From IMG/VR virus record IMGVR_UViG_3300037042_004723, positions 1 to 64,000 of that record: a stretch of DNA of 64,000 nucleotides; one strand, 5' to 3'. Both the position numbers and the translations under genes were made by a program. Shown here in pieces: positions 1-64,000 of this stretch (within the stretch, counting starts at the first letter, position 1; every line of letters starts with the position of its first letter). The notes below the pieces were generated by a model. That model was not told where the DNA came from and did no database searches. It was given only the letters and a program-made list of their open reading frames with translations. The stretch is from a virus.

Positions 1-16
1 TGATGATGATGTTCAT
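1..16 (-). CDS. 5' end of a leftward gene cut by the window edge
   Basis: Only the first five codons (MNIII) lie in the window. An AGGA Shine-Dalgarno-like sequence sits 5 nt before the ATG, and the class I promoter at 58-87 points at it, leaving a leader of about 40 nt. Nothing can be said about function. Confidence 0.35.
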
Positions 17-57
17 TGTTCCTGTTCGACGTGCCGCAGGGGCAGGTTCTGACAGTA

Positions 58-87
58 ACTACAATCGAGACCCGAGAAACTTTCAGT
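58..87 (-). promoter_or_regulatory. Class I promoter
   Basis: TGAAAG then TGTAGT in leftward orientation. The TGA stop of the upstream 46-aa gene is the first three bases of the TGAAAG box, an overlap seen many times in this window. Here no start codon follows at 6 nt; the next ATG is about 40 nt away. Confidence 0.55.
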
Positions 88-223
88 CTTTCTTGTCTGG
101 CTTGGCGTCGGGGTTCACCTTGACGGTGACGGCAGTCCGCACGACCTCCGGATGGACATCGCAGTACCCGTCATGGTCGAGGTCGCGCTCGCAGCACTGG
201 GTCTTCTTCTCGGGCTCGGTCAT
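83..223 (-). CDS. Small acidic CC-containing protein (46 aa)
   Basis: This 46-residue frame contains a Cys-Cys pair and a D-L-D-H-D-G-Y-C-D stretch around residues 16-24 that resembles an EF-hand/dockerin-type calcium loop (DxDxDG). It is the last gene of the leftward IF-3 cluster, 35 nt downstream of IF-3. Its stop overlaps the next promoter. The resemblance to a calcium loop is by motif only; function unknown. Confidence 0.55.
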   Translation of the reverse strand: MTEPEKKTQCCERDLDHDGYCDVHPEVVRTAVTVKVNPDAKPDKKD

Positions 224-258
224 GGCCCCAGGTGACAACGCGCAGGCCGTATTGTCAA

Positions 259-801
259 CTACTTGGGCGCCATCGTCATGCTCATCGCCTTGCCCTCGTA
301 GCGGGGCATGCTGATTAGCTTGGCGATATCCATGAGTTCTTTGGCTACCCTGTCCAGGACGATCTTGCCGACCTCAGGGTGAGCGTTCTCGCGGCCCTTG
401 AATCGGACCTCGAACTGAACCTTGTGACCCTCTTCGATGAACTCGCGCGAGTTCTTAATCTTGAAGGCCATGTCGTGCTCGTCGGTCTTTGGGCGGAAGC
501 GGATTTGCTTCAGCTCGGACTGGAACGAGTTCTTCTTCTGCTCGTTCGCCTTCTTGGCGGCCTCGTACTTGAATTTACCGTAATCGCAGATTTTGCATAC
601 CGGCGGCTGCGCAGTAGGCGAAATCTCAATAAGGTCAAGTCCAAGGTCCTGCGCCTTGGCCAAAGCTTCATGGGACGACATGACTCCTAGCTGGGACCCA
701 TCATCCATGACCACTCTGATTTCCAGCACCCGGATTTGGTGATTTATCCTGGGTCCATTACTGCGTGGCCTGCTGCGATCCGTCGATTGAAACGGTGGCA
801 A
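259..801 (-). CDS. infC: Phage-encoded translation initiation factor IF-3
   Basis: A full-length, two-domain IF-3 of 180 residues. The N-domain carries EALAKAQDLGLDLIEISP and PPVCKICDYGKFKYE (about residues 45-80), a lysine-rich linker follows, and the C-domain has KQIRFRP, EEGHKVQFEVRFKGRENAH and a C-terminal MTMAPK like bacterial IF-3. In E. coli the matching RFRGRE arginines contact the 30S P-site region, and they are kept here. The best start is TTG at 801 with AAAGGAG about 9 nt upstream; rare start codons are typical of infC. Its neighbours are phage-type genes, not rpmI/rplT, so this is not the host locus. IF-3 controls start-site selection and normally disfavours leaderless mRNAs in E. 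coli, which matters because most genes here look leaderless. Confidence 0.93.
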   Translation of the reverse strand: MPPFQSTDRSRPRSNGPRINHQIRVLEIRVVMDDGSQLGVMSSHEALAKAQDLGLDLIEISPTAQPPVCKICDYGKFKYEAAKKANEQKKNSFQSELKQIRFRPKTDEHDMAFKIKNSREFIEEGHKVQFEVRFKGRENAHPEVGKIVLDRVAKELMDIAKLISMPRYEGKAMSMTMAPK

Positions 802-803
802 TT

Positions 804-986
804 CTAATTCTCCTTTGATGGGCTGTAGTCGAAGGCTCTATCCAAGCATATGTCTCTGAGGTCGTCAAAGTCTTTGGTAAATTCTTCGTCCCGGCCCTCG
901 AATGGAATCTGCCTGGCGCGGAGGCTCTCGATCAATTTCCACATGAGCCAATACTGTTTTTTATTCAGCTGTTTCTTGTTGCTCAT
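804..986 (-). CDS. Small basic/acidic hypothetical protein
   Basis: Sixty residues beginning MSNKKQLNKKQYW, charged, with no recognisable domain. It overlaps the 3' end of the helicase gene by 26 nt and ends 2 nt before the IF-3 start, so it is co-transcribed with both. Function unknown. Confidence 0.6.
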   Translation of the reverse strand: MSNKKQLNKKQYWLMWKLIESLRARQIPFEGRDEEFTKDFDDLRDICLDRAFDYSPSKEN

Positions 987-3804
987 CTGATTTCGGCCTC
1001 AGCTGGATGATGTTCGAGAGATTCGACGGCTCGGTGATTTCGAGACCGCGCTGTCTAAGAAATGACTCGGCAAGCCGTTTGACGTCGGGCGCGCTGGCCT
1101 GGGCGGTTTCGATGAGGTCTGCGTTGGGGTCGCGGATACCCTGGCTCTGGGACTTCTTGACGCCGAGAACGTCCAGCATCACGGGGTCGCTGCCGTAGTC
1201 GGATAGGAGGAAGTAGGCCATCACTGGATCTGTCTGGCCATCACGGTGGACTCGTCCAATACATTGTTCGTGAACGCCGGGAGACCAGTCCAGCTCACCG
1301 AAAACGACGGTCCTGCACTTGAATTGGAGCCCGTCGAGGCCGGCGCCGGCTCGGAGGGACATCATCAAGATCTTCGACTCGCCGCTCAGGAACTTCTCCT
1401 TAGCGAGCTGCTTCTGGTTGTCGCTCTCGCTGCCGGTGTACATGACCGGTCCCAGGTCGGCCAGCTTGGCGTTGAGGATATCGTAGACCTCGCGATGCCA
1501 GGCGTACAGCAGGACAGGCTCATCGGCCTCGGCAAGCATCCTGACAAAGTCAGCGACGTAGGGGCTGTTGTGCGTGACTGTATAGTCATGCAGAAGAAAC
1601 AACCCGTCGCCGTCCAGAGCGAATCCATGAAAAGTTCCACGACCGACAGATTTGATTTTGATCCCTGACCTGAGTGGGTCTTTAACCTGCCGCCGTGGTG
1701 ATGATTTTTTTCTCACAATACGAAGCGGAAGATTTTCAACTCCATTGCCATAGACGCTAACAAGGAAGGCGGGGAAGCTTTTGCCTGTTTGGTTTTTGGC
1801 TGTGATTTTTTTGACTTTGCTTGCGAGCCCAAGAGACATCGCGAGTTGACAGATCTGATCTGCCAGATGTTCCCATTTGCTGCTGATCGTGTAGCACCCA
1901 GGGCAGTTTAGGTGTCCATCGGTATCTAGTAACCCAGCTAGCAGCAGTTCTCTGTTCCGCCTGGAGTTAATCAGATATTTGTCCGGTATGTGCTTATTTT
2001 GAAATACTTTTAGTTCTTTCAGTAACTGAATCAGTTTATTATGACTAACGAATCCACGGCGACCGACGACTGAATTTCCGGTCCATCCTGGTGATATTCT
2101 GTATGTAGGAGCCGTCCGATCTGGCGCTTTTACTGTGACGAGAAGGCCGTACTGTTTAGCGAAATCACACATGAAATCTGCGATTTCTTCATCGGCAGAA
2201 GTAACAGCAGCAGAATCGCTGGTTCCATCACCTAGCCACAGTCCAAGGAAGTATGGATCTAGCGGTACCGATACCTCAGGGAATTCAATGCCAACCTTAA
2301 ATCCCTTTAGTAAATGATGAAAGTATGGCTTCTTACTTAGGTATTCGTCGACAGATATCTCAATATGGTCACCTTTGATGTATGGTGCGAAGGCGTTTTT
2401 GTTGTTCTTCCTAAGAACGCCAGTTATTTTGAGTGCTAATATGTGATCGCCGTTTACTCTGTATGGTGCAAACAATGGCCTGCGAGAGGTCGATGACACT
2501 TCATGCATCTCGCCACGCCCAGATGACGTAGTGAGAATCTTTCTCGGCTTGCTGTCAGGTCCCATGAGAAGATCGCCGGGCTTTAGATTTTCGACCGCTT
2601 CCGTTGTTCCGTCATACTTTATTACTCGTGTCCCTGGAGCCAAACATTTGGCGATTCCTGTAGCCTGCCTGACGATGTTGGACAGCTCCTCTGCCGCCTG
2701 CATCTTGACGCCCTTTTTGAGGGTGTTTTGAGACAGGATGATTTTCGCAAGCTCGGCAGCCGAATCCTCGATTTTACTGAGGGCTTCGGTGTCGGCTTCG
2801 ACTGCCTGGACGATCTTCGAGAGGGGTTCCAGCTCCCGGCCGACTTCGCTTCGGGTCCGGCGGATCATGAGGCCCTGTTCGCGCATGTAGGATCCGAACG
2901 ACTTGGGGTCCCGAATCTTGGGCCGGTCGGAGTTGTATGAGTCGCACCACTCGCGCGTGAACTCGTCCTTTTGTCCAAGGCAGCCAGGCTCGATCGCGTT
3001 CATGACGCTGAATATCTCGCCGCCGTAGTTGAAGATAGGCGTGGCACTGAGGCCGACTCTCAGTGAGGCGCCCTCCGAGACGTGCATGGCAGCGCTGTAT
3101 TTTTGGGACTCGGCGCGGCGTAGCTCCTGGACCTCGTCGTAGATGACGGTCTTCACAACGCCGGCAAGGGTTTCCGCCCAACCACCGAGCTTGTGGTAGT
3201 TGATGATCAGGACGTCCGGGAACAGCACTTTCTCCCCGCCCTTTCCCTTGCAGACGTCGTAGACGGTGCCTTTTTTGATGACGTGGGTCCTCAGTTTGGG
3301 GAGGAACTTGTCGATCTCTTTGGCCCACTGCTTTGGCAAGTGCGCCAACGTGACCACGAGGGCGGGCAGGTTCGACGGGTCGGTAAGCGTGCAGATGCTT
3401 GTCGCTGTTTTGCCAAGGCCGACATCATCGGCGACCAGGAGCCGGCCGGTTCGCATGGCCAGGTCGGCTGCGATTCTCTGATATTCGCGTGGCTGGAGGG
3501 CCAGCTCGAATTCAGGCGCGGTGTAATCGCCTTCTTGCACCTGATGGACGAGAAGCTCGACATTGCGATGCTCCTCGGTCTTCTCTTCCAGGCTGCGGCG
3601 GTCTGCCTTGGACATCTCCATCGGGTATCTGATCAGGAACCACCCGAGTTCGTGTGAATTCTCGGCCGACGCCGACAGGGACAGCTTGCCGTACTGGTTT
3701 TTGTTGATCTTCTGGAAGACGCGCTTGAGGCGCAGGGCTACCTGCGGCTCGGTCTCAATGATCCAGTACCTGCCATTGAGGGTGACGGTTCCATACGATC
3801 TCAC
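961..3804 (-). CDS. SNF2-family helicase interrupted by an intein
   Basis: A 947-residue precursor. Extein motifs of an SF2/SNF2 ATPase are visible: LQPREYQR (103-110, Q-motif like), Walker A DDVGLGKT (126-133), motif II IYDEVQE (221-227, DEVQ instead of DEAH), motif III GLSATP (251-256) and, after the intein, motif VI IGRVHRDGQ. The intein occupies residues 387-746, so the spliced enzyme would be about 587 aa. Start is GTG, sharing GTGA with the stop of the nuclease-like gene upstream, which implies translational coupling. Likely a dsDNA translocase or remodeler working with the adjacent nuclease-like protein; substrate unknown. Confidence 0.88.
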   Translation of the reverse strand: MRSYGTVTLNGRYWIIETEPQVALRLKRVFQKINKNQYGKLSLSASAENSHELGWFLIRYPMEMSKADRRSLEEKTEEHRNVELLVHQVQEGDYTAPEFELALQPREYQRIAADLAMRTGRLLVADDVGLGKTATSICTLTDPSNLPALVVTLAHLPKQWAKEIDKFLPKLRTHVIKKGTVYDVCKGKGGEKVLFPDVLIINYHKLGGWAETLAGVVKTVIYDEVQELRRAESQKYSAAMHVSEGASLRVGLSATPIFNYGGEIFSVMNAIEPGCLGQKDEFTREWCDSYNSDRPKIRDPKSFGSYMREQGLMIRRTRSEVGRELEPLSKIVQAVEADTEALSKIEDSAAELAKIILSQNTLKKGVKMQAAEELSNIVRQATGIAKCLAPGTRVIKYDGTTEAVENLKPGDLLMGPDSKPRKILTTSSGRGEMHEVSSTSRRPLFAPYRVNGDHILALKITGVLRKNNKNAFAPYIKGDHIEISVDEYLSKKPYFHHLLKGFKVGIEFPEVSVPLDPYFLGLWLGDGTSDSAAVTSADEEIADFMCDFAKQYGLLVTVKAPDRTAPTYRISPGWTGNSVVGRRGFVSHNKLIQLLKELKVFQNKHIPDKYLINSRRNRELLLAGLLDTDGHLNCPGCYTISSKWEHLADQICQLAMSLGLASKVKKITAKNQTGKSFPAFLVSVYGNGVENLPLRIVRKKSSPRRQVKDPLRSGIKIKSVGRGTFHGFALDGDGLFLLHDYTVTHNSPYVADFVRMLAEADEPVLLYAWHREVYDILNAKLADLGPVMYTGSESDNQKQLAKEKFLSGESKILMMSLRAGAGLDGLQFKCRTVVFGELDWSPGVHEQCIGRVHRDGQTDPVMAYFLLSDYGSDPVMLDVLGVKKSQSQGIRDPNADLIETAQASAPDVKRLAESFLRQRGLEITEPSNLSNIIQLRPKSDEQQETAE
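1567..2646 (-). mobile_element. Intein with LAGLIDADG endonuclease (helicase insertion)
   Basis: Encodes residues 387-746 of the helicase precursor (360 aa). It begins with Cys in CLAPGTRV (block A), has NGDHILAL (block B-like), two LAGLIDADG helices (LGLWLGDGT and LAGLLDTDGH) and ends VTHN followed by Ser as the +1 extein residue. All splice-junction residues are present, so splicing should work. The insertion separates the two helicase lobes. Confidence 0.9.
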
Positions 3805-4202
3805 AGCATGCTTCCGAGGAGGCTATGGCACCTGATGGGCTTGTGATTCATATCTTCTGGGAGATTGGCCAGGCGGGTCTTCGAGGTTACCAGGAGGATG
3901 CCTAGGACTTCGTCGTGTTGGACGTAGCGATGGATCTGGCGGGTAAGCTCGGATAGAGAGTGGTCGATCTTGGCTTCGACTGCGACCTTCTTCTCGGGCC
4001 AATAGAAGTCGACGATGTCATCGTTGGACAGCCGATGCTCCGCAAAGAAGACGCCGTCCAGTGTCCTGAACACCTTGCCGATGCCAGCCTGCAGCTCCTT
4101 TTCGTTGGAGAAGTTGAAGCGGTACTTGCTGAGGACGGAGCTTAGGTGTTCGATCCACTGGATCGCATCAACACGCGGACTGAGAGAAACGATGTCGCTC
4201 AT
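3801..4202 (-). CDS. PD-(D/E)XK-like nuclease
   Basis: A 133-aa protein with the pattern NDDIVDFYWPEKKVAVEAKID near residues 60-80, matching the D-x(n)-(D/E)-x-K core of the PD-(D/E)XK fold (Asp in VDF, Glu-Ala-Lys at the end of the next strand). It overlaps both neighbours by 4 nt (ATGA upstream, GTGA into the helicase), so it is probably made stoichiometrically with the SNF2 helicase. A restriction- or recombination-type partner nuclease is the natural inference; the fold assignment rests on the motif alone. Confidence 0.6.
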   Translation of the reverse strand: MSDIVSLSPRVDAIQWIEHLSSVLSKYRFNFSNEKELQAGIGKVFRTLDGVFFAEHRLSNDDIVDFYWPEKKVAVEAKIDHSLSELTRQIHRYVQHDEVLGILLVTSKTRLANLPEDMNHKPIRCHSLLGSML

Positions 4203-4471
4203 TCCTGGGCAGCGGTCAGTTCGGCAGGCGACGGCCCCGTTGGCCGTATATTAGTACCGGCCATGGCAAGCACGATGGAAGAGCAAGCCCGTGACGTCAT
4301 GAGTACAGTCGTTGAGAAGTTGCTTGATGCTTCTTCAAGTGCCTGAAGGGAAATGGAATCCCATTGGTTGCTGTGAGCGTTCGTGATGGCGAACTGCACT
4401 CTGGCGAAAGCCGCCAGGACGGCGTCCTGCTTGATCTGGAATTCATCACGTAGTATTTCAATTTTCGACAT
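4199..4471 (-). CDS. Hypothetical protein, first gene of nuclease-helicase-IF-3 operon
   Basis: Ninety residues, helical in appearance (MSKIEILRDEFQIKQ...). It overlaps the nuclease gene by 4 nt (ATGA). No strong Shine-Dalgarno sequence is seen; a GAGAAA tract lies about 6 nt upstream. Function unknown. Confidence 0.6.
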   Translation of the reverse strand: MSKIEILRDEFQIKQDAVLAAFARVQFAITNAHSNQWDSISLQALEEASSNFSTTVLMTSRACSSIVLAMAGTNIRPTGPSPAELTAAQE

Positions 4472-4568
4472 GCTGTTTCTCTTTCATCTTCTCGACATCG
4501 GTTGATAGCCGCCGCAAGTTCGCTTCTCATTAGCTGATTGTCAAGACAAGGCTTCAGGGGCTAGCCTT

Positions 4569-4937
4569 TCAGGGGAACAGCTCGGCCATGATCTGATCCC
4601 TAAGTAGGGCCAGTTTCAAGTTAACAATGTTTAGCTGTTCTTGTGTCTTGCTGCTTACATCTTCCAGTGTGGTTACGCAGTGCCAATCATCTCCGCATAG
4701 ATATAAGGCGCAGGGGCCGTAGAAACCGTCCTTGATCAGGAACTGGCGTCGACCTAGTCCGCCGAGGCTGACATCGGAAACCATGTGCTTGAAGGGCTCC
4801 CTCTGCTCATGGTTTGCCGAAGCGAATGCCACCAGGTGCTGGAAGATGCGGCCGGCGATCTCCGGTGATATGGGGATCAGCGGCGCCCTGCAATCGTCTG
4901 GAAATGAAATTAGATCAACGCCGAGGATGGAGCCCAT
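4569..4937 (-). CDS. Hypothetical protein (122 aa)
   Basis: Compact globular-looking protein with GGLGRRQFLIKDGFYGPCALYLCGDDW in the middle. It is followed after 97 nt by the nuclease operon, with a TTGACA box in the gap that may start a new transcript. No family recognised. Confidence 0.6.
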   Translation of the reverse strand: MGSILGVDLISFPDDCRAPLIPISPEIAGRIFQHLVAFASANHEQREPFKHMVSDVSLGGLGRRQFLIKDGFYGPCALYLCGDDWHCVTTLEDVSSKTQEQLNIVNLKLALLRDQIMAELFP

Positions 4938-4946
4938 GCCGACATC

Positions 4947-5120
4947 CTATCTGGTTTCGCATTTCCGGTCTGGCGCCCACGACGGTGTGGACTTCAACGG
5001 CTTCCAGGTCTGCGGATGCTTGCATTTAGCATCTGCCTTGTTCCCCATGAAGATGGCCACGGCCAGGATGAGGCCGAAGGCTGCCTGGAGCGCGAGGATG
5101 CCGAGGAGGGTCTTGATCAT
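4947..5120 (-). CDS. Small single-pass membrane protein
   Basis: A 57-aa frame beginning MIKTLLGILALQAAFGLILA: a hydrophobic N-terminal helix, then a short basic tail with two cysteines. The ATG shares ATGA with the stop of the upstream gene, a strong sign of a real coupled gene. It could be an exported or membrane-anchored peptide; a lysis accessory role is possible but unsupported. Confidence 0.6.
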   Translation of the reverse strand: MIKTLLGILALQAAFGLILAVAIFMGNKADAKCKHPQTWKPLKSTPSWAPDRKCETR

Positions 5121-5470
5121 TGTGGTTTAGGTCCAAAGCCTGAGTAGGGAACCGTGTTCGTGAAGTTCCCGGTCTGCACGGGGAGGTCTCGGTCCCAGTT
5201 CGCAGTGCGGTCTTGTGAGACCTGGTCTTCCAAGTCTTTGCTGAAGTCGTAACACTCGAACGGGTCAAAATTGTCCCCGTTGATGGCCAGGTATCGAACG
5301 AATTCCTGACGTGGACTGCGGCCATCCCCGACGAACAGCGACAGCACCTCGTTGGTCAGGGTGTTTCTCAGGCGGATCATCCACTGAGCGCCGCGCGCTC
5401 GCCCCTCTTGTAACTGCTGCCTGATCTGCGGTTGGAGCTTAGATTTCTCTTCGTTGAAATATTGGCTCAC
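5117..5470 (-). CDS. Hypothetical protein (117 aa)
   Basis: Begins with GTG (MSQYFNEEKSKLQPQ), hydrophilic, proline/glycine-rich C-terminus. Coupled by ATGA overlap to the small membrane protein that follows. No family recognised. Confidence 0.6.
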   Translation of the reverse strand: MSQYFNEEKSKLQPQIRQQLQEGRARGAQWMIRLRNTLTNEVLSLFVGDGRSPRQEFVRYLAINGDNFDPFECYDFSKDLEDQVSQDRTANWDRDLPVQTGNFTNTVPYSGFGPKPQ

Positions 5471-5482
5471 CTGTTCAATATA

Positions 5483-6190
5483 TCAGGACGCTGGGGCAGC
5501 GTCATCCTTTGGCGGAGGGCCGCCGAAGTCGAACTCGTCATTGCGGTGGACCGTCATGAGCACGTTACGCTTCATGTAGAAGATCCACTCCACGCCGTTC
5601 TCGTCGGTGACGGTGTAAAGGTCGACGCGCTGGGACCTGTGCTTGTTCTTGCCCGGCTTGGTCCGCTTGGTATAGCTGGTGCCCTGAGCCTTCTTCTGGC
5701 TGCTGTTGTATTGGGCCAGCGGGTACAGCCGTTCGATCATGTTTGCCGCATCGACGACCGAGTCGAAGCCTGCGCGGATTTTAGCCATCTTCAGAGCATG
5801 GGGCGGGATGACGATCTTGTTCCATGGTGTTTTAGGCTCAGGCGGTTGAGGAGGGGTTGCCACCGGCCTGGTTAGCGGGACTCTGCGCCTGGGGTCGTCG
5901 GCCTTGTCGTAGATCTGACCATCAACGTAGATTTTTCCGATCTTACCTTCGACATAGATCTTTCCTCCGGCGCTGTCGCGGATGCGCGCCTGGCACGGCA
6001 GGCACTCCTCGGTGATCACGTGAGTGGCCTCGCTCTCCCAGCGGCGTTCGCTCTCCAGCCGACATGGCAGACCGCACGGAGCTTCGTGGTTGCGAAACCG
6101 CATGCCCTTCTTCTGGCCGTTTTTCATGATCCAGAGACGTCGGATATTCTGCCCACAGCATGGGCATTCTGCAGGTGACAGTTTCGCCAT
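5483..6190 (-). CDS. Zinc-ribbon hypothetical protein (235 aa)
   Basis: The N-terminal CPCCGQNIRRLW (residues 9-20), later CGLPC and CLPC pairs suggest one or two zinc sites. The middle has a short tandem KIYVEGKIGKIYVDGQIYD repeat and a proline-rich linker. The C-terminal part (LYTVTDENGVEWIFYMKRN) looks like a small beta domain. It starts at a TGATG overlap with the preceding gene. Function unknown; nucleic-acid binding is plausible. Confidence 0.65.
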   Translation of the reverse strand: MAKLSPAECPCCGQNIRRLWIMKNGQKKGMRFRNHEAPCGLPCRLESERRWESEATHVITEECLPCQARIRDSAGGKIYVEGKIGKIYVDGQIYDKADDPRRRVPLTRPVATPPQPPEPKTPWNKIVIPPHALKMAKIRAGFDSVVDAANMIERLYPLAQYNSSQKKAQGTSYTKRTKPGKNKHRSQRVDLYTVTDENGVEWIFYMKRNVLMTVHRNDEFDFGGPPPKDDAAPAS

Positions 6191-6636
6191 CAGTCCACGT
6201 AGTCGCGATCCCAGCGAGCATCTTCTATAGCTTCAGCCCTTGCCTCCATGGCGTATTCGTAGCGCCCCCGGGCGTCCTCTTCGCAGGCTTCGTACATCTC
6301 GTCTTGGATGTATTCCTCTGCCTTGTCCAGAGCAGTCTTGCCGCACCATTTATCCTTGGGGTCATCCTGGAACTGGTGCTGTTCGACGATCCCCTCAAGG
6401 AAGACGGAGAACGGGACGCGCTCCCATGGAGTATTCGGGTCGTTGGTTCGACGGCGCTTGATGTCGCCACTCATCACGTCGGCGGTTCCGCCTTCTGCCG
6501 GGTAACAATCCTCGGGAGGTCCAGAAATCCTTGCTGGTACGTATGGCTCGTAGCTGTCAGCTTCGACCTCGTACTCGTACTCGACGTACTCACCGTTGAT
6601 GATGTGCTCGATGTAGAAGGCTTTAGTGACGGCCAT
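6190..6636 (-). CDS. Acidic tyrosine-rich hypothetical protein
   Basis: 148 aa, strongly acidic, with runs such as YVEYEYEVEADSYEPY near residues 18-33 and a C-terminal helical segment. Overlaps neighbours on both sides (14 nt upstream, TGATG downstream), so it sits in the same operon as the SWIM protein. No family recognised. Confidence 0.6.
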   Translation of the reverse strand: MAVTKAFYIEHIINGEYVEYEYEVEADSYEPYVPARISGPPEDCYPAEGGTADVMSGDIKRRRTNDPNTPWERVPFSVFLEGIVEQHQFQDDPKDKWCGKTALDKAEEYIQDEMYEACEEDARGRYEYAMEARAEAIEDARWDRDYVD

Positions 6637-6781
6637 GGTTCACCTTATCGTAGGCGTCTGACGCTTGCTCGTACGTCGTGACGATCTCCTCGCGCGCCTG
6701 GGCGGCGATGATGGTTTCGATCATCAGCTCCCTGCGCAGCTTGGGGTTGGCGAGGATGGCCTTGATGTTCACGCGACGCAT
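6623..6781 (-). CDS. Small helical protein (52 aa)
   Basis: MRRVNIKAILANPKLRRELM... is predominantly helical and charged. The ATG shares ATGA with the stop of the SWIM-domain gene and it overlaps the next gene by 14 nt. Function unknown. Confidence 0.6.
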   Translation of the reverse strand: MRRVNIKAILANPKLRRELMIETIIAAQAREEIVTTYEQASDAYDKVNHGRH

Positions 6782-7107
6782 CAGACGGCCACCACGACTG
6801 GCACGGCCGGTCCCTTGCACTTCGGACAGACGTGACCTCCGTCTTGCGCAAGCGCTTGCGCCGTAGGTTCCAGTTCGGCGTTCCACCCACAGCGCTGCGC
6901 CTTTACGGCCAGGATGTGCTTGCAGTATTTTCCCTTGCCGAACTGGTACGCCTGGCAAGAGCACATCCAGTCGTACTGGACTAAGTGAGACGGGAGCATT
7001 GGGCCAAAGCTGACCTTGTGCATGACCCCATTGGACCCAGGCCACTCGGTTTGCCATGCCTTGTTGGATGAGCAAATCCAGGTCGTCACGTTGTGAAAGT
7101 CAGGCAT
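6781..7107 (-). CDS. SWIM zinc-finger protein
   Basis: A 108-aa protein with CSCQAYQFGKGKYCKHILAVK (residues 49-69), the CxCx(n)CxH pattern of the SWIM zinc finger, and a second CPKC near the C-terminus. SWIM domains bind DNA or protein and accompany SNF2 enzymes and recombination factors. Class I promoter directly upstream with 6 nt between TGTAGT and the ATG, so the mRNA should be leaderless; first gene of the operon running to about 4.9 kb. Confidence 0.8.
   Translation of the reverse strand: MPDFHNVTTWICSSNKAWQTEWPGSNGVMHKVSFGPMLPSHLVQYDWMCSCQAYQFGKGKYCKHILAVKAQRCGWNAELEPTAQALAQDGGHVCPKCKGPAVPVVVAV
6846..6861. repeat. Dispersed palindrome GCGCAAGCGCTTGCGC
   Basis: Perfect 16-bp palindrome, here inside the SWIM-protein coding sequence. 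One of nine copies or close variants in the window; the core resembles LacI/GalR-family operators. Confidence 0.7.
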
Positions 7108-7163
7108 ATCCTAACTACAATTCAGGTCGCTGTTTCTTTCAGTAAATCAGCAGGCAGGTACAT

Positions 7164-7484
7164 CTACTTGCCGATCATGCTGCTGAGGGCAGCGCCAGCA
7201 TTGCGCCGCCAATCCTCGCGGTCAGAGGTCATCTTGTGAACCAGTGCAGGGCTGATGGCCAGGGCGAGATTCATGATCCGCTGCGCTGCCTTGGCGCCGA
7301 TGATGGACCCCGTATCGAGGTCGGCTACGTCCAACAAGCAGCGAATCATCAGTTCATCCGCCTTGGCGTCCCAGTGCGACATGGGCTTGCCGTTGAAGTG
7401 GCCCTTGCCGTCCACAGGGAAGCCGGGCATCGCTGGCTCGGCGGGCTTGCGCTTCTTGGACCTATCATTGATCGTCTTGCTCAT
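7164..7484 (-). CDS. Hypothetical protein (106 aa)
   Basis: Basic N-terminus (MSKTINDRSKKRKPAEP) followed by a helical domain. It is a monocistronic-looking unit with a class I promoter 6 nt before its ATG (TGTAGA then TAGGTC). No family recognised. Confidence 0.65.
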   Translation of the reverse strand: MSKTINDRSKKRKPAEPAMPGFPVDGKGHFNGKPMSHWDAKADELMIRCLLDVADLDTGSIIGAKAAQRIMNLALAISPALVHKMTSDREDWRRNAGAALSSMIGK

Positions 7485-7545
7485 GACCTATCTACAATCG
7501 AGCCATGAGAAAATTTCGTCTCAAATACGCCCATTGTCTAGACGG

Positions 7546-7863
7546 CTACGGGTACCGGACTTTGCTATCGGCTTTTCGCTTCTTGCGGTAGTCCGCCTGA
7601 TAGTCCCTGCATGCTTCGCAGATTTTTAGGTCTTCGAACGGCGGTTTCTTGCGGCACTGCGTGCATAGCTGGGCTGGCCTCGATTCGGTCCTTGCCGAAT
7701 AGAAGATGACGGCGGTGGCCTCGCCGCCGATCAGCTCATTGATCGGCGGCATCAACGTCACCGACTCGATGCGGGTCGGCCCTGCATCTTCGAGGAAGTT
7801 GTTTAGGCTTGCCTCGAAGGCGTCGGGCTCGCGTGGATTAAAACGCAGGACCCTTGCTCGCAT
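7546..7863 (-). CDS. C-terminal zinc-ribbon protein (105 aa)
   Basis: The C-terminal LCTQCRKKPPFEDLKICEACRDYQ gives two CxxC pairs 16 residues apart, a classic zinc ribbon, followed by a basic tail. The first 60 residues have no recognised fold. Overlaps the DUF6166-like gene upstream by 26 nt. Confidence 0.65.
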   Translation of the reverse strand: MRARVLRFNPREPDAFEASLNNFLEDAGPTRIESVTLMPPINELIGGEATAVIFYSARTESRPAQLCTQCRKKPPFEDLKICEACRDYQADYRKKRKADSKVRYP

Positions 7864-8179
7864 CTTTTTGCTCCCGCATCTTGCGGCGCGTCCACTCGAT
7901 CATCGAGTCCGACTTGATGGTCCATGCGGTGCCGCCGATCGGCGCCAGCATGTCCACCTTGAAGTCCTCGTAGTACTGGAGTGCCTTCTGGTCATCGCGG
8001 TAGAAATCACACAGCATAGCCAGCGCTAACTGCGCTGCGCCGCTGTTGACAACGCCCCAGTCAAACCCATCCGAAGAGTGATTGCGCAGCTCTTTGCGCG
8101 TCATCAGCTCAACGCCATCGCAGGTGACCAGGCACCCGTTAGCGCCTCGAACTCCTTTGTAGACAACTCCGTGTTTCAT
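7838..8179 (-). CDS. DUF6166-like protein
   Basis: The segment LRNHSSDGFDWGVVNSGAAQLALAMLCDF (about residues 31-59) matches the signature SPDGFEWGYGGSGPAQLALALL of the DUF6166 family, found in phages and mobile elements with no known role. AGGA lies 8 nt before the ATG. Confidence 0.7.
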   Translation of the reverse strand: MKHGVVYKGVRGANGCLVTCDGVELMTRKELRNHSSDGFDWGVVNSGAAQLALAMLCDFYRDDQKALQYYEDFKVDMLAPIGGTAWTIKSDSMIEWTRRKMREQKDASKGPAF

Positions 8180-8252
8180 TTTCTGTTCCTATCATGTTCG
8201 ACGATGCTATGTGGCGTGGACGCCGCCAGAATTATCAGAAGTCCAACGAACG

Positions 8253-8810
8253 TTACTCGTAATACTTTCGCAGCCGGCAGGAGATTGTGGAGATATTGAC
8301 GCCGAATTCCTTGGCCATGTCTGTGTACGTCTTAGTCTTGGCCATCAATAACAATTCGTCGTCCGTTGCGAACAGCTTGCGACAACGCTTATTGCCCCAT
8401 GTTTCGGTTTGCTGGTGACAGTTGGGGCAAAGGAAGCGCAGGTTGTCACAGCTGTTGTTTGAGTCGTTGCCATCGACATGATCGAGATGTAGCGTGAGTG
8501 GCTTGTTTTGCCATATCGGTTGGCTGCCGCATTCGGCACACTCATATTTAATGATGTTATTCTCGATGATTCTTCTTCGAATAGCCTTCGGTGACAAATC
8601 CGCCAGGTCTTTCTTTTCCCTGGGAGCCTTGCGGATATGCCTTCCTGTCCAATGGGTAATATCTATATTTTCTGCAGATATTCTTTCAAGCAGAGCGGCT
8701 CGCCTATGCTGCCTGGAAGATCCAAATAGTTGACGTTCTAAGTGTGTCTTGTTTTTAACTGCAGCCACTATCCTGCGCAGTTCATCGGATGGTACGTCCG
8801 AAATTTTCAT
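8253..8810 (-). CDS. Free-standing HNH homing endonuclease
   Basis: 185 aa. The HNH core is CAECGSQPIWQNKPLTLHLDHVDGNDSNNSCDNLRFLCPNCH (residues 105-146): CxxC, His-Leu-Asp-His, Asn and CxxC. The C-terminal YTDMAKEFGVNISTISCRLRKY is a helix-turn-helix, the usual target-recognition domain of phage HNH enzymes. Expressed from its own regulated promoter (8811-8853). Confidence 0.88.
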   Translation of the reverse strand: MKISDVPSDELRRIVAAVKNKTHLERQLFGSSRQHRRAALLERISAENIDITHWTGRHIRKAPREKKDLADLSPKAIRRRIIENNIIKYECAECGSQPIWQNKPLTLHLDHVDGNDSNNSCDNLRFLCPNCHQQTETWGNKRCRKLFATDDELLLMAKTKTYTDMAKEFGVNISTISCRLRKYYE

Positions 8811-8853
8811 GAATCCGATGGTACACTAATAATGTCGTATTGAGATACGACGA
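8811..8853 (-). promoter_or_regulatory. HNH promoter with palindromic operator
   Basis: A -10-like TACCAT ends 7 nt before the HNH ATG. Upstream is a perfect inverted repeat GTCGTAT-TGAG-ATACGAC at 8834-8851, placed where a repressor would block the promoter. The -35 (TCTCAA) is weak. Confidence 0.5.
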
Positions 8854-8871
8854 TCTCGTCATCCTTTCAGG

Positions 8872-8994
8872 TCAGCCGGCTTTAGCCAGCTTCGGTTTCT
8901 CTGCGCAACGTACAACCTCGTCGTCACGGAATTCTACCTCGTGGAGGTTGTAAATCACAGCCATTCCGTTGACGTGGCCTTCCACGAATCCCAT
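8872..8994 (-). CDS. Possible 40-aa protein
   Basis: MGFVEGHVNGMAVIYNLHEVE... then a basic C-terminus. It follows the cysteine-cluster gene by 24 nt in the same direction with codon use like its neighbours, but has no clear ribosome binding site. Confidence 0.4.
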   Translation of the reverse strand: MGFVEGHVNGMAVIYNLHEVEFRDDEVVRCAEKPKLAKAG

Positions 8995-9018
8995 GGGTTG
9001 CAAAACCAGATCTGGAGG

Positions 9019-10701
9019 TTATTCGCCATTGCCGGCCAGCTTCCTGCCCCACTGCTCGGCCTTGGCTACCTTGTCTGGAGGTCCCATGAATCTCAGCTTG
9101 CCACCACCGTAGACGTGCCCGATGACCAACATGCCCTTGTCGACAAACGTCTGCGCCATCCTGATAACGTCTGCTCGGGCGAAGGCTCCAGGGACGACCT
9201 CATAGGCCTGCACTTCTTCCTGGTCCGTGAACTCTGTCTTGCCGTTGGTTGGCCCGAAGACGACGCCTAGCTTGTCTGGTCGATCCATGGCAGTGCCCAT
9301 GCCGTACTGGTACAGGCAGTAGAACCCGCGACAGTGGCCAGGCCTGGTGTCGTAGATGGAGCATCCGCGCTCATTGAGGCTCGGGCAGGTTCCCCAGGCA
9401 GGCTTGTTGATTTCCTCGACGCCGAAGACCGTGCAGCAGACCGTACAGTTATGGACGGCGGCCCCTTCTGCGACATAGGATTCATCGTCTTCTACGGATA
9501 GGTTGAACACTTCAATCTGATCGCTTTTTTCAGCGACAGCCTGTACCGGCGTACACCAATAGCCATCCCAGAAAAAGCTTTGCGTTGACGACCAGGCTGT
9601 TTCGATTGGCCGAACTTTGACGGAGTATGAAGCCAGGACGTTGGCATAAGAGGCTGGGATAACTATGTACCATCTGGCGATTCCGAACGTGTACCCGTTG
9701 GACAAACCGGCAAACGAGATGGATGCAGGAATTCCGAGCGAATGGCATAACGCCTGAGCGTCGAGAGCCAACCCACGGTTCACGGTTGTTATCCTGATTT
9801 TGTTCTTGTCGTCACAACTACCGTCCGTGTCTATATATCCGCCTAGGAGATGGAGTCTTTCTTCTCTTGACCAGCCGAAGACGTCTTCATTAAGTTGTTT
9901 GCCGCGTGATCCTTGCCCGCCTTGGCTTACAAGCCAGGCTGCCATTTCTTGGTCGTATGTGTAAATTCTGATCGCTTCTTGATCTTCGCTCATGTTGTAT
10001 ATTTTTGGGACGTTCGCAAGATCTGCTTCGGCGAGAGTGTCTAGCAGCCGGTCGATGTGTGACTCTTCATTGGTACCAGCTGCCAATCCGAATCCTGCCA
10101 GGACATATTCACCTTGGCGCTTCAAACGTTCCTTGATGATATGTCCGTCACCGATATAATATCCGAGAATGCGTGCGCGTTGAGGCCCTGGTCCATTTTT
10201 TGACTGGTGCGTGATTGGTATTGGCGACAGCAGGTAGTCGCCTACTCTGATCTCTTCGGCCGTTGTCCATTGCGTTTGCCAGTCGATTGTTTTGTTACAC
10301 CTGGAACATGTTTTGGCATCGCTCGACGGCCTGTGACCGATACGCTTGCCATTTACCGTTCCGTGGCACGAGCGGACGCTGTTTCGGCGCAGGATCAGGA
10401 ATGGGTGTTCGTTGGTGGCTGTAATTTCCGGTAGGCCTGATGCCTTAATTGACAACGCCCCGTCATCGCTTATCAGTCTCATGGTTGCAGTTACCATTTT
10501 CAAGTTGCCGCGATGAGTTCTGACGAGGTCTCCTATGGCCAGCTCATCGATCGGCCTGTAACCATTCGCCGTTCTAACAAGCGTTCCAGCCACGAAACAG
10601 CCATCGCATGGTCTGACGGCCTGGACGACAGGCAGTGACCGGCGGGGCTTCGCCTGCACCGCCTTCTTGGCCTTGCGCCGTTCTCTATTATTCCGGCCCA
10701 T
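9019..10701 (-). CDS. YkgJ-type cysteine-cluster protein interrupted by an intein
   Basis: A 560-aa precursor; the start at 10701 (MGRNNRERRKAKK) is chosen because it gives a short overlap with the XRE gene and a basic N-terminus. Extein is a 34-aa leader ending PCDG, then CTVCCTVFGV, GTCPSL, RGCSIYDTRPGHCRGFYC: the cysteine pattern of the YkgJ/UPF0153 metal-binding cluster family. The intein splits CDG|C just before the first cluster, so activity should need splicing. Spliced product about 176 aa. Biochemical role of the family is not established. Confidence 0.82.
   Translation of the reverse strand: MGRNNRERRKAKKAVQAKPRRSLPVVQAVRPCDGCFVAGTLVRTANGYRPIDELAIGDLVRTHRGNLKMVTATMRLISDDGALSIKASGLPEITATNEHPFLILRRNSVRSCHGTVNGKRIGHRPSSDAKTCSRCNKTIDWQTQWTTAEEIRVGDYLLSPIPITHQSKNGPGPQRARILGYYIGDGHIIKERLKRQGEYVLAGFGLAAGTNEESHIDRLLDTLAEADLANVPKIYNMSEDQEAIRIYTYDQEMAAWLVSQGGQGSRGKQLNEDVFGWSREERLHLLGGYIDTDGSCDDKNKIRITTVNRGLALDAQALCHSLGIPASISFAGLSNGYTFGIARWYIVIPASYANVLASYSVKVRPIETAWSSTQSFFWDGYWCTPVQAVAEKSDQIEVFNLSVEDDESYVAEGAAVHNCTVCCTVFGVEEINKPAWGTCPSLNERGCSIYDTRPGHCRGFYCLYQYGMGTAMDRPDKLGVVFGPTNGKTEFTDQEEVQAYEVVPGAFARADVIRMAQTFVDKGMLVIGHVYGGGKLRFMGPPDKVAKAEQWGRKLAGNGE
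9448..10599 (-). mobile_element. Intein with LAGLIDADG endonuclease (cysteine-cluster protein)
   Basis: Residues 35-418 of the precursor (384 aa). Starts CFVAGTLVRTANGYRPIDEL (block A), has TATNEHPFLIL (block B with TxxH), a LAGLIDADG segment LHLLGGYIDTDGSC, and ends AEGAAVHN before Cys as the +1 residue. The C-terminal His-Asn needed for Asn cyclisation is present. Expected to be active. Confidence 0.9.
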
Positions 10702-10921
10702 ATAGTCCGATCCGGAGTTCCATCTTGAGAATGGCTGCGATTTTGGCGAGCGTCTGAATGGTGAGATTTGCCCTCCCATTCAAAATCTGAGAGACGCGAG
10801 CCTCGGTGACGTTCAGATGCGCAGCCAGGTCGCGCTGGGTCATGCCGCTCGCCTCGATCGCTGCCGCCAGCATGCTCGCAACGGCCGAGATGGATTTCTG
10901 ACTATGGCTATTCCTGCCCAT
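10688..10921 (-). CDS. XRE-family helix-turn-helix regulator
   Basis: 77 aa with a Cro/C1 type HTH: MTQRDLAAHLNVTEARVSQILNGRANLTIQTLAKIAAIL (residues 26-64). Size and C-terminus (MELRIGLYGPE) resemble HigA/antitoxin-like regulators, but no toxin gene is adjacent. Translationally coupled to the phosphoesterase gene (TAATG overlap). Confidence 0.8.
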   Translation of the reverse strand: MGRNSHSQKSISAVASMLAAAIEASGMTQRDLAAHLNVTEARVSQILNGRANLTIQTLAKIAAILKMELRIGLYGPE

Positions 10922-12687
10922 TAATATCCCGTGGTGAACCAGTTGGTGGCCGATATAGGCGCGATTGCCTCTCCTGAGGTATCGAACAGCTTCTGTACTT
11001 CGGGGCTGCGGTACCTTGCCCCCCCAGTGAAGACTTCAATCTGGTCGTTGATTTTACTGTACCCGACTCCATGCGTGTTCTGAGTGATGCACGTTTTCCC
11101 GCCGCGTCTAACCAGGAGCGTACCGTTTTCTACGGAAGCACACCAAACAGGTCCGACGTATTTATCAACTTCCACATTGCTCAATGAAAGGCGCGTTTTG
11201 TGACGGGCGTTGATGGTCAAAAGAAAGCCGGATGCGCCGCGATTTATCTTAGTACTGCGACGACCTGAAACTGCAGCCAGCTCTTGCAAGAGATCAATTT
11301 CTGCTTCCTTGGAAGAAGAAATTTTAATCCCGTTGAAAGACGATCGCCATCCGTCCGTATGCTGATACTCCTCCAGCAGGATTGACGCCTGCCTGGGACT
11401 CAGATCTCTGAACGCTATTGGTAACGTCTTGTTTTTGGCATCAAAAAGAGATGGAATGATCGAAGATTGATTTGAAATACCGATCTTGACAGTTCCGACA
11501 GCCTGCTCATGAGATGAAAACGGGATATTCATTCTTTCCAAGAGAGCGCGCAGTCGATCTATTTTTCTCTGCTTTAGCAGGTGGAATCGTACTTGTTGAT
11601 GTTCGAATCCTCCGTCGGCTGCAACCCAGATGGCCAGCCGGATTTCGTCGTCAGTGATGGTAAGATCGTCTCGCTGGACTGTCCCGGCACATTTGAACAC
11701 CTTTTCGCCTTCTGTCCATTCAGAAGCTTTGAACAGCTCTGGAGCGCCTGTGTATCGGTTAAATCCTACAAGGCCATGTTCTGGCGTGACCAGAAGATCG
11801 ATGTTTCTCGAACTAATGCGATGCATCGGTCCGTCCCATTGATGATCGGCGAACGCTTGAATTTCATTATATTCAAGCGCCCCAGATTGTAGATTCAGTG
11901 TAGCTACCTCATCGCCGACCGTTAGGTTTTTACGGCTTGTCCAGCCGCGTCGAGTGAGCAGTTCTGTTTCATAGTCAAAGCAGTGGCCGCACAGGACGGT
12001 CACCTTCTTGCCTGGATGCTTGGCGACTTCCTCGATGATGACATCGCCGACGGATTTGCAGGAGAACCAGGGCAGCCACTCGTCGTTGCTGAGAGCGCCA
12101 TCATGCCACGTGGCTTCCTTCCAGGGAGGGACGTGAGTCATTAACAGGATATTGTCAAAGCTTGGCAGGGCCTCAGCTAGTGCAGCACGGATCGTGTCGG
12201 CGGATGATCTGCCTAGCTTTCCTAGCAGATCGATTCTGGAGGATAAGCTGTACATAGCCTGAACGCGCGAGAACTCTTCGATTAAGTCCCAGTCGTTTAG
12301 CAGGACGCTGGATTTGGCAGGCAGGCCAAGCTGGCCATCGCCCCAGCCATCGACGCCAATCAGGCAGGCGCTATCTCCAAGGTCTACGACCCCGGCAGCT
12401 TCGATCCAATTCAGTCGGATCTTCCGTTCGGTTATGCTCTTGGCCCACCGTCGCATTTTGCTAATTGAGCTGCCGTAGTAATCGTGGTTGCCAAGGTTGA
12501 AATAAATCGGAATGTCGATTCTTCCCTGCAGCTCTTTGAGCAGGCGCTCGATCAGCTTTGAATTTGAGACATCGCCCGTGAGCACGAGAATGTCAGCATT
12601 CTCCTTGACGATGGTTTGCGCAAAAATAGAGCGCGCCAGGTTGTCGGCGGACTCCAAATGCGTGTCGGTGGCCCAAACGATACGCAT
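10921..12687 (-). CDS. Metallophosphoesterase interrupted by an intein
   Basis: A 588-aa precursor of a calcineurin-like phosphoesterase. Motifs in order: ATDTHLE (DxH, 7-10), LTGDV (GD), LGNHDY (GNHD), MTHVPP and LCGH|TH. The intein (residues 236-537) lies exactly inside the final GHTH metal-binding motif, between GH and TH, so the precursor must be inactive. Spliced product is about 286 aa. Likely a phage nuclease or phosphatase; substrate unknown. TGATG overlap with the upstream gene. Confidence 0.88.
   Translation of the reverse strand: MRIVWATDTHLESADNLARSIFAQTIVKENADILVLTGDVSNSKLIERLLKELQGRIDIPIYFNLGNHDYYGSSISKMRRWAKSITERKIRLNWIEAAGVVDLGDSACLIGVDGWGDGQLGLPAKSSVLLNDWDLIEEFSRVQAMYSLSSRIDLLGKLGRSSADTIRAALAEALPSFDNILLMTHVPPWKEATWHDGALSNDEWLPWFSCKSVGDVIIEEVAKHPGKKVTVLCGHCFDYETELLTRRGWTSRKNLTVGDEVATLNLQSGALEYNEIQAFADHQWDGPMHRISSRNIDLLVTPEHGLVGFNRYTGAPELFKASEWTEGEKVFKCAGTVQRDDLTITDDEIRLAIWVAADGGFEHQQVRFHLLKQRKIDRLRALLERMNIPFSSHEQAVGTVKIGISNQSSIIPSLFDAKNKTLPIAFRDLSPRQASILLEEYQHTDGWRSSFNGIKISSSKEAEIDLLQELAAVSGRRSTKINRGASGFLLTINARHKTRLSLSNVEVDKYVGPVWCASVENGTLLVRRGGKTCITQNTHGVGYSKINDQIEVFTGGARYRSPEVQKLFDTSGEAIAPISATNWFTTGY
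11077..11982 (-). mobile_element. Intein in the active site of the metallophosphoesterase
   Basis: 302 residues from CFDYETELLTRRGW to KTCITQN, with Thr as the +1 extein residue. Block A and a TPEHGL block B are clear. The endonuclease region is shorter and has only a degenerate LAGLIDADG-like helix around LLEEYQHTDGW, so homing activity may be reduced or lost. Confidence 0.85.
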
Positions 12688-12893
12688 CAGAAGGGAACCT
12701 CGAAGGTGGTTTCCTGCTGGACTACGCAGTGGACCGAGAACACGCCGTAGTGGTCCCGATTGATGGCGGGGTACGCCTGGCGAGCCACCTCCGCATCCTC
12801 GTAGGTGTAGTAGATGCGGTGTTCGCAGGTCTTGGCCATGGAAGGCAGGCCCTGCCGCTGGCGCGTCGCGATGATGTAGATCAGATCACTCAT
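12687..12893 (-). CDS. Hypothetical protein (68 aa)
   Basis: Starts MSDLIYIIATRQRQGLPSMAK; beta-alpha pattern, no family recognised. Overlaps the upstream gene by 8 nt and the phosphoesterase by TGATG. Confidence 0.6.
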   Translation of the reverse strand: MSDLIYIIATRQRQGLPSMAKTCEHRIYYTYEDAEVARQAYPAINRDHYGVFSVHCVVQQETTFEVPF

Positions 12894-13308
12894 GGAGATG
12901 CGCCATCACGTTAGCAGTCCAGTACGACTTCTTGCCGATGCGCGACTTGTCCACGCCAGGGAGTGCCGTCCAGGCCGCAGACCTGGCCTTGGAGGCGGCG
13001 ACATCGAACCCAGCGTAGTCGCTGCCAACCATCATCCACTTGTGGTGGTAAACCCATGGGTCCGGCAGCGCCTTCATCATCTTCACCGAGTTGTCTGAGC
13101 CAACCAGGATTGCGTCGCCCATGGTCGGCTCGTGGGCGGTGCCGAAGTCGGCGCACTGGATAAACGTGACGGCCCCGGTGACGCTGTTCATCTTGACCAG
13201 CACGTAGTCGAAACCGACCGGCAACAGGGCCGCCTGGCGCGCGACGTCCACCTCAACGTAATCACGGTGGACGTACACGCAGCCGCCAATGCGCTTGCCG
13301 GCACGCAT
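12886..13308 (-). CDS. Hypothetical protein (140 aa)
   Basis: Mixed alpha/beta protein with WVYHHKWMMVGSDYAGFDVAASKARSAAW near residues 90-118. It begins immediately after the stop of the upstream gene (TAAATG). Function unknown; third-from-start member of the phosphoesterase operon. Confidence 0.6.
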   Translation of the reverse strand: MRAGKRIGGCVYVHRDYVEVDVARQAALLPVGFDYVLVKMNSVTGAVTFIQCADFGTAHEPTMGDAILVGSDNSVKMMKALPDPWVYHHKWMMVGSDYAGFDVAASKARSAAWTALPGVDKSRIGKKSYWTANVMAHLHE

Positions 13309-13596
13309 TTAAGCGGTTGCCTTGTGCCAGTCGTCAGACGGACGGAGCAAGTGCCAGACGAACGGGCCGGTCATGAAGCTGGTCAGGTGACACCACTTCT
13401 TGGTGTCGAACTCCTGCCCTGTTGCGACAAGAAGGAAAGTCCATGCTTCCTCTGGCTTGCCCGGTACCACCAGCGCCCACAGGCACGGAGAGTTGTTTCC
13501 GTCGACTCCGGCGTGTACGACCTCACAGAACCCGTTGATTTTAATCTCGACGGGCTCTCCGGCCTGGGGGATGGGATACTTGTAGATAAATGCCAT
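13309..13596 (-). CDS. DUF7352-like phage protein
   Basis: 95 aa. IYKYPIP at the N-terminus, PCLWALVVPGKPEEAWTFLLVATGQEF in the middle and FVWHLL near the end match a small beta-rich protein family common in phages (IYKYPL...PCLWALVD...VWHVF). Role unknown. Headed by a class I promoter 6 nt before the ATG; first gene of the operon that continues to about 8.9 kb. Confidence 0.7.
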   Translation of the reverse strand: MAFIYKYPIPQAGEPVEIKINGFCEVVHAGVDGNNSPCLWALVVPGKPEEAWTFLLVATGQEFDTKKWCHLTSFMTGPFVWHLLRPSDDWHKATA

Positions 13597-13603
13597 GCTC
13601 TAT

Positions 13604-13870
13604 CTACAGTCGAGCGCCGCTAACCTTTCGCTTAGTCGGCTCTTTTTCGGCTCCGGATTGCCACCCATTGGAGTAGGAAACGAAGTTCTTTTCCGGGATT
13701 CCCCTCAGGGTAGATGCACGACCTGTGGCCGCATCAAGATAGCCAACCACGAAGGCGATGCTGTCTTGGCCTCCCTTGGCGGAGTTCTTGACGAAGGTTT
13801 TAACCAGCTTCGTGAAGTCCTTGGTGATCTGATTCGATAGCTTCTGGATTGTCTTGTCGGTCTTGGCCAT
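13604..13870 (-). CDS. Hypothetical basic protein (88 aa)
   Basis: Start at 13870 (MAKTDKTIQKLSNQI) is chosen because AGGAG lies 7 nt upstream. N-terminal helix, C-terminal basic tail. This is one of the minority of genes with a real Shine-Dalgarno sequence. Confidence 0.6.
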   Translation of the reverse strand: MAKTDKTIQKLSNQITKDFTKLVKTFVKNSAKGGQDSIAFVVGYLDAATGRASTLRGIPEKNFVSYSNGWQSGAEKEPTKRKVSGARL

Positions 13871-13882
13871 GTCGGGTCTCCT

Positions 13883-13898
13883 GCGCAAGCGCTTGCGT
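13883..13898. repeat. Dispersed palindrome (one mismatch)
   Basis: GCGCAAGCGCTTGCGT, between two leftward genes, 13 nt upstream of the start at 13870 and overlapping its leader. Confidence 0.65.
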
Positions 13899-13900
13899 GG

Positions 13901-14146
13901 CTACTTCGCGGTTCTGACTTGACCACTGGCGTTGACCCGGACGTCCTCTGACGACTCGGCGGGGGTATCTACGCCCTCGATGAGGCCGCAGATGGTGGGG
14001 ACGTCCGCCTTGAGCTGGACTGTCTTGATCGTCCATAGCGTGTCAGGGAACTCGCGGAGGCGGTTCTTCATGATCGTCATGGAGCCGCAGGCCAGCTTCT
14101 TGGCATCGGCATCGGCCTTCTCTACGGCCACGTAAATTTTCGGCAT
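13901..14146 (-). CDS. Hypothetical protein (81 aa)
   Basis: MPKIYVAVEKADADAKKLA... beta-alpha start, no family recognised. GAGGG lies about 8 nt before the ATG, and a sigma70-like TATAAT is 47 nt upstream, so this gene has a conventional leader. Confidence 0.6.
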   Translation of the reverse strand: MPKIYVAVEKADADAKKLACGSMTIMKNRLREFPDTLWTIKTVQLKADVPTICGLIEGVDTPAESSEDVRVNASGQVRTAK

Positions 14147-14193
14147 CGCAGTACCCTCTCATGTAAGCCATTAAAATGGCGTGGAAGGGCGCG

Positions 14194-14199
14194 ATTATA
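14194..14199 (-). promoter_or_regulatory. Consensus -10 box TATAAT
   Basis: Leftward TATAAT preceded by TGCA (extended -10 like). The leader to the start at 14146 is about 40 nt and contains a small CCATT/AATGG inverted repeat. No good -35. Confidence 0.5.
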
Positions 14200-14216
14200 T
14201 GCATCTACGGCCAATT

Positions 14217-14236
14217 GGAAAGGGGCTTTTGCCCCT
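14217..14236 (-). terminator. Intrinsic terminator
   Basis: Leftward hairpin AGGGGC-AAAA-GCCCCT followed by TTTCC, just after the stop of the gene ending at 14252. Unlike most terminators here it is GC-rich and not the GAAAACTC type. Confidence 0.7.
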
Positions 14237-14251
14237 GTTGAGATCTTAGGG

Positions 14252-14554
14252 TCAGTCTATTTCGTCGTCGAGGGTGTTCACGGTCGGGACTCGTTCTATC
14301 CCTGCCTTGGTGAGCGCGACGCCGATGGGGTCGTCCGGGCTGGTCGGGTCGACAAGGGAGTGCATGATGGCGATGGCAGCCTGGAGGAGGCGGATTTCCA
14401 CCATGGCCTCCTTGTAAAGCCCGTTCCAGTCGACGGCCGTACAGGTCCAGCCTGCCAGCTCCCAGATGACCTCTCCGTCGTCGCCGATGCCGTCGTTGTA
14501 GTGCTCTTCTTCGAACTCGACGCGCTTGTCGCAGCGTTTACAGAGAGTGCTCAC
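14252..14554 (-). CDS. Zinc-binding hypothetical protein (100 aa)
   Basis: Begins MSTLCKRCDKRVEFEEEHYND with one CxxC pair and a later WTCTAVDWNGLY. Acidic C-terminus. GAGGA lies about 10 nt upstream. No family recognised. The gap from here to 14687 holds no gene I can support. Confidence 0.55.
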   Translation of the reverse strand: MSTLCKRCDKRVEFEEEHYNDGIGDDGEVIWELAGWTCTAVDWNGLYKEAMVEIRLLQAAIAIMHSLVDPTSPDDPIGVALTKAGIERVPTVNTLDDEID

Positions 14555-14686
14555 TGGATTTCGTCCTCATGGTTCCGATCTAGATAACATCTTGCGTAGA
14601 GCACGCTGGTCGTATTGGTCCATGAACTGCGGGCTGCTGCCGTTGTATCAGAAGCTGGGGCATGGGCCGATATATGTCCACGACGA

Positions 14687-14899
14687 CTACACGTACTCCG
14701 GCCAGACGAAGATGTCCTCGGGGAATCCGCCCTTGAACTGCGGGCGGATGGGGCCGTGCATCTCCACCACCCAGGCGTACTGCCGGTCCGTCTCGGTGAC
14801 CTGCCGCATGGCGGCGGTTGCTTCGACCTGAGACTTGAAGGGGCCGCATTTTGCGATACCGCCGCCCCTGGCGAACCACTGAATTTTCTTCTTTGCCAT
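14687..14899 (-). CDS. Hypothetical protein (70 aa)
   Basis: MAKKKIQWFARGGGIAKCGPF..., a compact basic protein ending in a Trp/Tyr-rich tail. Class I box (TGTAGT, TAGGGC, ATG) directly upstream: leaderless. Function unknown. Confidence 0.65.
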   Translation of the reverse strand: MAKKKIQWFARGGGIAKCGPFKSQVEATAAMRQVTETDRQYAWVVEMHGPIRPQFKGGFPEDIFVWPEYV

Positions 14900-14924
14900 G
14901 CCCTAACTACAACGGGGCTGGCGA

Positions 14925-15251
14925 TTATTTTCGTGCTTTGTTCAGGCTTTTGAGCACAGTTTCGGCCTGGGCGATGATGTCCTTGAGGTGGTCAGCGACA
15001 GCGGCGGCCTCCTCCTTGGGGCCAATGAGCTTGGCGACATTCTTCCAGTCGGAGCCATCGCCGGACATGTCCCATTCGATGTCCTTGAGGGCCTTGGAGA
15101 CCTGGAACAGGAGCTTGGCGAATGCTACGCCCTGAGCGCCAAAGGTCGCGGGGCCTTCGTCGGGATGACCGGCGCGGCTGTAGTTGGCGGAGATCTTCAT
15201 CGCCGCTTCTTCGACGCGGCTGTAGAGGTAATCGAGAGATCCGCCGCTCAT
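14925..15251 (-). CDS. MSGGS-type conserved phage protein
   Basis: 108 aa starting MSGGSLDYLYSRVEEAA, an N-terminus shared by many phage hypothetical proteins (MSGGSxDYLYxKI). Mostly helical. It directly abuts the stop of the exported protein gene upstream. Function unknown. Confidence 0.65.
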   Translation of the reverse strand: MSGGSLDYLYSRVEEAAMKISANYSRAGHPDEGPATFGAQGVAFAKLLFQVSKALKDIEWDMSGDGSDWKNVAKLIGPKEEAAAVADHLKDIIAQAETVLKSLNKARK

Positions 15252-15548
15252 CTATGGCTCCACTTCGCGAAGGAGTGAGACGACGTCACAGGAATCATTT
15301 ACCTTGTCGTCGTAGCCAATAAACGTCAGCTGATTGCCGGCGTATTCTCCCTTGCCATTCCAGACCAGGATGGCCTTCTGGCCGGTTGCGTACTCGTAGC
15401 AGTACTTGGTTCTGATATACAGGTCGGTGCCGTCGATCTTGTACAAGTTAGAGTCCTTGCGCGTGACCGACACCTTGTAGTAATCCGCCGCGTAGCAAAC
15501 GTCTGACATGATCACAGTCAGCAAGACGGCGACGATTAAATTATTCAT
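15252..15548 (-). CDS. Small exported protein with signal peptide
   Basis: 98 aa with a typical signal sequence (MNNLIVAVLLTVIMSDVCYA-AD): hydrophobic core, then a CYA-A cleavage-like site near residue 20. The mature part has two cysteines that could form a disulfide. Overlaps the upstream gene by 4 nt. An envelope or lysis/superinfection role is possible but not shown. Confidence 0.6.
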   Translation of the reverse strand: MNNLIVAVLLTVIMSDVCYAADYYKVSVTRKDSNLYKIDGTDLYIRTKYCYEYATGQKAILVWNGKGEYAGNQLTFIGYDDKVNDSCDVVSLLREVEP

Positions 15549-15847
15549 TTGATCAGTTCCTTCGGCTTCAGAATGGTGGAGAGCTTTGCATCCGGGAACG
15601 CATCCATGACCAGCTTAAGGGCGGCTGCTTGCTTCAGGAAGTCCTCGGGGGTTAGCTCGACTCGGTCTTTGCCCGTGCAGGTAGGGACTAGCCAGAAGAA
15701 TTCGTTCTTCCTGATGAACATGCAGATCTCGACCTTGAGGTCCTTCCAGGACTGGATCATCTCAGGTGTCACGTACTCCATGTCGTCGTTGCAGATGTCG
15801 GCCTGCACGCCGTCGATTGTTACCTGCGACTTGTCATCGTCAACCAT
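15545..15847 (-). CDS. Hypothetical protein (100 aa)
   Basis: MVDDDKSQVTIDGVQADICND...; alpha/beta, no family recognised. Class I promoter upstream (TGTAGA, TAAGCC, ATG). First gene of a three-gene operon. Confidence 0.65.
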   Translation of the reverse strand: MVDDDKSQVTIDGVQADICNDDMEYVTPEMIQSWKDLKVEICMFIRKNEFFWLVPTCTGKDRVELTPEDFLKQAAALKLVMDAFPDAKLSTILKPKELIK

Positions 15848-15891
15848 GGCTTATCTACAATTGAGAGCATCGAATCTTTCACCAAAATGTT

Positions 15892-16053
15892 CTAACGGCG
15901 ACCGATGAGCATGCGGCCGGAGGACAGAGGCTCGCGATGGGAGACCAGGCCATACAAAAAGTGCCCGTCGGGCCCGGAAGGAAAGGTGATTGGGAAATCG
16001 TTCTCCTTCCGGGACCAACGAGCGAGAAGCCTGTCCTTTCTGATAATCGTCAC
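15892..16053 (-). CDS. Small protein with GTG start (53 aa)
   Basis: MTIIRKDRLLARWSRKEND..., basic N-terminus and LIGRR end. GTG at 16053 lies 11 nt after the stop of the gene ending at 16064. It reads as a plausible coupled gene, but has no family match I can recognise. Confidence 0.5.
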   Translation of the reverse strand: MTIIRKDRLLARWSRKENDFPITFPSGPDGHFLYGLVSHREPLSSGRMLIGRR

Positions 16054-16063
16054 TGTATCGAGA

Positions 16064-16531
16064 TCACTGAATGTAGATCCAGTCGCGCACCATGCTGGCG
16101 AACTTGACCTTCTTGATCTCGTTGTTGTCGGTGCGCTTAATCTTGACGAAGACGGACTTGCTGTCACCAGAGACGCAGGTATAGGAAACCTTGCCGTCGC
16201 GGCGAGCCCATTTACCTAGACGCCGCCCAAGCAGTTCGTCGAACTGCTTCGCTTTGGCTATGGGCTTGGGGCCGATGATTTTCACCTTGGGCGGGCCCAG
16301 GTCCACGCCTGGCTTGCGCAGGACCGGGATGGCGACGCTGAGCTTCTCCGGGCGGCCCTTCCACGACAATGAGCCTACGACCGTCTGCTTGGGCAGTTCA
16401 GCCCGCATGGCCTCGGCAGCCAGCTTCCAGGCGAGCGCCGTAGCCTCGACGGTGAACAGGTCCATGAGGATGGCGATGCGGGCGGAGAAGACTCGCATCA
16501 GGTCGTCAACTTCTTGAATGGCGTTGCTCAT
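16064..16531 (-). CDS. Hypothetical protein (155 aa)
   Basis: N-terminal helical half with MRAELPKQTVVGSLSW, basic middle, and a C-terminal beta segment (VFVKIKRTDNNEIKKVKFASMVRDW). No family recognised; nucleic-acid binding is possible from the charge. Confidence 0.6.
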   Translation of the reverse strand: MSNAIQEVDDLMRVFSARIAILMDLFTVEATALAWKLAAEAMRAELPKQTVVGSLSWKGRPEKLSVAIPVLRKPGVDLGPPKVKIIGPKPIAKAKQFDELLGRRLGKWARRDGKVSYTCVSGDSKSVFVKIKRTDNNEIKKVKFASMVRDWIYIQ

Positions 16532-16557
16532 AGGGTAACCTTGATAGGGGTTTCAAC

Positions 16558-16917
16558 TCAGTCATCCAGCGCCCGTGACTTGGCCTTGGCCGAGACAACC
16601 TTCGGCGGGTCATTCTCGCCACGGGCGACCCTGATGGCCCGCTCATGGCCCGCCAGCGCATCCCTCTTGGAGGCGTGCCGCTCCTGATAGCCGTCGCGAG
16701 CCCCGTTGAAGATCATCGTCTCCCACAGCACCGGAGGGCCTTCTCCGGTGAAATTATGGTCGATGCCGAGAAAGACGGTGGAGACGTAGATCTTGCTCGT
16801 GATGTCATCGACGGCGATGACCCTGTCGTAAGTCTCGAACCACGCGGCCCACTTCATGGTGTCGGTGACAGCCTTCGGCTTGCCGTGCTTGTCCAGGATG
16901 TAGAGCTTCTTGCTCAT
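16558..16917 (-). CDS. Conserved phage protein (119 aa)
   Basis: WAAWFETYDRVIAVD, STVFLGIDHNFTGEGPPVLWETMIF and KRDALAGHERAIRVA match a small family often found in phage genomes (STVFLGxDHxF...PxLWETMxF...AxxGHxxAV). No known activity. TTGACA box 35-40 nt upstream (16952-16957). Confidence 0.7.
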   Translation of the reverse strand: MSKKLYILDKHGKPKAVTDTMKWAAWFETYDRVIAVDDITSKIYVSTVFLGIDHNFTGEGPPVLWETMIFNGARDGYQERHASKRDALAGHERAIRVARGENDPPKVVSAKAKSRALDD

Positions 16918-16957
16918 GGTCGCGCATCATAAATCATACGCAGCTTAGCTATTGTCA
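16918..16957 (-). promoter_or_regulatory. Class II-like promoter
   Basis: TTGACA at 16952-16957 and a GATTTA/TGATTT -10-like box; ATGs follow at short distance. The palindrome at 16967-16982 lies just upstream of the -35 box. Confidence 0.45.
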
Positions 16958-16966
16958 AGATGTGGC

Positions 16967-16982
16967 GCGCAAGCGCTTGCGC
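16967..16982. repeat. Dispersed palindrome GCGCAAGCGCTTGCGC
   Basis: Perfect 16-bp copy located 9 nt upstream of a TTGACA box, an activator- or operator-like position. Confidence 0.7.
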
Positions 16983-16987
16983 CGGTA

Positions 16988-17221
16988 TTAATCCAGGTAC
17001 GTGACTCGGTCGGGGTGTTTATCCAATAGGTTGATCATCTGCATAATAATTCCATCCCCCGGCCCCTTGTTACCGCAGTCGTGCTTGCTGCCCCAGGAAT
17101 CGTCGTTCAACTCAACCCCGAAGATGGTGACGTTGCCGCTACAGGCCTCGCATGGTCACCTGCGCATCAGTTCATCGTCGATGGTTCGTTTGTCGTCGAT
17201 CGTACTGCGGTCTGATTCCGG
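16988..17221 (-). pseudogene. Remnant of a zinc-type protein with an in-frame TGA
   Basis: The frame reads ...TIDDELMRR, TGA (17156-17158), PCEACSGNVTIFGVELNDDSW..., ending at TAA 16988. The part after the TGA has protein-like composition and a CxxC, but no ATG/GTG start before the cysteines. Either a nonsense mutation killed the gene or the TGA is read through; a plain remnant is more likely. Confidence 0.4.
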
Positions 17222-17321
17222 TTAAGTAGTGCTCCTGTCTTCCAGGAGATGCGTGTCTTAACCGTCCAGACATGAAGCTCTAGTAGCTTAAGAATTATTG
17301 TGTGCCGCAGCCGCATCTCGC

Positions 17322-17597
17322 TCATCCCTGCCTCTCGATATCGTTGAGGGCTACGGCCACGCCATGCAGGGCCTCTGCCTTGGCAAGCAGCTCGCGGATG
17401 TCCGCAGAGGCGTCCATCACACCGTGCATGTCATTTAGCCGCAGACGAACGTCCATGTACCGCCGCATCTCCGCTATGCAGCCATGGAGTTCGTCAATCT
17501 TCCCGAGTATCTCGCTGCGCAGTGAGCTGGATGTTCGGGCCTCAAACACGAGCGTCATGGGGCATCGCTGCGGTTCGCGTTCTGTCTGGTGGTTCAC
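17322..17597 (-). CDS. Helical hypothetical protein (91 aa)
   Basis: GTG start giving MNHQTEREPQ, or ATG 39 nt downstream giving MTLVFEARTSSSLRSEI. The rest is amphipathic helix with VMDASADIRELLAKAEALHGV, similar in style to small phage helical proteins. The start is uncertain. Confidence 0.5.
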   Translation of the reverse strand: MNHQTEREPQRCPMTLVFEARTSSSLRSEILGKIDELHGCIAEMRRYMDVRLRLNDMHGVMDASADIRELLAKAEALHGVAVALNDIERQG

Positions 17598-17644
17598 CCC
17601 TGCATGTTTCCACTATTTAATAACAATTGTGAACAGCGGACTGC

Positions 17645-17821
17645 TCATGGTGCGCTGGCAGCCTTTCGTTTTTCTTGGCAGTACTGACAGAGGAACATGT
17701 TCCGCCAGCCGGCGCGCTCACCCAGGAACACCCGGAAAGGTTGTAATGGCAGATACTTCGTCTCGGGACCGTGGCAGCCTTCGCATAGGTTGCCCTCGCC
17801 TGGCTCGCTGTGCTGTCTCAT
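17645..17821 (-). CDS. Two-CxxC zinc protein (58 aa)
   Basis: MRQHSEPGEGNLCEGCHGPE...FLCQYCQEKR: two CxxC pairs about 30 residues apart, a minimal zinc ribbon. Its ATG shares ATGA with the stop of the upstream zinc protein, which strongly supports it as a real gene. Confidence 0.65.
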   Translation of the reverse strand: MRQHSEPGEGNLCEGCHGPETKYLPLQPFRVFLGERAGWRNMFLCQYCQEKRKAASAP

Positions 17822-18036
17822 GTTCTGGTGGCCTTCATTCTTGCTCGATGCGCCTTGGCCTGGCGATTCCGTTTACGTCGGTTCCGGCGTTGCCAGTCGG
17901 CCTGGCGCTTCGAGCAGGCGTCGCAGTATACTCGTGGGTGACCTGGCGGCAGCAAGTCGGAGCAGCCTACGCAACGTTTGATCCGTTTTCTTAGCTGGTA
18001 ATAGGCGCGGCGGATGTCATTGGGGATGGGCCCCAT
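17818..18036 (-). CDS. Basic zinc-ribbon protein (72 aa)
   Basis: CVGCSDLLPPGHPRVYCDACSKRQ (residues 22-45) is a two-CxxC ribbon, followed by a very basic tail (RRNRRKRNRQAKAHRARMK). Likely a nucleic-acid binder. Coupled to the next zinc protein. Confidence 0.65.
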   Translation of the reverse strand: MGPIPNDIRRAYYQLRKRIKRCVGCSDLLPPGHPRVYCDACSKRQADWQRRNRRKRNRQAKAHRARMKATRT

Positions 18037-18042
18037 AAATAT

Positions 18043-18264
18043 CTACCTCTTCAGCCTCCAGCGGCCTCGGTCATCGTAGTTGAAGTAGGTGGCGTAGGGC
18101 CCTGGCGTCCAGGCGCGGCGGACCAGCTTCCGAAGGGTGATGCTGGTTCTGGTGAACCCTTGGCGGGTGACCCTCCTGAGCGAGAGGACTTTCCGCTCGA
18201 TCCCAGAGCGAACCTCAACGATGACGTCCCCCTTCTTGAGGGCTAGCCACTCCTCAGGCGTCAT
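18043..18264 (-). CDS. Basic hypothetical protein (73 aa)
   Basis: MTPEEWLALKKGDVIVEVRSGIERKVLSLRRV looks like a small beta-barrel domain; C-terminus is Arg/Tyr-rich. Overlaps the 22-aa gene upstream by 11 nt. Confidence 0.55.
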   Translation of the reverse strand: MTPEEWLALKKGDVIVEVRSGIERKVLSLRRVTRQGFTRTSITLRKLVRRAWTPGPYATYFNYDDRGRWRLKR

Positions 18265-18322
18265 CGCCCTTCTTGACCTCGTGCGCGTAGCAAATCCATT
18301 TTCCCGTCATCGGCGCGCTCAT
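18254..18322 (-). CDS. 22-aa coupled peptide
   Basis: MSAPMTGKWICYAHEVKKGDDA. The ATG overlaps the upstream stop (ATGA) and the 3' end overlaps the next gene, which is why I keep it despite its size. Could instead be a coupling leader. Confidence 0.45.
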   Translation of the reverse strand: MSAPMTGKWICYAHEVKKGDDA

Positions 18323-18591
18323 CGCTCCCACCCCGGCGCGGGCCTGCCCATCCCGGGCCACCACTTGCCGCCGCCGTCGGGGTCGTCGATGCCGGTGTGG
18401 GCCGCCCACAGCGCCCCGGCCACGGCGAGGTTCGCGGCGAGGGTCTCGCGCCACGCGGTCGCGGCGATGAGCGTGGCCGCGTCCATCACTAGCCCGTCGA
18501 AGGCGGTGTGCGCGAGCACGGTGGCGGACCCGACGAAGGTCAGGGTGCGCTCGGCGTCGGTGATGGCCAGGTTGATCTCGCGGTCGGTCAT
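18319..18591 (-). CDS. Alanine-rich hypothetical protein (90 aa)
   Basis: MTDREINLAITDAERTLTFVGSATVLAH...: helical, with a glycine/proline-rich tail. ATG overlaps the stop of the coiled-coil gene upstream. This stretch (18.2-19.85 kb) is richer in GC than its surroundings, suggesting a separate origin. Confidence 0.55.
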   Translation of the reverse strand: MTDREINLAITDAERTLTFVGSATVLAHTAFDGLVMDAATLIAATAWRETLAANLAVAGALWAAHTGIDDPDGGGKWWPGMGRPAPGWER

Positions 18592-19100
18592 ACAAGCTCC
18601 TTGGAAACGGGTTGAGGTGCGACGCTGCGGGCCAGCCGCAGCCCGTGGACGGCCTCCAGCAGATCCTGCTCGGTGCCGTGGTAGTCCGCGCCCGCGTCGC
18701 GCAGGCGCTCGTGGTGCTGGGCCCACGCCTCGGCCGCGACGATGAGGGGCTGGCACGCCTGCGCCGCACGTGCGCAGCCGGCCGCGTCGAGCAGGGCCAC
18801 CCGATAGTGGTCCCGCTCGGCGGTCAGGCCCTCGACCTCGGCGAGCCGGTCAGACTCGGCCCGCTCCGCGCGCTGGATGGCGGCGTCACGCTCCAGGGCG
18901 GTGGTCGATGCGTCGATGGTCATGTCCACCAGCGACTCGGTCATCTCGTCGCAGAACGAGCGGTGCTCGTCGACCTGCGCGCGTAGGTCATCCCGCTCCC
19001 GCTCGCACTCGGCGAGGCGGGTGCGGAGTTCGTGCATCTCGTCCGTGTCAAACAGCGGGCGGTCGCAGGCACCACAGCACGGCTCGTTGGGATCACTCAC
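18588..19100 (-). CDS. Coiled-coil protein with N-terminal zinc motif
   Basis: GTG start at 19100 with AGGAGG 6 nt upstream. About 170 aa: CCGACDRPLF zinc-type N-terminus, then a long coiled coil (ELRTRLAECERERDDLRAQVDEH...). Overlaps the upstream coiled-coil gene by 8 nt. Role unknown; probably partners with it. Confidence 0.6.
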   Translation of the reverse strand: MSDPNEPCCGACDRPLFDTDEMHELRTRLAECERERDDLRAQVDEHRSFCDEMTESLVDMTIDASTTALERDAAIQRAERAESDRLAEVEGLTAERDHYRVALLDAAGCARAAQACQPLIVAAEAWAQHHERLRDAGADYHGTEQDLLEAVHGLRLARSVAPQPVSKELV

Positions 19101-19842
19101 CGGCGACCTCCTTGCGGATGCGCGAGATAGCACCTTCCTCGTTGGCGCTATCGCAGGCGTACGAGCACGCCTCCTCCACCAGCCCCCGCAGCCGCGCCAC
19201 CTCGGCCCGCTCGGCGTCAAGCTGGCGCTCGAAGTCGCTGTTGGCGTACGAGTCGCGGTCAGCGGTGAGCCACGCCACCTCGACCACCAGCCGCGCGTGG
19301 TCGGCGAGGAGCGCGGGGAGGGCGTTCATGACCTCCGCCGCATCGCCGACGCTCACGTCGTCGAGTGCCGCGAGGCGGGCCAGGTTGTCGAGGTCAGGCG
19401 CATCGCACGTCGCGTGGTGCGCGTCGCGCTCGGCGTCCCGCTCCTCGACGAGCAGCCGCACCGCCTCGATCAGGTCGCCGTTGCTCGCGGGCTCGCACGC
19501 CATCGCAGCAGCGACTTGTGCAAGCACGTGGCGGGCTTCGCGGGCGTGGTGCCGGGCCAAGTCGCGCTCTTTGATCGCCACGTCGTGGAAAGCCTCGGCC
19601 ATGCGCTGCATGGTCTGGGCGAGGTCGCGCGCACGCTCAGCCTGCGCCAGCACGACCTCGCCCTCGACCAGGCGCTTGATGGTCGCGAGGTGGTCGCGGG
19701 CCTCGGTTTCCGCGAGGCGCTGCCACTCGTCGGCGCGGGCGTTGGTGGGGCAGAGGACGAACTCGTCCACGTCGCAGTGAACGCGCGTGGGGTCCGGGTT
19801 GGCGACGGTCAGGCGGATGCCGGTGTCAAAAGGAGTCTTCAC
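19093..19842 (-). CDS. Long coiled-coil protein (249 aa)
   Basis: GTG start. After a 50-residue globular N-terminus nearly all of the protein is charged heptad-like helix (RHHAREARHVLAQV, LLVEERDAERDAHH, FERQLDAERAEVARLR). Could be a scaffold or structural accessory. Its start overlaps the stop of a 23-aa leader peptide (GTGA). Confidence 0.6.
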   Translation of the reverse strand: MKTPFDTGIRLTVANPDPTRVHCDVDEFVLCPTNARADEWQRLAETEARDHLATIKRLVEGEVVLAQAERARDLAQTMQRMAEAFHDVAIKERDLARHHAREARHVLAQVAAAMACEPASNGDLIEAVRLLVEERDAERDAHHATCDAPDLDNLARLAALDDVSVGDAAEVMNALPALLADHARLVVEVAWLTADRDSYANSDFERQLDAERAEVARLRGLVEEACSYACDSANEEGAISRIRKEVAGE

Positions 19843-19910
19843 GGCAGCCCTCCATTGGTGCGAGCGGGCCAGCCCTGCTCGACGGCGTCGTATGGGTCTT
19901 TATTGGCCAT
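19839..19910 (-). CDS. 23-aa leader peptide under a class I promoter
   Basis: MANKDPYDAVEQGWPARTNGGLP begins 6 nt after a class I TGTAGG box and ends in a GTGA overlap with the coiled-coil gene. A leaderless mini-ORF may recruit ribosomes to the larger gene by coupling. Confidence 0.55.
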   Translation of the reverse strand: MANKDPYDAVEQGWPARTNGGLP

Positions 19911-19948
19911 GGTCTACCTACAACTCAGGTCGTGGTTTCTTCCGCCAT

Positions 19949-20344
19949 TTACTGCTCTGTGACGGGCGGACGTACGACTTTGGCGCGGATGTCTCTCGTT
20001 ACTTCTAAAGACCTCCCTAGAGACAGAAACCCAGGCTCCTGAGAGTTGCGCGGAGAACAGAACAAGTACCCGCCTTCTACCTTCTGAACGGCGCACCGCT
20101 TGAACGACTCAGCTTCACCGTTCTCGATGGCGGCAGCTAGCTCGATCATCTCCATGGATGTGACCCCTACACAGGCATCGGAGATCTTCCCGGAGTGCAT
20201 CAGCATGCTCCCATACGCCATAGGCTTCATCCAGCGCTCGTTTGGATGATCAACCCGCTCGATGGTCCACCAATCTTTCACGTGCTCTGAGCGCACGACA
20301 ACAGCCCTCACGGCATCCCCAGGCTTGGTCACGTACTCGTTCAT
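19949..20344 (-). CDS. Hypothetical protein (131 aa)
   Basis: Start MNEYVTKPGDAVRAVVV at 20344 is chosen over upstream in-frame codons because a TTGACA-17-TGAGAT promoter ends 7 nt before it. Contains DWWTIERVDHPNERWMKPMAYGS. No family recognised. Confidence 0.6.
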   Translation of the reverse strand: MNEYVTKPGDAVRAVVVRSEHVKDWWTIERVDHPNERWMKPMAYGSMLMHSGKISDACVGVTSMEMIELAAAIENGEAESFKRCAVQKVEGGYLFCSPRNSQEPGFLSLGRSLEVTRDIRAKVVRPPVTEQ

Positions 20345-20380
20345 GCAGGGCATCTCATCACCCAACAAATCTATTGTCAA
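20345..20380 (-). promoter_or_regulatory. Class II promoter
   Basis: TTGACA (20375-20380), 17-nt spacer, TGAGAT (20352-20357), then 7 nt to the ATG: predicted leaderless transcript. A palindrome variant lies 34 nt upstream. Confidence 0.6.
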
Positions 20381-20413
20381 TTTTCTAACCAGGCGCATCT
20401 CCAACACCCTTCC

Positions 20414-20429
20414 ACGCAAGCGTTTGCGC
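20414..20429. repeat. Dispersed palindrome variant
   Basis: ACGCAAGCGTTTGCGC, upstream of the class II promoter at 20345-20380. This version is especially close to the PurR/LacI-family operator consensus. Confidence 0.6.
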
Positions 20430-20721
20430 GGGTCCACCAACAATACATAAATCGATCAGGTAAAGAGGCGCATTGTCCAATCAGGGCGATCACTTCCGGA
20501 CCATCTTACATAGATCGGTCATCCCCGAATTGTCCATCAACACTTACACAGGGCAAAATCGGCGGGGTAAATACTTTCACGTTAGTCAACCTCACAACTA
20601 CACTATTAGGAGAACCTCAGGAAAGCAGAACCCTAAGGAAGACTGAAGGGAGAACCTAAGAGATAACCCTCGCAGACTCGGGAGATTGCGGACTCGTTCT
20701 GCGAGGTTGCACAGGGGTAGA

Positions 20722-20739
20722 GAAAACTCATGAGTTTTC
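20722..20739. terminator. GAAAACTC-type hairpin
   Basis: Perfect palindrome GAAAACTCATGAGTTTTC inside the non-coding region. Confidence 0.6.
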
Positions 20740-20789
20740 CAGAGGCAAATGGGCCTAGGACGAAGAGGGGAAGACACCCTGGAAAAGGG

Positions 20790-20880
20790 GAGTTGGGCTC
20801 CAAGAATAGGGGGGAGAATAGGAGAGTCGGGCTCCAAGAATAGGGGAGGGAAGGGCTCCAAGAATAGGGGAGTTGGGCTT
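20790..20880 (+). repeat. Tandem repeat of GGGCTCCAAGAATAGGGG
   Basis: Three copies at 20795-20812, 20829-20846 and 20853-20870 with GGAGTTG/GGGAGAATAGG linkers, and a truncated fourth (TTGGGCTT). Iteron-like, but spacing is uneven. Confidence 0.7.
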
Positions 20881-20946
20881 GTCCGCGCGCCTCCCGCTGG
20901 GAGAAAAACACTTCCAAATGATCACGACGCAAGCGGCCTAGGTGAC

Positions 20947-20966
20947 GGAAAACTCATGAGTTTTCC
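20947..20966. terminator. GAAAACTC-type hairpin
   Basis: GGAAAACTCATGAGTTTTCC, perfect palindrome, same core as the terminators of gene cassettes. Confidence 0.6.
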
Positions 20967-21066
20967 GGGTCGCCGCCTGAATTCTCCCGGGAGGGGTGAT
21001 CATGCAAGCGGCCACCCGCTGTACCAGGGGGGTGAGTTTTCCCAGTTCTACAGCTCCTGTGGTGGT

Positions 21067-21096
21067 GGAAAACTCAGGCCCCTATGGGAGTTTTCC
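21067..21096. terminator. GAAAACTC-type hairpin with 10-nt insert
   Basis: GGAAAACTC and GAGTTTTCC arms around a GC-rich loop with CCCCTATGGG. Another GGAGTTTTCCACC copy follows at about 21112. Confidence 0.6.
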
Positions 21097-21277
21097 GAAG
21101 CACCCCAGGGTGGAGTTTTCCACCTGGGGGCCCTATAGTGCGTGGGTCGAGTCGCCAAGATCTACACATTGACAATGAAGATCCAAAACAATCGCAGAAT
21201 AGCAGGTGATCTCCTGGTCGGTGCAAAATCGATCGGCGTTTTTGGACTTCTTTTTGCTGTGGTAGGACTTCTTGGCG

Positions 21278-21306
21278 TTGACAATCGTCACGCCACCACG
21301 TAATCG
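21278..21306 (+). promoter_or_regulatory. Sigma70-like promoter
   Basis: TTGACA (21278-21283), 17-nt spacer, TAATCG (21301-21306). The leader to the ATG at 21329 is about 15-20 nt with a weak GAGGGA. Confidence 0.5.
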
Positions 21307-21328
21307 TTTTGAGGGAATCTAAATAGTT

Positions 21329-21793
21329 ATGGCAAGTAAGAAGACGCGAAGGAGCATCAGCATCACGGGGGGTGCGTACTGGGCGCTCAAGGAGCGTTGT
21401 GACAGGGATGGGGTGAGCATGAGCGGGGTAACGGAGAAGCTGGTGCGCGAGTTCCTGGGGCGGCCAGATCGTGATGAGGTTGCGGCTGCGGCTGCGGTGG
21501 CTCCCAAGGCTCCGCCCATGGATCCGCCCCGCCAGCATGTGAAGATGGTGCCGGTGAGGATCGTCGTCGCGCGGCCTCCGAAGTCAACGAAGCCCGCCAA
21601 GCCTGCCCACGCTCCTCCGGTCGTCGCGGCCAAGCCGGTGCTGCGTACCAAGCCGGTGCTGCGTGAGCCGGCTGACCGAGCGGAGCAGATCAGAGCCGCT
21701 GCCGCCCGCATCGCTGCCCGCAAGGCCGATGAGCCGGTCAAGAAGACCGGGGTGCCTGTGGCCGACCTGGCCTCGAAGATCTTCACGTTCTAG
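21329..21793 (+). CDS. Ribbon-helix-helix DNA-binding protein with Ala/Pro-rich tail
   Basis: 154 aa. The first 45 residues (RRSISITGGAYWALKERCDRDGVSMSGVTEKLVREFL) fit the Arc/MetJ/CopG ribbon-helix-helix pattern: a beta strand then two helices. The remainder is a low-complexity Ala/Pro/Lys linker (KPVLRTKPVLREP repeat) ending in a conserved-looking PVADLASKIFTF. It faces a large non-coding region it could regulate or partition. Confidence 0.65.
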   Translation: MASKKTRRSISITGGAYWALKERCDRDGVSMSGVTEKLVREFLGRPDRDEVAAAAAVAPKAPPMDPPRQHVKMVPVRIVVARPPKSTKPAKPAHAPPVVAAKPVLRTKPVLREPADRAEQIRAAAARIAARKADEPVKKTGVPVADLASKIFTF

Positions 21794-22389
21794 AGCAGGT
21801 CGATGGCGGCGTTGATGCGGTCCTCCTTGAAGCTGAGGTACTGCGAGGTGGAGGTGATCCACTTGTGACCCAGCGCCCCCTGAAGCTGCTTGAGGTCACC
21901 GCCCAAGAGGTCGTACATCCGCTCGGCGTAGGTCTTCCTCATGCAGTGGGTGCCAAGGGTTCCCGTCAGCCCGATGGCGGCGAAGGCCGTATCGAACATC
22001 CGCCATACCTGGATGCGGCTGATGCGCTTTCGTGCGCGGCTACAGAACAAGGGGGTGTCGTCCTGGCATCCCCATACCTGGAGCGCCGACAGCCACGCCG
22101 ACACGGCAGCCTTGGCCTTGGCGTTGAGGCGGACGATTCTACCTTCGCCCTTGCCCTTCATGGCGCAGCGGCGAACGGCTACCGAGTCGACAATGGCCCC
22201 GTGCTGGAGTACGTCGCCCACCGTGAGGGACAGGAGTTCGGACACCCGGAAGCCGGTGTTGAGGCCGAGGGTGAAGAAGGTGGCGTTGCGGAGGCCGAGG
22301 CCCTGGCAGCTACGCTGGTCTTCGTCACTGGTAAGGTGCGCGAGGACTCGTTCTGTTTCAGACTTCGTGAGCGGCCGGCATCCCTTCAT
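21790..22389 (-). CDS. Tyrosine recombinase, catalytic domain only
   Basis: 199 aa. Catalytic residues are visible: Arg in LNTGFRVSELLSL, Lys region MKGKGEG, HxxR in GTHCMRKTYA, the second His in ALGHKWITS and nucleophile Tyr in STSQYLSF. Usual integrases are 300-400 aa; the arm-binding and most of the core-binding domain are missing, like small resolvase-type XerC/D relatives. A class I promoter lies 6 nt before the ATG. No att-like tRNA is adjacent, so genome resolution or cassette recombination are as likely as lysogeny. Confidence 0.85.
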   Translation of the reverse strand: MKGCRPLTKSETERVLAHLTSDEDQRSCQGLGLRNATFFTLGLNTGFRVSELLSLTVGDVLQHGAIVDSVAVRRCAMKGKGEGRIVRLNAKAKAAVSAWLSALQVWGCQDDTPLFCSRARKRISRIQVWRMFDTAFAAIGLTGTLGTHCMRKTYAERMYDLLGGDLKQLQGALGHKWITSTSQYLSFKEDRINAAIDLL

Positions 22390-22448
22390 GCTCTACCTAC
22401 AACTGAGCGGCCGAGATTTTTCAGGGCATTTTGGGGTATGTATTCGGA

Positions 22449-22772
22449 ATGATCTTCGCCGCCATCATTGAGGAGTGCCGGTCCATCGTTGAGTCTGGCG
22501 ATTATGGTTCGCTGGCTAAAGCGGCCAGCCGTGCATCGCAAGATGCGTACGACACGTCCCATGAGGCCAAGCGGAAGTCTAAGGACGTCCGCTCCCAGGC
22601 GGTGGCTCAGAGGGCGCATGAGTTTGCGAGCAGGGCGCACCGGACTGCCAGGGAGGCGCTGCCCACGAGGGACCCAGGCCATGATCATCATAGGTCCCTT
22701 GAGAAGGACCATGACAATCACTACACGTACCACCGCGATGCGTATCACGCGATCATGCGGGACTTACCCTAG
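22449..22772 (+). CDS. His/Ala-rich helical protein (107 aa)
   Basis: Start ATG 22449 (MIFAAIIEECRSIVESGDYGSLAKAASRAS). The N-terminal half is helical with tandem AHEFASRAHRTAREAL; the C-terminus is His/Asp-rich (DHHRSLEKDHDNHYTYHRDAYH), suggesting metal binding. Divergent from the integrase gene. No family recognised. Confidence 0.5.
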   Translation: MIFAAIIEECRSIVESGDYGSLAKAASRASQDAYDTSHEAKRKSKDVRSQAVAQRAHEFASRAHRTAREALPTRDPGHDHHRSLEKDHDNHYTYHRDAYHAIMRDLP

Positions 22773-22814
22773 GTAACGTTCTGCCCTATTGTTGACTATG
22801 CAGCCCAACGTCTA

Positions 22815-23336
22815 TTAACGGCGTTTCCTCATTGCGACGTGTGGGCATTGACCGCAGATGCTTTTGCCTCGGTTGCAGTTCCAGCAGAGAAGCTGGAAGC
22901 GGTCCTTTGGGAAGTTGTTTTTCTTGAGCCATTCATACAGCCGGCCCGTTCCGCCGATGGCTTTGCGGTGCTCACTGCCGTCTTCATGGATGTGATCAAC
23001 GGCGAGGAATTCCGGGATGGTTTCCCCGCAGCACGCGCAAGCTCCGCCGTATGCGGCTAGCACTTCTGCCCTGCGACTGGCCCCCTTCACCTTTTGCCTG
23101 GCGAGGTAGTTCACATACCAATCGGCACGGTTGTCGATTGCTCTCTTTACGCGCACCCTGGTTGATTCCCGAAGCGCTTCCGGTGGTCGCTTCGCCTGGC
23201 TGGCCATGGTCGCTTTTTTGTCGCATCCCTTGCAGTAGGAGTGCGGTCCCCCGCTCGGTCTACTCTTGGATGGCTTGTAGACGTAAAAGTCGGATAATGG
23301 CAATTCCTGCTTGCACTTGGCGCACGCCTTGGTCAT
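22815..23336 (-). CDS. Phage HNH endonuclease with zinc fingers
   Basis: 173 aa. Opening CAKCKQELPLSDFYVYKPSK...CKGCDKK is the CxxC...CxxC module common in phage HNH enzymes, and the core CACCGETIPEFLAVDHIHEDGSEHRK...LLCWNCNRGK supplies the HNH (DH, H, N) and zinc ligands. Likely a mobile homing endonuclease. Driven by a class II promoter with an operator palindrome. Confidence 0.88.
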   Translation of the reverse strand: MTKACAKCKQELPLSDFYVYKPSKSRPSGGPHSYCKGCDKKATMASQAKRPPEALRESTRVRVKRAIDNRADWYVNYLARQKVKGASRRAEVLAAYGGACACCGETIPEFLAVDHIHEDGSEHRKAIGGTGRLYEWLKKNNFPKDRFQLLCWNCNRGKSICGQCPHVAMRKRR

Positions 23337-23371
23337 GCGTCTACTGTACGGTAAAGATCTTTACTGATCAA
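23337..23371 (-). promoter_or_regulatory. Class II promoter with palindromic operator in the spacer
   Basis: TTGATC (23366-23371), 17-nt spacer, TACAGT (23343-23348), 6 nt, ATG. The spacer holds the perfect palindrome GTAAAGATCTTTAC (23351-23364), an ideal repressor site. Confidence 0.6.
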
Positions 23372-23446
23372 TAGACAGATCTCTGTACCCCGGTAGACGC
23401 CGACTACCATCCGCGTGACGAGGTATGTCATGGCGTGGAGGGAAAC

Positions 23447-23466
23447 GGAAAACTCATGAGTTTTCC
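23447..23466. terminator. GAAAACTC-type hairpin
   Basis: GGAAAACTCATGAGTTTTCC between the HNH gene and the first rightward cassette. Confidence 0.6.
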
Positions 23467-23633
23467 GTTTCTGAATCTGAATTCAAACCGAACCGCCTCA
23501 AGGTGTGATGCGGTTAGGCTCGGCCGTCTGGTGAGCGGCTGACGTGGTGGGGGCCGGTAGTGCCCCGCCCGTACCGTGCCGGGTACCCAGAGTTTTCCCT
23601 CGGAGCCCCTGCCCCGCCTGACGCAACGCGCCG

Positions 23634-23667
23634 TGAAAATCCGGGCGGGCTCAGTTGTAGTAAGGGC
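23634..23667 (+). promoter_or_regulatory. Class I promoter (reference example)
   Basis: TGAAAA (23634-23639), 16 nt, TGTAGT (23656-23661), 6 nt, ATG at 23668. The block around the second box is CTCAGTTGTAGTA in most copies. With a TSS about 7 nt after the -10 hexamer the RNA would begin at the AUG. Confidence 0.75.
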
Positions 23668-23901
23668 ATGGCAAGCAAATACGAGTGGGACCGAAACATC
23701 TGGACCGGCAATAGCATTGCCAGGGTGACGGAAAGCATCCGGCTGATCCGCGTGGGCGACGCCGAGGGGTTTCTCTACAGCGCGGAGGATTGGGGCGACC
23801 ATTCCACGGGGTATCCGGTCAAGGGGCCGTGGGAGAGCACCCCGACGAAAGCCATCCGCGAACTGAAAAAGGAAGCCCTCTCAGTTGTAGTGGTGCCATG
23901 A
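23668..23901 (+). CDS. Hypothetical protein ending in promoter-encoded SVVVVP
   Basis: 77 aa, MASKYEWDRNIWTGNSIARV... The last 35 nt of the gene are also the complete class I promoter of the next gene, which forces the C-terminal LSVVVVP; stop and next start overlap (ATGA). Function unknown. Confidence 0.65.
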   Translation: MASKYEWDRNIWTGNSIARVTESIRLIRVGDAEGFLYSAEDWGDHSTGYPVKGPWESTPTKAIRELKKEALSVVVVP

Positions 23902-24146
23902 GCAAAGTCACTCCCCGTAAGGCCAACCTCCGCACCCTGCACGCCGCTGGCACCTACTCCAACACCGAGGATTCTTGCGCCCGCCGGCTGGCCCGCGCAA
24001 TCCACGCTGCTGAGTCCACCTGCTGTTCCACGTCGTGGTCCGCGCAGGAGCGCGCCGAGACGTTTTTTAATGCCAACGGGCTGGCCCGTTCCCTCGATGC
24101 GTGCGCCCGGCTGGAAGCATTGCGGTTGCCCGATGCGGATAACTGA
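23898..24146 (+). CDS. Hypothetical protein (82 aa)
   Basis: MSKVTPRKANLRTLHAAGTYSN...; helical with a Cys-Cys pair. Leaderless from a promoter embedded in the previous gene. Its own TGA stop is the start of the TGAAAA box of the next promoter. Confidence 0.6.
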   Translation: MSKVTPRKANLRTLHAAGTYSNTEDSCARRLARAIHAAESTCCSTSWSAQERAETFFNANGLARSLDACARLEALRLPDADN

Positions 24147-24177
24147 AAATCCCGGCAACCCCAGTTGTAGTAAGTCC

Positions 24178-25446
24178 ATGAAGCTTCCCCTGACCATCGG
24201 CACCGCCCCGGACGGCGCGCTCGTCCAGCTTCCCATCGCGGCCATGCGCCGTCACATGCTGGCGCTTGGTGCGTCGGGCTCGGGTAAGACCGTGCTCTGC
24301 AAGGTCATCGTCGAGGAGTGCATCCGCAAGGGTCTTCCCGTCATCGCCATTGACCCGCAGGGCGACCTTGCCTCCCTGGCTATCGAGGAGGATTCGGCCA
24401 CGCTCGTTCGCATGGGCGTTGACCCTGGCATCGCGCGTGAGTTCCGCGCCAGGGTTGACGTGAAAATCTGGACGCCCGGTGCTACGCTCGGAATTCCCCT
24501 CTCGTTCACGCCCGCGATGAACGTGCCTACGGGCATCCGCGCCGAGGACCGTATCCGCGCGTTCGGTAGCGTGGCGACCTCGCTTGCCGCCATGGTCGGG
24601 GCCACCGACGAAACCACGTCCGTTGCATTTTCGATGATTCTTGAGTACGCCGACGCCAACAACCTGGCGTGCGAAAACATCAATGATTTCATCAACTTCC
24701 TTGCCGACCCGCCGGACCCGCTGGCGCGCAAGCTTGAGTCCGTCTACGACGCGAAGGCCCGCGCGAAGTCGCACAAGTCGTTTCTTCTCAAGACCTTGGG
24801 AGCTAACCGGCTGCTGTTCGATCTCGGCTGTCCCATCGATGTCAACGAGCTTTTCGGCCTGTACGTCGGCGGGCCGACGGACAACGGCAAGGCTCGGCTT
24901 TCCGTCATCTATCTTAACACCCTGACTTCGCAGGAGGATAAGGAGATTTTCATCGCGCTGCTCTGTTCGGCCATGTACCAGTGGATGCTGACGCTGGATT
25001 CTCAACTCTGGGGCTGTCTGCTGATCGATGAAATAGCTCAATACCTTCCGCCAGTTAGGAACCCTGCCAGCAAGAAAGGGCTCATGCTCTTACTTCGCCA
25101 GGCCCGCAAGTACGGGCTTTGCTGTCTGCTCGGAACCCAAAGCCCTGGTGATATCGACTACAAAGCATTGGGCCAGATCGGTACGGTTGCCATTGGCCGC
25201 ATTCTTGGCGAGCGCGCCTTGGGTAAGGTTGAGTCGCTGATCCGCGCCGCGCCCGGTACCAATGCTGATGAGATCATGGCTAGACTGCCTGCCCTGAAGC
25301 GTGGTGAGTTCGTGCTGATCAATCCCGACGAGTACGATGGGCCGATGGACACGCAGGTCCGTTGGCTCAGTACCAAGCATCGGGTCGTTTCCGCCGACGA
25401 ATTGCCTGGGATGGTTTCCAGGGAAGATCGTGAAAAGTTCGGCTAG
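24178..25446 (+). CDS. HerA/FtsK-type ATPase
   Basis: 422 aa. Walker A LGASGSGKTVLCK (30-42), IDPQGDLASL (conserved IDPxGE/D after the first helix), Walker B CLLIDEIAQYLPP, a GTQSPGDIDYKALGQIGT sensor segment and GEFVLINPDEYDGP near the end, all typical of HerA/VirB4/DUF87 helicase-like ATPases. Such rings translocate DNA, usually with a nuclease such as NurA; none is adjacent. Class I promoter, leaderless. The largest enzyme in the right-hand block. Confidence 0.85.
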   Translation: MKLPLTIGTAPDGALVQLPIAAMRRHMLALGASGSGKTVLCKVIVEECIRKGLPVIAIDPQGDLASLAIEEDSATLVRMGVDPGIAREFRARVDVKIWTPGATLGIPLSFTPAMNVPTGIRAEDRIRAFGSVATSLAAMVGATDETTSVAFSMILEYADANNLACENINDFINFLADPPDPLARKLESVYDAKARAKSHKSFLLKTLGANRLLFDLGCPIDVNELFGLYVGGPTDNGKARLSVIYLNTLTSQEDKEIFIALLCSAMYQWMLTLDSQLWGCLLIDEIAQYLPPVRNPASKKGLMLLLRQARKYGLCCLLGTQSPGDIDYKALGQIGTVAIGRILGERALGKVESLIRAAPGTNADEIMARLPALKRGEFVLINPDEYDGPMDTQVRWLSTKHRVVSADELPGMVSREDREKFG

Positions 25447-25500
25447 GCCAAAGGTCTTATCAAGGTTGAAAATCTTTGTTAGCTCAGTTGTAGTAAGCCC

Positions 25501-25695
25501 ATGAGCATCACAACGGTTGACGGAAAGAAGTGGGCCGAGGAGGAAACGGATGCGGCGACCCTGGCGTTTCTGATCTGGAAGCGGTGGGGCTGCGACATGG
25601 CCGGGGCGGCGGTGGCCTGGCGGCGGCTGCATCAGAATTCCTGCCCTGATGCGGAGTTCGAGAAGCTGGTGCAGCGGGCGGTGGCCCGGCGCTAG
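25501..25695 (+). CDS. Hypothetical protein (64 aa)
   Basis: Helical, Trp-rich (WKRWGCDMAGAAVAWRRLHQ). Class I promoter 6 nt before ATG. Function unknown. Confidence 0.6.
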   Translation: MSITTVDGKKWAEEETDAATLAFLIWKRWGCDMAGAAVAWRRLHQNSCPDAEFEKLVQRAVARR

Positions 25696-25760
25696 CCGTG
25701 GCCGGAGAGTTTTCCTGTGCGGTCGGTGAAAATTCAGGTCAGCTCAGTTGTAGTAGGGAC

Positions 25761-25982
25761 ATGAACAAGAACTACAAAGTCGACTACAAAGTCGGGTCGG
25801 TCATCGAGTACAGCCCGTTCGGCGGCGGTTGCCGGCGGGTGGTCGTCGAGGAGAAGGAGGACGATATCAAGAACGGTCGGCCTGGCTTCTCGGGGCATCA
25901 GGTCGGCGCTGGTCCTGGTGGCGGGCTGGGCGGCGGGGTGTGGGGCTACGATGATCAGATCATCCGGGTCGTCAGCAAGTAG
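25761..25982 (+). CDS. Gly-rich small protein (73 aa)
   Basis: MNKNYKVDYKVGSVIEYSPFGGG...; N-terminal beta strands resembling small DNA/RNA-binding barrels, then a GAGPGGGLGGGVWG loop. Class I, leaderless start. Confidence 0.6.
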   Translation: MNKNYKVDYKVGSVIEYSPFGGGCRRVVVEEKEDDIKNGRPGFSGHQVGAGPGGGLGGGVWGYDDQIIRVVSK

Positions 25983-25986
25983 ACCC

Positions 25987-26002
25987 GCGCAAGCCCTTGC
26001 GC
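25987..26002. repeat. Dispersed palindrome variant
   Basis: GCGCAAGCCCTTGCGC (central mismatch), directly after a stop codon and before the next class I promoter. Confidence 0.6.
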
Positions 26003-26044
26003 CGGTTCCCTGAAAATCCCGGCGTCCACAGTTGTAGTAGGACC

Positions 26045-26266
26045 ATGGACAATCCCAAGAATCGGCTCACGTTCTACCGCAAGTCGATCATCGAGTTGAT
26101 CAACTGCTCCCTCGAAGAAGCCCGGCTCGTCGAAGACCTCATGCGGTCCGAGAACGGCGGGGTACTAAGCCACCTGACCCGCGCCAAGTTCAAGCGGGAG
26201 GCGCTCAAGGCGCTGCGCCAGGTGCCGGCGATGCGCGCCGAGTTCCCTGCCTGGGATCCGTGGTGA
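26045..26266 (+). CDS. Helical hypothetical protein (73 aa)
   Basis: MDNPKNRLTFYRKSIIELINCSLEEARLVEDLM...; amphipathic helices. Class I promoter upstream. Function unknown. Confidence 0.6.
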   Translation: MDNPKNRLTFYRKSIIELINCSLEEARLVEDLMRSENGGVLSHLTRAKFKREALKALRQVPAMRAEFPAWDPW

Positions 26267-26347
26267 CACCCGGGCCGTCCCGGCCGTCAGGAGAGTTTTC
26301 TGCCACGGTCACCTGAAAATCCAGCCACCCTCAGTTGTAGTACCACC

Positions 26348-26539
26348 ATGAAAGCAACCTGTCCCGCGAACAAGAAGCACAATCAGTTCACGACCGTAGC
26401 TCACGTCATGGAGGAGTGGCTGGTCGACGACGCTGGCAACTTCATCAAAGTCAGTGCGTCGCTTCAGACGACCCACGGCCCTGATGCTGAAAATATCTGG
26501 ACCTGCGCCGTGTGCGGCGCAGAAGCGGAGGTCAAGTAG
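26348..26539 (+). CDS. Zinc-ribbon protein, copy A
   Basis: 63 aa. CPANKKHNQFTTVAHVMEEW and a C-terminal CAVCGAE make a Cys/His zinc site. Nearly identical to the protein at 28539-28730, with over 100 nt of almost exact DNA identity. Class I promoter; followed 2 nt later by the paired MSKA gene. Confidence 0.65.
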   Translation: MKATCPANKKHNQFTTVAHVMEEWLVDDAGNFIKVSASLQTTHGPDAENIWTCAVCGAEAEVK

Positions 26540-26541
26540 TC

Positions 26542-26784
26542 ATGAGCAAAGCAAGCGTCGTCGATATCGAAGCGTGCATGGCGAAGGTCAAGGCCCTCAC
26601 CCCCGAGCAGACCGACGAGGGCCTGCTCGATGAGGCCGTTCACCATGTCGCTTCGCAAGAGGCGAGAGAGGCCAACAACGGCGGGTTTCAGGCCCAGGTC
26701 ATCTTTCTTCTGGAGAAGGGGCTGACCGTCGAGGACGTGTTATTTCTGTTCGATGATTCCCCCACTCCTGAAAATACTCACTAG
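26542..26784 (+). CDS. Helical partner protein, copy A
   Basis: 80 aa, MSKASVVDIEACMAKVKALTPEQTDEGLLDEAVHHVASQEA...; paralogue of 28733-28981. Coupled to the zinc-ribbon gene (2-nt gap). Its final codons overlap the next class I promoter. Confidence 0.65.
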   Translation: MSKASVVDIEACMAKVKALTPEQTDEGLLDEAVHHVASQEAREANNGGFQAQVIFLLEKGLTVEDVLFLFDDSPTPENTH

Positions 26785-26828
26785 TCCAGTTGTAGTCACA
26801 TCAGAACCCAAACGAAAGAAGACGCACC

Positions 26829-27233
26829 GTGGCCAACAATTACCTTCAGTTCTCGTTCCTCGTTCCGCTCAAGACCAAGAAGGAGCGGACGTGGTTGACC
26901 AAGTTCCTGACGGATCGCCCGGAGGGTTTCTGGACCGCCAATCAGATCGACGACTGTGAAGATGTCGAGGACCGAGAGGTCGGGTTCCAGCATGAGTTCA
27001 GTGACGAGGGGGTGCTCATCTACGGGGAGGAGAATGGCGACACCGAGCAGGTGATCCAGATTCTCAAGCAGTTCCTCAAGGCGTCCGGCACCAAGCTGAC
27101 CAAGCTCGGGTTCTGCTACGCGCTGCCCTCGCTGCGCCCTGACGAGTTCGGTGGCGGGGCCATCCTGGTCAAGAAGACCGGCAAGGTCGAGTACATCGAC
27201 GCCAACGAGTGGCTCGCCGGCAAGCTGGCCTGA
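26829..27233 (+). CDS. Hypothetical protein (134 aa)
   Basis: GTG start. YLQFSFLVPLKTKKERTWLTKFL... reads as an alpha/beta protein with an acidic centre. The upstream class I box is about 45 nt away with no ATG at 6 nt, so this gene has a real leader (GAAAGAAG is the only SD-like tract). TGA stop opens the next TGAAAA box. Confidence 0.65.
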   Translation: MANNYLQFSFLVPLKTKKERTWLTKFLTDRPEGFWTANQIDDCEDVEDREVGFQHEFSDEGVLIYGEENGDTEQVIQILKQFLKASGTKLTKLGFCYALPSLRPDEFGGGAILVKKTGKVEYIDANEWLAGKLA

Positions 27234-27264
27234 AAATAACCCCTAGCTCAGGTGTAGTGAACAT

Positions 27265-27756
27265 ATGAGAATCACCGACGTGAAGAAGCTGGGCAAGGGC
27301 GATCAAGTCTACTGGAACGACCCCGCCGGCCCCGAGGGGTGCTCGCGCATCTACAACATCAACACCATCACGGTCTACCCAGGCGGCGTCGTCCACATCT
27401 GCGATGACCTGGGCGAGGTCGAGTGCTACGCCCGTGAGCTTCTGCCAGGGCTGCCCGACAAGCGCCCGACGCTCTGGGACAACAACGAAATCCAGTTCGC
27501 GCGGCTCCTCTGTGAGCTGGTCGCCAACTGCGACGACCTGAAGCTCCTTGAAGTCGCAGAGTCTATGGACCTCGACATGATCGACATTCGTCAGTTGTTC
27601 GACCGCGCCCACGATGTTTGGGAGGCGTCGAAGGCCAAGCACTGTCCGCCGCCAGAGCAGGCTGAGAACACCCGAAAGACGAAGCTTGCGAAGCGCATCG
27701 AGGCTGAAGCGAAGGCGGGTAATCCCCTGTTCGTCAGCTCGAATGGTCGCCGATGA
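27265..27756 (+). CDS. Hypothetical protein (163 aa)
   Basis: MRITDVKKLGKGDQVYWNDPAGPEGCSRIYNINTITVYPGGVVHI suggests a small N-terminal beta domain, followed by a helical C-terminal half. Class I promoter. Overlaps the next gene by ATGA. Confidence 0.6.
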   Translation: MRITDVKKLGKGDQVYWNDPAGPEGCSRIYNINTITVYPGGVVHICDDLGEVECYARELLPGLPDKRPTLWDNNEIQFARLLCELVANCDDLKLLEVAESMDLDMIDIRQLFDRAHDVWEASKAKHCPPPEQAENTRKTKLAKRIEAEAKAGNPLFVSSNGRR

Positions 27757-27953
27757 CCTTCAAAATCAACCGCGACGACAAGGAGAAGTGCCTCGGGTTC
27801 TTCTACCTCCGCCCAACCTACTGGGAATGGGGCGAGGTGAAGTGCAACGTGTGGTGGGGCCCCCGCCTTGGTATCATCGTCTGGAACGGCGTGGACTGGC
27901 ACCCCTACGAAGACTTCCAGCCCCACACTCTTATCGAGGTGCCGGGCAAGTAG
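27753..27953 (+). CDS. Trp-rich hypothetical protein (66 aa)
   Basis: MTFKINRDDKEKCLGFFYLRPTYWEWGEVKCNVWWGP...; eight Trp/Tyr in the central stretch, beta-rich. Translationally coupled to the upstream gene. Confidence 0.6.
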   Translation: MTFKINRDDKEKCLGFFYLRPTYWEWGEVKCNVWWGPRLGIIVWNGVDWHPYEDFQPHTLIEVPGK

Positions 27954-28024
27954 TCCTCGTGGCAGGAGTTTTCCGCCCGGGTAGAAAATTCGAAAGATTC
28001 CAAGGCCTCAGTTGTAGTTAGGTC

Positions 28025-28246
28025 GTGAACACCAACCAAGGAATTCCGATGACAGATGCCGAGAAGATCAAGACCCTAGAGTCCCGCGTCAAAAACACAG
28101 AGAACAGTCTCCGAGCTGTGGGAGGACGTCTAGAGCGCCTAGAGGAGGAGATGGCGCTCTGCCTCAAGTTCATGCGCGTCCAGGCCGAGAAGATGGCCAA
28201 GGAGAAGGATCCGGACTTCAAGGTCCACCCCAGCTACGAAGCCTAG
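28025..28246 (+). CDS. Coiled-coil protein (73 aa), leaderless GTG
   Basis: GTG start 6 nt after TGTAGT; TDAEKIKTLESRVKNTENSLRAVGGRLERLEEEM is a clear heptad coiled coil, SlyX-like in appearance. Shows that non-ATG starts are accepted at the leaderless position. Confidence 0.6.
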   Translation: MNTNQGIPMTDAEKIKTLESRVKNTENSLRAVGGRLERLEEEMALCLKFMRVQAEKMAKEKDPDFKVHPSYEA

Positions 28247-28278
28247 AAAAAACCAGCTAGCCCAGTTGTAGTAGAACC

Positions 28279-28542
28279 ATGGACAAAACAAAGAACCTCT
28301 GGCTGTACCGAGTTCTGGAAACCGATGACGATGGCGATCCGCTCGATCATGGCGCTGCTCGTGCCGACACGCACGATGAGCTAATCGGGTACCTGTCGAA
28401 GCACCTCACCGAGATCGTCGGCGAAGGTGTGGAGCTGACCGTTCGCGTCTACCCCACCTATGACGTGAAGTCCGGCGTCATGCGGTCGGTCAATATGTAC
28501 GATACAAAAATCGGGACCAGCTCAGTTGTAGTGAACCCATGA
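28279..28542 (+). CDS. Hypothetical protein, copy A of a duplicated cassette
   Basis: 87 aa, MDKTKNLWLYRVLETDDDGDPLDHGAARADTHDEL... Nearly identical to 29032-29277. Here the frame runs on through the next promoter and gains the tail SVVVNP, then ATGA overlaps the next start. Confidence 0.65.
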   Translation: MDKTKNLWLYRVLETDDDGDPLDHGAARADTHDELIGYLSKHLTEIVGEGVELTVRVYPTYDVKSGVMRSVNMYDTKIGTSSVVVNP

Positions 28543-28730
28543 AGTCAATCTGTCCCACGAGCAAGTCTCACAAGCGGTTCACGACGGTGGCTCACGTCAT
28601 GGAGGAATGGCTGGTCGACGAGACTGGCAACTTCATCAAAGTCAGTGCGTCGCTTCAGACGACCCACGGCCCTGATGCTGAAAATATCTGGACCTGCGCC
28701 GTGTGCGGCGCAGAAGCGGAGGTCAAGTAG
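28539..28730 (+). CDS. Zinc-ribbon protein, copy B
   Basis: 63 aa, paralogue of 26348-26539 (CPTSKSHKRFTTVAHVMEEW...CAVCGAE). Leaderless from a class I promoter lying inside the previous coding sequence. Confidence 0.65.
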   Translation: MKSICPTSKSHKRFTTVAHVMEEWLVDETGNFIKVSASLQTTHGPDAENIWTCAVCGAEAEVK

Positions 28731-28732
28731 TC

Positions 28733-28981
28733 ATGAGCAAAGCAAACGTTGTCGATATCGAGAAGTGCATGGACAAGATCAAAACCTTCACCCCTGAGCA
28801 AACCGCCGATGGCTTGCTCGATGAGGCCGTCCATCACGTCGCTTCGCAAGATGCGACCGAGGCCAACAATGGCGGGTTCCAGGCGCAGGTCACCTACCTC
28901 CTGGAGCGCGGCTGCACCGTCGAGGACGTGCTGATGCTCCTCGATAGTTCCATCGATCTGGAGATGGTTCTCGGCGACTGA
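28733..28981 (+). CDS. Helical partner protein, copy B
   Basis: 82 aa, MSKANVVDIEKCMDKIKTFTPEQTADGLLDEAVHHVASQDA...; paralogue of 26542-26784 with the same 2-nt spacing to the zinc-ribbon gene. The two-gene pair has been duplicated as a unit. Confidence 0.65.
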   Translation: MSKANVVDIEKCMDKIKTFTPEQTADGLLDEAVHHVASQDATEANNGGFQAQVTYLLERGCTVEDVLMLLDSSIDLEMVLGD

Positions 28982-29031
28982 AACAATCCACTAGCTCAGG
29001 TGTAGTGAAACCATAGCGTTGTAGTAGAACC
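28982..29031 (+). promoter_or_regulatory. Doubled class I promoter (recombination scar)
   Basis: A first box reads CTCAGGTGTAGTGAAACCAT then AG instead of a start codon; immediately after comes a second, truncated box CGTTGTAGTAGAACCATG that serves the gene at 29032. The second copy lacks its TGAAAA element. This is what unequal crossing-over within promoter repeats would leave. Confidence 0.6.
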
Positions 29032-29277
29032 ATGGACAAAACAAAACCACTCTGGCTGTACCGAGTTCTGGAAACCGATGACGATGGCGACCCGCTCGAT
29101 CATGGCGCTGCTCGTGCCGACACGCACGATGAGCTAATCGGGTACCTGTCGAAGCACCTCACCGATCTCGTCGGCGAGGGGATCGAGCTGACCGTTCGCG
29201 TCTACCCAACGTACGACGCGGAGTCCGGTGTCATGCGGTCGATCAATATGTATGAGACGAAAATCGGGACCCGCTGA
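29032..29277 (+). CDS. Hypothetical protein, copy B of a duplicated cassette
   Basis: 81 aa, paralogue of 28279-28542 but ending with an ordinary stop (KIGTR). DNA identity to copy A extends through most of the gene, so the duplication is recent. Confidence 0.65.
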   Translation: MDKTKPLWLYRVLETDDDGDPLDHGAARADTHDELIGYLSKHLTDLVGEGIELTVRVYPTYDAESGVMRSINMYETKIGTR

Positions 29278-29291
29278 GTTGTAGTAGAACC

Positions 29292-29810
29292 ATGCAGACC
29301 ATTACTTCCGCCGCGACGAGCGTCAACACCCTGGGCAAGGTCTTCAAGGCCCATAACTTCGAGCACGGCGGCATCAACCTGGACATGGGCGGCGGTCGGT
29401 TCGGGACGGCTACCGAGTACCTGCGGGGACTGGGCGTTCGGAACCTCGTGTGGGATCCGTACAACCGCACCCCCGAGCACAACATCCGGGTCCTGGCTGA
29501 GTGGGGTGAGTGCGTCAAGCAGGCTGACATCCCGCGCACCATCACCATCAGCAACGTGCTGAACGTGATCAAGGAGAAGGCTGCCCGCCGCCACCTCCTG
29601 GAGATGGCGGCGGCTGGTGTCGTCGACCGTTGGACCCCGGTCTACATCGGCGTGTACGAGGGGGACAAGAGCGGCGTGGGGCGTGAGACGTCCAAGGGCT
29701 ATCAGCTCAACCGGAAGATGGCGGCGTACCTGCCGGAGATCAAGAAGTTCTTCGGCTACGCGGAGGTGCGCTGCGGCATCATCGTGGCGAGCGACAGCCT
29801 GTGCTGCTAG
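29292..29810 (+). CDS. Methyltransferase-like protein
   Basis: 172 aa. INLDMGGGRFGTATEYLRGLG (residues 35-55) resembles SAM-binding motif I (DxGxGxG), VRNLVWDPYNRTP follows as the acidic motif II region and TITISNVLNVIKE fits motif IV/V of Rossmann-type methyltransferases. No target domain is visible. Class I-like TTGTAGTA box overlaps the preceding stop. Could modify DNA or a small molecule. Confidence 0.65.
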   Translation: MQTITSAATSVNTLGKVFKAHNFEHGGINLDMGGGRFGTATEYLRGLGVRNLVWDPYNRTPEHNIRVLAEWGECVKQADIPRTITISNVLNVIKEKAARRHLLEMAAAGVVDRWTPVYIGVYEGDKSGVGRETSKGYQLNRKMAAYLPEIKKFFGYAEVRCGIIVASDSLCC

Positions 29811-29962
29811 CAGTGGAGGAGGGCGAAGACGGTCGCCGTTGAGGCGGCGAAGATGATCAGCAACGCCAAGTCACTGAGCCTGCGAGGGCTCAGTTTCTTT
29901 TTGTTTGGCAGCTTGTAGGCCACGTTGCCCATCAGCTCTTTCTTCAGACGAGGATCATCCAC
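29807..29962 (-). CDS. Small membrane protein (51 aa)
   Basis: GTG start; MDDPRLKKELMGNVAYKLPNKKKL then a hydrophobic C-terminal helix (LALLIIFAASTATVFALLHC). A tail-anchored topology is likely. A TGGACA-17-GATGAT promoter ends 8 nt before the start. It converges on the methyltransferase-like gene and overlaps its stop by 3 nt. Confidence 0.55.
   Translation of the reverse strand: MDDPRLKKELMGNVAYKLPNKKKLSPRRLSDLALLIIFAASTATVFALLHC
29874..29902 (+). terminator. Intrinsic terminator inside an antisense gene
   Basis: CTGAGCC-6 nt-GGCTCAG then TTTCTTTTT on the + strand, 64 nt after the methyltransferase-like stop. The same bases encode KKKLSPRRLS of the convergent membrane protein. Confidence 0.75.
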
Positions 29963-30038
29963 GGAGATCTATCATCTCAATTTGCGCGGTGATTGTCCAG
30001 TGCGTGAAAATCCTAACCCTCTCAGTTGTAGTGAATCC

Positions 30039-30221
30039 ATGTGGAAGCCAACCGATGAGATGAGCGTCGACGAGTGCGAGAACGAGATGCATCACCTGGA
30101 GGATTACTTCCAGATGTGCGTCGAGGGCCAGCACGGGATCTCCACCAAGGAGGTCGTCAGGTATCGTAGGTGCGTCGAGCGCGTGCGCGCTGCCGGTCGG
30201 CACACCTGCCCGGTCATGTGA
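30039..30221 (+). CDS. Acidic helical protein (60 aa)
   Basis: MWKPTDEMSVDECENEMHHLEDYFQMCVEG... with four cysteines. Class I, leaderless. The TGA stop forms the next TGAAAA box. Confidence 0.6.
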   Translation: MWKPTDEMSVDECENEMHHLEDYFQMCVEGQHGISTKEVVRYRRCVERVRAAGRHTCPVM

Positions 30222-30255
30222 AAATCCAACCACCCTCAGCTGTAGTAAGGACACC

Positions 30256-30573
30256 ATGATTCTTTTTCTTTGCTACTTCTGTCCGCCGCTCGCCGTGCTC
30301 TGCATGGGCAGGCCTTTCAGCGCAGTCATGAACTGCTTCTTTACGATGCTCCTCTGGGCTCCAGGCGTCGGCCATGCCTTGGTCCACTACGCAGACTACC
30401 GGGGCGGCAAGCACGTCAAGACCCTCACGCGCGCCATCAACAACCCCGCACACACCCGTCAGCCCCGAGCGTCGTCTCCACGTATCAAGAAGGAGGTCGT
30501 CGCGGTGGCCCCGGTTTACGATAGCCCGCACGTGGGCAAGAACGGCACGCGGTTTCGCGCCAAGAGTAACTAG
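30256..30573 (+). CDS. Pmp3/YqaE-family membrane protein with basic tail
   Basis: 105 aa. The first 52 residues (FLCYFCPPLAVLCMGRPFSAVMNCFFTMLLWAPGVGHALVHY) match the UPF0057/Pmp3 family: two short hydrophobic helices with PPLAV and PGxxHAL. The family affects membrane potential and ion stress tolerance. The extra basic 50-residue C-terminus is unusual. Class I box 9 nt before the ATG. Possible role in host membrane modification or superinfection control. Confidence 0.75.
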   Translation: MILFLCYFCPPLAVLCMGRPFSAVMNCFFTMLLWAPGVGHALVHYADYRGGKHVKTLTRAINNPAHTRQPRASSPRIKKEVVAVAPVYDSPHVGKNGTRFRAKSN

Positions 30574-30670
30574 TTCCGGGAGGCCGTGCCCAAGAACGGC
30601 CGGTAAGTGGTGGCAAGACATTAGACGTAGCTGGGAACGTCAAGCCATCCGCCTTCCTCTTTTCGGAAAC

Positions 30671-30690
30671 GGAAAACTCAGGAGTTTTCC
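30671..30690. terminator. GAAAACTC-type hairpin
   Basis: GGAAAACTCAGGAGTTTTCC between convergent units. Confidence 0.6.
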
Positions 30691-30696
30691 TGATTC

Positions 30697-30712
30697 ACGC
30701 AAGCGCTTGCGC
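30697..30712. repeat. Dispersed palindrome (one mismatch)
   Basis: ACGCAAGCGCTTGCGC, 7 nt after a terminator hairpin. Confidence 0.65.
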
Positions 30713-30731
30713 CGGTCGAGCTGGTCCATGC

Positions 30732-30827
30732 TCACGCCCCTGGCCCTGGACGCACCACCGCCCGTGCTGCTACCGCCGCATTGTGTACAGCGGTGTGGCG
30801 CAGTGCGTTAGACCGTTTTCGGTCCAA
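30732..30827 (-). CDS. Possible 31-aa leaderless gene with TTG start
   Basis: A class I promoter (TGTAGT, 6 nt) points at TTG rather than ATG; the frame gives MDRKRSNALRHTAVHNAAV...PGPGA. Either a weak leaderless start or a cassette silenced by an ATG-to-TTG change. Confidence 0.4.
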   Translation of the reverse strand: MDRKRSNALRHTAVHNAAVAARAVVRPGPGA

Positions 30828-30904
30828 GACCTTACTACAACTGAGCCGGCCGATTTTTTCACCCCATAGGAGTTTTCCGCCACGCAGGATGCAGCGGTCC
30901 CGGG

Positions 30905-30990
30905 CGACTGTCACCCCCCCCCACCCACCTACTGCAACTGAGCCTCCGCAGACTTTCAGGACGGGCTTACGAAAAATCGACAAGCCTTTC
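30905..30990 (-). pseudogene. Decayed leftward cassette with a G homopolymer
   Basis: A degenerate class I box (GTTGCAGTAGG) is followed at once by G-runs (C9 on the + strand at about 30916-30924) and only a ~21-codon frame. It looks like a promoter whose gene has been lost or frameshifted. Confidence 0.35.
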
Positions 30991-31023
30991 GAAAATCGGA
31001 GCTAGCTGGATTGTAGTTAGGTC

Positions 31024-32463
31024 ATGAACGCGAACAACTCGAACAACAAGGTGAACACCATGGATGACTCCGCCGCCCGCTTCTCGCTCCTCGAACTTGA
31101 CAACGGTACGGTCGCCCCGGCGGCTACCCTGGCCCCGGTCCTGACCGTGGTCCCCGCCCCCCGCGTGGAGGGTGGCGTGTGTGCCGAGGGCAAGGCCCGC
31201 GCTCAGGCTGATCAGGCCGACGCCGAGGCGGCTGGCTGGTCCCTCAAGCCCCCGGTCTATGCCATCGGCAGTCGGGTCAACTCCACGGGCGTGGCGAACT
31301 TCCGCGCCAGTCGCCAGGACCACGATGACAAGGCCAGCGTCGGCCAGGCGTGCGAGAGGCTCATCGACATCGTGAAGGCCGAGGACCGCCGGGATATCGT
31401 CATCCAGGTCCCCACGCTCTCGATGTTCCCCGACGGGCGCATCACCCGTGGCGGTGGCCCCCTCGCTGTCTCGGAGCGCGCCTTCAACGGCGTGGGCACG
31501 CACATCACCCCGGGCGGGGCTGGCTACCTCCGCTCGTGTCCGCCGGAGCTTCGCGCCGTGAATTTCAACCATTGGGCGAAGGAGGGTTTCCGCGAGGACG
31601 GCCGGGCCACGTCCAAGGCAATCGAGGCGTGGGAGGAGGGTGGCGAGGTCGGCTCCCAGCCCGGCCCCGTCATGAAGGCGAAGGAGGTCACCCTCCGGAC
31701 CCGCCTGAACCACGCCAGCGGCAAGCGTGAGGCGTGGAGCTTCGTCGGCCCGAAGTACGGGGCGCACGATGTCGATGCCATCGCCGAGCAGGTGATGCGC
31801 TCCGAGGCCATCCCGGCGGACGCCAAGTGCGACATCGTGTACGACGGCTACCGTGCGCGTATCGACGTGCTGTTCCACACGAACATCCAGCCGGAGAAGG
31901 CTGTCGCTGGCGAGATTTTCAAGGCTGGCATCATGCTCAAGACTTCCGACGACGGCTCGGGGAGCATCCAGGTCAGCGCGCAGGTGTTCCGCAACCTCTG
32001 CCTGAACCTCATCATCATCGACCATGCCAAGGATATGGTCACCCGCCGCAAGCACATCGGCACGGGCATCGAGGCGGCTGTCGCCGACGGTATCGCCACG
32101 GCCATGGGCAAGGTCAAGGTGTTCGCGGACAAGTGGTCCGAGGCGTCCCTGGAGAACGTGCTGGAGAAGTACGGTGCCCACGACATCGAGGCCGTGATGC
32201 GCGGTCTGGTGTTCAACAAGGTGGTTCACGTCTCGGGTGTCCGTCCCGACGACATGTTCGAGCGGTTGATGCGCGCCTACCAGGCCGAGCCTGGCTATGG
32301 CAAGACCGCCATCGTCAACGCGGTCACCCGCGCAGCCCACAGCGAGACGTGGGGCTCATGGGCGGACGTGGAGGACCTGGAGCGCAAGGGTGGGGAGCTT
32401 CTCTTCGCCAAGCAGTGGTCTGTTTCTATCCCCGACGACGAGCGCGAGGGGCTGTCGTACTAG
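31024..32463 (+). CDS. DUF932-like protein
   Basis: 479 aa. The central segment EAWSFVGPKYGAHDVDAIAEQV...YDGYRARIDVLFHT...DGSGSIQVSAQVFRNLCLNLI resembles the DUF932 (phage/plasmid-like TIGR03299) family: VGxxYxxh, then strands with rN.VCxN-like RNLCLNLI. Function of the family is unknown; often near phage replication and recombination genes. Low-complexity N-terminus (APAATLAPVLTVVPAP). Class I promoter (TGTAGT, TAGGTC, ATG). Confidence 0.7.
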   Translation: MNANNSNNKVNTMDDSAARFSLLELDNGTVAPAATLAPVLTVVPAPRVEGGVCAEGKARAQADQADAEAAGWSLKPPVYAIGSRVNSTGVANFRASRQDHDDKASVGQACERLIDIVKAEDRRDIVIQVPTLSMFPDGRITRGGGPLAVSERAFNGVGTHITPGGAGYLRSCPPELRAVNFNHWAKEGFREDGRATSKAIEAWEEGGEVGSQPGPVMKAKEVTLRTRLNHASGKREAWSFVGPKYGAHDVDAIAEQVMRSEAIPADAKCDIVYDGYRARIDVLFHTNIQPEKAVAGEIFKAGIMLKTSDDGSGSIQVSAQVFRNLCLNLIIIDHAKDMVTRRKHIGTGIEAAVADGIATAMGKVKVFADKWSEASLENVLEKYGAHDIEAVMRGLVFNKVVHVSGVRPDDMFERLMRAYQAEPGYGKTAIVNAVTRAAHSETWGSWADVEDLERKGGELLFAKQWSVSIPDDEREGLSY

Positions 32464-32520
32464 GCCCGAGGGGCGGGGCGGTTTCCTGAAAAAAGGAGCC
32501 GCCTCAGTTGTAGTGTCTTT

Positions 32521-32595
32521 GTGACCGGAGGGCGTCGATACCGAACTGGCTGGAGTGATCCCGGTGTCAGGCCGGAGGGTAGGCTGGAGTTCTAG
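32521..32595 (+). CDS. Possible 24-aa leaderless peptide
   Basis: GTG lies 6-7 nt after the class I TGTAGT box; MTGGRRYRTGWSDPGVRPEGRLEF then TAG. It may instead be the 5' end of a non-coding RNA. The 160 bp that follow hold nothing else I can support. Confidence 0.35.
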   Translation: MTGGRRYRTGWSDPGVRPEGRLEF

Positions 32596-32762
32596 ACCCA
32601 GCTGATCTCCGGGGCAGAGGGGCCACGCTGTCACCCGTGCATGGGTGCGAAGGCCAGGGCGAGGAGCCCTCCGGTTGCTTTCGTATATAGAGTTTTCTTC
32701 GGTATGGAGTTTTCTTCGCTGCGGGCGCTGAAAATTAAGGCGAGCCCAGTTGTAGTAGAGCC

Positions 32763-33047
32763 ATGAGAGACGCCAAGCCCTACTGGACCAAGCACCCCGC
32801 CTACCTGGAGCACTGGCCGTTCGCCACCATGGCGCACGACTCGGGCGACTGGGAGGCATTCGTCGTGGACTACAAGCGAACCCAGGACTACAGCGGCGGG
32901 AAGTTCATCGAGTTCTTCTGGGACGGGGATTTTCAGGAGGCGATCAGCTACACGCCGACCTCGAACCCGGCTGAGTGCCTCGCCCAGTTCGCCGTGTTCT
33001 GGCTGGAAACGGAGTACGACTGGGGCAACGCTGAAAAATCCAGCTAG
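32763..33047 (+). CDS. Hypothetical protein (94 aa)
   Basis: MRDAKPYWTKHPAYLEHWPFATMAHDSGDWEAFVVDYKRTQ..., rich in aromatic residues. Class I promoter before it; its last codons (NAEKSS-stop) cover the TGAAAA box and TAG of the next promoter. Confidence 0.6.
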   Translation: MRDAKPYWTKHPAYLEHWPFATMAHDSGDWEAFVVDYKRTQDYSGGKFIEFFWDGDFQEAISYTPTSNPAECLAQFAVFWLETEYDWGNAEKSS

Positions 33048-33065
33048 CTCAGTTGTAGTAAGAGC

Positions 33066-33185
33066 ATGGACCCAACAATTGATCGATGGCCAGACAACGA
33101 CGGTGGCTACAGGCCAGGGAACGTTCGTTGGGCTACTCGGAAACAACAGTATCAAAACAGGAGAAAACGTCGTGGATCCAAATAG
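33066..33185 (+). pseudogene. C-terminal fragment of an HNH homing endonuclease
   Basis: 39 codons: MDPTIDRWPDNDGGYRPGNVRWATRKQQYQNRR... The IDR-x-DNDGxYxPGNxRWATxxxQ signature is the well-known end of phage HNH enzymes (IDRIDNDGxYxPxNCRWAT). All upstream catalytic parts are gone, replaced by a class I promoter and an ATG, so a cassette promoter was placed onto a remnant. Confidence 0.7.
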
Positions 33186-33357
33186 TGACCTCAAGAAGAT
33201 GCTGAAGCTGGCAGCTAAGATGCTGCGCGACCACGAGGACGAGGACCTTGAAGGCATTGATCGGGACGATGCGAATCGCCTGGCCGAGATGGTCGAAGCC
33301 CTGGATGGATGGCTGAGCAAGGGCGGATTTCTGCCCGGAAAGTGGGAGCGCAAGTGA
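33172..33357 (+). CDS. Acidic helical protein (61 aa)
   Basis: GTG start with AGGAG 7 nt upstream; MDPNSDLKKMLKLAAKMLRDHEDEDLEGIDRDD... It overlaps the HNH remnant by 14 nt and ends in a GTGA overlap with the next gene, i.e. an internal operon gene using a Shine-Dalgarno. Confidence 0.6.
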   Translation: MDPNSDLKKMLKLAAKMLRDHEDEDLEGIDRDDANRLAEMVEALDGWLSKGGFLPGKWERK

Positions 33358-33623
33358 GCAAGTCAAAGAAGCAGGTCGTTCACGTTTGCCTGTACAGCCA
33401 CAGGCACTGGATCGACGTTTGCGTCTACAAGACAGCCAAGGCGATGGAGGCCGGAGTCCTCAACGTGATGCACCTCCGGGTCGACGAGTGGGACGACGGC
33501 GACGTGGCCAAGTTCCGCAAGCTGCGCAGCTTCGACAAGAAGCTGGCCCTGTTCCACGATGTCGAGATGGGCATCAGCTACGGCGAGACGCTGGAGATGT
33601 TCGAGAGGACGGTGGAGGGGTAA
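33354..33623 (+). CDS. Hypothetical protein (89 aa)
   Basis: GTG start. MSKSKKQVVHVCLYSHRHWIDVCVYKTAKAMEAG... alpha/beta. Coupled (GTGA) to the previous gene. Function unknown. Confidence 0.6.
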   Translation: MSKSKKQVVHVCLYSHRHWIDVCVYKTAKAMEAGVLNVMHLRVDEWDDGDVAKFRKLRSFDKKLALFHDVEMGISYGETLEMFERTVEG

Positions 33624-33655
33624 GGTCAGCGCGGCTGAGCCGCCATTCAGTCGGA

Positions 33656-33674
33656 GAAAACTCTAAGAGTTTTC
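33656..33674. terminator. GAAAACTC-type hairpin
   Basis: GAAAACTCTAAGAGTTTTC between convergent genes. Confidence 0.7.
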
Positions 33675-33693
33675 TATGCGTATACGACGAGAG

Positions 33694-33722
33694 GACCTAA
33701 GGTAAAAGTTTTACCTTAGGTC
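33694..33722. terminator. Second, different hairpin
   Basis: 13-bp perfect stem GACCTAAGGTAAA / TTTACCTTAGGTC with a 3-nt loop. With the adjacent GAAAACTC hairpin it makes a double bidirectional terminator. Confidence 0.7.
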
Positions 33723-33739
33723 TGAGCCCCCTCTGGTTT

Positions 33740-34150
33740 CTAGAACTCCTGCTCGGTGGCGGGTGCCGGCACGGCGGTCAGGGTGGGCTTGACCTTGGCC
33801 GGCTTGGCGGGCTCCGTGTCCTTGACCAGCCGACGGAGGCGGTCCAGGGCGTTCTTCGTCAGCCGGTACTTGCCGTCACCAACCTCGCTCTCGTGGGTGA
33901 CCCACTGGCTACGAACCAGGCGGCGGAGGGTGTTGCGGACCCGTGAGCATCCGCGCGCCCGTCCGCCCTGAATCTTGTGCCAGTTCAGGTCATCCATGAT
34001 CTCCTGAATGGTCCGCACAGGGCGACCCTCGGTTGCCAGCGAGGTGACCAGGAGCTGCTCGTTCTTGGTTAGCTCGTTGAAGGTTAGCTGAAGTGCGCCA
34101 GCGCGCTGTCCTTGCGAGGACGTGAATTCTGTCTTGGTTTGGGTGCTCAT
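33740..34150 (-). CDS. Winged-helix regulator, paralogue 1
   Basis: 136 aa. NEQLLVTSLATEGRPVRTIQEIMDDLNW...RVRNTLRRLVRSQWVTHESEVGDGKYRLT (residues 31-99) fits a winged helix: recognition helix VRNTLRRLVR then the beta wing. The same layout appears in 35289-35990. A class I promoter whose spacer contains a DnaA-box sequence lies upstream. Likely a phage transcription regulator. Confidence 0.65.
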   Translation of the reverse strand: MSTQTKTEFTSSQGQRAGALQLTFNELTKNEQLLVTSLATEGRPVRTIQEIMDDLNWHKIQGGRARGCSRVRNTLRRLVRSQWVTHESEVGDGKYRLTKNALDRLRRLVKDTEPAKPAKVKPTLTAVPAPATEQEF

Positions 34151-34168
34151 GCCATTACTACAACTGGC

Positions 34169-34177
34169 TGTGGATAA
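34169..34177 (-). other. DnaA box (TTATCCACA)
   Basis: Perfect 9-mer in the promoter spacer of the winged-helix gene; a second perfect copy is at 35131-35139. Confidence 0.45.
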
Positions 34178-34266
34178 ACTTTCGCGGAAAAAGGGCGCTC
34201 TTGCCTGGGGGCTAACTTTGATCGTCCGATCGTGAAAATCCCAACAGGCTCAGTTGTAGTAGCTAC

Positions 34267-34695
34267 ATGATGACTGCAACCACTGAGAAGCAAAGATCAA
34301 ACATGTTCTTTTCGTGCGGTCCGAACGAGGAGGACCGGCAGGTTGTGTCCTCCAAGTTCTACCGGGAGGATGAGTGCGGTCACTACTACAAGCTAACGGC
34401 CCCGCTGTTCGTGAACCTCAAGGACGGGGATGGCAAGCGGAAGCTGACGCAGGTGACCGGCCCCGTCGTGTTCACGGCGGATGGCTGTGATTTCTGGGGC
34501 GGGGAGAAGGCCAAGGGCTTTCGCTCCAAGGTGATCGAGAACCCGACCTACCGCTCGCTCATGGGCGCGGCGAAGTCATCGCAGGCGAAGACCAAGGACT
34601 ACCACCACTCGTTCATCGAGGGTGCCTACTTCAAGGGCTACGAGGAGATCGACGGCCGCCAGGTGATGATCCTCCAGATGGCGTTAGGTAGCTGA
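34267..34695 (+). CDS. Hypothetical protein (142 aa)
   Basis: MMTATTEKQRSNMFFSCGPNEEDRQVVSSKFYREDECGHYYKL... beta-rich. Class I, leaderless. TGA stop merges with the next TGAAAA box. Confidence 0.6.
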   Translation: MMTATTEKQRSNMFFSCGPNEEDRQVVSSKFYREDECGHYYKLTAPLFVNLKDGDGKRKLTQVTGPVVFTADGCDFWGGEKAKGFRSKVIENPTYRSLMGAAKSSQAKTKDYHHSFIEGAYFKGYEEIDGRQVMILQMALGS

Positions 34696-34726
34696 AAAAG
34701 CACCCTGGCCCAGTTGTAGTAGAGAC

Positions 34727-34819
34727 ATGAACCTCCAGGAAATTGTCCAAGCTCTTGCGCCGCTGGTTGATCACAAGAATCACGATGTGTGCGTCATGCC
34801 GCCCCGATCAGATCGGTGA
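34727..34819 (+). CDS. Small leaderless protein (30 aa)
   Basis: MNLQEIVQALAPLVDHKNHDVCVMPPRSDR, ATG 6 nt after a class I box. It overlaps the end of the convergent XRE gene by 26 nt. Confidence 0.45.
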   Translation: MNLQEIVQALAPLVDHKNHDVCVMPPRSDR

Positions 34820-34991
34820 CGCGACACCCGAGCGCCCTTGCGATCGACCGCAGGCTGCGGAGCGTCGGCTCGTGCGTCCCGTGGATCCACCCGTGAACTG
34901 TGCTGCGCGGACAGCCGCAGCGTCGTGCAATCTCCGCGTCTATGATGCCGGCGCGATCACGCGCTCGGACGATGCGTTGCGAGGTCGTCAT
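34794..34991 (-). CDS. XRE/Cro-type repressor
   Basis: 65 aa from MTTSQRIVRARDRAGIIDAEIARRCGCPRSTVHGWIHGTHEPTLRSLRSIARALGC: a complete Cro/C1 HTH. The start at 34991 matches usual domain boundaries and leaves a palindromic operator just upstream, suggesting autoregulation. Confidence 0.75.
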   Translation of the reverse strand: MTTSQRIVRARDRAGIIDAEIARRCGCPRSTVHGWIHGTHEPTLRSLRSIARALGCRVTDLIGAA

Positions 34992-35000
34992 GTGGTTACC

Positions 35001-35017
35001 GTTCGCACAAAACGAAC
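35001..35017. promoter_or_regulatory. Palindromic operator candidate
   Basis: GTTCG-7 nt-CGAAC inverted repeat 10 nt upstream of the XRE start; typical size and position for a Cro/C1 autoregulatory site. The 270 bp from here to 35288 hold no gene. Confidence 0.5.
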
Positions 35018-35130
35018 AGAATAACAAGAAGTAATATCGACGGGTTGGGCGGCGATTCCACCGGGGGCGTAATTGTCCTCCGGTGTTGTTGTCTTTTGAA
35101 AAGCCTAATGGATAAGGCTGCGTGCCAACG

Positions 35131-35139
35131 TTATCCACA
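35131..35139 (+). other. DnaA box (TTATCCACA)
   Basis: Perfect copy within a gene-free stretch with other CCACA-containing sequences (35.13-35.18 kb). Confidence 0.45.
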
Positions 35140-35288
35140 GGGATCTGTTAACCACACGATTCCACAGGAAATTCACAGGGTGATTTTCTTGACCACCCTG
35201 ATTATCGCGTAGTACGAGCGTTGTCCGCGAAGTAAATGAAAAAAACGAGCTGCCCTGGTTGTAGTAGGGGTGCGGAAGGAGCCTTGAT

Positions 35289-35990
35289 ATGGATGAATCT
35301 ATGATGGCAGGCAAGGATGACACGCTCTCGTTCGAGGATATGAAGCCGGAGGAGCGTGCGATCCTCCAGGCGCTGCAAGCTGCTCATGATGCTGGGCAAA
35401 ACGTCCTGCGGATCGCTGAGATCATGTCGGCGAACGGCTGGGATGACGTGGACGACCACGAGTGTCCCGATGGCAACTGCTCGGTGTGCAGTGCTGCGTT
35501 GCGTCTTGGAAACAGCAAGGTTCGCAACAACTTGCGCCGCCTCATGCGGTGCGGACTGATCCACCGCCCGCTCGATGGCTCCTACGCCCTGACGCCTGAG
35601 CCCCGCCGAACCGCTCCACAGGCTGAGGCGGTTCCCAAGCTGTTGCGAATCAAGCGGAACCCCAGAGAACTGAATGTTTCCGAGGTCCGCATCCTGCGGG
35701 GCGTGGAGTACGGATCGCTCAATGTCAAGATGGTCGAGTCGGTCAAGAAGACGGACTGCACCATCTACAACGCCTGCTTGTCCCAGGCGATCTCCGGCAA
35801 GTGGGCGGGCTTCTCCTGCGCCGATTGCACGGCCTACGATGCGCCTACCCAGTTCCAGAGGGAGTGCGATGTGCTCGCCCTGCGTGCGCTCGATACCGCC
35901 GCAGAGATGGTCGAGGAGCACGGCAAGGTCAACCGCATCCGTGGCGTGAAGCCGGGCGCGGATGCCAAGCGGACCGAGGCCGGCGAGTAG
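35289..35990 (+). CDS. Winged-helix regulator with zinc motifs, paralogue 2
   Basis: 233 aa. EERAILQALQAAHDAGQNVLRIAEIMSANGW...SKVRNNLRRLMRCGLIHRPLDGSYALTPE is the same winged-helix arrangement as 33740-34150, here with an inserted CPDGNCSVC zinc-type loop and a C-terminal region with CTIYNAC and CADC. Unlike its neighbours it has a leader with AGGAG 8 nt before the ATG; the class I box lies further upstream. Confidence 0.65.
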   Translation: MDESMMAGKDDTLSFEDMKPEERAILQALQAAHDAGQNVLRIAEIMSANGWDDVDDHECPDGNCSVCSAALRLGNSKVRNNLRRLMRCGLIHRPLDGSYALTPEPRRTAPQAEAVPKLLRIKRNPRELNVSEVRILRGVEYGSLNVKMVESVKKTDCTIYNACLSQAISGKWAGFSCADCTAYDAPTQFQRECDVLALRALDTAAEMVEEHGKVNRIRGVKPGADAKRTEAGE

Positions 35991-36000
35991 GGGACGCGGC

Positions 36001-36016
36001 GCGCAAGCGCTTGCGC
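36001..36016. repeat. Dispersed palindrome GCGCAAGCGCTTGCGC
   Basis: Perfect 16-bp copy between the winged-helix stop and the next terminator hairpin. Confidence 0.7.
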
Positions 36017-36021
36017 GGCTC

Positions 36022-36042
36022 GGAAAACTCTTAGAGTTTTCC
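36022..36042. terminator. GAAAACTC-type hairpin
   Basis: GGAAAACTCTTAGAGTTTTCC between convergent genes. Confidence 0.7.
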
Positions 36043-36053
36043 GCTTCACCTAA

Positions 36054-36125
36054 AGAAAAAAGCCCCGCCGACCAGGGTTATGCTGAACACACGACGGAAT
36101 TGCCGCTATTCACCCTGGCCGGCGG
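36054..36125 (-). terminator. Long intrinsic terminator
   Basis: Leftward hairpin with a 14-bp, one-mismatch stem (CCCGCCGGCCAGGG against its partner) and a loop of about 36 nt, followed by CTTTTTTC. Terminates the gene at 36136-36543. Confidence 0.7.
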
Positions 36126-36135
36126 GAGAAACAGT

Positions 36136-36543
36136 CTACCTGCAATCGATGGGCGTGAACATCCCTGATGCGTATCGGCCGCTCTGATACTCAACCGACC
36201 GCCTGGGGACGACGACGAGGCGCTCCTCGCCGAACTCGCCGTTCATGGTCCCGATATCGATGCAGTAGTCGTAGTCGTATGCCTTGGGTGCGCGGGTGCG
36301 CAGGAGGGAGAACCGGTCGGTCACATCCTCGATGAGATGCGGCGGGTCGCCCACGAGGGAGCGCAGGCACTGCTCGGCGATGAAGAATTGCTTGCTCGTC
36401 GTGGACATGGGCACGGACACGTAGGCCCCATCGACCTTCGCCACGTTGGCCTTCTCGTGGAACCGGAGGGTAGCGTCCGGGCGGTCCTCGATCAGCTGCT
36501 CGTACTGCTCGGCGGGAATCTTGACTTGGATGATTCTGAACAT
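36136..36543 (-). CDS. Hypothetical protein (135 aa)
   Basis: MFRIIQVKIPAEQYEQLIEDRPDATLRFHEKANVAKVDGAY... alpha/beta with YDYDYCIDIGTMNG. Class I promoter 6 nt before ATG. No family recognised. Confidence 0.6.
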   Translation of the reverse strand: MFRIIQVKIPAEQYEQLIEDRPDATLRFHEKANVAKVDGAYVSVPMSTTSKQFFIAEQCLRSLVGDPPHLIEDVTDRFSLLRTRAPKAYDYDYCIDIGTMNGEFGEERLVVVPRRSVEYQSGRYASGMFTPIDCR

Positions 36544-36611
36544 GCCCTAACTACAACTGAGCCAACCGAAACTTTCTCGAAAAAATCAGCTTGCTCAGGT
36601 GTAGTATAGGT

Positions 36612-36992
36612 ATGACAAAGACAATCAATCAGCCAGAAGAGCACGTTCCGGCGGCTCAGATGTTCCGCAGGGCGCTCGAAAAGACGCTGGAGGCGCTCCA
36701 GGCCATGAAGGACGCGCACCACGCAACGATCAAGGCGCACGGGTTCAGCGCGAGTACGGAGGGCACGCTGTTCGATAGCGTGGTGCCCGTGGTCGATGTG
36801 ATCTCCACGATGCTCGCCAGGAACGTTGCCTTCGTTGAGGAGCAAGATAAGAAGTGGTTGGCGGCCCGTCGCATCGTTTCGCAGTTGGACGAGGACGCTC
36901 CGGCCGTGCCGCCGGGGCTGATCCTTCGCGATGGGGTGGAGTATGGATGTCACAATGATGCATGTCGAGATTGCTATGAGGGGGGAAGTTAA
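36612..36992 (+). CDS. Hypothetical helical protein with C-terminal zinc motif
   Basis: 126 aa, MTKTINQPEEHVPAAQMFRRALEKTLEALQ... and a C-terminal CHNDACRDC. Divergent from the previous gene with back-to-back class I promoters. Confidence 0.6.
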   Translation: MTKTINQPEEHVPAAQMFRRALEKTLEALQAMKDAHHATIKAHGFSASTEGTLFDSVVPVVDVISTMLARNVAFVEEQDKKWLAARRIVSQLDEDAPAVPPGLILRDGVEYGCHNDACRDCYEGGS

Positions 36993-37025
36993 GTAGTCGG
37001 CGGGCTTCGGCCCAGTCCGAAGAGA

Positions 37026-37045
37026 GAAAACTCTTAGAGTTTTCC
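37026..37045. terminator. GAAAACTC-type hairpin
   Basis: GAAAACTCTTAGAGTTTTCC after the gene ending at 36992. Confidence 0.7.
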
Positions 37046-37099
37046 GGCCTGTCGGCGGGCTTCGGGCCGGCAGCGCGGGCGGGTGCTAGCGGGCGACCC

Positions 37100-37339
37100 T
37101 CACGCGGCCACCTTGCGCTCGATCAGCAGCGCCCACCTGATCGCTGTGACCTTCACCACGTCGTGCCCGTCGAGCGCGGCGCGGATGGCGGTGCGCTGGC
37201 GCGCGGCCTCCTCGGTGGTGCGCGCCGACACGATCCCCTCCGGGATCAGCAGCGTGATCGGCGCATCGGCAAGATCACCCGTCCAGGTCAGGCCGGTGTA
37301 GTCGCCGCCGACGACCGTGACCGTGACCGGCAGGCTCAC
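37100..37339 (-). CDS. Beta-rich hypothetical protein (79 aa)
   Basis: GTG start (MSLPVTVTVVGGDYTGLTWTG...). Coupled to the upstream 268-aa gene through GTGA. GC-rich codons. Confidence 0.55.
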   Translation of the reverse strand: MSLPVTVTVVGGDYTGLTWTGDLADAPITLLIPEGIVSARTTEEAARQRTAIRAALDGHDVVKVTAIRWALLIERKVAA

Positions 37340-38142
37340 GACGCCACCTCGACCAGCAGCGCGCGGCCGAGCGCGCTGGTCGCGGGGTCGTCGCCGTAGT
37401 CGTCCTCGATCCTGCCAGCCTCGACGAGGGCGTCGATCACGCCCCGGAGGTCGCCGTCCTCGTAGGCCACGACGGCGCGCTCCAGCGCCTCGACGCACCC
37501 GCGCGCGGCATCGAGGGCCGTCCTCGCGTACTCCACGGCCGACTCGTAGGCGGCGCGCTCCTCGTCCGACGCGCCGGCCGGGCACTCGGCGGCGACGATT
37601 TCCGCGTCGCGGAGGCCGTCTAGCTGCTCGATCGTACAGACGGGGTGAGTGACCTCTCCCTGGTCGCGCCCGTCCTCGCTGTACCAGCCGGCCGAGTAGC
37701 CGAGTCCGTCGTACCAGTCCTCCACGTCCTCGTGGTCCGTGGAGGCGTCCGGCCGGAGGACGACCAGCCGGTCCTGGTACTCCACGCTCACGCGGCGGAC
37801 CAGCGGTGCCGCGTACCGGATCGAGTGGGTGCCCGTGGCCGTGAGATCGATCTGGGACGACCAGTCCACCGACCAGCCCTCCGGGATCTCCGCCTCGACA
37901 GTCTCGGCGTCCTGCGCCCCGTAGACGACGCGCGGGCCGTTCGGGCCGTCGAGGGTGATCTGGATCTCGGTTGGCTCGATTGGCTCGGGTTCGTCGTTCT
38001 CGTCGTCCTCGCTGGAGTGGAGGTAGAGAACCTCGTTACGCTCGTCCGCCATCCGCTGCGCGATCCGGTGCGCGAGGTGGTCCACGAGTCCCGTGGTAAT
38101 CTGGTTGCCGTGGCCGTCGTCGATTGAGTAGGTCGTGTACAT
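37336..38142 (-). CDS. Acidic hypothetical protein (268 aa)
   Basis: Very acidic (SSEDDENDEPEPIEPTE, DHEDVEDWYDG), helical C-terminus AAYESAVEYARTALDAARGCVEALERAVV. Could be a DNA mimic by charge, but this is speculation. Class I promoter upstream; first of a two-gene unit. Confidence 0.6.
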   Translation of the reverse strand: MYTTYSIDDGHGNQITTGLVDHLAHRIAQRMADERNEVLYLHSSEDDENDEPEPIEPTEIQITLDGPNGPRVVYGAQDAETVEAEIPEGWSVDWSSQIDLTATGTHSIRYAAPLVRRVSVEYQDRLVVLRPDASTDHEDVEDWYDGLGYSAGWYSEDGRDQGEVTHPVCTIEQLDGLRDAEIVAAECPAGASDEERAAYESAVEYARTALDAARGCVEALERAVVAYEDGDLRGVIDALVEAGRIEDDYGDDPATSALGRALLVEVAS

Positions 38143-38210
38143 GTTCTCACTACAACTAGGGTTGGTGGTTTTTTCGCGAAAAAGTGAGCCCCCACAGTTG
38201 TAGTGAAACC

Positions 38211-38465
38211 ATGAGCAAGACCATCAAGGAACTGGCGCAGGAAGCCCTGGACGTTCAGAATGCCTGCAACCTGACGGCGGTTATCCAGTCTTTCGCCCGC
38301 GCGATGATTGACCTGGGCGAGCACGTCAAGGGCACCGATGCCCGCAACTCTCACCCCGTCACGGTCCTCTGGGCGGACAAGGTGGCCCACCTAACGGGCA
38401 TCCAGGATATCGGCAACGACGCCACCATGAAGGCATACAACGCGGTCTACGCCTTGGCCGCCTGA
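38211..38465 (+). CDS. Helical hypothetical protein (84 aa)
   Basis: MSKTIKELAQEALDVQNACNLTAVIQSFARAMIDLGEHV... reminiscent of a small family of phage helical proteins (ALxVQDACNLxxV). Class I, divergent from the 268-aa gene. Confidence 0.6.
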   Translation: MSKTIKELAQEALDVQNACNLTAVIQSFARAMIDLGEHVKGTDARNSHPVTVLWADKVAHLTGIQDIGNDATMKAYNAVYALAA

Positions 38466-38549
38466 CAGCTTCGACGAGCTAGCCCGAGGCGCAAGCACGC
38501 TGCCAGCACGGGGCCGAGGGATAATGCAGCTGCTCGTCACCATGGTTCA

Positions 38550-38569
38550 GAAAACTCTAAGAGTTTTCC
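38550..38569. terminator. GAAAACTC-type hairpin
   Basis: GAAAACTCTAAGAGTTTTCC between convergent genes. Confidence 0.7.
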
Positions 38570-38593
38570 GACACACGGCTTACGCCGGGCTGG

Positions 38594-39238
38594 CTAGATG
38601 CTCACACCGTCGCCGCAGGTCTTGCAGTCCGGGTTGATGCCGCCATCCATCCCGCAGTCGTCGCACCCGTGGGTCTGGTCCCATAGCTCGTTGACTTCAT
38701 CCTCGACGTACTGAACCGCGCCATCCAGGTCCTTGGCCTCGCACGGCAGGTAGACCGGAGATGCGGTTACCTCCGCGTCAGTGCCCTCGACGATGCTCCC
38801 CATGAGAAACATCCCGTTGTGCGGCTCCATGATGGGCACGTCCACCGTATCGGTCAGCTCGAAGCTGGAACGCCCCTTGGCTTCCAGGGTGAGGAACTCC
38901 TGCATCCCGTTGTCCGTGACCGGCGGGACGATGGAGTCGAACGGGGGCCAAAAGTACTCCAGCACCGCACGGGGCACCTTGCTGTCGATCACCCGGTCAC
39001 CATTGAACGAGAACATCCCACGCTCCCAGATGCCGTCCACCTTGCGGAAGTAGCAGGTCCACGTCTCCTGACGCTTGCCGACCTGACGCAGACCGGGCGT
39101 GGTAATGCTCGCCCACGCTCCGCAGTCCGTATCCTTGTAGAGCCGGCGGCTCAGGCGCGCGTTGCTGTGCTCCAGGTTGTCGGGCTCAAAGTCCGCGTCG
39201 AAGTGCGCGAACAGATCCTCAATGGTCTTGATGCTCAT
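38594..39238 (-). CDS. Hypothetical protein with C-terminal zinc motif (214 aa)
   Basis: MSIKTIEDLFAHFDADFEPDNLEHSNARLSRRLYKDTDCGAW... and a C-terminal CDDCGMDGGINPDCKTCGDG zinc knuckle. Class I promoter; -35 box overlaps the stop of the upstream 46-aa gene. Confidence 0.6.
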   Translation of the reverse strand: MSIKTIEDLFAHFDADFEPDNLEHSNARLSRRLYKDTDCGAWASITTPGLRQVGKRQETWTCYFRKVDGIWERGMFSFNGDRVIDSKVPRAVLEYFWPPFDSIVPPVTDNGMQEFLTLEAKGRSSFELTDTVDVPIMEPHNGMFLMGSIVEGTDAEVTASPVYLPCEAKDLDGAVQYVEDEVNELWDQTHGCDDCGMDGGINPDCKTCGDGVSI

Positions 39239-39269
39239 GACTTTACTACACCTGCGAGGGTTGGAATTT

Positions 39270-39410
39270 TCACGAAGTGGAAATGACCACACTCATCGCA
39301 TCGCATGAATCTTCACCGGAGTACCCGCAGAGCGACGGCACCTCGATGACGGTTCCGACCACGGCGGCGTAGTCGGCTCGGGCTTTCTCGATGGCTTCTT
39401 CCAGGGTCAT
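39270..39410 (-). CDS. Small protein (46 aa)
   Basis: MTLEEAIEKARADYAAVVGTVIEVPSLCGYSGEDSC... Class I, leaderless; the TGA stop is the beginning of the next TGAAAA box. Confidence 0.55.
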   Translation of the reverse strand: MTLEEAIEKARADYAAVVGTVIEVPSLCGYSGEDSCDAMSVVISTS

Positions 39411-39469
39411 GGTCCTACTACAACTGAGGTCGCCGGTTTTTTCTCGGACCATGGTGCAGGTACGGCCCG

Positions 39470-39488
39470 GAAAACTCTAAGAGTTTTC
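39470..39488. terminator. GAAAACTC-type hairpin
   Basis: GAAAACTCTAAGAGTTTTC between successive leftward cassettes. Confidence 0.7.
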
Positions 39489-39530
39489 TCAACCGCCTCA
39501 CAGGCTGAAGCGGTTTCCCGCCTCAGCCTC

Positions 39531-39704
39531 TCAGAAGGTTGGGGTGTGAACGATGTCGGCGCGCATGACGGTCACCTCGTAGGTCTTTTTGGCCTTGAGG
39601 ATTGCGGCGGCGAGCTGCTGCGCCTCATACGAGGTCACCGCGAAGACCTCGCAGCGCTTGCCCCGGTACAGCCCGACGAATGGATGCTTGGTGGTTTCGC
39701 TCAT
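39531..39704 (-). CDS. Conserved small phage protein (57 aa)
   Basis: MSETTKHPFVGLYRGKRCEVFAVTSYEAQQLAAAILKAKKTYEVTVMRAD fits a small family found in phages (YKGKRxEVxAxTSYxAQxxAAxxFKAKKxYEVTVxLA). Class I promoter 6 nt upstream. Role unknown. Confidence 0.7.
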   Translation of the reverse strand: MSETTKHPFVGLYRGKRCEVFAVTSYEAQQLAAAILKAKKTYEVTVMRADIVHTPTF

Positions 39705-39722
39705 GGCCTTACTACAACTGAG

Positions 39723-39845
39723 CTAGGCCAACTTTTCAGCGAAGTTCTCGGCCAGCCGCTCACGCTTGCGAGCCGCCCAGCCCTCAGCGATGGAGCACGA
39801 CTCGGCACACGCCGCAATTCCCCGAGTGGTTTCCTTTTTGCCCTG
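39723..39845 (-). pseudogene. Start-less remnant of a small gene
   Basis: Frame reads GKKETTRGIAACAESCSIAEGWAARKRERLAENFAEKLA then TAG, but no start codon exists before the GAAAACTC hairpin cuts it off. The TAG lies in the CTAGCTCAG of the next promoter. Confidence 0.35.
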
Positions 39846-39865
39846 AGAAAACTCTTAGAGTTTTC
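39846..39865. terminator. GAAAACTC-type hairpin
   Basis: GAAAACTCTTAGAGTTTTCC between leftward units. Confidence 0.7.
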
Positions 39866-39951
39866 CGAATCCGCCGTCAGTCGATGCCCTCCCAGGCGTC
39901 CGTTGCTCTGGCGGGCAAGATCGCCCGTGGTGCGCTGCGAGGTCGCGTATT

Positions 39952-40566
39952 TCAGCCGACCACGCGACCGACGACCGCGCGCGGCTCGTAGGGCTTCGCG
40001 CTCTCGATGTGGTAGGTCGCCAACGTCTTGCCCTCGTCGCCGATATGGCGCTTGGCGAGGGCGTAGGCGTCAGCCTCGGTTTCCGCCTCAATAATGAGGC
40101 GGCTCTGAGGGTTGTAGTTGGTTGGGATGCGCGAGTAGAGCACGCACCACGTCGGCAGTGCGGGCGGAGTGACGATCACCTGAGGCTCCTTCGCGTATTT
40201 CAGCTTGAGAAGGTTGTCGATAAGCTTCATCACGATGCGCGGGTTCGCCTGGTCAGAGAACTTTTCCGCCGCGTCGTCGCTTGCCTCGTCGCTTGCGGCG
40301 GCCTTCGCGCAGGCGCGCAGGTTCAACAGGTCCAACTCGGTAAGCGTGTCCCCTACCGAGCCGTAGCGGTCGTCAACGTCATCGAGGACAGCTTCCAGTG
40401 ACTCGAACTCGTTGCCGTCGATCCGGTAGACCCACCTGTTGGGGAGGTCATCGACCGTGATCGTTTGCCCCCGGTACTCAACGCTGAGGTCGCCCTCATC
40501 GACGCGGAGGGCAACGAGGTCTCGCTCGCTCGCTGTCATTTTCTTTTTCTTTTTTGCGATGCTCAT
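39952..40566 (-). CDS. Hypothetical protein (204 aa)
   Basis: MSIAKKKKKMTASERDLVALRVDEGDLSVEYRGQTITVDDLPN... N-terminal lysine run, then alternating beta/alpha; ends EPRAVVGRVVG. Class I promoter upstream. No family recognised. Confidence 0.6.
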   Translation of the reverse strand: MSIAKKKKKMTASERDLVALRVDEGDLSVEYRGQTITVDDLPNRWVYRIDGNEFESLEAVLDDVDDRYGSVGDTLTELDLLNLRACAKAAASDEASDDAAEKFSDQANPRIVMKLIDNLLKLKYAKEPQVIVTPPALPTWCVLYSRIPTNYNPQSRLIIEAETEADAYALAKRHIGDEGKTLATYHIESAKPYEPRAVVGRVVG

Positions 40567-40597
40567 GTTCTCACTACAACTGGGGTTGGATGTTTTT

Positions 40598-40870
40598 TCA
40601 GCTGAAGATGCCGGAGCGCGTATCCACCTGGCACTGCTTACCAGGGTTGGCGACGAGGAAGGCGCACGCCTCTCGGGCCGAACGGAAGTACGGCAACGGC
40701 TGGCCGTCCTCGGTGAGCCCACAGCGGGCGTCGTAGGCGTCACGGGTGTAGACCCGATCCGGACCGTTCCCGCCGTTGTAGCCCAGCGTGCGGACGTTGT
40801 TGAGGTCGCCGTCCGGACTCCAGACAATCCAGACCGATTCCGTTCTCTGCTTGAGCTGTGCGTTTGCCAT
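40598..40870 (-). CDS. Hypothetical protein (90 aa)
   Basis: MANAQLKQRTESVWIVWSPDGDLNNVRTLGYNGGNG... Class I, leaderless. Its TGA stop begins the TGAAAA box for the 204-aa gene. Confidence 0.6.
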   Translation of the reverse strand: MANAQLKQRTESVWIVWSPDGDLNNVRTLGYNGGNGPDRVYTRDAYDARCGLTEDGQPLPYFRSAREACAFLVANPGKQCQVDTRSGIFS

Positions 40871-40939
40871 GCCCTTACTACAACTGAGCTAGCTAGCATT
40901 TTCGTTGAAAATTCAGGCTGGCTCAGTTGTAGTTACGTT

Positions 40940-41152
40940 GCTTGCTTGGCGCGTACGTGGACAGCCCTCAAGCCCGAAGTAGTCGTAGGCTGGCGACGAA
41001 AGGGTGAGAGCCACGTATGGGGGTTCGATTCCCCCTGGCATTACTATTTGAAAATTGAAGTAGCGGTTCAGTCCGTCATAAAAGGCACCCTCCCCAGCCG
41101 GTACTCAGGCCATGTCATGGGAGCTACTGACCTTCAATTTTCTGTTTCAAGT
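40940..41152 (+). ncRNA. Structured RNA with tRNA-like T-arm
   Basis: A perfect class I promoter (TGAAAA 40906-40911, 16 nt, TGTAGT 40928-40933) has no ORF behind it. Downstream: a 9-bp stem CGTACGTGG (40952-40960) with CCACGTATG (41011-41019), a textbook T-arm GGGGG-TTCGATT-CCCCC (41019-41035), then a second hairpin with arms GAAAATTGAAG (41050-41060) and CTTCAATTTTC (41132-41142), then a GAAAACTC terminator. No matching acceptor stem is evident, so not a standard tRNA; a tRNA- or tmRNA-mimic is possible. Confidence 0.6.
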
Positions 41153-41172
41153 GGAAAACTCTAAGAGTTTTC
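41153..41172. terminator. GAAAACTC-type hairpin
   Basis: GGAAAACTCTAAGAGTTTTC between the structured RNA and the convergent sigma gene. Confidence 0.7.
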
Positions 41173-41205
41173 TCCCCGTCACCTGGCCCGAAGGCCGGGG
41201 CTGCA

Positions 41206-41736
41206 CTAGCCCAGCAGCTGGGCCAGTGCAGCCTTCGCCCGGCTGGCCATGGCCACGGTCACGCCCACCTCACGGGCCGCATCGGTCCACGACTGGCTAC
41301 GCATGAACGCTTCAACAACGGCACGGTGAACCGGCTTGAGCGACGCAACGGCTGCGCGAACCCCCGCAATCTCCTGGCCCCTCACCATGTCGAGGTGCGG
41401 ATCACTGTCGGCGGGCAACGCCTCAGCCACGGGGATGCTGCGCCCGTCGTCGCTCACGACCTGGGGCATCTGAGACTCGAACCTGTGATGAGCCAAGCGC
41501 AGCCAGTTGTGTGCGCGGTACTTCGCAAAGCACGTGAAGTGTGACCGGGCCGAACCCTTGCCCGCATCGAAGGTACGCACGCCGTAGTCGAGCGCCTCGA
41601 CCATGACGCGGCTCATGCACTCGTCGAGGTCGCTCTCGGTGGAGTAGCGCGACCGGCGCAGCACGTTAGCCACGGTGGCGCGCATGGCGGGAAGGACGGT
41701 TAGAATCTCGGAGTGAATCGCTTTGGTGTTCAGCAT
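41206..41736 (-). CDS. ECF-like sigma factor 1
   Basis: About 176 aa. Region 2: STESDLDECMSRVMVEALDYGVRTFDAGKGSARSHFTCFAKYRAHNWLRLAHHRF, matching the ECF pattern FDxxxGSxxxxFxxxAxxRAxxxLR. Region 4 at the C-terminus: LKPVHRAVVEAFMRSQSWTDAAREVGVTVAMASRAKAALAQLL, a sigma-type HTH. Start MLNTKAI at 41736 is fixed by a class II promoter 7 nt away. Most divergent of five paralogues in the window; expected to bind host core RNA polymerase. Confidence 0.75.
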   Translation of the reverse strand: MLNTKAIHSEILTVLPAMRATVANVLRRSRYSTESDLDECMSRVMVEALDYGVRTFDAGKGSARSHFTCFAKYRAHNWLRLAHHRFESQMPQVVSDDGRSIPVAEALPADSDPHLDMVRGQEIAGVRAAVASLKPVHRAVVEAFMRSQSWTDAAREVGVTVAMASRAKAALAQLLG

Positions 41737-41772
41737 GGTAAGAATCATATACTAAGGGATTGTCAATGTCAA
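41737..41772 (-). promoter_or_regulatory. Class II promoter of sigma gene 1
   Basis: TTGACA (41767-41772), 17 nt, TATGAT (41744-41749), 7 nt, ATG. A second TTGACA is directly repeated at 41761-41766. Near-consensus sigma70 promoter giving a leaderless mRNA. Confidence 0.75.
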
Positions 41773-41857
41773 CACCTAAGATGGCCATACTGAAGATCTT
41801 TTTGAGAAAACTCAATCAAAGCAATGCAAGAGCGGGCAACCCTTGCGTTACTTCTGA

Positions 41858-42640
41858 TCAGCCGCCCGGCGTGGCCGAAGCTTCGAGCTTCGATCCGCAG
41901 CACGGGCAGAGCCCCGAGCGATCGGACTGGACGTGCAGCTTGCCCGCCTCCCACGACTCGCCCTTGTCCTGCTCCGTGCGATCGTACGCCTCTAATTGCG
42001 TCTTAGCGCCGAAGCCAGCCGCGCCATCACGATACCAATTGTTCGCGTTGTCGGTGTCCCAGCATGCGCCGCAAGCGTCACGATCGCCCGTGCAGTAGAT
42101 GGAAGCCCGAGCATTATCGAAAATGCTCATTTCCTCGCCGCTCACCTCGAACACGCGGGGCCGCGTGTAGCCGCCCCGGACATCCGCTCCGCCGTGGATT
42201 GAGAGCACCACGTATGCCTGGAAATCCAGAACGAAATAAGTGAACTGAATAACCTGGGAAAGGAGATCTTCCCCGTTGTACGTGTTGACGGTCACGGGAT
42301 TCTCATCATTGTAGATGCCACGGGGCCGGTTCTCGCCCTTGCCGAGGTACTCAAGCCAGAGCCCGACGAGCGCGAAACACGACTCGTCCTTGTGCTCCGC
42401 CCTCGCACAGAAGCGGCGGAACTTCTGATCCATGGACTTGGACAGCGTGAGGCGGTCCGCGAGCCAGTGGTACACGTTGAGCGTGACTTCGATCCCGTAC
42501 TTGAAATCGAGGGTAGCCAGTGGTTCCGCATCGAACTTGCGACCCTGGTTACGCTGCCACGCGCGACCGTTCGTGCCGCCGCTGTCGAGGAAGTGGGTGC
42601 CCGTGTTCTCCGTCAGCATATTTGCGATGGTGTTGTTCAT
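41858..42640 (-). CDS. Conserved hypothetical protein (260 aa)
   Basis: MNNTIANMLTENTGTHFLDSGGTNGRAWQRNQ..., PVTVNTYNGEDLLSQVIQFTYFVLD, YVVLSIHGGADVRGGYTRPRVFEV belong to a conserved family seen in phages and bacteria, with a C-terminal CPCCGSKLEA zinc pair added. Activity unknown. Class I promoter, divergent from the HicA-like gene. Confidence 0.75.
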   Translation of the reverse strand: MNNTIANMLTENTGTHFLDSGGTNGRAWQRNQGRKFDAEPLATLDFKYGIEVTLNVYHWLADRLTLSKSMDQKFRRFCARAEHKDESCFALVGLWLEYLGKGENRPRGIYNDENPVTVNTYNGEDLLSQVIQFTYFVLDFQAYVVLSIHGGADVRGGYTRPRVFEVSGEEMSIFDNARASIYCTGDRDACGACWDTDNANNWYRDGAAGFGAKTQLEAYDRTEQDKGESWEAGKLHVQSDRSGLCPCCGSKLEASATPGG

Positions 42641-42708
42641 GTCTCTACTACAACTGGACTAGCTGAGATTTTCGCGAAATTGCATGGGCCCTCAGTTGTA
42701 GTCTATGC

Positions 42709-42918
42709 ATGAGGAAACAAATATCAGTCCACACGGCAACACCTGGGGATCTCGTTCGTCTCGCGCGTGAGAATGGATACGAGATTCTCCCCGGCAGGGG
42801 AAAGGGATCACACATCGTCCTAACCAAAGCAGGTTCACCAAATGTCACAATCCCAGGCGGAAAGCATGTCGGCCGCAACGTGGTCCGCCGCATGATAAAG
42901 GTAATCATGGCAGCATGA
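42709..42918 (+). CDS. HicA-like mRNA interferase (orphan)
   Basis: 69 aa. DLVRLARENGYEILPGRGKGSHIVLTKAGSPNVTIPGGKHVGRNVVRRMIKVI fits HicA/YcfA: beta-alpha-beta dsRBD fold with the catalytic His in GSH and the PGxKxxGRxVVRRMIK end. No HicB antitoxin is next to it. As a leaderless orphan toxin it may degrade host mRNAs, or be controlled by a distant antitoxin. Confidence 0.75.
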   Translation: MRKQISVHTATPGDLVRLARENGYEILPGRGKGSHIVLTKAGSPNVTIPGGKHVGRNVVRRMIKVIMAA

Positions 42919-42960
42919 AGCAAGGCAAGGGGGGCTCGGCATCCCCCGAGCCACACACTC

Positions 42961-42980
42961 GGAAAACTCTAAGAGTTTTC
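42961..42980. terminator. GAAAACTC-type hairpin
   Basis: GGAAAACTCTAAGAGTTTTC between convergent genes. Confidence 0.7.
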
Positions 42981-42989
42981 TCTCCTGCC

Positions 42990-43136
42990 TCACGGCACCT
43001 TCACCGAAGTGGCTGCCGCCTGGGCGAACGAGGTTGTTTCGCCCGGTCGGGTCATGTTCATCTGGGCCATGCGAGACTTCATCCAGCGCCAGAACTCCTT
43101 GGCGCACCATGGACACTGTGGGCTGCAATTCTTCAT
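42990..43136 (-). CDS. Small zinc-type protein (48 aa)
   Basis: MKNCSPQCPWCAKEFWRWMKSRM...: CxxxCxxC at the N-terminus then basic/aromatic helix. ATG is 6 nt after a class I box, which is why I accept it. Confidence 0.55.
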   Translation of the reverse strand: MKNCSPQCPWCAKEFWRWMKSRMAQMNMTRPGETTSFAQAAATSVKVP

Positions 43137-43206
43137 GCAAAGACTACAACTGAGCTAGCTCAGATTTTCAGGTGAAAAAACCAGCTAGCTGAATTGTAGT
43201 AAGGGC

Positions 43207-43575
43207 ATGACCAAGAATACACTGACCGTTATCGTCTGCCGCGTGGGCCAGTTGGCCGTGGTTGAGCAGATGGCCCCTGGGCTCAAGCCCATGCAGGACA
43301 TCGTGGGCGGGCACATCGAGTGCGTCGGCCTGGAAGGCACGCCCTTTGAGCACGGTATCGACCTGTGGTGCGATGAAGAGTTCCTCCTCAAGGACTACAA
43401 GCCAAACCGAACGATCGGCCCCCGGCTTGTCATCCACGGTGATTTCTTCATCGCCGCTCATGACGGGGAGGGCGAAACCCTTGGGCTCACCGATGCAGAG
43501 GTCGCCCGCCTCTTGCCCAAGGTGAAGTCGTGGCCGGTCTTCCTTGGTGCCGGGCTCACGGTTCAGGAGGTCTAA
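43207..43575 (+). CDS. DUF3846-like protein
   Basis: 122 aa. LKPMQDIVGGHIECVGL, LWCDEEFLLKDYKPNRTIG and IHGDFFIAAHDGEG reproduce the DUF3846 pattern (LxxxVGGxIExxxL...NExGxLxxxPxNR...GxxxxxxxD). A widespread phage family without known function. Class I promoter. Confidence 0.72.
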   Translation: MTKNTLTVIVCRVGQLAVVEQMAPGLKPMQDIVGGHIECVGLEGTPFEHGIDLWCDEEFLLKDYKPNRTIGPRLVIHGDFFIAAHDGEGETLGLTDAEVARLLPKVKSWPVFLGAGLTVQEV

Positions 43576-43647
43576 CCGGTCGGGCTACGGCCTTGGCCCG
43601 GTAAAACTCTAGACGCCCGGAGGGCGCAAGCGCCGACGCCAGCCGGC

Positions 43648-43941
43648 CTAGCCGAGCACCGCGAACTCGTGGCGACCGCCGCCCAGCTTGCTCCCGCAGC
43701 ACCCGCACGAGCGCCACGAGAACTCATCACAGCCCTTGCCCGCCTCGCTGTCGAAGTTCGGCACGAGATTAGGGCCGAGCGACGCCAGCCCGGCGTTCAC
43801 CTCAGCGATGCGCGCGTCACGCTTGGCCTCAGCCTCAGCGCCCCGCCCGTTCATCTGGTAGTCGAAGATGGAGTAGTCGCCGTTGACGGCGACCGTGGTG
43901 CAGTCGTCGCAGAGTAGGATTCCGTCCCTGATGATTTCCAT
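43648..43941 (-). CDS. Zinc-binding hypothetical protein (97 aa)
   Basis: MEIIRDGILLCDDCTTVAVNGDYSIFDY... and C-terminal CGCCGSKLGGGRHEF: two zinc half-sites. Small conserved phage type (ILCDDCTxxAVNGD...FSWxxCxCCGSxLxGxRHxF). Class I, leaderless. Confidence 0.65.
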   Translation of the reverse strand: MEIIRDGILLCDDCTTVAVNGDYSIFDYQMNGRGAEAEAKRDARIAEVNAGLASLGPNLVPNFDSEAGKGCDEFSWRSCGCCGSKLGGGRHEFAVLG

Positions 43942-44011
43942 GTAGCAACTACAACTGAGCTAGCTCAGGTTTTCAGGTGAAAATACCGGCGCTCTCAGTT
44001 GTAGTAGCTAC

Positions 44012-44221
44012 ATGAAGAACAACATCACCGAGTACAGCGACGAGGAACTGAGCCTCACCGTCATGAACGACTACCAGCTCTACAAGATGCGCCGCCTACC
44101 GCTGCGCCACCTGCGCGCGACGCTGGAGGAGATTTTCATCTTCACCACCGATCAGTGGGTCGATCTGGTCGAGACCATCGAGGCCGACCTGGCCGAGGGC
44201 GACGAGGCGACGAGCAACTAA
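44012..44221 (+). CDS. Hypothetical protein (69 aa)
   Basis: MKNNITEYSDEELSLTVMNDYQLYKMRRLPLRHLRATLEEIF... helical, acidic. Class I promoter. Confidence 0.6.
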   Translation: MKNNITEYSDEELSLTVMNDYQLYKMRRLPLRHLRATLEEIFIFTTDQWVDLVETIEADLAEGDEATSN

Positions 44222-44246
44222 GGCTCGGGGCTACGGCCCACTGGAA

Positions 44247-44265
44247 GAAAACTCTAAGAGTTTTC
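44247..44265. terminator. GAAAACTC-type hairpin
   Basis: GAAAACTCTAAGAGTTTTC between convergent genes. Confidence 0.7.
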
Positions 44266-44311
44266 TGAACCACCTCACAGGCTGAGGCGGTTGCCTGTCA
44301 GATTCCGACGG

Positions 44312-44512
44312 CTAGTGCGTCTTCTTCCCGTAGCTGATGCGGAACCACACCCCGCCGTGCATCGCGGCGTCACTCTTGCCCACGAAGCATTTGAAGTCGG
44401 CGTGCTTCAGGTCGGCGGGCATGTTGCGTACGCCAAGCCTCATCGCCCCTGCGCGGGTCATGGGCTTGTCGAACGTGTGTAGACCGCATTTCACGAACAG
44501 CTTTTCGTCCAT
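44312..44512 (-). CDS. Hypothetical protein (66 aa)
   Basis: MDEKLFVKCGLHTFDKPMTRAGAMRLGVRNMPADLKHADFKCF... Class I, leaderless (TGTAGT, AGGGAT, ATG). Function unknown. Confidence 0.6.
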   Translation of the reverse strand: MDEKLFVKCGLHTFDKPMTRAGAMRLGVRNMPADLKHADFKCFVGKSDAAMHGGVWFRISYGKKTH

Positions 44513-44653
44513 ATCCCTACTACAATTCAGCCCTTAGAAAGTTTCGTGCGATGGAGCGAAAATTCAGTGTCAGCCAGTTGTAGTAAGACCACGAGAGCGA
44601 AATCAACCGGCCCCGATTCCCGGACGCCCCCCGATTCGCAAAGGATGATTCAG

Positions 44654-44995
44654 ATGAGCACCGCGACCAAGACCGTCCACGCCACCCTTCCCGTGTTCGT
44701 TGCCAAGCAGGAGGGCACCGTCGAGGTGACCCTCGATGAGGCGCTCGCCAACATCAAGGCGCTGCGCGCCCAGATGGCCCCGCTGGAGAAGGCCGAGAAG
44801 CAGCTTATCGAGCTGACCAAGGCCATGATGAAGGCCAAGGGCGTGGAGACGTACACCGCCCCCAGCGGTGACCGCGCGCTCTGGTCGGAGAGCCAGCGCA
44901 GCGAGTTCGACAAGGAGCTTGCCAAGGAGTTGCTCAAGGAGGATTGGGCGCGGGTCCACTCCTTCAAGACCGTCAAGAGCTTCACGGTCAAGTAG
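44654..44995 (+). CDS. Coiled-coil protein with SD-led start (113 aa)
   Basis: The class I promoter upstream is followed by ACG instead of ATG, giving a leader of about 65 nt; AAGGA sits 8 nt before the chosen ATG (MSTATKTVHATLPVF). VTLDEALANIKALRAQMAPLEKAEKQLIELTKAMMKAKG is a coiled coil. No family recognised. Confidence 0.6.
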   Translation: MSTATKTVHATLPVFVAKQEGTVEVTLDEALANIKALRAQMAPLEKAEKQLIELTKAMMKAKGVETYTAPSGDRALWSESQRSEFDKELAKELLKEDWARVHSFKTVKSFTVK

Positions 44996-45004
44996 GGTTC
45001 GTCC

Positions 45005-45065
45005 CCCGGGAGATAAAACCGGGCTCTGTGACCGCCAGCGCAGCACAACGCTGGACTACTGGCGG
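45005..45065 (+). other. Two stable hairpins after the coiled-coil gene
   Basis: CCCGG/CCGGG (45005-45022) and a nested stem CCGCCAG/CTGGCGG (45032-45065) with inner CAGCG/CGCTG. No T-run; may protect or process the 3' end. Confidence 0.45.
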
Positions 45066-45159
45066 CGTCGGTTCAGCGACGTAAACATCTGTGGGAGGCT
45101 GCACACGCCCACGGCGCTCGCTCCCTGGCGGTCAGGGGGCACTTTTCTTTTCGGCTCAA

Positions 45160-45179
45160 GAAAACTCTAAGAGTTTTCC
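45160..45179. terminator. GAAAACTC-type hairpin
   Basis: GAAAACTCTAAGAGTTTTCC between convergent genes. Confidence 0.7.
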
Positions 45180-45202
45180 GGTTGAGGGCCGAAGCCCAGC
45201 GG

Positions 45203-45664
45203 CTAGCCCCACGAGATGTGGCGGTTGCCAGCCTTCTCGCAGATGCGGAGCATTTGCTCCGTACGCATCCGCAGGTAGCCAGGCATGCGGTCGCCCACGA
45301 TCACGCGCGGGTTCCCCGCAACGCCCATGGCAGCCGCACGGTCCTCGCCCGAGAGGGCGGGGTCGTGGTTGCGCGATTCGTCCCACAGGCGACGACGGCA
45401 ACGTGCGGCCAGTTCGGGCGCAGGAATATCCCCACCGTAATCGGCGCGGATGCTAATCCACTCCATGAATTCCAGCGCGTTGCCGTTGCCCATGTTGACT
45501 TCGGTGTCTGTGCAGTCGGAGCACGAGAACATTTCGGGCGTCTTCTGATCATTTGCCCACGCGGCATCGCACGCATCGCACCAGCGTTGCGAGCAATCGC
45601 AACGGTAGGCCCTGACCATCTGGCCAGCCGCGTTCACTTCCGTGATGTAGAACGTGATGCTCAT
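45203..45664 (-). CDS. Conserved cysteine-rich phage protein (153 aa)
   Basis: MSITFYITEVNAAGQ...YRCDCSQRWCDACDAAW, FSCSDCTDTEVNMGNGNALEFMEWI, ELAARCRRRLWDESRNHDPALSGED, YLRMRTEQMLRICEKAGNRHISWG: a recognisable phage family with CDCSQRWCDACDAA zinc cluster. Function unknown. Its promoter is inside the 3' end of the upstream gene (ATGA overlap). Confidence 0.72.
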   Translation of the reverse strand: MSITFYITEVNAAGQMVRAYRCDCSQRWCDACDAAWANDQKTPEMFSCSDCTDTEVNMGNGNALEFMEWISIRADYGGDIPAPELAARCRRRLWDESRNHDPALSGEDRAAAMGVAGNPRVIVGDRMPGYLRMRTEQMLRICEKAGNRHISWG

Positions 45665-46179
45665 GGTTCTACTACAACTGAGGCAGCCTGGATTTTCATG
45701 GATTCGACGGCAAGGTCTTCGCTCTGATACACGTCCTTCCCATCGATCATGATGATGCGCGTGCGGATGGGCACCCACACGCCGTCACGGAGAGCCCTTG
45801 CCTCGCTCCACGTGGTCCGGTCGGCGAGCACGTAGCCCCTGCCAACCTTCTGAACCCACCCGATGATCGTCCCTGGGAACCTGTCTGTGTCGTACCAGAT
45901 CGGCGCGGTGACGTTGGCGTAGACGGTATCGCCCTCGATCCCGCCCTTGTCCTTGAAGTCACCCACGATGACGTAGGGGACCGTCGCGCCCTTGCCCATC
46001 ACGTTGTGCGCGTTGCGCTCGGTGTTGGCCTCGGTCAGCTTGTAGCCGTTGTAGCCGTAATCGCCCTTCCACATCGACGAGTGGCGGTAGGCGTACGAGT
46101 AGAGGTGAGCCGAGACCTTCGCCCCGTTCACGGCCAGCTGGACCGTCCTGCTGCGTAGCGAGTAGATGTAGATTCCCAT
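45661..46179 (-). CDS. Hypothetical protein ending in promoter-encoded SVVVEP (172 aa)
   Basis: MGIYIYSLRSRTVQLAVNGAKVSAHLYSYAYRHSSMWKGDYGYNGY..., beta-rich. Terminal AASVVVEP is imposed by the downstream class I promoter embedded in the gene. Own class I promoter 6 nt before ATG. Confidence 0.65.
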   Translation of the reverse strand: MGIYIYSLRSRTVQLAVNGAKVSAHLYSYAYRHSSMWKGDYGYNGYKLTEANTERNAHNVMGKGATVPYVIVGDFKDKGGIEGDTVYANVTAPIWYDTDRFPGTIIGWVQKVGRGYVLADRTTWSEARALRDGVWVPIRTRIIMIDGKDVYQSEDLAVESMKIQAASVVVEP

Positions 46180-46211
46180 GACCTAACTACAACTGGGCTC
46201 CCTGGTATTTT

Positions 46212-46319
46212 CATGAAAAAACCAGCCCGCCTAGTTGTAGTAAGACCACAGGAACAAACAAGCCAACCGGCCAAAAAATAAACACCCCAAACCACAGGAA
46301 TCAATCAATGCTCATATAA
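46212..46319 (+). ncRNA. Class I transcript without a start codon
   Basis: TGAAAA and TGTAGT are intact but the ATG position reads ACA. The leader has an AGGA-ATG pair for a 3-codon frame (MLI). Either an RNA gene or the long 5' leader of the frame at 46320. Confidence 0.4.
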
Positions 46320-46487
46320 GTGACGGTCAATCCCCTCTTGCTCTACCGTAAGCGTGGGGGTCCGAGAATATCTAAGGTAGCCGAGGGGGCTGATCTCCCC
46401 TCGGAGGAATCGCGTCGAGAGTTTTCCGAACGACACTGCATCGATTGCCTGAAAATCCCAGGTGGCCCAGTTGTAGTAGAACCATGA
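46320..46487 (+). CDS. Possible protein ending in PVVVEP (55 aa)
   Basis: GTG directly after the TAA of the 3-codon mini-frame; MTVNPLLLYRKRGGPRISKVAEGAD...KIPGGPVVVEP, with the next gene's promoter in its 3' end and an ATGA overlap, like the other SVVVxP genes. A CCGAGGGG/CCCCTCGG hairpin (46381-46404) lies within it, so an RNA is the alternative. Confidence 0.3.
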   Translation: MTVNPLLLYRKRGGPRISKVAEGADLPSEESRREFSERHCIDCLKIPGGPVVVEP

Positions 46488-46705
46488 GCAAGTTCAGCAT
46501 CAACGACACGGTCCGGGCGCTACACGACATCATCGACGGCGACGACGTGGTGTGCGCCCGCAAGGGCGACGAGGGCATCATCATCGACATCATCGAGGAC
46601 GAGCCGGACTGCCCGGCGGGCGCGGCCTTCGATGTGCTCTGGCCGCACATGATTACCATCACGAGCGCAAGCGAGATGGAACCGCTGGGCACGCTGCTCA
46701 ACTGA
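46484..46705 (+). CDS. Hypothetical protein (73 aa)
   Basis: MSKFSINDTVRALHDIIDGDDVVCARKGDEGIIIDIIEDEPDCPAGAAFDVLWPHMI looks like a small SH3-like beta barrel (VRxLxDI...VVxxKGDEGxIxxI). Class I, leaderless. Confidence 0.62.
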   Translation: MSKFSINDTVRALHDIIDGDDVVCARKGDEGIIIDIIEDEPDCPAGAAFDVLWPHMITITSASEMEPLGTLLN

Positions 46706-46732
46706 GCGGCTGGCCTTCGGGCTCGCAGGCGT

Positions 46733-46769
46733 TGGAAAACTCCTATGGTTATTCGGCCTAGAGTTTTCC
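46733..46769. terminator. GAAAACTC-type hairpin with long loop
   Basis: GGAAAACTC and GAGTTTTCC arms around CTATGG...CCTAG. Confidence 0.65.
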
Positions 46770-46812
46770 GCCCTGGGCGGCCGGGGTCGGGCCCGGCCGC
46801 CTCCTGTGGGGG

Positions 46813-47061
46813 CTAGGCCGCCACCTCCACGAACCCGTGGGAGACGAGCAGCGCCTCGAACTGGGCCAGCAGCTTGTCGGGCTTGCCCGAGAGCCCGAAC
46901 TCCTTACGGAGGATCGTGCTGCACTTGGGGGCCTTGGCGGTGAGCCGCATCCCTGGGTACTTGATCTCGAACTTGAGCCCGCTGAGGATCATCCGGAGTC
47001 GGATGCCGCCCATGGCGTAGGTCTTGTGATGCTCGATCTGCTCGGTCGCCTTGGTGTTCAT
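46813..47061 (-). CDS. Hypothetical protein (82 aa)
   Basis: MNTKATEQIEHHKTYAMGGIRLRMILSGLKFEIKYPGMRLT..., alpha/beta. Class I, divergent from the four-gene operon at 47142. Confidence 0.6.
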   Translation of the reverse strand: MNTKATEQIEHHKTYAMGGIRLRMILSGLKFEIKYPGMRLTAKAPKCSTILRKEFGLSGKPDKLLAQFEALLVSHGFVEVAA

Positions 47062-47141
47062 GTACCTACTACAACTGAGCTAGCTGGTATTTTCACAGCA
47101 CATCAAATGAAAATCCGGGGCACCCCAGTTGTAGTAGGTAC

Positions 47142-47345
47142 ATGAAGAAGCTGACCACCAAGAAGCTGGACGCGCACATCTCCTCGGTCTACTACCGCGT
47201 GGCCGATGGCAAGGCTATCAACATCATGGACATCGGCAAGGTGTTCAAGGCCGCGCGTGATGCCTATCAGGCCATGCCGGATCTCGCCGTCGTCGAAGCG
47301 GCCATCATCGGCGCGGTCGCCAAGTACTGCAGGGCGGTGAACTAA
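47142..47345 (+). CDS. Hypothetical protein (67 aa), first of four
   Basis: MKKLTTKKLDAHISSVYYRVADGKAINIMDIGKVFKAARDAYQAM... Class I, leaderless. Last base of the stop overlaps the next ATG (TAATG). Confidence 0.6.
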   Translation: MKKLTTKKLDAHISSVYYRVADGKAINIMDIGKVFKAARDAYQAMPDLAVVEAAIIGAVAKYCRAVN

Positions 47346-47581
47346 TGGACACCACCAAGAAGCAAACCGTCACCTGCATCGTCCGCGACAATCACCGTCA
47401 TGGCTACCCGGATCCCCTGATCTATGTGGTCGACGTGTCCGATCCACAGGACGAGGTCGAGGTACTCAAGGCTGTCACCGAGTCTCGCCGTGCGGACCTC
47501 GGTGGCGACGACAAGCTCGATCTAACCATCCTGTTGGTCTTTTCCGGCACCCTCAACACAATTTCAGATTGGCGCGAGTGA
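47345..47581 (+). CDS. Hypothetical protein (78 aa)
   Basis: MDTTKKQTVTCIVRDNHRHGYPDPLIYVVDVSDPQDEVEVL... Coupled to the previous gene (TAATG). Alpha/beta; no family recognised. Confidence 0.6.
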   Translation: MDTTKKQTVTCIVRDNHRHGYPDPLIYVVDVSDPQDEVEVLKAVTESRRADLGGDDKLDLTILLVFSGTLNTISDWRE

Positions 47582-47585
47582 ACTA

Positions 47586-47783
47586 ATGCCCCATTTCACA
47601 TTCACCGTCACCCGCGAGACCACCGAGAGCGTGACCGTCACCGTCGAGGCTGACTCCATCAAGGAGGCACATCGCAAAGCGCTGGCCACCCAGTACGGGA
47701 TTCGAGGGTGGGCATATGACGAAGGGAATCACCCTCGCGAGGCATACATCCCCGACGAGGACGATTACAAGGAGGAGGTCTAG
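47586..47783 (+). CDS. Beta-rich small protein (65 aa)
   Basis: MPHFTFTVTRETTESVTVTVEADSIKEAHRKALATQYG resembles the small VxVTRxxTEsxxVxVeAdsxxeA family of phage/mobile proteins. Four-nt gap from the previous stop. Confidence 0.6.
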   Translation: MPHFTFTVTRETTESVTVTVEADSIKEAHRKALATQYGIRGWAYDEGNHPREAYIPDEDDYKEEV

Positions 47784-47785
47784 CC

Positions 47786-47995
47786 ATGCGCGAATGGCGC
47801 GGATACTGTGAACGCTGCGGCGATAAGTCGTTCAGCTACACGATGTCGCGGTTCAACACTCAGTTGATCTGCGGCCCCTGCAAAAAGAAAGAACGCGAGC
47901 ACCCTGATTACCAGCGCGCGGCGGATGCCGAGCTGGCGTCGTTGAAGCGTGGTGAGCGCAACTTTCCGGGCATCGGGAAGCCGAAGGACCTCTAA
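47786..47995 (+). CDS. Conserved small zinc protein (69 aa)
   Basis: REWRGYCERCGDKSFSYTMSRFNTQLICGPCKKKEREHPDYQRAADAEL...GERNFPGIGKP. The CxxC...TMSxFNTxxICxxCxxxExxHPxY...NFxGIGxP signature is widespread in phages and proteobacteria. Role unknown; last gene of the operon. Confidence 0.75.
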   Translation: MREWRGYCERCGDKSFSYTMSRFNTQLICGPCKKKEREHPDYQRAADAELASLKRGERNFPGIGKPKDL

Positions 47996-48014
47996 CCAAG
48001 AAGGAGGAGGGGGC

Positions 48015-48030
48015 GCGCAAGCGCTTGCGT
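48015..48030. repeat. Dispersed palindrome (one mismatch)
   Basis: GCGCAAGCGCTTGCGT, 6 nt before a terminator hairpin. Confidence 0.65.
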
Positions 48031-48035
48031 CGATA

Positions 48036-48055
48036 GAAAACTCTTAGAGTTTTCC
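48036..48055. terminator. GAAAACTC-type hairpin
   Basis: GAAAACTCTTAGAGTTTTCC between convergent genes. Confidence 0.7.
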
Positions 48056-48077
48056 GTTAAGGGCCTTAGCCCGAGGG

Positions 48078-48299
48078 CTACCAGCGCCCCTCGCCATACC
48101 CGTAATCGGGTTCGATGGGCTCGTCGACGTCGGCCTGCGAGTACCCCGTGAGGATCTCCGGGCGGTAGCGACTGAGCTTCGCCGCCCGACACTCGTCGCA
48201 CACCCGGCAGAGCGGGATGCCCTGCGCGTCGTGCTCCCACCACGAGCCGTCGGACTTAGTGTGCGGGTGCCGCTTCAGATGCTCGCTCGGTTGCTTCAT
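48078..48299 (-). CDS. Conserved small zinc protein (73 aa)
   Basis: MKQPSEHLKRHPHTKSDGSWWEHDAQGIPLCRVCDECRAAKLSRYRPEILTGY...DEPIEPDY. The GIPLCRVCDxCRxxKLxxYRPEVLT signature is a widespread bacterial/phage hypothetical family. Class I, leaderless. Confidence 0.75.
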   Translation of the reverse strand: MKQPSEHLKRHPHTKSDGSWWEHDAQGIPLCRVCDECRAAKLSRYRPEILTGYSQADVDEPIEPDYGYGEGRW

Positions 48300-48368
48300 G
48301 TAGCTACTACAATTCAGCTCGCCCCAATTTTCACTGAAAATACCAGCTAGCCCAGTTGTAGTAGGTAC

Positions 48369-48566
48369 ATGAAGACGATGACCATCAAGGTTCCCCAGTC
48401 CACCCGCCGCTCGGGCGCTGCCATCGCGGCGATGCACCGCAATCCCGTCATCATGCGCCACCGGCTACAGCCTCGGGGCGGGGCGCGCAACGTCCAGGCG
48501 TCCTACTTCGACGAGATCATCGTCGAGGATGAGTCGCACTGGTTCGACGAGGACCGGGACGGCTGA
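48369..48566 (+). CDS. Hypothetical protein (65 aa)
   Basis: MKTMTIKVPQSTRRSGAAIAAMHRNPVIMRHRLQPRGGARN... basic N-terminal half, acidic C-terminus. Class I. Confidence 0.58.
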   Translation: MKTMTIKVPQSTRRSGAAIAAMHRNPVIMRHRLQPRGGARNVQASYFDEIIVEDESHWFDEDRDG

Positions 48567-48647
48567 TCAGTCCTGGCACTGACCGGGACGGTTCCCGGCG
48601 GATGATAGCCTGAAAGGCGGTTCGACCCCGCCCAGTGCCACCGCAGC

Positions 48648-48667
48648 GGAAAACTCTAAGAGTTTTC
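48648..48667. terminator. GAAAACTC-type hairpin
   Basis: GGAAAACTCTAAGAGTTTTC between convergent genes. Confidence 0.7.
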
Positions 48668-48721
48668 TAAGCCGCGCTGGGCTTGGTAGCCCGTCACCCT
48701 TGGTAGGGCTTGCGCTGTCGC

Positions 48722-49027
48722 TCACGCCGGGCGGGAGACGTGGCCCTCCGTTCCGTCGTCGAAGGTGATCGGATCGTGCTCCCCGCAGAGCTTGGCGACC
48801 GTGAGCCCATCGGGCAGGTTGGGCACGCTGAACAGGAGCGAGCCACGGTCGAACACCCAGGGCTCGAAGGTGATCGGCGTGTCGAGCGGAATGTCGATGG
48901 CAACGCTCATCGCATCGAAGGTCAGCACGTCACCCTTGACGGTGAGTCTGCGAACCAGCCTGCCCGAGTAGAGGCAGCGAATTTCCGCACCATGGTGCCC
49001 GTTCATCAAGTCAGCGAAAGTCTTCAT
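48722..49027 (-). CDS. Beta-rich hypothetical protein (101 aa)
   Basis: MKTFADLMNGHHGAEIRCLYSGRLVRRLTVKGDVLTFDAM... Class I, leaderless. Function unknown. Confidence 0.6.
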   Translation of the reverse strand: MKTFADLMNGHHGAEIRCLYSGRLVRRLTVKGDVLTFDAMSVAIDIPLDTPITFEPWVFDRGSLLFSVPNLPDGLTVAKLCGEHDPITFDDGTEGHVSRPA

Positions 49028-49097
49028 GGTTCTACTACAACTGGGCCAACCGAAACTTTCACCTGAAAACCTGAGCTAGCTCAGTTGTAGTTAGACC

Positions 49098-49679
49098 ATG
49101 AGCATCATCGTTAAAATCATCCAGGACGACAACGCAGAGTCGCCCCGCACCTTCGACAACGTTGGCGTCATGGCGTGTTGGCACCGACGCTACAACCTTG
49201 GTGACGTGCAGCCTAAGGGCGAGGATCCGGCCGAGTGGCTCAAGGAGAATGCCCCCAAGGGCTCAGTGGCGCTTCCCCTGTATCTGTACGATCACAGCGG
49301 GATCACCATGAGCACGGGCTCCTTTGGTGACGTGTGGGATTCCGGCCAGGTCGGCTGGATTGTCGCCACGCCCGACGCAATCCGTAAGAACTTCATGGTC
49401 AAGCGCATCACGGCCAAGATGCGCGCAACCGTTGAGGAAATCCTCAAGTCCGAAGTGAAGATTTACGACCACTACCTCACGGGCAACGTGTGGGGCTACA
49501 CCATCGAATCCGTCAAGGATTGCGATTCGTGCGGCCACGAAACCAAGGGGGACGAGGACGTGGACGATTCGTGTTGGGGGTTCTTCGGCGATGATCTGGC
49601 CTTCACCGGGATCAAGGATCACGTGGACGCGAAGTATCACGAAGCTCTCGAAGCAGCGTGGGACATGCGGTTCCGGTAG
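49098..49679 (+). CDS. Conserved phage protein (193 aa)
   Basis: RYNLGDVQP, LPLYLYDHSGITMSTGSFGDVWDSGQVGWIVATPDAIRKNF, LKSEVKIYDHYLTGNVWGY match a family widespread in phages and mobile elements (YLYDHSGxTxSTxPFxxxWDSGQVG...YLxGxVYGF). Activity unknown. Class I, divergent from 48722-49027. Confidence 0.75.
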   Translation: MSIIVKIIQDDNAESPRTFDNVGVMACWHRRYNLGDVQPKGEDPAEWLKENAPKGSVALPLYLYDHSGITMSTGSFGDVWDSGQVGWIVATPDAIRKNFMVKRITAKMRATVEEILKSEVKIYDHYLTGNVWGYTIESVKDCDSCGHETKGDEDVDDSCWGFFGDDLAFTGIKDHVDAKYHEALEAAWDMRFR

Positions 49680-49712
49680 GCGGACCGGCGGGGTTCGTTG
49701 CCTCGCAGGCTT

Positions 49713-49740
49713 GGAAAACTCTGGCCCATAGGGAGTTTTC
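49713..49740. terminator. GAAAACTC-type hairpin
   Basis: GGAAAACTC, GGCCCATAGG loop, GAGTTTTC. Confidence 0.65.
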
Positions 49741-49796
49741 TTGGCCGCGCCCGCCGGGCGGCCAAGGCTACGGCTTGTCCTTTACCTCGGCCACGG

Positions 49797-50204
49797 TTAC
49801 GTTGAACGGGCCGCTTCGATTTGGTGAGCGCGCCACTCTTGGTAGCCGAGCCGCGTGTCGCCGTTGGCTACCTCGTGCTGCCAATCTTCCTCGGGGTACG
49901 CCCACGTCAGCAGCACCCAGACCTGGGATTCGCCGCCTTCGTAGTCATCCGGGATGACATCAAGCCGGTTGCCATGCTCGTCGAATGGGCGGAGGTCAAC
50001 GCCCTCCAGCGCGCCACGGACTGCGTGAGCAATTTCATCCTGATCAATGTGATCGGGCACGTTGACATCATTGAGCATGTCGTCGAAGGCGCTCTCGATG
50101 GTTCCGCCAAGGTATGCGCCGACCAGGCATTCACCGGGACGGTTGTGATGGTCCTGTAGGTAGTCCGAGAAGCACGTGTCGATGTAGCGAGCGTTGATGG
50201 TCAT
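49797..50204 (-). CDS. Hypothetical protein (135 aa)
   Basis: MTINARYIDTCFSDYLQDHHNRPGECLVGAYLGGTIESAFDDML... helical, acidic. Class I promoter upstream. Confidence 0.6.
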   Translation of the reverse strand: MTINARYIDTCFSDYLQDHHNRPGECLVGAYLGGTIESAFDDMLNDVNVPDHIDQDEIAHAVRGALEGVDLRPFDEHGNRLDVIPDDYEGGESQVWVLLTWAYPEEDWQHEVANGDTRLGYQEWRAHQIEAARST

Positions 50205-50273
50205 GGTCCTACTACAATTCAGTTCATCGGGATTTTCACTGAAAATTATAGGATACTCGGTTGTAGTAAGGTC

Positions 50274-50486
50274 ATGGAGTTCTTCAGCGAGAAGGTTCGG
50301 CGCATCGCGTATCTGCGCATGTATGGCAGAACGGTTGAGGAGATTCTCAAGCAGGTTGAGGCCACCGAGACTGAGCTGAGGCTGCTCGTGGCGTGCGCAG
50401 ATCTGTTCATCGACTACTCGCCGTTCGATCCGCCCAAGCGGACGGAGCCCATCTCGCCGGTCAGCGGGGAGTTCACGGCCCGCTAG
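50274..50486 (+). CDS. Possible HTH protein (70 aa)
   Basis: MEFFSEKVRRIAYLRMYGRTVEEILKQVEATETELRLLVACADLFI: the YGRTVEEILKQVEATETELRLL segment has helix-turn-helix spacing. Class I, leaderless. Confidence 0.55.
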   Translation: MEFFSEKVRRIAYLRMYGRTVEEILKQVEATETELRLLVACADLFIDYSPFDPPKRTEPISPVSGEFTAR

Positions 50487-50502
50487 GGCTTTGCGTGTAG
50501 AA

Positions 50503-50521
50503 GAAAACTCTTAGAGTTTTC
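50503..50521. terminator. GAAAACTC-type hairpin
   Basis: GAAAACTCTTAGAGTTTTC between convergent genes. Confidence 0.7.
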
Positions 50522-50551
50522 TTAACCGCACCCGCTTGCGCGGGCTCGGGC

Positions 50552-50719
50552 CTAGTAGCCCCGGTCATCCCCTTCCTTAGCACGATCTTTCCAGGCATCC
50601 CAGTCGAACCCGGAGTCATCACCCTGGGCCATCATGCGGGCCACGGCGGCCCACGAGCACGCCGGGGGCTCGACGGTGGACGGGGCGGGTTTCTCGGTCT
50701 GCTTCTTCGTGTTGCTCAT
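50552..50719 (-). CDS. Small hypothetical protein (55 aa)
   Basis: MSNTKKQTEKPAPSTVEPPACSWAAVARMMAQGDDSGFDWDAWKDRA... ATG 6 nt after a class I box. Function unknown. Confidence 0.58.
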   Translation of the reverse strand: MSNTKKQTEKPAPSTVEPPACSWAAVARMMAQGDDSGFDWDAWKDRAKEGDDRGY

Positions 50720-50752
50720 GTAGCTACTACAACTGAGCCCGCCCGGATTTTC

Positions 50753-51001
50753 TCAAGAGCCGAACTTTTTATCAGAGCCTGCGTCCCGCCAGGTGTACGA
50801 CTTCGTTGTCGGCTTCTCTGGCACTTGTTGCGGGTCGATTCTTCCGAGGGACGCACTCGGATCGCCGGCCTTGTATTTCTTACTGGTCATGCCGAGATCG
50901 CGCAGCCGCTTCTCAATCTCCTTTAGAGTTTTCTCGGATGGCTTGTTGAGCCATGGCGTTACGATGGCTTCGCGGATGGACTCGATCAGCGACTTGAGCA
51001 T
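50753..51001 (-). CDS. Hypothetical protein (82 aa)
   Basis: MLKSLIESIREAIVTPWLNKPSEKTLKEIEKRLRDLGM... basic helical. Second gene of a two-gene unit, 12 nt after the previous stop, with CAGGGA next to the start. Confidence 0.58.
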   Translation of the reverse strand: MLKSLIESIREAIVTPWLNKPSEKTLKEIEKRLRDLGMTSKKYKAGDPSASLGRIDPQQVPEKPTTKSYTWRDAGSDKKFGS

Positions 51002-51013
51002 TCCCTGGGTATA

Positions 51014-51460
51014 TCAGAGAGCCGCGACAAGCGCGATTGCCTTGCCGAAGTTGGCGACATCAGGCAAGGCGAAGCTGTGCGCCGCCACCGTGCGGGCGAA
51101 CTCCACGACCTGGGCAACGGTGACGTAGGGGAGCACGTCGTCACCGCTGAAGCGCGGGTCAGGGTTGAACCACTTACGCTTTGTTCCCCAGTCCTCGCCA
51201 CAGACCACCCACGGCTCATCAAACGCCTCGGGATACCACGCAGCCGCCTCGAAGGTCGGCTCGTCGCCCGGCTTCCAGTAGCCACGGCCGACGTTGCTGT
51301 ACGCGCCAGAGTGCCACTGAACGCTCAGGGTCATCCCATTCTCGAAGGTGACGAGCAGCCCCGTCTGTGGGCCACCGTCGCGCTCGAAGCACGGCTCAAC
51401 CTCCTGCACGGGGAGGTTGGCGGAACCGAGGGAGTCAGCGAGGGTCAGGTGGTTCATCAT
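51014..51460 (-). CDS. Hypothetical protein (148 aa)
   Basis: MMNHLTLADSLGSANLPVQEVEPCFERDGGPQTGLLVTFENGMTLSVQWHSGAYSN... A beta-rich conserved-looking domain with VWCGEDW-like EPWVVCGEDWG. Class I promoter 6 nt before ATG. Confidence 0.6.
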   Translation of the reverse strand: MMNHLTLADSLGSANLPVQEVEPCFERDGGPQTGLLVTFENGMTLSVQWHSGAYSNVGRGYWKPGDEPTFEAAAWYPEAFDEPWVVCGEDWGTKRKWFNPDPRFSGDDVLPYVTVAQVVEFARTVAAHSFALPDVANFGKAIALVAAL

Positions 51461-51544
51461 GGCGTAACTACAACTGAGCTTATCTGGATTTTCATGTAAT
51501 CGACAGACGCCCGCGCCGCTTGATGCGTGACGGCCCTGAACATA

Positions 51545-51564
51545 GAAAACTCTTAGAGTTTTCC
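51545..51564. terminator. GAAAACTC-type hairpin
   Basis: GAAAACTCTTAGAGTTTTCC between successive leftward units. Confidence 0.7.
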
Positions 51565-51596
51565 GATGCCATCACGGCGCGGTGCGCCTTGGGCCC

Positions 51597-51821
51597 TTAG
51601 TAGCCTCCACCTTCTGCGCGGTCAGCGCACGGGTCACACTGGTATCCCCTGGCGCGGTCAGCCGGCGTGAGCCTGTTTGGCTTGCGACACGTGGGGCAAG
51701 GCAGGTTGCGAGGGTTGCTCGCGGTTGCGGCGCGAAGGGCAGAGTTCCCGCCGGGGTCGGCGAAGTCGCAACCGTCGTGATCCGACCAGTCGTCGCCGAT
51801 TTCGTTGTAGTAGTTGGACAT
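51597..51821 (-). CDS. Zinc-ribbon protein (74 aa)
   Basis: MSNYYNEIGDDWSDHDGCDFADPGG...LPCPTCRKPNRLTPADRARGYQCDPCADRAEGG: CxxC...CxxC ribbon with the PCPTCxxPNxLTPxDxxRGYQCDxCAD pattern common in phages. Class I. Confidence 0.7.
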   Translation of the reverse strand: MSNYYNEIGDDWSDHDGCDFADPGGNSALRAATASNPRNLPCPTCRKPNRLTPADRARGYQCDPCADRAEGGGY

Positions 51822-51856
51822 GAAGCTACTACAACTCAGCCCGGCCGAATTTTCAC

Positions 51857-52120
51857 TCAATTCGCGCTGATTGCCGGCCATTGCTGGGCCTTGATCAGGC
51901 CGGACATGGACGGGTCATCCGACGGCTCCCATCCTTCCGCAAGGAGCGCATCGCACGCCTGGCGGAGCTGTTGACAGGCACCTCGCAGATGCGACGAGTC
52001 GCCACCACGCGCAGCTCGGTTAGCGCGCACCATCGCAAGCTTGGCCGACCAGAAGTCAGCGAGTAGCTCAGTCCACAGGTCGAGCTTGCCGTATCTCATC
52101 GCGATTTCCCTGGTGTTCAT
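51857..52120 (-). CDS. Helical hypothetical protein (87 aa)
   Basis: MNTREIAMRYGKLDLWTELLADFWSAKLAMVRANRAARGGDS... four-helix style. Class I, leaderless. Confidence 0.6.
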   Translation of the reverse strand: MNTREIAMRYGKLDLWTELLADFWSAKLAMVRANRAARGGDSSHLRGACQQLRQACDALLAEGWEPSDDPSMSGLIKAQQWPAISAN

Positions 52121-52193
52121 TTTGCTACTACACCTGGGCTTGCTCAGATTTTCAGGCAATCGACAGACGCCTGATCAGCGCACTTCTGACAGA

Positions 52194-52213
52194 GAAAACT
52201 CTAAGAGTTTTCC
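52194..52213. terminator. GAAAACTC-type hairpin
   Basis: GAAAACTCTAAGAGTTTTCC. A C9 homopolymer follows at about 52243-52251. Confidence 0.7.
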
Positions 52214-52289
52214 GACGCACGGCAGTAACGGGGAGCCCGCCGCCCCCCCCCTTCCCGGCCGCACTCGCCGGGTGGGCTAGCCGTTATTT

Positions 52290-52499
52290 TCACTCCGCGT
52301 AGAGCACGTGGCCTTCCTGGCGCACCTTGCCAGCCCGCACCAAGATCCCCACGATGCTCTGGAACTGACCCAGCGTGCAGCCCTGGCCCATGAGCACGGC
52401 ATACAGCGGACCCTCGGGGGCACCGTCCGGACCCATCTCCTTGATGGTATCGAACACGGCAGCGATGACAGCGATGACGGCCTTTTGTTGGTTGCTCAT
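52290..52499 (-). CDS. Winged-helix-like small protein (69 aa)
   Basis: MSNQQKAVIAVIAAVFDTIKEMGPDGAPEGPLYAVLMGQGCTLGQFQSIVGILVRAGKVRQEGHVLYAE: APEGPLYAVLM...LVRAGKVRQEGHVLY has the winged-helix layout of small phage regulators. Class I. Confidence 0.6.
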   Translation of the reverse strand: MSNQQKAVIAVIAAVFDTIKEMGPDGAPEGPLYAVLMGQGCTLGQFQSIVGILVRAGKVRQEGHVLYAE

Positions 52500-52581
52500 G
52501 TACCTACTACAACTGGGCTAGCCTGGATTTTCAGGCAATCGACCGAGCGTATTTCTGACACTCGGGACGCCCACGGCCAGA

Positions 52582-52600
52582 GAAAACTCTAAGAGTTTTC
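52582..52600. terminator. GAAAACTC-type hairpin
   Basis: GAAAACTCTAAGAGTTTTC between leftward units. Confidence 0.7.
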
Positions 52601-52637
52601 TTAACCCCGAAGGGCGGCGAGCCCGGCCCGGCCCCGT

Positions 52638-53159
52638 CTAGCGGAGCGCCTTCAGCTTGGCGGCGATTTCCCGGCGGCGGCGGGTGGCCGTGGCCGGCGA
52701 CCATCCCACCAGTGCGCCCGCCTCGGTCTGGGTCATGCCCCGGTTGATTGCCAGGATGAACGCGCGCTCGCCCTCGGGGAGCGTGGCAAGCGCCATGGCA
52801 AGCCACTGGCCTTCCTCGGTGCGCAGGGCATCCGCCCGACCGTCAGAGCCCGGAAGGCCGTCCACAATCCGGTCCATCCCTTCCGCCCGGTCTGAATCGC
52901 CGTCCGACTTCTTGGTCACCACGTCGTGGGTGCGGTAGCCCTCCGACTTGACGTGGTTGCGGGCAACGTTGCCCGCGAGCTTGGCGCAGAACGTCGCCAC
53001 CTTGCCACGGGTGGGGTCGAAAACCTCGCCCTTTTCCAGGCACTCAACAACGGAATTATTAAGGATATCCTCCTCGTCGCCGCGCTTGCCCACGGCGCGC
53101 AGGATGGCGACGGTCATAGCGGTGAGAACTTCGGTGGTCATGTCGTTGCGGTTGAGCAT
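52638..53159 (-). CDS. ECF-like sigma factor 2
   Basis: 173 aa. Region 2: DEEDILNNSVVECLEKGEVFDPTRGKVATFCAKLAGNVARNHVKSEGYR, matching ECF DxEDxxQ...FDPxRGxFxxWLxxIARNxAxDxxR. Region 4: LPEGERAFILAINRGMTQTEAGALVGWSPATATRRRREIAAKLKAL, a sigma HTH. Class II promoter TTGACT-17-TACAAC-6-ATG; starts with MLN. Closest paralogue is 53803-54306, so a recent tandem duplication. Confidence 0.82.
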   Translation of the reverse strand: MLNRNDMTTEVLTAMTVAILRAVGKRGDEEDILNNSVVECLEKGEVFDPTRGKVATFCAKLAGNVARNHVKSEGYRTHDVVTKKSDGDSDRAEGMDRIVDGLPGSDGRADALRTEEGQWLAMALATLPEGERAFILAINRGMTQTEAGALVGWSPATATRRRREIAAKLKALR

Positions 53160-53256
53160 TCATCAGTTGTAGCCTATCATGAGCCGATAGTCAAGGTATC
53201 TTTTGTCATGGTATGCAGATACTTGGCACGATCATTGACAATGCATTGGTATGACC
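53160..53256 (-). repeat. Conserved intergenic promoter repeat, copy 1
   Basis: About 95 bp shared with 58589, 59090, 59614, 60183 and 62531: TTGACT/TTGACA promoter, TACAAC or variant, then a conserved AACTATCTGCATTGC and a GGCAAAAGATACC block upstream of the -35. Confidence 0.7.
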
Positions 53257-53290
53257 GGAAAACTCTACGGCGCAAGCGTAAGAGTTTTCC
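53257..53290. terminator. GAAAACTC-type hairpin
   Basis: GGAAAACTCT and AGAGTTTTCC arms extended by TACG...CGTA around GCGCAAG. Confidence 0.7.
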
Positions 53291-53371
53291 TGGTGCGCCA
53301 AGCGGCGCGGTGCGCCAAGCGGGGCCAGAACGCGCCACGCCAACCCCCGTGGGGGCCGCGCCGGGCGTGGC

Positions 53372-53662
53372 CTAGTCGTCGATGCTCGCCACCATCTCGC
53401 GGAACTTCGCCATGATGGCGGCCATCTCCCCCTCGGTCGGGCTCAGTTCGTAGTCGACCAACCCGGCGGCATCGCGGATGTCCTCCTCGGTGTAGGGCAC
53501 GCGACGGGCGGAGCAGTCCGCGAGGACGGTGACCTCCGCTGTGGTGTACCGGCGCGCGGGTCGCCAGCCGGGCGGCAGCTTGCCGCCGGTCAGAACCCAC
53601 GTGTCCGTGATGTTCTCGTAGATGGAGATAGCGGCCTCTTCGATTGCGGTGTGATTCATCAT
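53372..53662 (-). CDS. Hypothetical protein (96 aa)
   Basis: MMNHTAIEEAAISIYENITDTWVLTGGKLPPGWRPARRYTTAEV... Starts 10 nt after a class I TGTAGT (GGATACAG linker, shared with 54467-54700), and reads M-MNHT, the variant of the MLNHT start. Confidence 0.6.
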   Translation of the reverse strand: MMNHTAIEEAAISIYENITDTWVLTGGKLPPGWRPARRYTTAEVTVLADCSARRVPYTEEDIRDAAGLVDYELSPTEGEMAAIMAKFREMVASIDD

Positions 53663-53746
53663 CTGTATCCACTACAACTGTGCTTTCCGGGATTTTCGTA
53701 CAATCGACATCGCGCCCCGGCAGCTCGAAATCTGACAGGCGACCGA

Positions 53747-53766
53747 GAAAACTCTTAGAGTTTTCC
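53747..53766. terminator. GAAAACTC-type hairpin
   Basis: GAAAACTCTTAGAGTTTTCC between leftward units. Confidence 0.7.
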
Positions 53767-53802
53767 TGGCCCGGCAAGAGCCGGGGCCCCCGGCCCCGCC
53801 TC

Positions 53803-54306
53803 CTAGCGGAGCGCCGCCAGCTTCTCGGCGATTGCCTTGCGGCGGCGGGTGGAGGTGGCCGGGGACCATCCGACCAGCGCGCCCGCCTCGGTCTGGCCCA
53901 TGCCCTGATTGATTGCCCGGATGAAGGCCCGTTCCTCGTCGGTGAGCGTGGCGAGCGCCATGGCAAGCCACTGGCCTTCCTCGGTGCGCAGGGCATCGGC
54001 CCGGCCATCGTCGCCCGGAAGGCCATCCACGATGCGCGTGGGCTCGCCTTCCTCGCCCTTGGTCACCACGTCATGCGAGCGGTATCCCTCAGCCTTGACG
54101 TGGTTACGGGCCACGTTGCCCGCGAGCTTGGCGCAGAACGTCGCCACCTTGCCCCGGGCGGCATCGAACGCCTCGCCCTTCTCCAGGCACTCCACCACGG
54201 AATCGTTGAGGATATCCTCAAGGTCGGCACGCTTGCCGACAGCGCGGACAATGGCGACGGTCATGGCGGTGAGGACTGCGGAGGTCATGTCGGTGTGGTT
54301 CAGCAT
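53803..54306 (-). CDS. ECF-like sigma factor 3
   Basis: 167 aa, close paralogue of factor 2: DLEDILNDSVVECLEKGEAFDAARGKVATFCAKLAGNVARNHVKAEGYRSHDVV (region 2) and LTDEERAFIRAINQGMGQTEAGALVGWSPATSTRRRKAIAEKLAAL (region 4). Class II promoter TTGCAT-17-TAAGGT-7-ATG, MLNHT start. Sequence around region 4 helix 3 differs only slightly, so the two may read overlapping -35 elements. Confidence 0.82.
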   Translation of the reverse strand: MLNHTDMTSAVLTAMTVAIVRAVGKRADLEDILNDSVVECLEKGEAFDAARGKVATFCAKLAGNVARNHVKAEGYRSHDVVTKGEEGEPTRIVDGLPGDDGRADALRTEEGQWLAMALATLTDEERAFIRAINQGMGQTEAGALVGWSPATSTRRRKAIAEKLAALR

Positions 54307-54397
54307 GGGATTGACCTTAAGCTATATCTTATCTCAATGCAACAACAATCGACAGGGATCTGCACTTATTTTTCCGGGCCAGCTTCCGGTGGCTTAC

Positions 54398-54435
54398 GGA
54401 AAACTCTAAACGTCTGACAGTGCATGGAGTTTTCC
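54398..54435. terminator. GAAAACTC-type hairpin with long loop
   Basis: GGAAAACTC arm, GTCTGACAG in the loop, GAGTTTTCC arm. Confidence 0.65.
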
Positions 54436-54466
54436 GGTTGCCCGGTGGCGCGGTGCGCCCGGTGGC

Positions 54467-54700
54467 TCACATCGCGGCGATCTCGGCGAGGAGAGCCGCC
54501 GTCTCGGACGCGGGGATCGGCCCGTGGTCGCAGACCCGGTCGTCAAGGTCTGCGATCAGGTCGCCGAGGTTGATCACCTCGTCCAGTAGGATTGCGGCAT
54601 CCTCGTTGCTCGCATCGATGGAGCGACGCTCCGTCTCAAGCTGATCCGCGACGAGGATGGCGCGGACCGTGGTGCAGTGGTGGCACTTGTTGTTCTTCAT
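54467..54700 (-). CDS. Zinc/helical hypothetical protein (77 aa)
   Basis: MKNNKCHHCTTVRAILVADQLETERRSIDASNEDAAILLDEVINLG... CxxC at the start, then helices. Class I TGTAGT 8 nt before the ATG with the GGATACAG linker. Confidence 0.6.
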   Translation of the reverse strand: MKNNKCHHCTTVRAILVADQLETERRSIDASNEDAAILLDEVINLGDLIADLDDRVCDHGPIPASETAALLAEIAAM

Positions 54701-54794
54701 CTGTATCCACTACAACTGTGCTCGGCGGGATTTTCAGGCAATCGACATCGCGTTCAGGCCCGTGAGCTGGTCAGGCCCGTGAGCTGGTCAGGCC

Positions 54795-54831
54795 GGAAAA
54801 CTCTAATTAGGTTAGAGCTATTAGAGTTTTC
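54795..54831. terminator. GAAAACTC-type hairpin
   Basis: GGAAAACTCTAAT and ATTAGAGTTTTC arms: the stem is 11-12 bp here. Confidence 0.7.
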
Positions 54832-54871
54832 TTGACCACAACGGTCGGCGCGGACCGTCGTGGTCTTGCGC

Positions 54872-55093
54872 CTAGGACATCGCCAGAAGGTTGCGCGCTT
54901 CCTGATCAGTCAAGATCATGTCAGTCCCGCAATCCAGATAGGCGTGCCGTCCCGTCGTCGGCTGCCAGCAATAGAGCAACCGCGCGCCGGTCCGCGTGGT
55001 GAACGGTACCTCGGTACCGTTGCAGGCTGCGACCCACATCCCTTGCTCTGCTTTCGCCTCACGCTCTGTGATGGTTTCAATAATTGTCTTCAT
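54872..55093 (-). CDS. Conserved small phage protein (73 aa)
   Basis: MKTIIETITEREAKAEQGMWVAACNGTEVPFTTRTGARLLYCWQPTTGRHAYLDCGTDMILTDQEARNLL resembles short phage proteins (GxRLLYCWxPxTGxHAYLDxxTDxxLxDxEA). Internal gene, 30 nt after the zinc-ribbon gene, with a TTCGAA-CC-TTCGAA repeat between. Confidence 0.65.
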   Translation of the reverse strand: MKTIIETITEREAKAEQGMWVAACNGTEVPFTTRTGARLLYCWQPTTGRHAYLDCGTDMILTDQEARNLLAMS

Positions 55094-55123
55094 GTCTTTT
55101 TCAGCCTTTCGAAGGTTCGAAGG

Positions 55124-55315
55124 TTAGCGGACCTGCTTCGCGAGTTGCTCAGTGCTCGCCAGGAAGATATCGCTACCGCCGCACTTGGGGCACCCGTCGC
55201 ACCCGTAGGTAGCCTTTTCGGCCTGCTTCAAGGTGAGTAGCTTGCCGCACTCCTGGCAAGCCCAGTCCTTGATCGTGCGAGTCTTAACCTTCGTCGTCGT
55301 GGTGTTGTTCAGCAT
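55124..55315 (-). CDS. MLN-type zinc-ribbon protein (63 aa)
   Basis: MLNNTTTTKVKTRTIKDWACQECGKLLTLKQAEKATYGCDGCPKCGGSDIFL: two CxxC pairs. Class II promoter TTGACA-17-TACTGT-6-ATG fixes the start at 55315. Confidence 0.7.
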   Translation of the reverse strand: MLNNTTTTKVKTRTIKDWACQECGKLLTLKQAEKATYGCDGCPKCGGSDIFLASTEQLAKQVR

Positions 55316-55395
55316 TGATAGACAGTACACCTATTGACGTGCATTGTCAAGGTATCTTTTGCCTATCAATGTCGAATGTCTCGCAATGGGCGATA

Positions 55396-55440
55396 GAAAA
55401 CTCTAATGGGCTTTAGGCTCCCAATGATTACAGAGTTTTC
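55396..55440. terminator. GAAAACTC-type hairpin with long loop
   Basis: GAAAACTCT and AGAGTTTTC arms about 27 nt apart; loop contains GGGCTTTAGGCTCCC. Confidence 0.65.
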
Positions 55441-55490
55441 TATTGGACAGTTGGCGGGCTCGGTGTCCCGCTGTCCTTTAGAACTGTCCC

Positions 55491-55844
55491 TTAGGCGACG
55501 CCGAGGGCCTGCGCCACGTCAACAACCCAGTTGACCGGCTCGGGGTAGCGATGCACGCGGCCGTTATCGACCCGGCCCTGACGCATGGTGATGTTCGAGT
55601 AGCGCACCAGGGTGAAGCGCCACGTCTTCGTGGTCGGCTCCCAGCGGAAGCCACGCGCCTTGAGAGCGTTACGGGCCTGGTAGGCATTGCCGACCACGAT
55701 CTCCGTCTCGGTGTACTTGATCGAGATCTTCGCCTCCACGGCCTCCCACAGCGCGGCGCGCTTGAAGGTCTCGGCCATCATGGCGGCCATCTCGGCCATC
55801 TCGGGTTGCGTCTCGGCGGTGTCCGTCTCGGTGTGATTCAGCAT
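55491..55844 (-). CDS. MLN-type protein with ARN/RFxW domain (117 aa)
   Basis: MLNHTETDTAETQPEMAEMAAMM..., then VVGNAYQARNALKARGFRWEPTTKTWRFTLVRYS, similar to the phage family with T-x-W-x-x-x pattern following RGFRWxxxxKxW. Class II promoter with TTGACA 35 nt before ATG. Confidence 0.62.
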   Translation of the reverse strand: MLNHTETDTAETQPEMAEMAAMMAETFKRAALWEAVEAKISIKYTETEIVVGNAYQARNALKARGFRWEPTTKTWRFTLVRYSNITMRQGRVDNGRVHRYPEPVNWVVDVAQALGVA

Positions 55845-55912
55845 TCCCCTTTATCGCACGGACCGAGGTGCATTGTCAAGCATGTAATGCCATGCAATGC
55901 AGATAGTTGTAC

Positions 55913-55949
55913 GGAAAACTCTAAGCTCTGACAGTGGGGTGGAGTTTTC
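55913..55949. terminator. GAAAACTC-type hairpin with long loop
   Basis: GGAAAACTCT arm, CTGACAG in the loop, GAGTTTTC arm. Confidence 0.65.
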
Positions 55950-55993
55950 TGATGCGCTTGCGGCGCGCGGTCTGCGGCCTGCCCGGCGGGGCC

Positions 55994-56278
55994 TTACTCG
56001 CCCGGATCTCCGTAGGAGGATTCAATCTCGGCACCGCAGTGATCGCAGGGCATCGGCGGACCCTCCCAGTAAACATCAGCACCGATCAGCCGCCACTGCT
56101 TATCGGTGTCCGGGGCCTCGGACGCCTCGCTTCCGTTGTCGCCGTTGGCGCAGGCGGGGCACAGACACCCTCCGTCGGCCACGTAGTAGACCAGCGTGTA
56201 GCAGCCGATCGAGGTGAAGGAGTACAAACGACCATTGCCCATACGCGGGAGGGCGGCGGAAGCGGTGTTGTTCAGCAT
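55994..56278 (-). CDS. MLN-type conserved zinc protein (94 aa)
   Basis: MLNNTASAALPRMGNGRLYSFTSIGCYTLVYYVADGGCLCPACANGDN...DKQWRLIGADVYWEGPPMPCDHCGAEIESSYG. Matches a conserved phage/bacterial family (DIGCYPLxYxTxDxxxLCPxCxN...VxADVNWExPxLxCDHCxxRIESAYGE). Class II promoter TTGACA-17-TAAGGT-6-ATG. Confidence 0.75.
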   Translation of the reverse strand: MLNNTASAALPRMGNGRLYSFTSIGCYTLVYYVADGGCLCPACANGDNGSEASEAPDTDKQWRLIGADVYWEGPPMPCDHCGAEIESSYGDPGE

Positions 56279-56346
56279 GTACAGACCTTAGCAGGTCTTG
56301 CGTGTATTGTCAATCGCATAATGCCATTCAATGCAGATAGTTAGGC

Positions 56347-56384
56347 GGAAAACTCTAACCTATAAGCTGTTAAAGGGAGTTTTC
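56347..56384. terminator. GAAAACTC-type hairpin with long loop
   Basis: GGAAAACTCTAAC and GGGAGTTTTC arms; loop has TATAAGCTGTTA. Confidence 0.6.
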
Positions 56385-56419
56385 TTAGCGTGCGTCGGCC
56401 GGGCGAACCCGGCGGGCTG

Positions 56420-56641
56420 CTAAGCGCCGGTCGGGATGTACTTCGACCCCTTGATGAACGGGCCCCAGACGGTGAGACCACCCGAGGTGATCTCGATGGC
56501 TTCGTCCTCGCGGAGCGTGCGGTACATGTCGATCGCCAGGTTCCTGACGTCATCGAACGCGCGGCCCTGCTGCGCAGGGTGCGAGGAGATGGTCTCGAAG
56601 CGGGCGGCGGGCTTGGCAACTGCGATGTGGTAGTTCAGCAT
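56420..56641 (-). CDS. MLN-type hypothetical protein (73 aa)
   Basis: MLNYHIAVAKPAARFETISSHPAQQGRAFDDVRNLAIDMYRTLRED... Class II TTGACA-17-TAAGGT-6-ATG. Function unknown. Confidence 0.62.
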   Translation of the reverse strand: MLNYHIAVAKPAARFETISSHPAQQGRAFDDVRNLAIDMYRTLREDEAIEITSGGLTVWGPFIKGSKYIPTGA

Positions 56642-56726
56642 TTAATGACCTTAGCAGGTGATGGTTGCATTGTCAATGCATTGAATGCGTGACAATGATG
56701 AATTGCTTCGAGTGGCGGCGTATCCT

Positions 56727-56757
56727 GCCCCTACTACAATTGTGCTCGCCTGAATTT
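56727..56757 (-). promoter_or_regulatory. Orphan class I promoter
   Basis: TGAAAA and TTGTAGTA intact, but the next bases are GGGGCAGGATACG with no start codon; the class II promoter of the MLNYH gene follows 60 nt on. Probably the promoter of a cassette whose gene was deleted. Confidence 0.55.
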
Positions 56758-56775
56758 TCATCATATCAATGCAGG

Positions 56776-56811
56776 GGAAAACTCTAAGGTCTGACAGCAG
56801 GTAGAGTTTTC
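56776..56811. terminator. GAAAACTC-type hairpin with long loop
   Basis: GGAAAACTCTA and TAGAGTTTTC arms around GGTCTGACAGCAGG. Confidence 0.65.
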
Positions 56812-56843
56812 TTAACGCCTGACCGGGCGAACCCGGCGGGGCC

Positions 56844-57149
56844 CTAGAACATCCACTGAACCGGCGGGGCGTTCTCGCTCCACGCGGCGACCAGCATGTC
56901 TCGGTCGTCGTCGAACACAACAGGCTCGAACGACACCACGCACTCGCTCTCGGCCTGCGTCAGCTTGCGGTACTGACGGAGCGCGGCCTTACGCTCTTGC
57001 TTGGCCCAGTCCAGCCACCCGCAGTCGGCGCAGCAGGGGTCCCACACCTGGCACTGCCAGTCGATGAACGCTGCCAGGGCTTCCTCGATAGCCAGGTCGT
57101 TCTCGTGGTCTGCCAGCCCTTCGGCTAGCGCGGCTTGTCTGTTCAGCAT
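56844..57149 (-). CDS. MLN-type protein with SD start (101 aa)
   Basis: MLNRQAALAEGLADHENDLAIEEALAAFIDWQCQVWDPCCADCGWLDWAKQ... Unlike other MLN genes it is internal (second in its unit) and has AGGAGG 4 nt before ATG. CCxDC may bind zinc. So the MLN start persists even without a leaderless promoter. Confidence 0.65.
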   Translation of the reverse strand: MLNRQAALAEGLADHENDLAIEEALAAFIDWQCQVWDPCCADCGWLDWAKQERKAALRQYRKLTQAESECVVSFEPVVFDDDRDMLVAAWSENAPPVQWMF

Positions 57150-57199
57150 CTGTCCTCCTAGTGGTGATGACGTGGCGGGGCGCGCGAATCTGACGGGGG

Positions 57200-57337
57200 C
57201 TAGCCCATGACTCGCTGGAACGGGTCAGCGATGGCGATGGCTTGCGCCATGGTCATCTGCCCGATGGCTCGGCTACCATTGCGACCGAGGAGGGTCAGGG
57301 CGCGGCAGGAAACGACCTTCACGATGATTTGCTTCAC
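57200..57337 (-). CDS. Small protein with leaderless GTG (45 aa)
   Basis: MKQIIVKVVSCRALTLLGRNGSRAIGQMTMAQAIAIADPFQRVMG. Class I TGTAGT then GATAGC then GTG. First gene of a two-gene unit with the MLNRQ gene. Confidence 0.55.
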   Translation of the reverse strand: MKQIIVKVVSCRALTLLGRNGSRAIGQMTMAQAIAIADPFQRVMG

Positions 57338-57410
57338 GCTATCACTACAACTGTGCTCGGTCGGATTTTCAGGTGATTTTATCGAAGACCAGGCCGGGCT
57401 AGACCAGGCC

Positions 57411-57430
57411 GGAAAACTCTTAGAGTTTTC
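57411..57430. terminator. GAAAACTC-type hairpin
   Basis: GGAAAACTCTTAGAGTTTTC between leftward units. Confidence 0.7.
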
Positions 57431-57465
57431 TTGATGCAGCATCGGCGCGGTGCGCCGGGCCCCGC

Positions 57466-57852
57466 CTAGATGAGCGACAGGAGGGCCGCTCCGTCCGGCG
57501 TGGCCGGGGCCACGTTCCAGTGGGGGCCGAACGAGATCCCGACCACATCGGGCGTCTCATCCTGGCGCGCGTCGCCCATCACCGTGCCGATGATGTAGCT
57601 GCCATCGCGGGCCACCAGGGCCACGTTGCAGCCCAGGGAAGCGGCCACGGTGGCCTGCTTCGCGAAGATTAGCCGATCGGGGCCGATGAGGGCCTCGATC
57701 TCGGCCAGTCGCTCGGCGATGAACTCGGCCTCATCGTCGCCGCCACCGCAGCACCAGTCGCAACCCACCAGGGTGTCGCTCATGACCGCGCGACGCGCGC
57801 GGAGGGTGATGCGCTCGGAGAGGAGGAGGGCGACCGTGGAGTGGTTCAGCAT
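57466..57852 (-). CDS. MLN-type hypothetical protein (128 aa)
   Basis: MLNHSTVALLLSERITLRARRAVMSDTLVGCDWCCGGGDDEAEFIAERLAEIE... CxxCC motif near residue 32. Class II TTGCAT-17-TACAAC-6-ATG. Function unknown. Confidence 0.62.
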   Translation of the reverse strand: MLNHSTVALLLSERITLRARRAVMSDTLVGCDWCCGGGDDEAEFIAERLAEIEALIGPDRLIFAKQATVAASLGCNVALVARDGSYIIGTVMGDARQDETPDVVGISFGPHWNVAPATPDGAALLSLI

Positions 57853-57933
57853 TCATCAGTTGTAGCATGGTTACCTTGACAATGCAACAACTATCTACTA
57901 ACAATCGACTGTCAAGATCTGCGGATCCTGTTA

Positions 57934-57982
57934 GGAAAACTCGGGTTGGCGCAACGCAGTGCGTGGCCATATGAGAGTTTTC
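57934..57982. terminator. GAAAACTC-type hairpin with long loop
   Basis: GGAAAACTC and GAGTTTTCC arms; loop carries GGTTGGCGCAACGC and CCATATG. Confidence 0.6.
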
Positions 57983-58030
57983 CAAACCCACGGGCGAGAT
58001 CGGGCGGGGTGCCCGGTCGCCCCGGTCGGG

Positions 58031-58588
58031 CTACTCGTCGCCGTCCTCGTCGCCGTCCTCGCCGGACACAGCGGCCTTGAGCGCGGCGAGGAGCGCGGCC
58101 CGCTTGCGCGTGGCCTTGACGGCGTTCCAGCCGAACGCCTTGCCAGCGTCCCCGATGGACTCGCCCCGGATGAGGGCCCGGACGAAGGCCCGGTCGGTCT
58201 CGTCCTGGATCTCGGAGATCGCCAGGGCCAGATCTTGAGCCTCCATCGAACGGGCCACCTCGACCCGCCCATCGGCACCGGGCAGGGACTCGACGATCAT
58301 CTCGCCGCCATTCTCGCCCTCATCGTCGCTCGCCGTCACCACGTCATGCGAGCGGTAGCCCTCGGCCTTCATGTGGTTGCGGGCCGTGTTCCCGGCGATC
58401 TTGCAGCAGAAGTTGCTGAAGTTGCCACGGGCCGCGTCGAAGCTCTCGATCTGCTCCATGACGCGCACGCACGAATCGTTCAGGATGTCGTTCAGGTCGG
58501 CATTCTTGCCAACGGCGCGGACGATCGCGCCCGTCATGGATCCGATGGTGGTGGTGGTGATGATGGTCGGGACCGTGTGATTCAGCAT
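58031..58588 (-). CDS. ECF-like sigma factor 4
   Basis: 185 aa. Region 2: DLNDILNDSCVRVMEQIESFDAARGNFSNFCCKIAGNTARNHMKAEGYRSHDVV. Region 4: IQDETDRAFVRALIRGESIGDAGKAFGWNAVKATRKRAALLAALKAA, more divergent than in factors 2 and 3. Acidic tail GEDGDEDGDE. Class II TTGACT-17-TACAAC-6-ATG, MLNHT start. Confidence 0.8.
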   Translation of the reverse strand: MLNHTVPTIITTTTIGSMTGAIVRAVGKNADLNDILNDSCVRVMEQIESFDAARGNFSNFCCKIAGNTARNHMKAEGYRSHDVVTASDDEGENGGEMIVESLPGADGRVEVARSMEAQDLALAISEIQDETDRAFVRALIRGESIGDAGKAFGWNAVKATRKRAALLAALKAAVSGEDGDEDGDE

Positions 58589-58685
58589 TCATCAGTTGTA
58601 GCCTATCAAGAGCCGATAGTCAAGGTATCTTTTGCCATGCAATGCAGATAGTTTGCACTGTCCTTAACAATGCATTAACCTGACC
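58589..58685 (-). repeat. Conserved intergenic promoter repeat, copy 2
   Basis: TTGACT-17-TACAAC promoter plus the GGCAAAAGATACC and AACTATCTGCATTGC blocks; nearly identical to copies at 53160, 59090 and 59614. Confidence 0.75.
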
Positions 58686-58732
58686 GGAAAACTCTAAACC
58701 ACCATTGAGGGCACATGGCCTTTAGAGTTTTC
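58686..58732. terminator. GAAAACTC-type hairpin with long loop
   Basis: GGAAAACTCTAAA and TTTAGAGTTTTC arms: 12-bp stem. Confidence 0.7.
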
Positions 58733-58777
58733 TCCATGGCGGAAAAATCTGACGCGGTGCGCCAGCCCGCCGGGCTG

Positions 58778-59089
58778 CTACTCGGTGTAGCAGCCGGGGC
58801 AGGTGGTCACCCCGAGCGCGTCACAGTGGCCGCCCTCGTCGAGACGGTGGCCGACCGTGAGCCCGGCCCGGGTGGCGTCTTCGAGGGTAGCGCCCACGTT
58901 GACAGCGTTCGCGGCTTCGATCTCAGCGTCGCAGACGTCGCACGTCTCGACGGCGAACATTCTGATCATGCCAGGGTAAACGCTGGCAGTCGCATTCGAG
59001 AAACCCCAGTTCTTCGCCAGCGAACGGAGTGCCATAACGGCGAGGGGGAGGTGGCGGGTGGAACCAAAGAACTTCGTGTGATTCAGCAT
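58778..59089 (-). CDS. MLN-type cysteine-rich protein (103 aa)
   Basis: MLNHTKFFGSTRHLPLAVMALRSLAKNWGFSNATASVYPGMIRMFAVETCDVCDAEIEAANAVNVG...HCDALGVTTCPGCYTE: two CxxC pairs. Class II TTGACT-17-TACAAC-6-ATG. Function unknown. Confidence 0.62.
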   Translation of the reverse strand: MLNHTKFFGSTRHLPLAVMALRSLAKNWGFSNATASVYPGMIRMFAVETCDVCDAEIEAANAVNVGATLEDATRAGLTVGHRLDEGGHCDALGVTTCPGCYTE

Positions 59090-59186
59090 TCATCAGTTGT
59101 AGCCTATCAAGAGCCGATAGTCAATGTATCTTTTGCCTTGCTATGCAGATAGTTGGCACGATCCTTGACAATGCACTGGTCAGACC
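59090..59186 (-). repeat. Conserved intergenic promoter repeat, copy 3
   Basis: Same 95-bp unit as at 58589, with only a few substitutions. Confidence 0.75.
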
Positions 59187-59232
59187 GGAAAACTCTGTTT
59201 AACCATTAAGGCACATGGCCTTTAGAGTTTTC
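59187..59232. terminator. GAAAACTC-type hairpin with long loop
   Basis: GGAAAACTCT...AGAGTTTTC; shares the GGCACATGGCCTTTAGAG half with the hairpin at 58686. Confidence 0.65.
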
Positions 59233-59268
59233 TCCCAGCACTGGCGGCCCCGGCGGCGGGCCGGGGGG

Positions 59269-59613
59269 CTAGCGGTCCAGCGGGTGGCAGGTGTTGATCA
59301 CCTGTCCCATGTAGTCCATTGCGGCCAGGAAGTCCCCAGCGGGGCGGATCAGCAAGGCGCACAGGTCGCCCGGCAGCATGGCCAGGGCATCCGCGCAGAA
59401 GGCGTCCCACACGTGACCCGGCTGGAAGATGAACGGGGCCAGGTCCGCCAGGTCGATCATCCCGTCCTCCCACTGGTCACGGCGCTCGGCGTCCGTGGTG
59501 GCCAGGAGGGTGCCGAAGGACGGCAGGGCGGCCACGGTGGCCTGGTAGGCGACCCATGCCTCCATGGTGGCAACGGTGGCGGGGGAGGTGGCGGGAGCGG
59601 TGTTCTTGAGCAT
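59269..59613 (-). CDS. MLK-type hypothetical protein (114 aa)
   Basis: MLKNTAPATSPATVATMEAWVAYQATVAALPSFGTLLATTDAERRDQWEDGMIDL... helical. Class II TTGACT-17-TACAAC-6-ATG. Function unknown. Confidence 0.62.
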   Translation of the reverse strand: MLKNTAPATSPATVATMEAWVAYQATVAALPSFGTLLATTDAERRDQWEDGMIDLADLAPFIFQPGHVWDAFCADALAMLPGDLCALLIRPAGDFLAAMDYMGQVINTCHPLDR

Positions 59614-59710
59614 CCATCAGTTGTAGCCTATCAAGAGCCGATAGTCAAGGTATCTTTTGCCATGCAATACAGATAGTTGGCACACATCTTGACAATGCAT
59701 TGGTCAGACC
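59614..59710 (-). repeat. Conserved intergenic promoter repeat, copy 4
   Basis: Same 95-bp unit: TTGACT promoter, GGCAAAAGATACC, AACTATCTG and TGACAATGCATTGG-like distal part. Confidence 0.75.
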
Positions 59711-59757
59711 GGAAAACTCTATTTAGTCATTAAGCATTAGCTTAAGTGGAGTTTTCC
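59711..59757. terminator. GAAAACTC-type hairpin with long loop
   Basis: GGAAAACTC and GAGTTTTCC arms; loop has TTAGTCATTAAGCATTAGCTTAA, nearly the same as at 62630. Confidence 0.65.
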
Positions 59758-59791
59758 TGTCTGGAGTCGGCGCGGTGCGCCGGCCCGGATC

Positions 59792-60169
59792 TCAGAGCGA
59801 AGCGCCGGCCAGATAGGCGGCGATCACGAGCCGATCTGCCTGAGCGCGGAGGATGGCATCGGCCTGATCGTCCTCCTGCGCGAGCTGGCGATACCAGTTC
59901 TCCTCGCGTCGCCAGCTCGCCAGCTCGGCGAAGTAATCGAAATAACGCTCCTCGTCGCTCGTCATGTGGTACTCGTCCCACATGTCAGCGTCCATGATTG
60001 CGCACTCGGCGCAATCACAGCCCCGGAGCGGACAGGCCGTCCAGAACGGGGCCACGTCCAGATCCAGGCCGTTGTCGGCCAGAGTCATCGCCTTGCGTCG
60101 GGCAAGGTTCGCGAGGTGGAGCTTGTGCCCCTGGTAGCGGTGCATCGTGTGGCCGGTGGTGTTCGACAT
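59792..60169 (-). CDS. Hypothetical protein with CxxCDCxxC cluster (125 aa)
   Basis: MSNTTGHTMHRYQGHKLHLANLARRKAMTLADNGLDLDVAPFWTACPLRGCDCAECAIMDADMWDEYHMTSDEERYFDYFAELASWRREE. Start at 60169 is set by TTGACA-17-CATGAT with 9 nt to the ATG. Cysteine cluster may bind zinc or iron. Confidence 0.6.
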   Translation of the reverse strand: MSNTTGHTMHRYQGHKLHLANLARRKAMTLADNGLDLDVAPFWTACPLRGCDCAECAIMDADMWDEYHMTSDEERYFDYFAELASWRREENWYRQLAQEDDQADAILRAQADRLVIAAYLAGASL

Positions 60170-60182
60170 CTGAGAACCATCA

Positions 60183-60269
60183 TGGACTATCATCGCCCGA
60201 TTGTCAAGGTATCTTTTGCCATGCAATGCAGATAGTTTGCGCGTACCTGACAATGCATTTACTTTAACC
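60183..60269 (-). repeat. Conserved intergenic promoter repeat, copy 5 (shorter)
   Basis: GGCAAAAGATACC and AACTATCTGC-like blocks are kept; the promoter-proximal part is diverged. Confidence 0.65.
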
Positions 60270-60305
60270 GGAAAACTCCATTAATGGCCTGGTAATGGAG
60301 TTTTC
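60270..60305. terminator. GAAAACTC-type hairpin
   Basis: GAAAACTCCATTA and TAATGGAGTTTTC arms: 13-bp stem around ATGGCCTGG. Confidence 0.7.
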
Positions 60306-60347
60306 TTGACAGGCCTAGTCGGCGCCGGAGGGCGCCCGGCCCTGAGG

Positions 60348-60923
60348 CTAGATCTTGTCGGCCAGAGCGGCCGTGATCGAGCGGTAGCGGCGCGTCGTGG
60401 TCGCGGGTGACCAGCCCAAGAGGGCGCCGGCCTCGCACTGGCCCATGCCCCCGGCCATCGCATCCAGGAACGTCTGCGAGTCAGCGTCAAGCGCGAGCAT
60501 GGCATCGGCCAGAGCCTTGCGCTCGAAGTAGCGCACCATGTCAGCGGCGCCATCCACGCCCACGAGCGTATCGACGAGCGCGACCTCGGAGTCATCGTCG
60601 CCGAGGTTCGTCTCGGAGTCGTGGTTACGGTTCGCGTGAGCCTTGCGCCAGTTGCGCGCAGCGTTCGCAGCGATGCGGCACGCCCACGAGACGATCGACC
60701 CCTTCGACCAGTCGAACGACTCGGCGTGCTCCATCATGCTCACGAGCGCATCCTGCACAACGTCAGACGTTGCGCTCGTCTCGCCGATGGTACGCTCGAC
60801 GGTGCGCGCCATGGTCTTGAACAGGTCGGGGTTGCCGATCTGGCTCATGACGTCCAAGCGAGTCTCGCTCGACGCGCCCGTGGAAGTGAAACCGTTGTGA
60901 CCGATGTTCGTGTGATTCACCAT
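60348..60923 (-). CDS. ECF-like sigma factor 5
   Basis: About 191 aa. Region 2: TSDVVQDALVSMMEHAESFDWSKGSIVSWACRIAANAARNWRKAHANR, the most canonical of the set (VxDALxxMxxxxxxFDxxKGSxxSWxxRIAxNxARNxxR). Region 4: LDADSQTFLDAMAGGMGQCEAGALLGWSPATTTRRYRSITAALADKI. Starts MVNHT: relative to its MLNHT relatives a 7-bp stretch between GAA repeats appears deleted, moving the start into the -10 region. Confidence 0.82.
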   Translation of the reverse strand: MVNHTNIGHNGFTSTGASSETRLDVMSQIGNPDLFKTMARTVERTIGETSATSDVVQDALVSMMEHAESFDWSKGSIVSWACRIAANAARNWRKAHANRNHDSETNLGDDDSEVALVDTLVGVDGAADMVRYFERKALADAMLALDADSQTFLDAMAGGMGQCEAGALLGWSPATTTRRYRSITAALADKI

Positions 60924-60997
60924 ACATAGCATGGCTATCTTTACAATGATACATCAATCGACTAACAAATCACTGTCAAGATCTGTGGATCCTGTTA

Positions 60998-61034
60998 GGA
61001 AAACTCTATGGTGCGAGGCCATATGGAGTTTTCC
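60998..61034. terminator. GAAAACTC-type hairpin
   Basis: GGAAAACTC-TATGG...CCATATG-GAGTTTTCC between leftward units. Confidence 0.65.
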
Positions 61035-61068
61035 GCTTAAGCCAGTTGGCCCGGCGGGGCCGGTCGGG

Positions 61069-61170
61069 CTACTTCTTGAAGGTGGCCGTAGCCAGATCGA
61101 GCGTGATGCACTCGCCGGTCGCCGGATCTACGAAGTAGACCGGGGCCGTGGGGCGCTTGGCCCGCTTCAC
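61069..61170 (-). CDS. Small coupled protein (33 aa)
   Basis: GTG start overlapping the TAG of the upstream gene (TAGTG); MKRAKRPTAPVYFVDPATGECITLDLATATFKK. The short beta-hairpin-like sequence and the coupling support it. Confidence 0.5.
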   Translation of the reverse strand: MKRAKRPTAPVYFVDPATGECITLDLATATFKK

Positions 61171-61481
61171 TAGCGGCCCCTCCGGCCGCGCACGTAGTTG
61201 AGTTCCTCCATGGCGGCATCGGCTCCGACCCCGGCCGCGAACGCCGCGCCGAAAACCTCGGCATCCTCCTCGGCGTAGGACTCGGACGAGCGGACCGTGC
61301 GGCCCGTGGTCAGGCGACCCGAGCGGGCCAGGGGGCGGCCGTCCGGGGCCACCTCGGCGAGCTTGCGCAGGGTCTTGAGGGAGACGGCGTTACCCTCGGA
61401 GGGGGCGCACGTGGTGACCTTCCCGCCCTTCGCGAGGAAGGCGGCGAGGGCGGCGGCGGCGGACTCGGTCTTGTTCAGCAT
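61170..61481 (-). CDS. MLN-type alanine-rich protein (103 aa)
   Basis: MLNKTESAAAALAAFLAKGGKVTTCAPSEGNAVSLKTLRKLAEV... The KGGKVTTCAPSEGNAVSLKTLR segment occurs in a family of small phage proteins (FLAxGGkVTxc.pg). Class II TTGCAT-17-TATGTA-6-ATG. Confidence 0.65.
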   Translation of the reverse strand: MLNKTESAAAALAAFLAKGGKVTTCAPSEGNAVSLKTLRKLAEVAPDGRPLARSGRLTTGRTVRSSESYAEEDAEVFGAAFAAGVGADAAMEELNYVRGRRGR

Positions 61482-61571
61482 TCACCATACATAGCATGGC
61501 TATCTTGACAATGCAACAACTATCTAACAACAATCGACTGTCAAGATCTGTGGATCCTGTTAGTGATAAGC

Positions 61572-61617
61572 GGAAAACTCGCTTTAGCTTTTAAGCGGGG
61601 CTTAGGCGGAGTTTTCC
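61572..61617. terminator. GAAAACTC-type hairpin with long loop
   Basis: GGAAAACTCGC...GGCGGAGTTTTCC; loop GCTTTAGCTTTTAAGC. Confidence 0.6.
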
Positions 61618-61657
61618 CGATGCCCCGGTGGCGGGATCCGCCCCCCGACCCGGTCGC

Positions 61658-61930
61658 CTACCGGAAGGCGGCGGGGTGCGGGTAGGTCTGGCGGAACCCG
61701 TACTCGACCTCCCGGAGGTCATCCTCGGCGACCTCGAAGGCCGCAAAGGCCGCGTCCATGGCATCGGACGCCTCACCCTCGCCGTCCGTCCCGTTCGCCT
61801 TGCGCATGGCCTTGCAGGCCGCTTCGAGCGCACGGGCCGCGCCGTCCCGCAGGTCCAGGAAGCGGGCAACCGTGGCCGGGTCGGCCACGAACATCTCAAC
61901 CGCGCGCTGGGCATTCCGTTTGTTCAGCAT
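61658..61930 (-). CDS. MLN-type helical protein (90 aa)
   Basis: MLNKRNAQRAVEMFVADPATVARFLDLRDGAARALEAACKAMRKANG... Class II TTGACT-17-TAAGGT-5-ATG. Function unknown. Confidence 0.62.
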   Translation of the reverse strand: MLNKRNAQRAVEMFVADPATVARFLDLRDGAARALEAACKAMRKANGTDGEGEASDAMDAAFAAFEVAEDDLREVEYGFRQTYPHPAAFR

Positions 61931-62011
61931 GCCTAACCTTAACCCAGGACTTAAGCTAAGTCAATCACCGAATGCGACGCAATGACGATTTATTTAGGTG
62001 GCCTTTAACAA

Positions 62012-62048
62012 GAAAACTCCCGCGCAAGCGCTTGCGTTGGAGTTTTCC
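62012..62048. terminator. GAAAACTC-type hairpin with palindrome in its loop
   Basis: GAAAACTCC and GGAGTTTTC arms enclose the palindrome GCGCAAGCGCTTGCGT (62022-62037), so the whole 37 bp can form one extended stem. Confidence 0.7.
62022..62037. repeat. Dispersed palindrome (one mismatch)
   Basis: Copy located inside a terminator loop. Confidence 0.65.
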
Positions 62049-62118
62049 TGATGTGCTAGCGGCCCCGGCGGGGGCGGGGCGCTTTTCCGGGCTAGCGGCC
62101 CCGGCGGGGGCGAGGGAG

Positions 62119-62532
62119 CTAGCGATCCCAGCGACCGCCGATCCGGGGGCCGTCGTCGCCGGACTGCCACGGGAGCGCGCGGGGCGGGAGCGATGCCGCT
62201 CGGACCCGCTCGGCCTCAATCTCGCGCCACTGGCGCGCCTCGCGCGCTTCGTCCGTCTCGCCCGTGTCCCACCACTCCTTCTCCGGCGGGGCAGCCGCTA
62301 GGGCTGCTGCCTTAGCAGCTTCGCGCGCGTCCCGCTCGGCGGAGAGCCGCACGTCGATCGCGTCCCGCTCGGCGCGGATCGCGGCGAGCTTGCGCTCCTT
62401 GATCGTCATGGGAGGCGCCTCCACAGTGAAGCTCGCCGGAGCCTCCGGCTCCAACGCGAGCGGGGCCACGGGCCCCACGGGGGCCGGGGAGAGGGAAGCG
62501 AGCGCTGCAAAGGACTTGAAGGTCTTGCTCAT
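62119..62532 (-). CDS. Coiled-coil protein ending GPRIGGRWDR (137 aa)
   Basis: MSKTFKSFAALASLSPAPVG... Pro-rich N-terminus, charged helix (IKERKLAAIRAERDAIDVRLSAERDAREAAK) and C-terminal GDDGPRIGGRWDR, shared with the partial gene at the right edge. Class II TTGACA-17-TACATT-7-ATG. Confidence 0.62.
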   Translation of the reverse strand: MSKTFKSFAALASLSPAPVGPVAPLALEPEAPASFTVEAPPMTIKERKLAAIRAERDAIDVRLSAERDAREAAKAAALAAAPPEKEWWDTGETDEAREARQWREIEAERVRAASLPPRALPWQSGDDGPRIGGRWDR

Positions 62533-62629
62533 GTCAATGAATGTAGCCTATCAAGAGCCCATTGTCAAGGTATCCTTTGCCATGCAATGCAGATAGTTTG
62601 CGCGTACCTGACAATGCATTAACCTGACC
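62531..62629 (-). repeat. Conserved intergenic promoter repeat, copy 6
   Basis: TTGACA-17-TACATT promoter and the conserved GGCAAAGGATACC and AACTATCTGC blocks. Confidence 0.7.
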
Positions 62630-62676
62630 GGAAAACTCTATTTAACCATTAAGCATTAGCTTAAAAGGAGTTTTCC
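62630..62676. terminator. GAAAACTC-type hairpin with long loop
   Basis: GGAAAACTC...GGAGTTTTCC; loop near-identical to that at 59711. Confidence 0.65.
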
Positions 62677-62728
62677 TGTCTGGGGTCGGCGTGGCCGACT
62701 AGCGCTAGTCGGCCACGCTGCCGGGGCG

Positions 62729-63055
62729 CTACACCCGGTAGAAGCCCCGGCACCCAACCACGGCCCCACCCTCGTCGCGCACGAGCGCGCCGGGGGTCAG
62801 CAGGTCCGCAGTGGACCGGCCCGCCTCGCGCGCGGCGCTCGCCGCGAGCGCGCTCACGACGAGCCAAACCCCGCTCTGGGGCGCGGGGAGACCGACCGGC
62901 TCCCCGCGCGTGACGCGCGACGTCGGGACGCCACAGACGTCCTCCGTGGTCTCGGTTGTCTCGGTGGCACGGGCGACCCCCTCCGAGGGGAGGGTGCGGG
63001 TGGAGCCGTCCGCGAGGACGACCGCGACGATGTGCGGGGTGAGGTTCTTGAGCAT
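62729..63055 (-). CDS. MLK-type hypothetical protein (108 aa)
   Basis: MLKNLTPHIVAVVLADGSTRTLPSEGVARATETTETTEDVCGVPTSRVTRGEPVGLPAPQSGVWLVVSALAASAAREAGRSTADLLTPGA matches a phage family resembling NLTPHxVxVxxxDGxxxxxPPSGxxARV...GVPVxxxxxGxVxGLPxPxxGTxYIVSxxVAxAxxxRxDVxxP. Class II TTGACA-17-TATGGT-6-ATG. Confidence 0.72.
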   Translation of the reverse strand: MLKNLTPHIVAVVLADGSTRTLPSEGVARATETTETTEDVCGVPTSRVTRGEPVGLPAPQSGVWLVVSALAASAAREAGRSTADLLTPGALVRDEGGAVVGCRGFYRV

Positions 63056-63152
63056 GATAAGACCATAGCAGTTCATCACTGCATTGTCAATGTATATTTT
63101 GCCATGCAATGGGGAATATTTAACCGACCTTGACAACTGCCTTAGTGCAACG

Positions 63153-63190
63153 AGAAAACTCCCTTTAACAGGCCATTAATAGAGTTTTCC
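63153..63190. terminator. GAAAACTC-type hairpin
   Basis: GAAAACTCCCTTTAA and TTAATAGAGTTTTCC arms; ACAGGCC loop. Confidence 0.65.
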
Positions 63191-63221
63191 GCTTGGCCGG
63201 TTAGCCCGGCGGGCCGGTCGG

Positions 63222-63632
63222 CTACTCGTAGCGGACGGTGAGGCTCGCCGCGTAGGGAGCGGGCGAGAATACGAGGGTGAGCGCGGTAACGTCGCACGTG
63301 GGGACGTCGCGGGGGATCTTGGCGAGCAGTAGCTCGGCAACGTGGCGTGCGAGTCTCTCGCACGAGAGCGCGGTGCCACGCTCGGCGATCCGGTCCATGT
63401 ACAGGCCCACCATGGCCTGGTCGAACAGGAAGCCCCGGTCGTCCAGGCGCGGCGCGCACGTCACGGTCAGGTCCCACCGGACCGGGATCGCCTTGCGGCC
63501 CCCGTCGACGTTCACAAGGGCCCCAGCGGGGCCACAGTGGTTCGGGCCCGAGACAACGAAATTCGAGATCCCCGCGCGCTGCAGCGTGAAGCTGGCGAGC
63601 TTGAGCGCGGGGCGGGCGGTGTGATTCAGCAT
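63222..63632 (-). CDS. MLN-type protein, weakly pterin-synthase-like (136 aa)
   Basis: MLNHTARPALKLASFTLQRAGISNFVVSGPNHCGPAGALVNVDGG..., LTVTCAPRLDDRGFLFDQAMVGLYMDRIA, LSCERLARHVAELLLAKI. The GFxxD...xxxCExLAxxV layout recalls the tunnelling fold of 6-pyruvoyl-tetrahydropterin synthases (QueD), but the HGH zinc motif is not evident, so treat as unknown. Class II-like promoter 6 nt before ATG (TATCAC). Confidence 0.6.
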   Translation of the reverse strand: MLNHTARPALKLASFTLQRAGISNFVVSGPNHCGPAGALVNVDGGRKAIPVRWDLTVTCAPRLDDRGFLFDQAMVGLYMDRIAERGTALSCERLARHVAELLLAKIPRDVPTCDVTALTLVFSPAPYAASLTVRYE

Positions 63633-63712
63633 TCATCAGTGATAGCACAGCTACCTTGACAATGATACAACAATCGAACAACAATCGACTGTCAAGGTAA
63701 GGCAATCCTGTC

Positions 63713-63752
63713 AGGAAAACTCTATGGTGCAAGGCCCTTAATGGAGTTTTCC
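63713..63752. terminator. GAAAACTC-type hairpin with long loop
   Basis: GGAAAACTC...GGAGTTTTCC around TATGGTGCAAGGCCCTTAAT. Confidence 0.65.
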
Positions 63753-63821
63753 GGTTAGGCCAGTGGCCCGGCGGGGCCGGGGGCTAGCGGTTGGCCGGTC
63801 GGGCCGCTTACCCGGCGGGGG

Positions 63822-64000
63822 CTAGCGGTCCCAGCGACCCGCGATTCTGGGGCCGTGACCCTCGTCGGGAGCGGTCGCGCGGGCCCGTGCGGCGCGTACC
63901 TTTTCCTCTTCGACGGCGAGCCGCGCCGCCGTCTCCTCCGCCGACTCGGCGGCCCTTGCCGCCTCCCAGGCAGCGCGCCCCGCGCGATACATCTCCCTGA
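63822..64000 (-). CDS. Partial paralogue of the GPRIGGRWDR protein
   Basis: 3' end only: EMYRAGRAAWEAARAAESAEETAARLAVEEEKVRAARARATAPDEGHGPRIAGRWDR. Same charged helix and GPRIxGRWDR end as 62119-62532. The 5' end lies beyond the window. Confidence 0.6.
   Translation of the reverse strand, partial: REMYRAGRAAWEAARAAESAEETAARLAVEEEKVRAARARATAPDEGHGPRIAGRWDR

Follow-up and report, generated by a model that had tools for sequence, protein, structure and literature searches.

A two-box promoter class of some 70 copies in a phage genome, probably read by phage ECF-type sigma factors

Known systems and the present locus

The middle genes of phage T4 use MotA/AsiA. Middle and late transcription in T4 is taken here as one comparison system (PMC2988021), alongside two phages that encode their own sigma factors. 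In Salmonella phage 7-11, gp47, a sigma factor with region 4, redirects the host core enzyme to promoters of the form GTAAtg-(16)-aCTA, and in distant relatives of 7-11 the promoters have changed along with the diverged sigma (PMC8948821). In phiEco32, gp36 turns the host core enzyme to the transcription of middle and late genes from tAATGTAtA promoters (PMC8948821, PMC4331800). Among bacteria, the ECF factor sigma-L of Mycobacterium tuberculosis has a measured -10 consensus of TGN(C/A)AG, with a best spacer in the assay of 6 nt (PMC6372665), and leaderless transcripts, in which the RNA begins at the start codon and lacks a Shine–Dalgarno sequence, occur in bacteria such as mycobacteria (PMC7148126).

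The DNA analysed here is a window of 64,000 nucleotides (positions 1 to 64,000 of IMG/VR record IMGVR_UViG_3300037042_004723), and it carries most copies of a promoter-like motif, termed class III, found in the whole 197-kb phage record (G000). The system resembles that of 7-11 in its phage sigma, its bipartite promoter and its relatives with altered promoters and sigma. It differs in having about 70, mostly single-gene, promoters and five sigma paralogues, compared with eight promoters upstream of late genes and one sigma in 7-11, for which leaderless starts are not described (PMC8948821) and whose promoter letters differ from those of class III. The six promoters of phiEco32 are single elements with no -35 box, read by a gp36 without region 4 homology, whereas class III has two boxes. 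T4 is alike in the type of its capsid protein and in redirecting the host core in time classes, and unlike in relying on MotA/AsiA for middle genes, where two-box promoters and several ECF-type sigmas stand here. Similarity to sigma-L lies in a two-domain sigma, the T-12 G-11 N C/A A G element and the 6-nt best spacer (PMC6372665); sigma-L is, however, bacterial with its own regulon, and positions -9 to -7 are AGT or TTA in the phages studied here. Compared with mycobacterial leaderless genes, those described here are predicted from geometry, form a phage regulon and share one uniform promoter. Promoters read by a phage sigma are thus already known from phiEco32 and 7-11; what is unusual here is the copy number, the single-gene, predicted leaderless layout, the sigma paralogues and the genome-wide rewiring.

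The class III promoter

A search for TGAAAAT-N9-CTCAGTTGTAGTA with at most five mismatches returned 72 sites in the record, 69 of them in the window, most in a single cluster:

23634..52540, both strands: main class III cluster (TGAAAA-16-TGTAGT-6-ATG), 60 sites
TGAAAA starts, + strand: 23634, 23864, 24144, 25467, 25727, 26011, 26314, 26769, 27231, 27991, 28245, 28505, 28979, 29258, 30005, 30219, 30990, 32487, 32729, 33032, 34233, 34693, 36578, 38177, 40906, 42675, 43173, 43978, 44557, 46214, 46450, 47108, 48335, 49064, 50240
TGAAAA starts, - strand: 30861, 30958, 34184, 36577, 38176, 39272, 39444, 39738, 40600, 40904, 42674, 43170, 43975, 44546, 45698, 46213, 47095, 48333, 49061, 50238, 50753, 51494, 51855, 52154, 52533
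23634..23670, + strand: typical promoter, TGAAAATCCGGGCGGGCTCAGTTGTAGTAAGGGCATG, perfect consensus with ATG at its end
53660..57371, - strand: rightward extension among the sigma genes, 5' ends at 53698, 54736, 56760 and 57371, AGCACAGTTGTAGTG or a close sub-variant

The window contains 32 copies of the strict form GAAAA-N12-CAGTTGTAGT-N5-CATG, where 100 dinucleotide shuffles yield 0.00. A position weight matrix scan with a threshold of 11 bits gave 78 sites, and none in a mononucleotide shuffle. Spacing is rigid: of the 55 cases in which GAAA lies 5–29 bp ahead of AGTTGTAGT, 52 have a 14-bp gap, which corresponds to TGAAAA-16-TGTAGT. From these site counts, shuffles and scan, the motif is real and chance is excluded, bearing out the class of about 70 copies on both strands that a preliminary description had proposed. 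The same description placed the class at 23.6–52.5 kb; it continues as far as 57.4 kb, and isolated copies lie at 68.7, 70.6 and 92.9 kb. Once class III was masked, no further dominant ATG-linked class was detected in G000 or in the related genomes G002 and G003.

A variant had also been reported in the left arm, near 7107, 7484, 13596 and 15847. TGTAG[AG]TA does lie upstream of the last three, and also of 22389, but the site at 7107 has TGTAGTTA, not TGTAGATA:

7485..7517, - strand: left-arm variant promoter, GAAATTTTCTCATGGCTCGATTGTAGATAGGTC-ATG
13597..13629, - strand: left-arm variant promoter, GAAAG...GACTGTAGATAGAGC-ATG
15848..15880, - strand: left-arm variant promoter, GAAAG...AATTGTAGATAAGCC-ATG
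22390..22422, - strand: left-arm variant promoter, GAAAA...AGTTGTAGGTAGAGC-ATG
7108..7141, - strand: left-arm class III-like site, TGAAAG...AATTGTAGTTAGGAT-ATG
14900..14933, - strand: left-arm class III-like site, CGAAAA...CGTTGTAGTTAGGGC-ATG

Distance to the start codon and promoter type

A start codon follows TGTAGT at exactly 6 nt in 65 sites (60 ATG, 4 GTG and 1 TTG), and the predicted +1 coincides with the exact start of 54 ORFs in the main cluster, whose median length is 82 aa. The fixed 6-nt distance claimed earlier is the rule; a few sites deviate from it, lacking an initiation codon at +6, and look leadered. Ten divergent pairs have gaps of 0–2 bp between their -35 boxes.

46177..46213, - strand: promoter of a divergent pair, back-to-back -35 hexamers 0 bp apart (TTTTCA|TGAAAA)
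46214..46241, + strand: its partner, with no start codon at +6
35238..35291, + strand: leadered instance (site 35,236), with promoter, AAGGAG Shine–Dalgarno sequence and ATG at 35289 (23 nt on) opening a 233-aa ORF

Host-type promoters of the same phage (TTGACA-17-TAnnnT) likewise stand 6–7 nt before ATG, so that class III transcripts are naturally read as leaderless; with this calibration, most copies probably give leaderless mRNAs, as had been predicted from promoter geometry. Shine–Dalgarno motifs precede 6% of called starts in the cluster, compared with 20–37% in most of the remaining regions, and are present at some displaced starts.

The near-invariant position relative to ATG, and the palindromes that divergent -35 boxes create (TTTTCA.TGAAAA), would also suit an operator, or a translation signal acting in the RNA, ahead of start codons. 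We consider such a signal highly improbable, because single, non-divergent sites have only one TGAAAA, host-type promoters keep the same ATG distance, displaced start codons exist (one with a Shine–Dalgarno sequence) and the spacing is that of a promoter.

Written as NTGAAA-17-TGTAGT, class III has the geometry of sigma70 promoters and matches four of six letters in each hexamer. The preliminary description had called it unlike the common sigma70 consensus; the difference lies in the letters, above all G rather than A at -11, and not in the spacing. A GAA-type -35 box is a feature of ECF promoters, and class III combines it with two boxes, rigid spacing and G at -11; its core letters, T at -12 and G at -11, agree with a known -10 element of the ECF type and not with that of sigma70. 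A housekeeping holoenzyme aided by a phage activator or sigma-remodelling protein, with TGAAAA as an activator box in the manner of T4 MotA/AsiA, could draw on the sigma70-like geometry and on the T4-type capsid protein of the phage (phrog_138). It is nevertheless a very unlikely reading, as A is missing from position -11 of the -10 box, and G000 and G003 differ in the -10 as they do in the -35 box, whereas exchanging one activator for another should not alter a sigma70-like -10 box.

Candidate sigma factors

Five related ORFs of the ECF sigma type (sigma2 plus sigma4) lie inside or beside the cluster, most of them behind host-type promoters; the promoter of the gene at 60348 is ambiguous.

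60348..60932, - strand: ECF-type sigma, sigma-A group, 53–55% to the G002 sigma, its closest; best candidate class III reader
58031..58588, - strand: ECF-type sigma paralogue, sigma-A group
53803..54306, - strand: ECF-type sigma paralogue, sigma-A group
52638..53159, - strand: ECF-type sigma paralogue, sigma-A group
41206..41748, - strand: sigma-B, second orthogroup, within the cluster, as are its G002 and G003 orthologues
41737..41772, - strand: host-type promoter of sigma-B, TTGACA-17-TATGAT-7-ATG
53160..53194, - strand: host-type promoter of sigma 52638, TTGACT-17-TACAAC-6-ATG
54307..54342, - strand: host-type promoter of sigma 53803, TTGCAT-17-TAAGGT-7-ATG
58589..58623, - strand: host-type promoter of sigma 58031, TTGACT-17-TACAAC-6-ATG

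Their assignment comes from Pfam, NCBIfam, PHROGs and PDB profile searches (matches such as CnrH and sigma-E), and their lengths of 167–194 aa fall within the ECF size of about 160–200 aa (only sigma2 and sigma4, joined by a short linker). Sigma region 2 (PF04542) scores above cut-off in 60348, 58031 and the G002 and G003 sigmas, and below it in 53803. For TIGR02937 (curated cut-off 42.9) the G002 orthologue reaches 50.9 bits and 60348 reaches 41.1 bits; region 4 is below cut-off by sequence (PF08281, E=0.02). The AlphaFold model has four helices, a disordered linker and four helices, corresponding to sigma2–linker–sigma4; it is of moderate quality (pLDDT 77, pTM 0.43), with unreliable domain placement. 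Sigma factors are the leading structural matches to this model, ECF sigmas aligning over 17–191, and the sigma4 fold matches domains 3hug and 3vfz. The PHROG match of 60348 is weak, to the general sigma family phrog_1740 (E 8e-9), and a tblastn search with 60348 through 50,697 phage records, at an E threshold of 0.01, found no relative and hence no homology to gp36 or gp47. The ORF at 64278–64808 resembles a sigma (22% identity, PF04542 E=0.02) but gains no support from the refined profile (E=0.89), and region-4-like matches at 166954–167904 and 170018–171061 belong to HNH/endonuclease proteins.

Many large phages encode an RNA polymerase, and the 197-kb record may be incomplete. We give hardly any credence to such an enzyme as the reader of class III: a two-box motif with 16–17 bp spacing better suits sigma2/sigma4, and no rpoB or rpoC domains were found in the record. 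A search for a T7-type RNA polymerase gave no match in any control genome and so speaks neither for nor against such an enzyme.

From the computed motif, statistics, geometry, sigma homology, predicted fold and signal variation in two relatives, we infer transcription, its start sites, the sigma–promoter pairing and the timing. Most probably, class III comprises mostly leaderless middle promoters at which one or more phage ECF-type sigmas redirect host core RNA polymerase. The sigma genes would be transcribed first, by host RNA polymerase with its housekeeping sigma from TTGACA-17-TAnnnT; phage ECF-type sigma(s), with 60348–60932 as the best candidate, would then bind the core enzyme in place of the host sigma. 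The sigma4 domain would read TGAAAA at -34 to -29 and the sigma2 domain CAGTTGTAGT around -12, and the RNA would start at the A of ATG, 6 nt downstream of the -10 box. Some 60 small, mostly single-gene units may thereby be turned on together as a middle regulon. Its probably leaderless genes form a set of unusual uniformity.

Covariation in related phages

Relatives with orthologous sigmas also have the class III architecture, with 64 sites in G002 and 43 in G003. TGAAAA and TGTAGT are retained in G002, whereas both boxes are altered in G003 (TGAAATTC/GTGTTTAC) at the same positions. Each genome has its own promoter version upstream of orthologous genes (13 for G000/G002 and 6 for G000/G003). 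It has long been asked how the specificity of a regulator changes jointly with that of dozens of target sites, and these phages offer a natural case, with the same genes and geometry and orthologous sigmas, one pair sharing its core letters and the third differing in both boxes. The ECF-like, dedicated phage regulon suspected earlier is supported by sigma profiles, predicted fold, a geometry common to two relatives and the genome-specific versions at orthologous genes. The system is represented by just three independent genomes, and sigma-A and sigma-B covary equally well with the motif, so that covariation cannot separate them.

The sigma and all its promoters would have drifted jointly in related phages. 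More tentatively, the sigma paralogues and the whole regulon of 40–70 single-gene leaderless promoters may have been rewired in concert, yielding mutually foreign promoter languages between relatives, with the extra paralogues possibly each reading its own subclass. The regulon would offer compact orthogonal sigma–promoter pairs.

That a host alternative (ECF) sigma reads class III, the phage sigmas serving other promoters, is unlikely. The TGTAG[ACG]TA variant is scattered in G000, G001 and G002, and the G001 contig (major capsid protein 93% identical) has 8 sites of this type and neither the cluster nor a detected sigma, as a host reader would allow. However, synteny places the G001 contig ends exactly at the flanks of the missing region, so this contig is probably incomplete, tests nothing and was discarded as a natural deletion. 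From one relative to another, moreover, promoter letters vary together with the phage sigma, and the phage sigma genes lie within or beside the cluster. Across 84,980 genomes of bacteria and archaea the strict motif, a pattern that would also miss G002, was found at one place only. A class III pattern scan of viral contigs gave no match, as expected, because G002 differs at -16/-15 and would be missed.

Neither sigma nor motif was found in G004, G005 and G006, which are distant and possibly incomplete genomes. G008 was set aside as a negative genome, being probably half a genome whose other half (31820_000001) carries a sigma. An ATG-linked repeat in G006 and G010, considered as a promoter, is instead a CRISPR-like array.

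A predicted promoter class with rigid spacing and its start codon at a fixed distance

The virus record (G000), whose first 64 kb form the window, comprises 197,279 bases and comes from a myovirus, encoding a T4-type capsid protein as well as portal, sheath and baseplate proteins. The predicted class III promoter motif, TGAAAAT-N9-CTCAGTTGTAGTA, occurs at 72 sites with at most five mismatches, 60 of which lie between 23,634 and 52,540 on both strands, and the strict pattern with terminal CATG was found 32 times, compared with 0.00 in shuffled sequences. The class of about 70 copies on both strands proposed in the preliminary description is thus borne out, as is its fixed distance to the start codon, which begins exactly 6 nt past TGTAGT at 65 sites. 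With a position matrix, 78 sites are counted; the near-invariant columns are GAAA (−33 to −30), C (−18), A (−15) and TTGTAG (−13 to −8). The gap is 14 bp in 52 of the 55 sites with GAAA nearby, making the spacing rigid.

Read as NTGAAA-17-TGTAGT, class III equals in geometry the phage's host-type promoters (TTGACA-17-TAnnnT), which have ATG 6–7 nt downstream, including those of three sigma-A group genes and sigma-B. If the −10 hexamer ends at −7, position +1 of class III would fall on the A of ATG. By rough gene calls, Shine–Dalgarno (SD) motifs accompany 6% of starts in the cluster region versus 20–37% elsewhere, the sigma region (4%) being an exception. Some class III sites lacking a start codon at +6 are followed by an SD motif and a later start (for example, 35,236). 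In divergent class III pairs of this phage, 0–2 bp separate the −35 hexamers in 10 cases; the relative G003 has five such pairs, each with a separation of exactly 10 bp (for example, 65129/65136). Small genes with host-type promoters at 52.6–64 kb of the window have a common start, ATGCTGAAC(CAC), encoding MLNHT, and the starts of G003 class III genes have ATGAGCAA in common; the first codons could play a part in leaderless initiation or in escape from the promoter.

Within the cluster, 54 open reading frames (median length 82 amino acids) begin at a class III start codon, gene starts having been called with a simple script on contigs that are possibly incomplete. Known domains are few among the 52 proteins of the proposed regulon that were scanned: HerA-like ATPase, tyrosine recombinase, HicA, DUF932, DUF3846 and SWIM. 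Near-duplicate gene blocks at 26.3–29.3 kb, with upstream sequence common to 26512–26784 and 28703–28981, and promoter and start common to 28279 and 29032, apparently reflect a recent tandem duplication that included promoters.

Predicted ECF-type sigma factors of the phage

Sigma factors of the window and its relatives
60348–60932, sigma-A group, Pfam sigma region 2 match
58031–58588, sigma-A group, Pfam sigma region 2 match
53803–54306, sigma-A group, Pfam sigma region 2 match
52638–53159, sigma-A group, close paralogue
41206–41748, sigma-B, inside the cluster, added by refined profile
G002 50337, G002 55589, G003 71878 and G003 76802, orthologues in relatives, refined profile

The sigma-A group profile matches ECF sigma factors in the PDB (CnrH, 2e-6), and most of the sigmas have the ECF superfamily model as their top NCBIfam match. 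An AlphaFold sigma model (pLDDT 77) comprises sigma2, a disordered linker and sigma4, and ECF sigmas head its Foldseek and VIA-align lists; single domains superpose at about 2–4 Å, and the large full-length r.m.s.d. values stem from differences in how the domains are placed. A search of the phage record for core rpoB and rpoC domains gave none.

Promoter letters change between relatives

Relatives were collected by a search based on the major capsid protein (75 loci), and the system was compared across three independent genomes. G002 (175 kb), which encodes one sigma-A and one sigma-B, has 64 matrix sites with the core TGAAAA/TGTAGT. The 200-kb G003 has 43 sites of a changed form, CTGAAATTCT...CTGAGGTGTTTAC, in which TGAAA, CT-AG-TGT, the spacing and the 6-nt distance (40 of 43) are unchanged. 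The G000 matrix found no site in G003, nor the G003 matrix in G000. Orthologous genes bear their own genome's promoter version (13 G000/G002 pairs and 6 G000/G003 pairs), and for three genes this holds in all three genomes. In G004, G005 and G006, neither sigma region 2 above the cut-off nor the motif was found; G001 was dropped as a negative control because its contig breaks off at just the two limits of the region made up of left arm and cluster. Among 2.9 million viral contigs, the method used here detected the sigma family only in G002, its near-identical second record 31820_000001, and G003; the family is rare.

Promoters of the left-arm variant, TGTAG[ACG][TC]A with the same −35 geometry, number 5 in G000 (start at 6 nt in four), 8 in G001 and 13 in G002, with hardly any elsewhere, and may constitute an older subclass for another sigma paralogue.

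Candidate reader and proposed mechanism

Position −11 of class III is G rather than A, unlike the sigma70 −10 element, and resembles the −10 consensus of ECF sigma-L, TGN[C/A]AG (PMC6372665). The best candidate reader, judged from sequence, is 60348, because its regions 2 and 4 are nearest the G002 protein facing the same letters. In sigma factors, the loop joining the final pair of sigma2 helices has a role in reading the −10 box. In alignments it is similar in 60348 and the G002 protein (KGSIVSW/RGSFESW), and G003 has another sequence there (TDLKRF), which would fit a loop that reads that box here. Sigma-B shows the same similarity pattern and is a candidate too.

The phage sigmas would be made by the housekeeping holoenzyme from host-type promoters; a phage ECF sigma would then capture core, and about 60 small units would fire at once, their RNAs starting at AUG. 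Redirection of host core by phage sigmas is already known from phiEco32 and 7-11, along with a bipartite promoter and a switch of promoter between relatives (PMC8948821). What is new in this system is the number of promoters, their predicted leaderless one-gene layout, the set of sigma paralogues, and promoter letters that have changed across the genome in front of orthologous genes.

Other elements

A SNF2-type helicase frame split by an intein with homing endonuclease, and a second frame with Hint and LAGLIDADG domains, lie at 961–3804 and 9019–10779 of the window. Elsewhere in G000, HNH endonuclease insertions interrupt the 1,712-residue portal frame (142551–147689, locus L013), and an HNH insertion lies in a UvsX-like recombinase (117354–119471, locus L011). 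Locus L009 encodes a 1,076-residue phage protein with Kelch repeats (15176–18406, minus strand). The relatives G006 and G010 (loci L071/L070) carry a CRISPR-like array of at least six units, with repeat GTTGAAAAGATGCTCGGATCTTTGGAATTCCGAGAC about every 73–78 bases; in G006, units lie at both contig ends (about 38–419 and 175,802–175,880).
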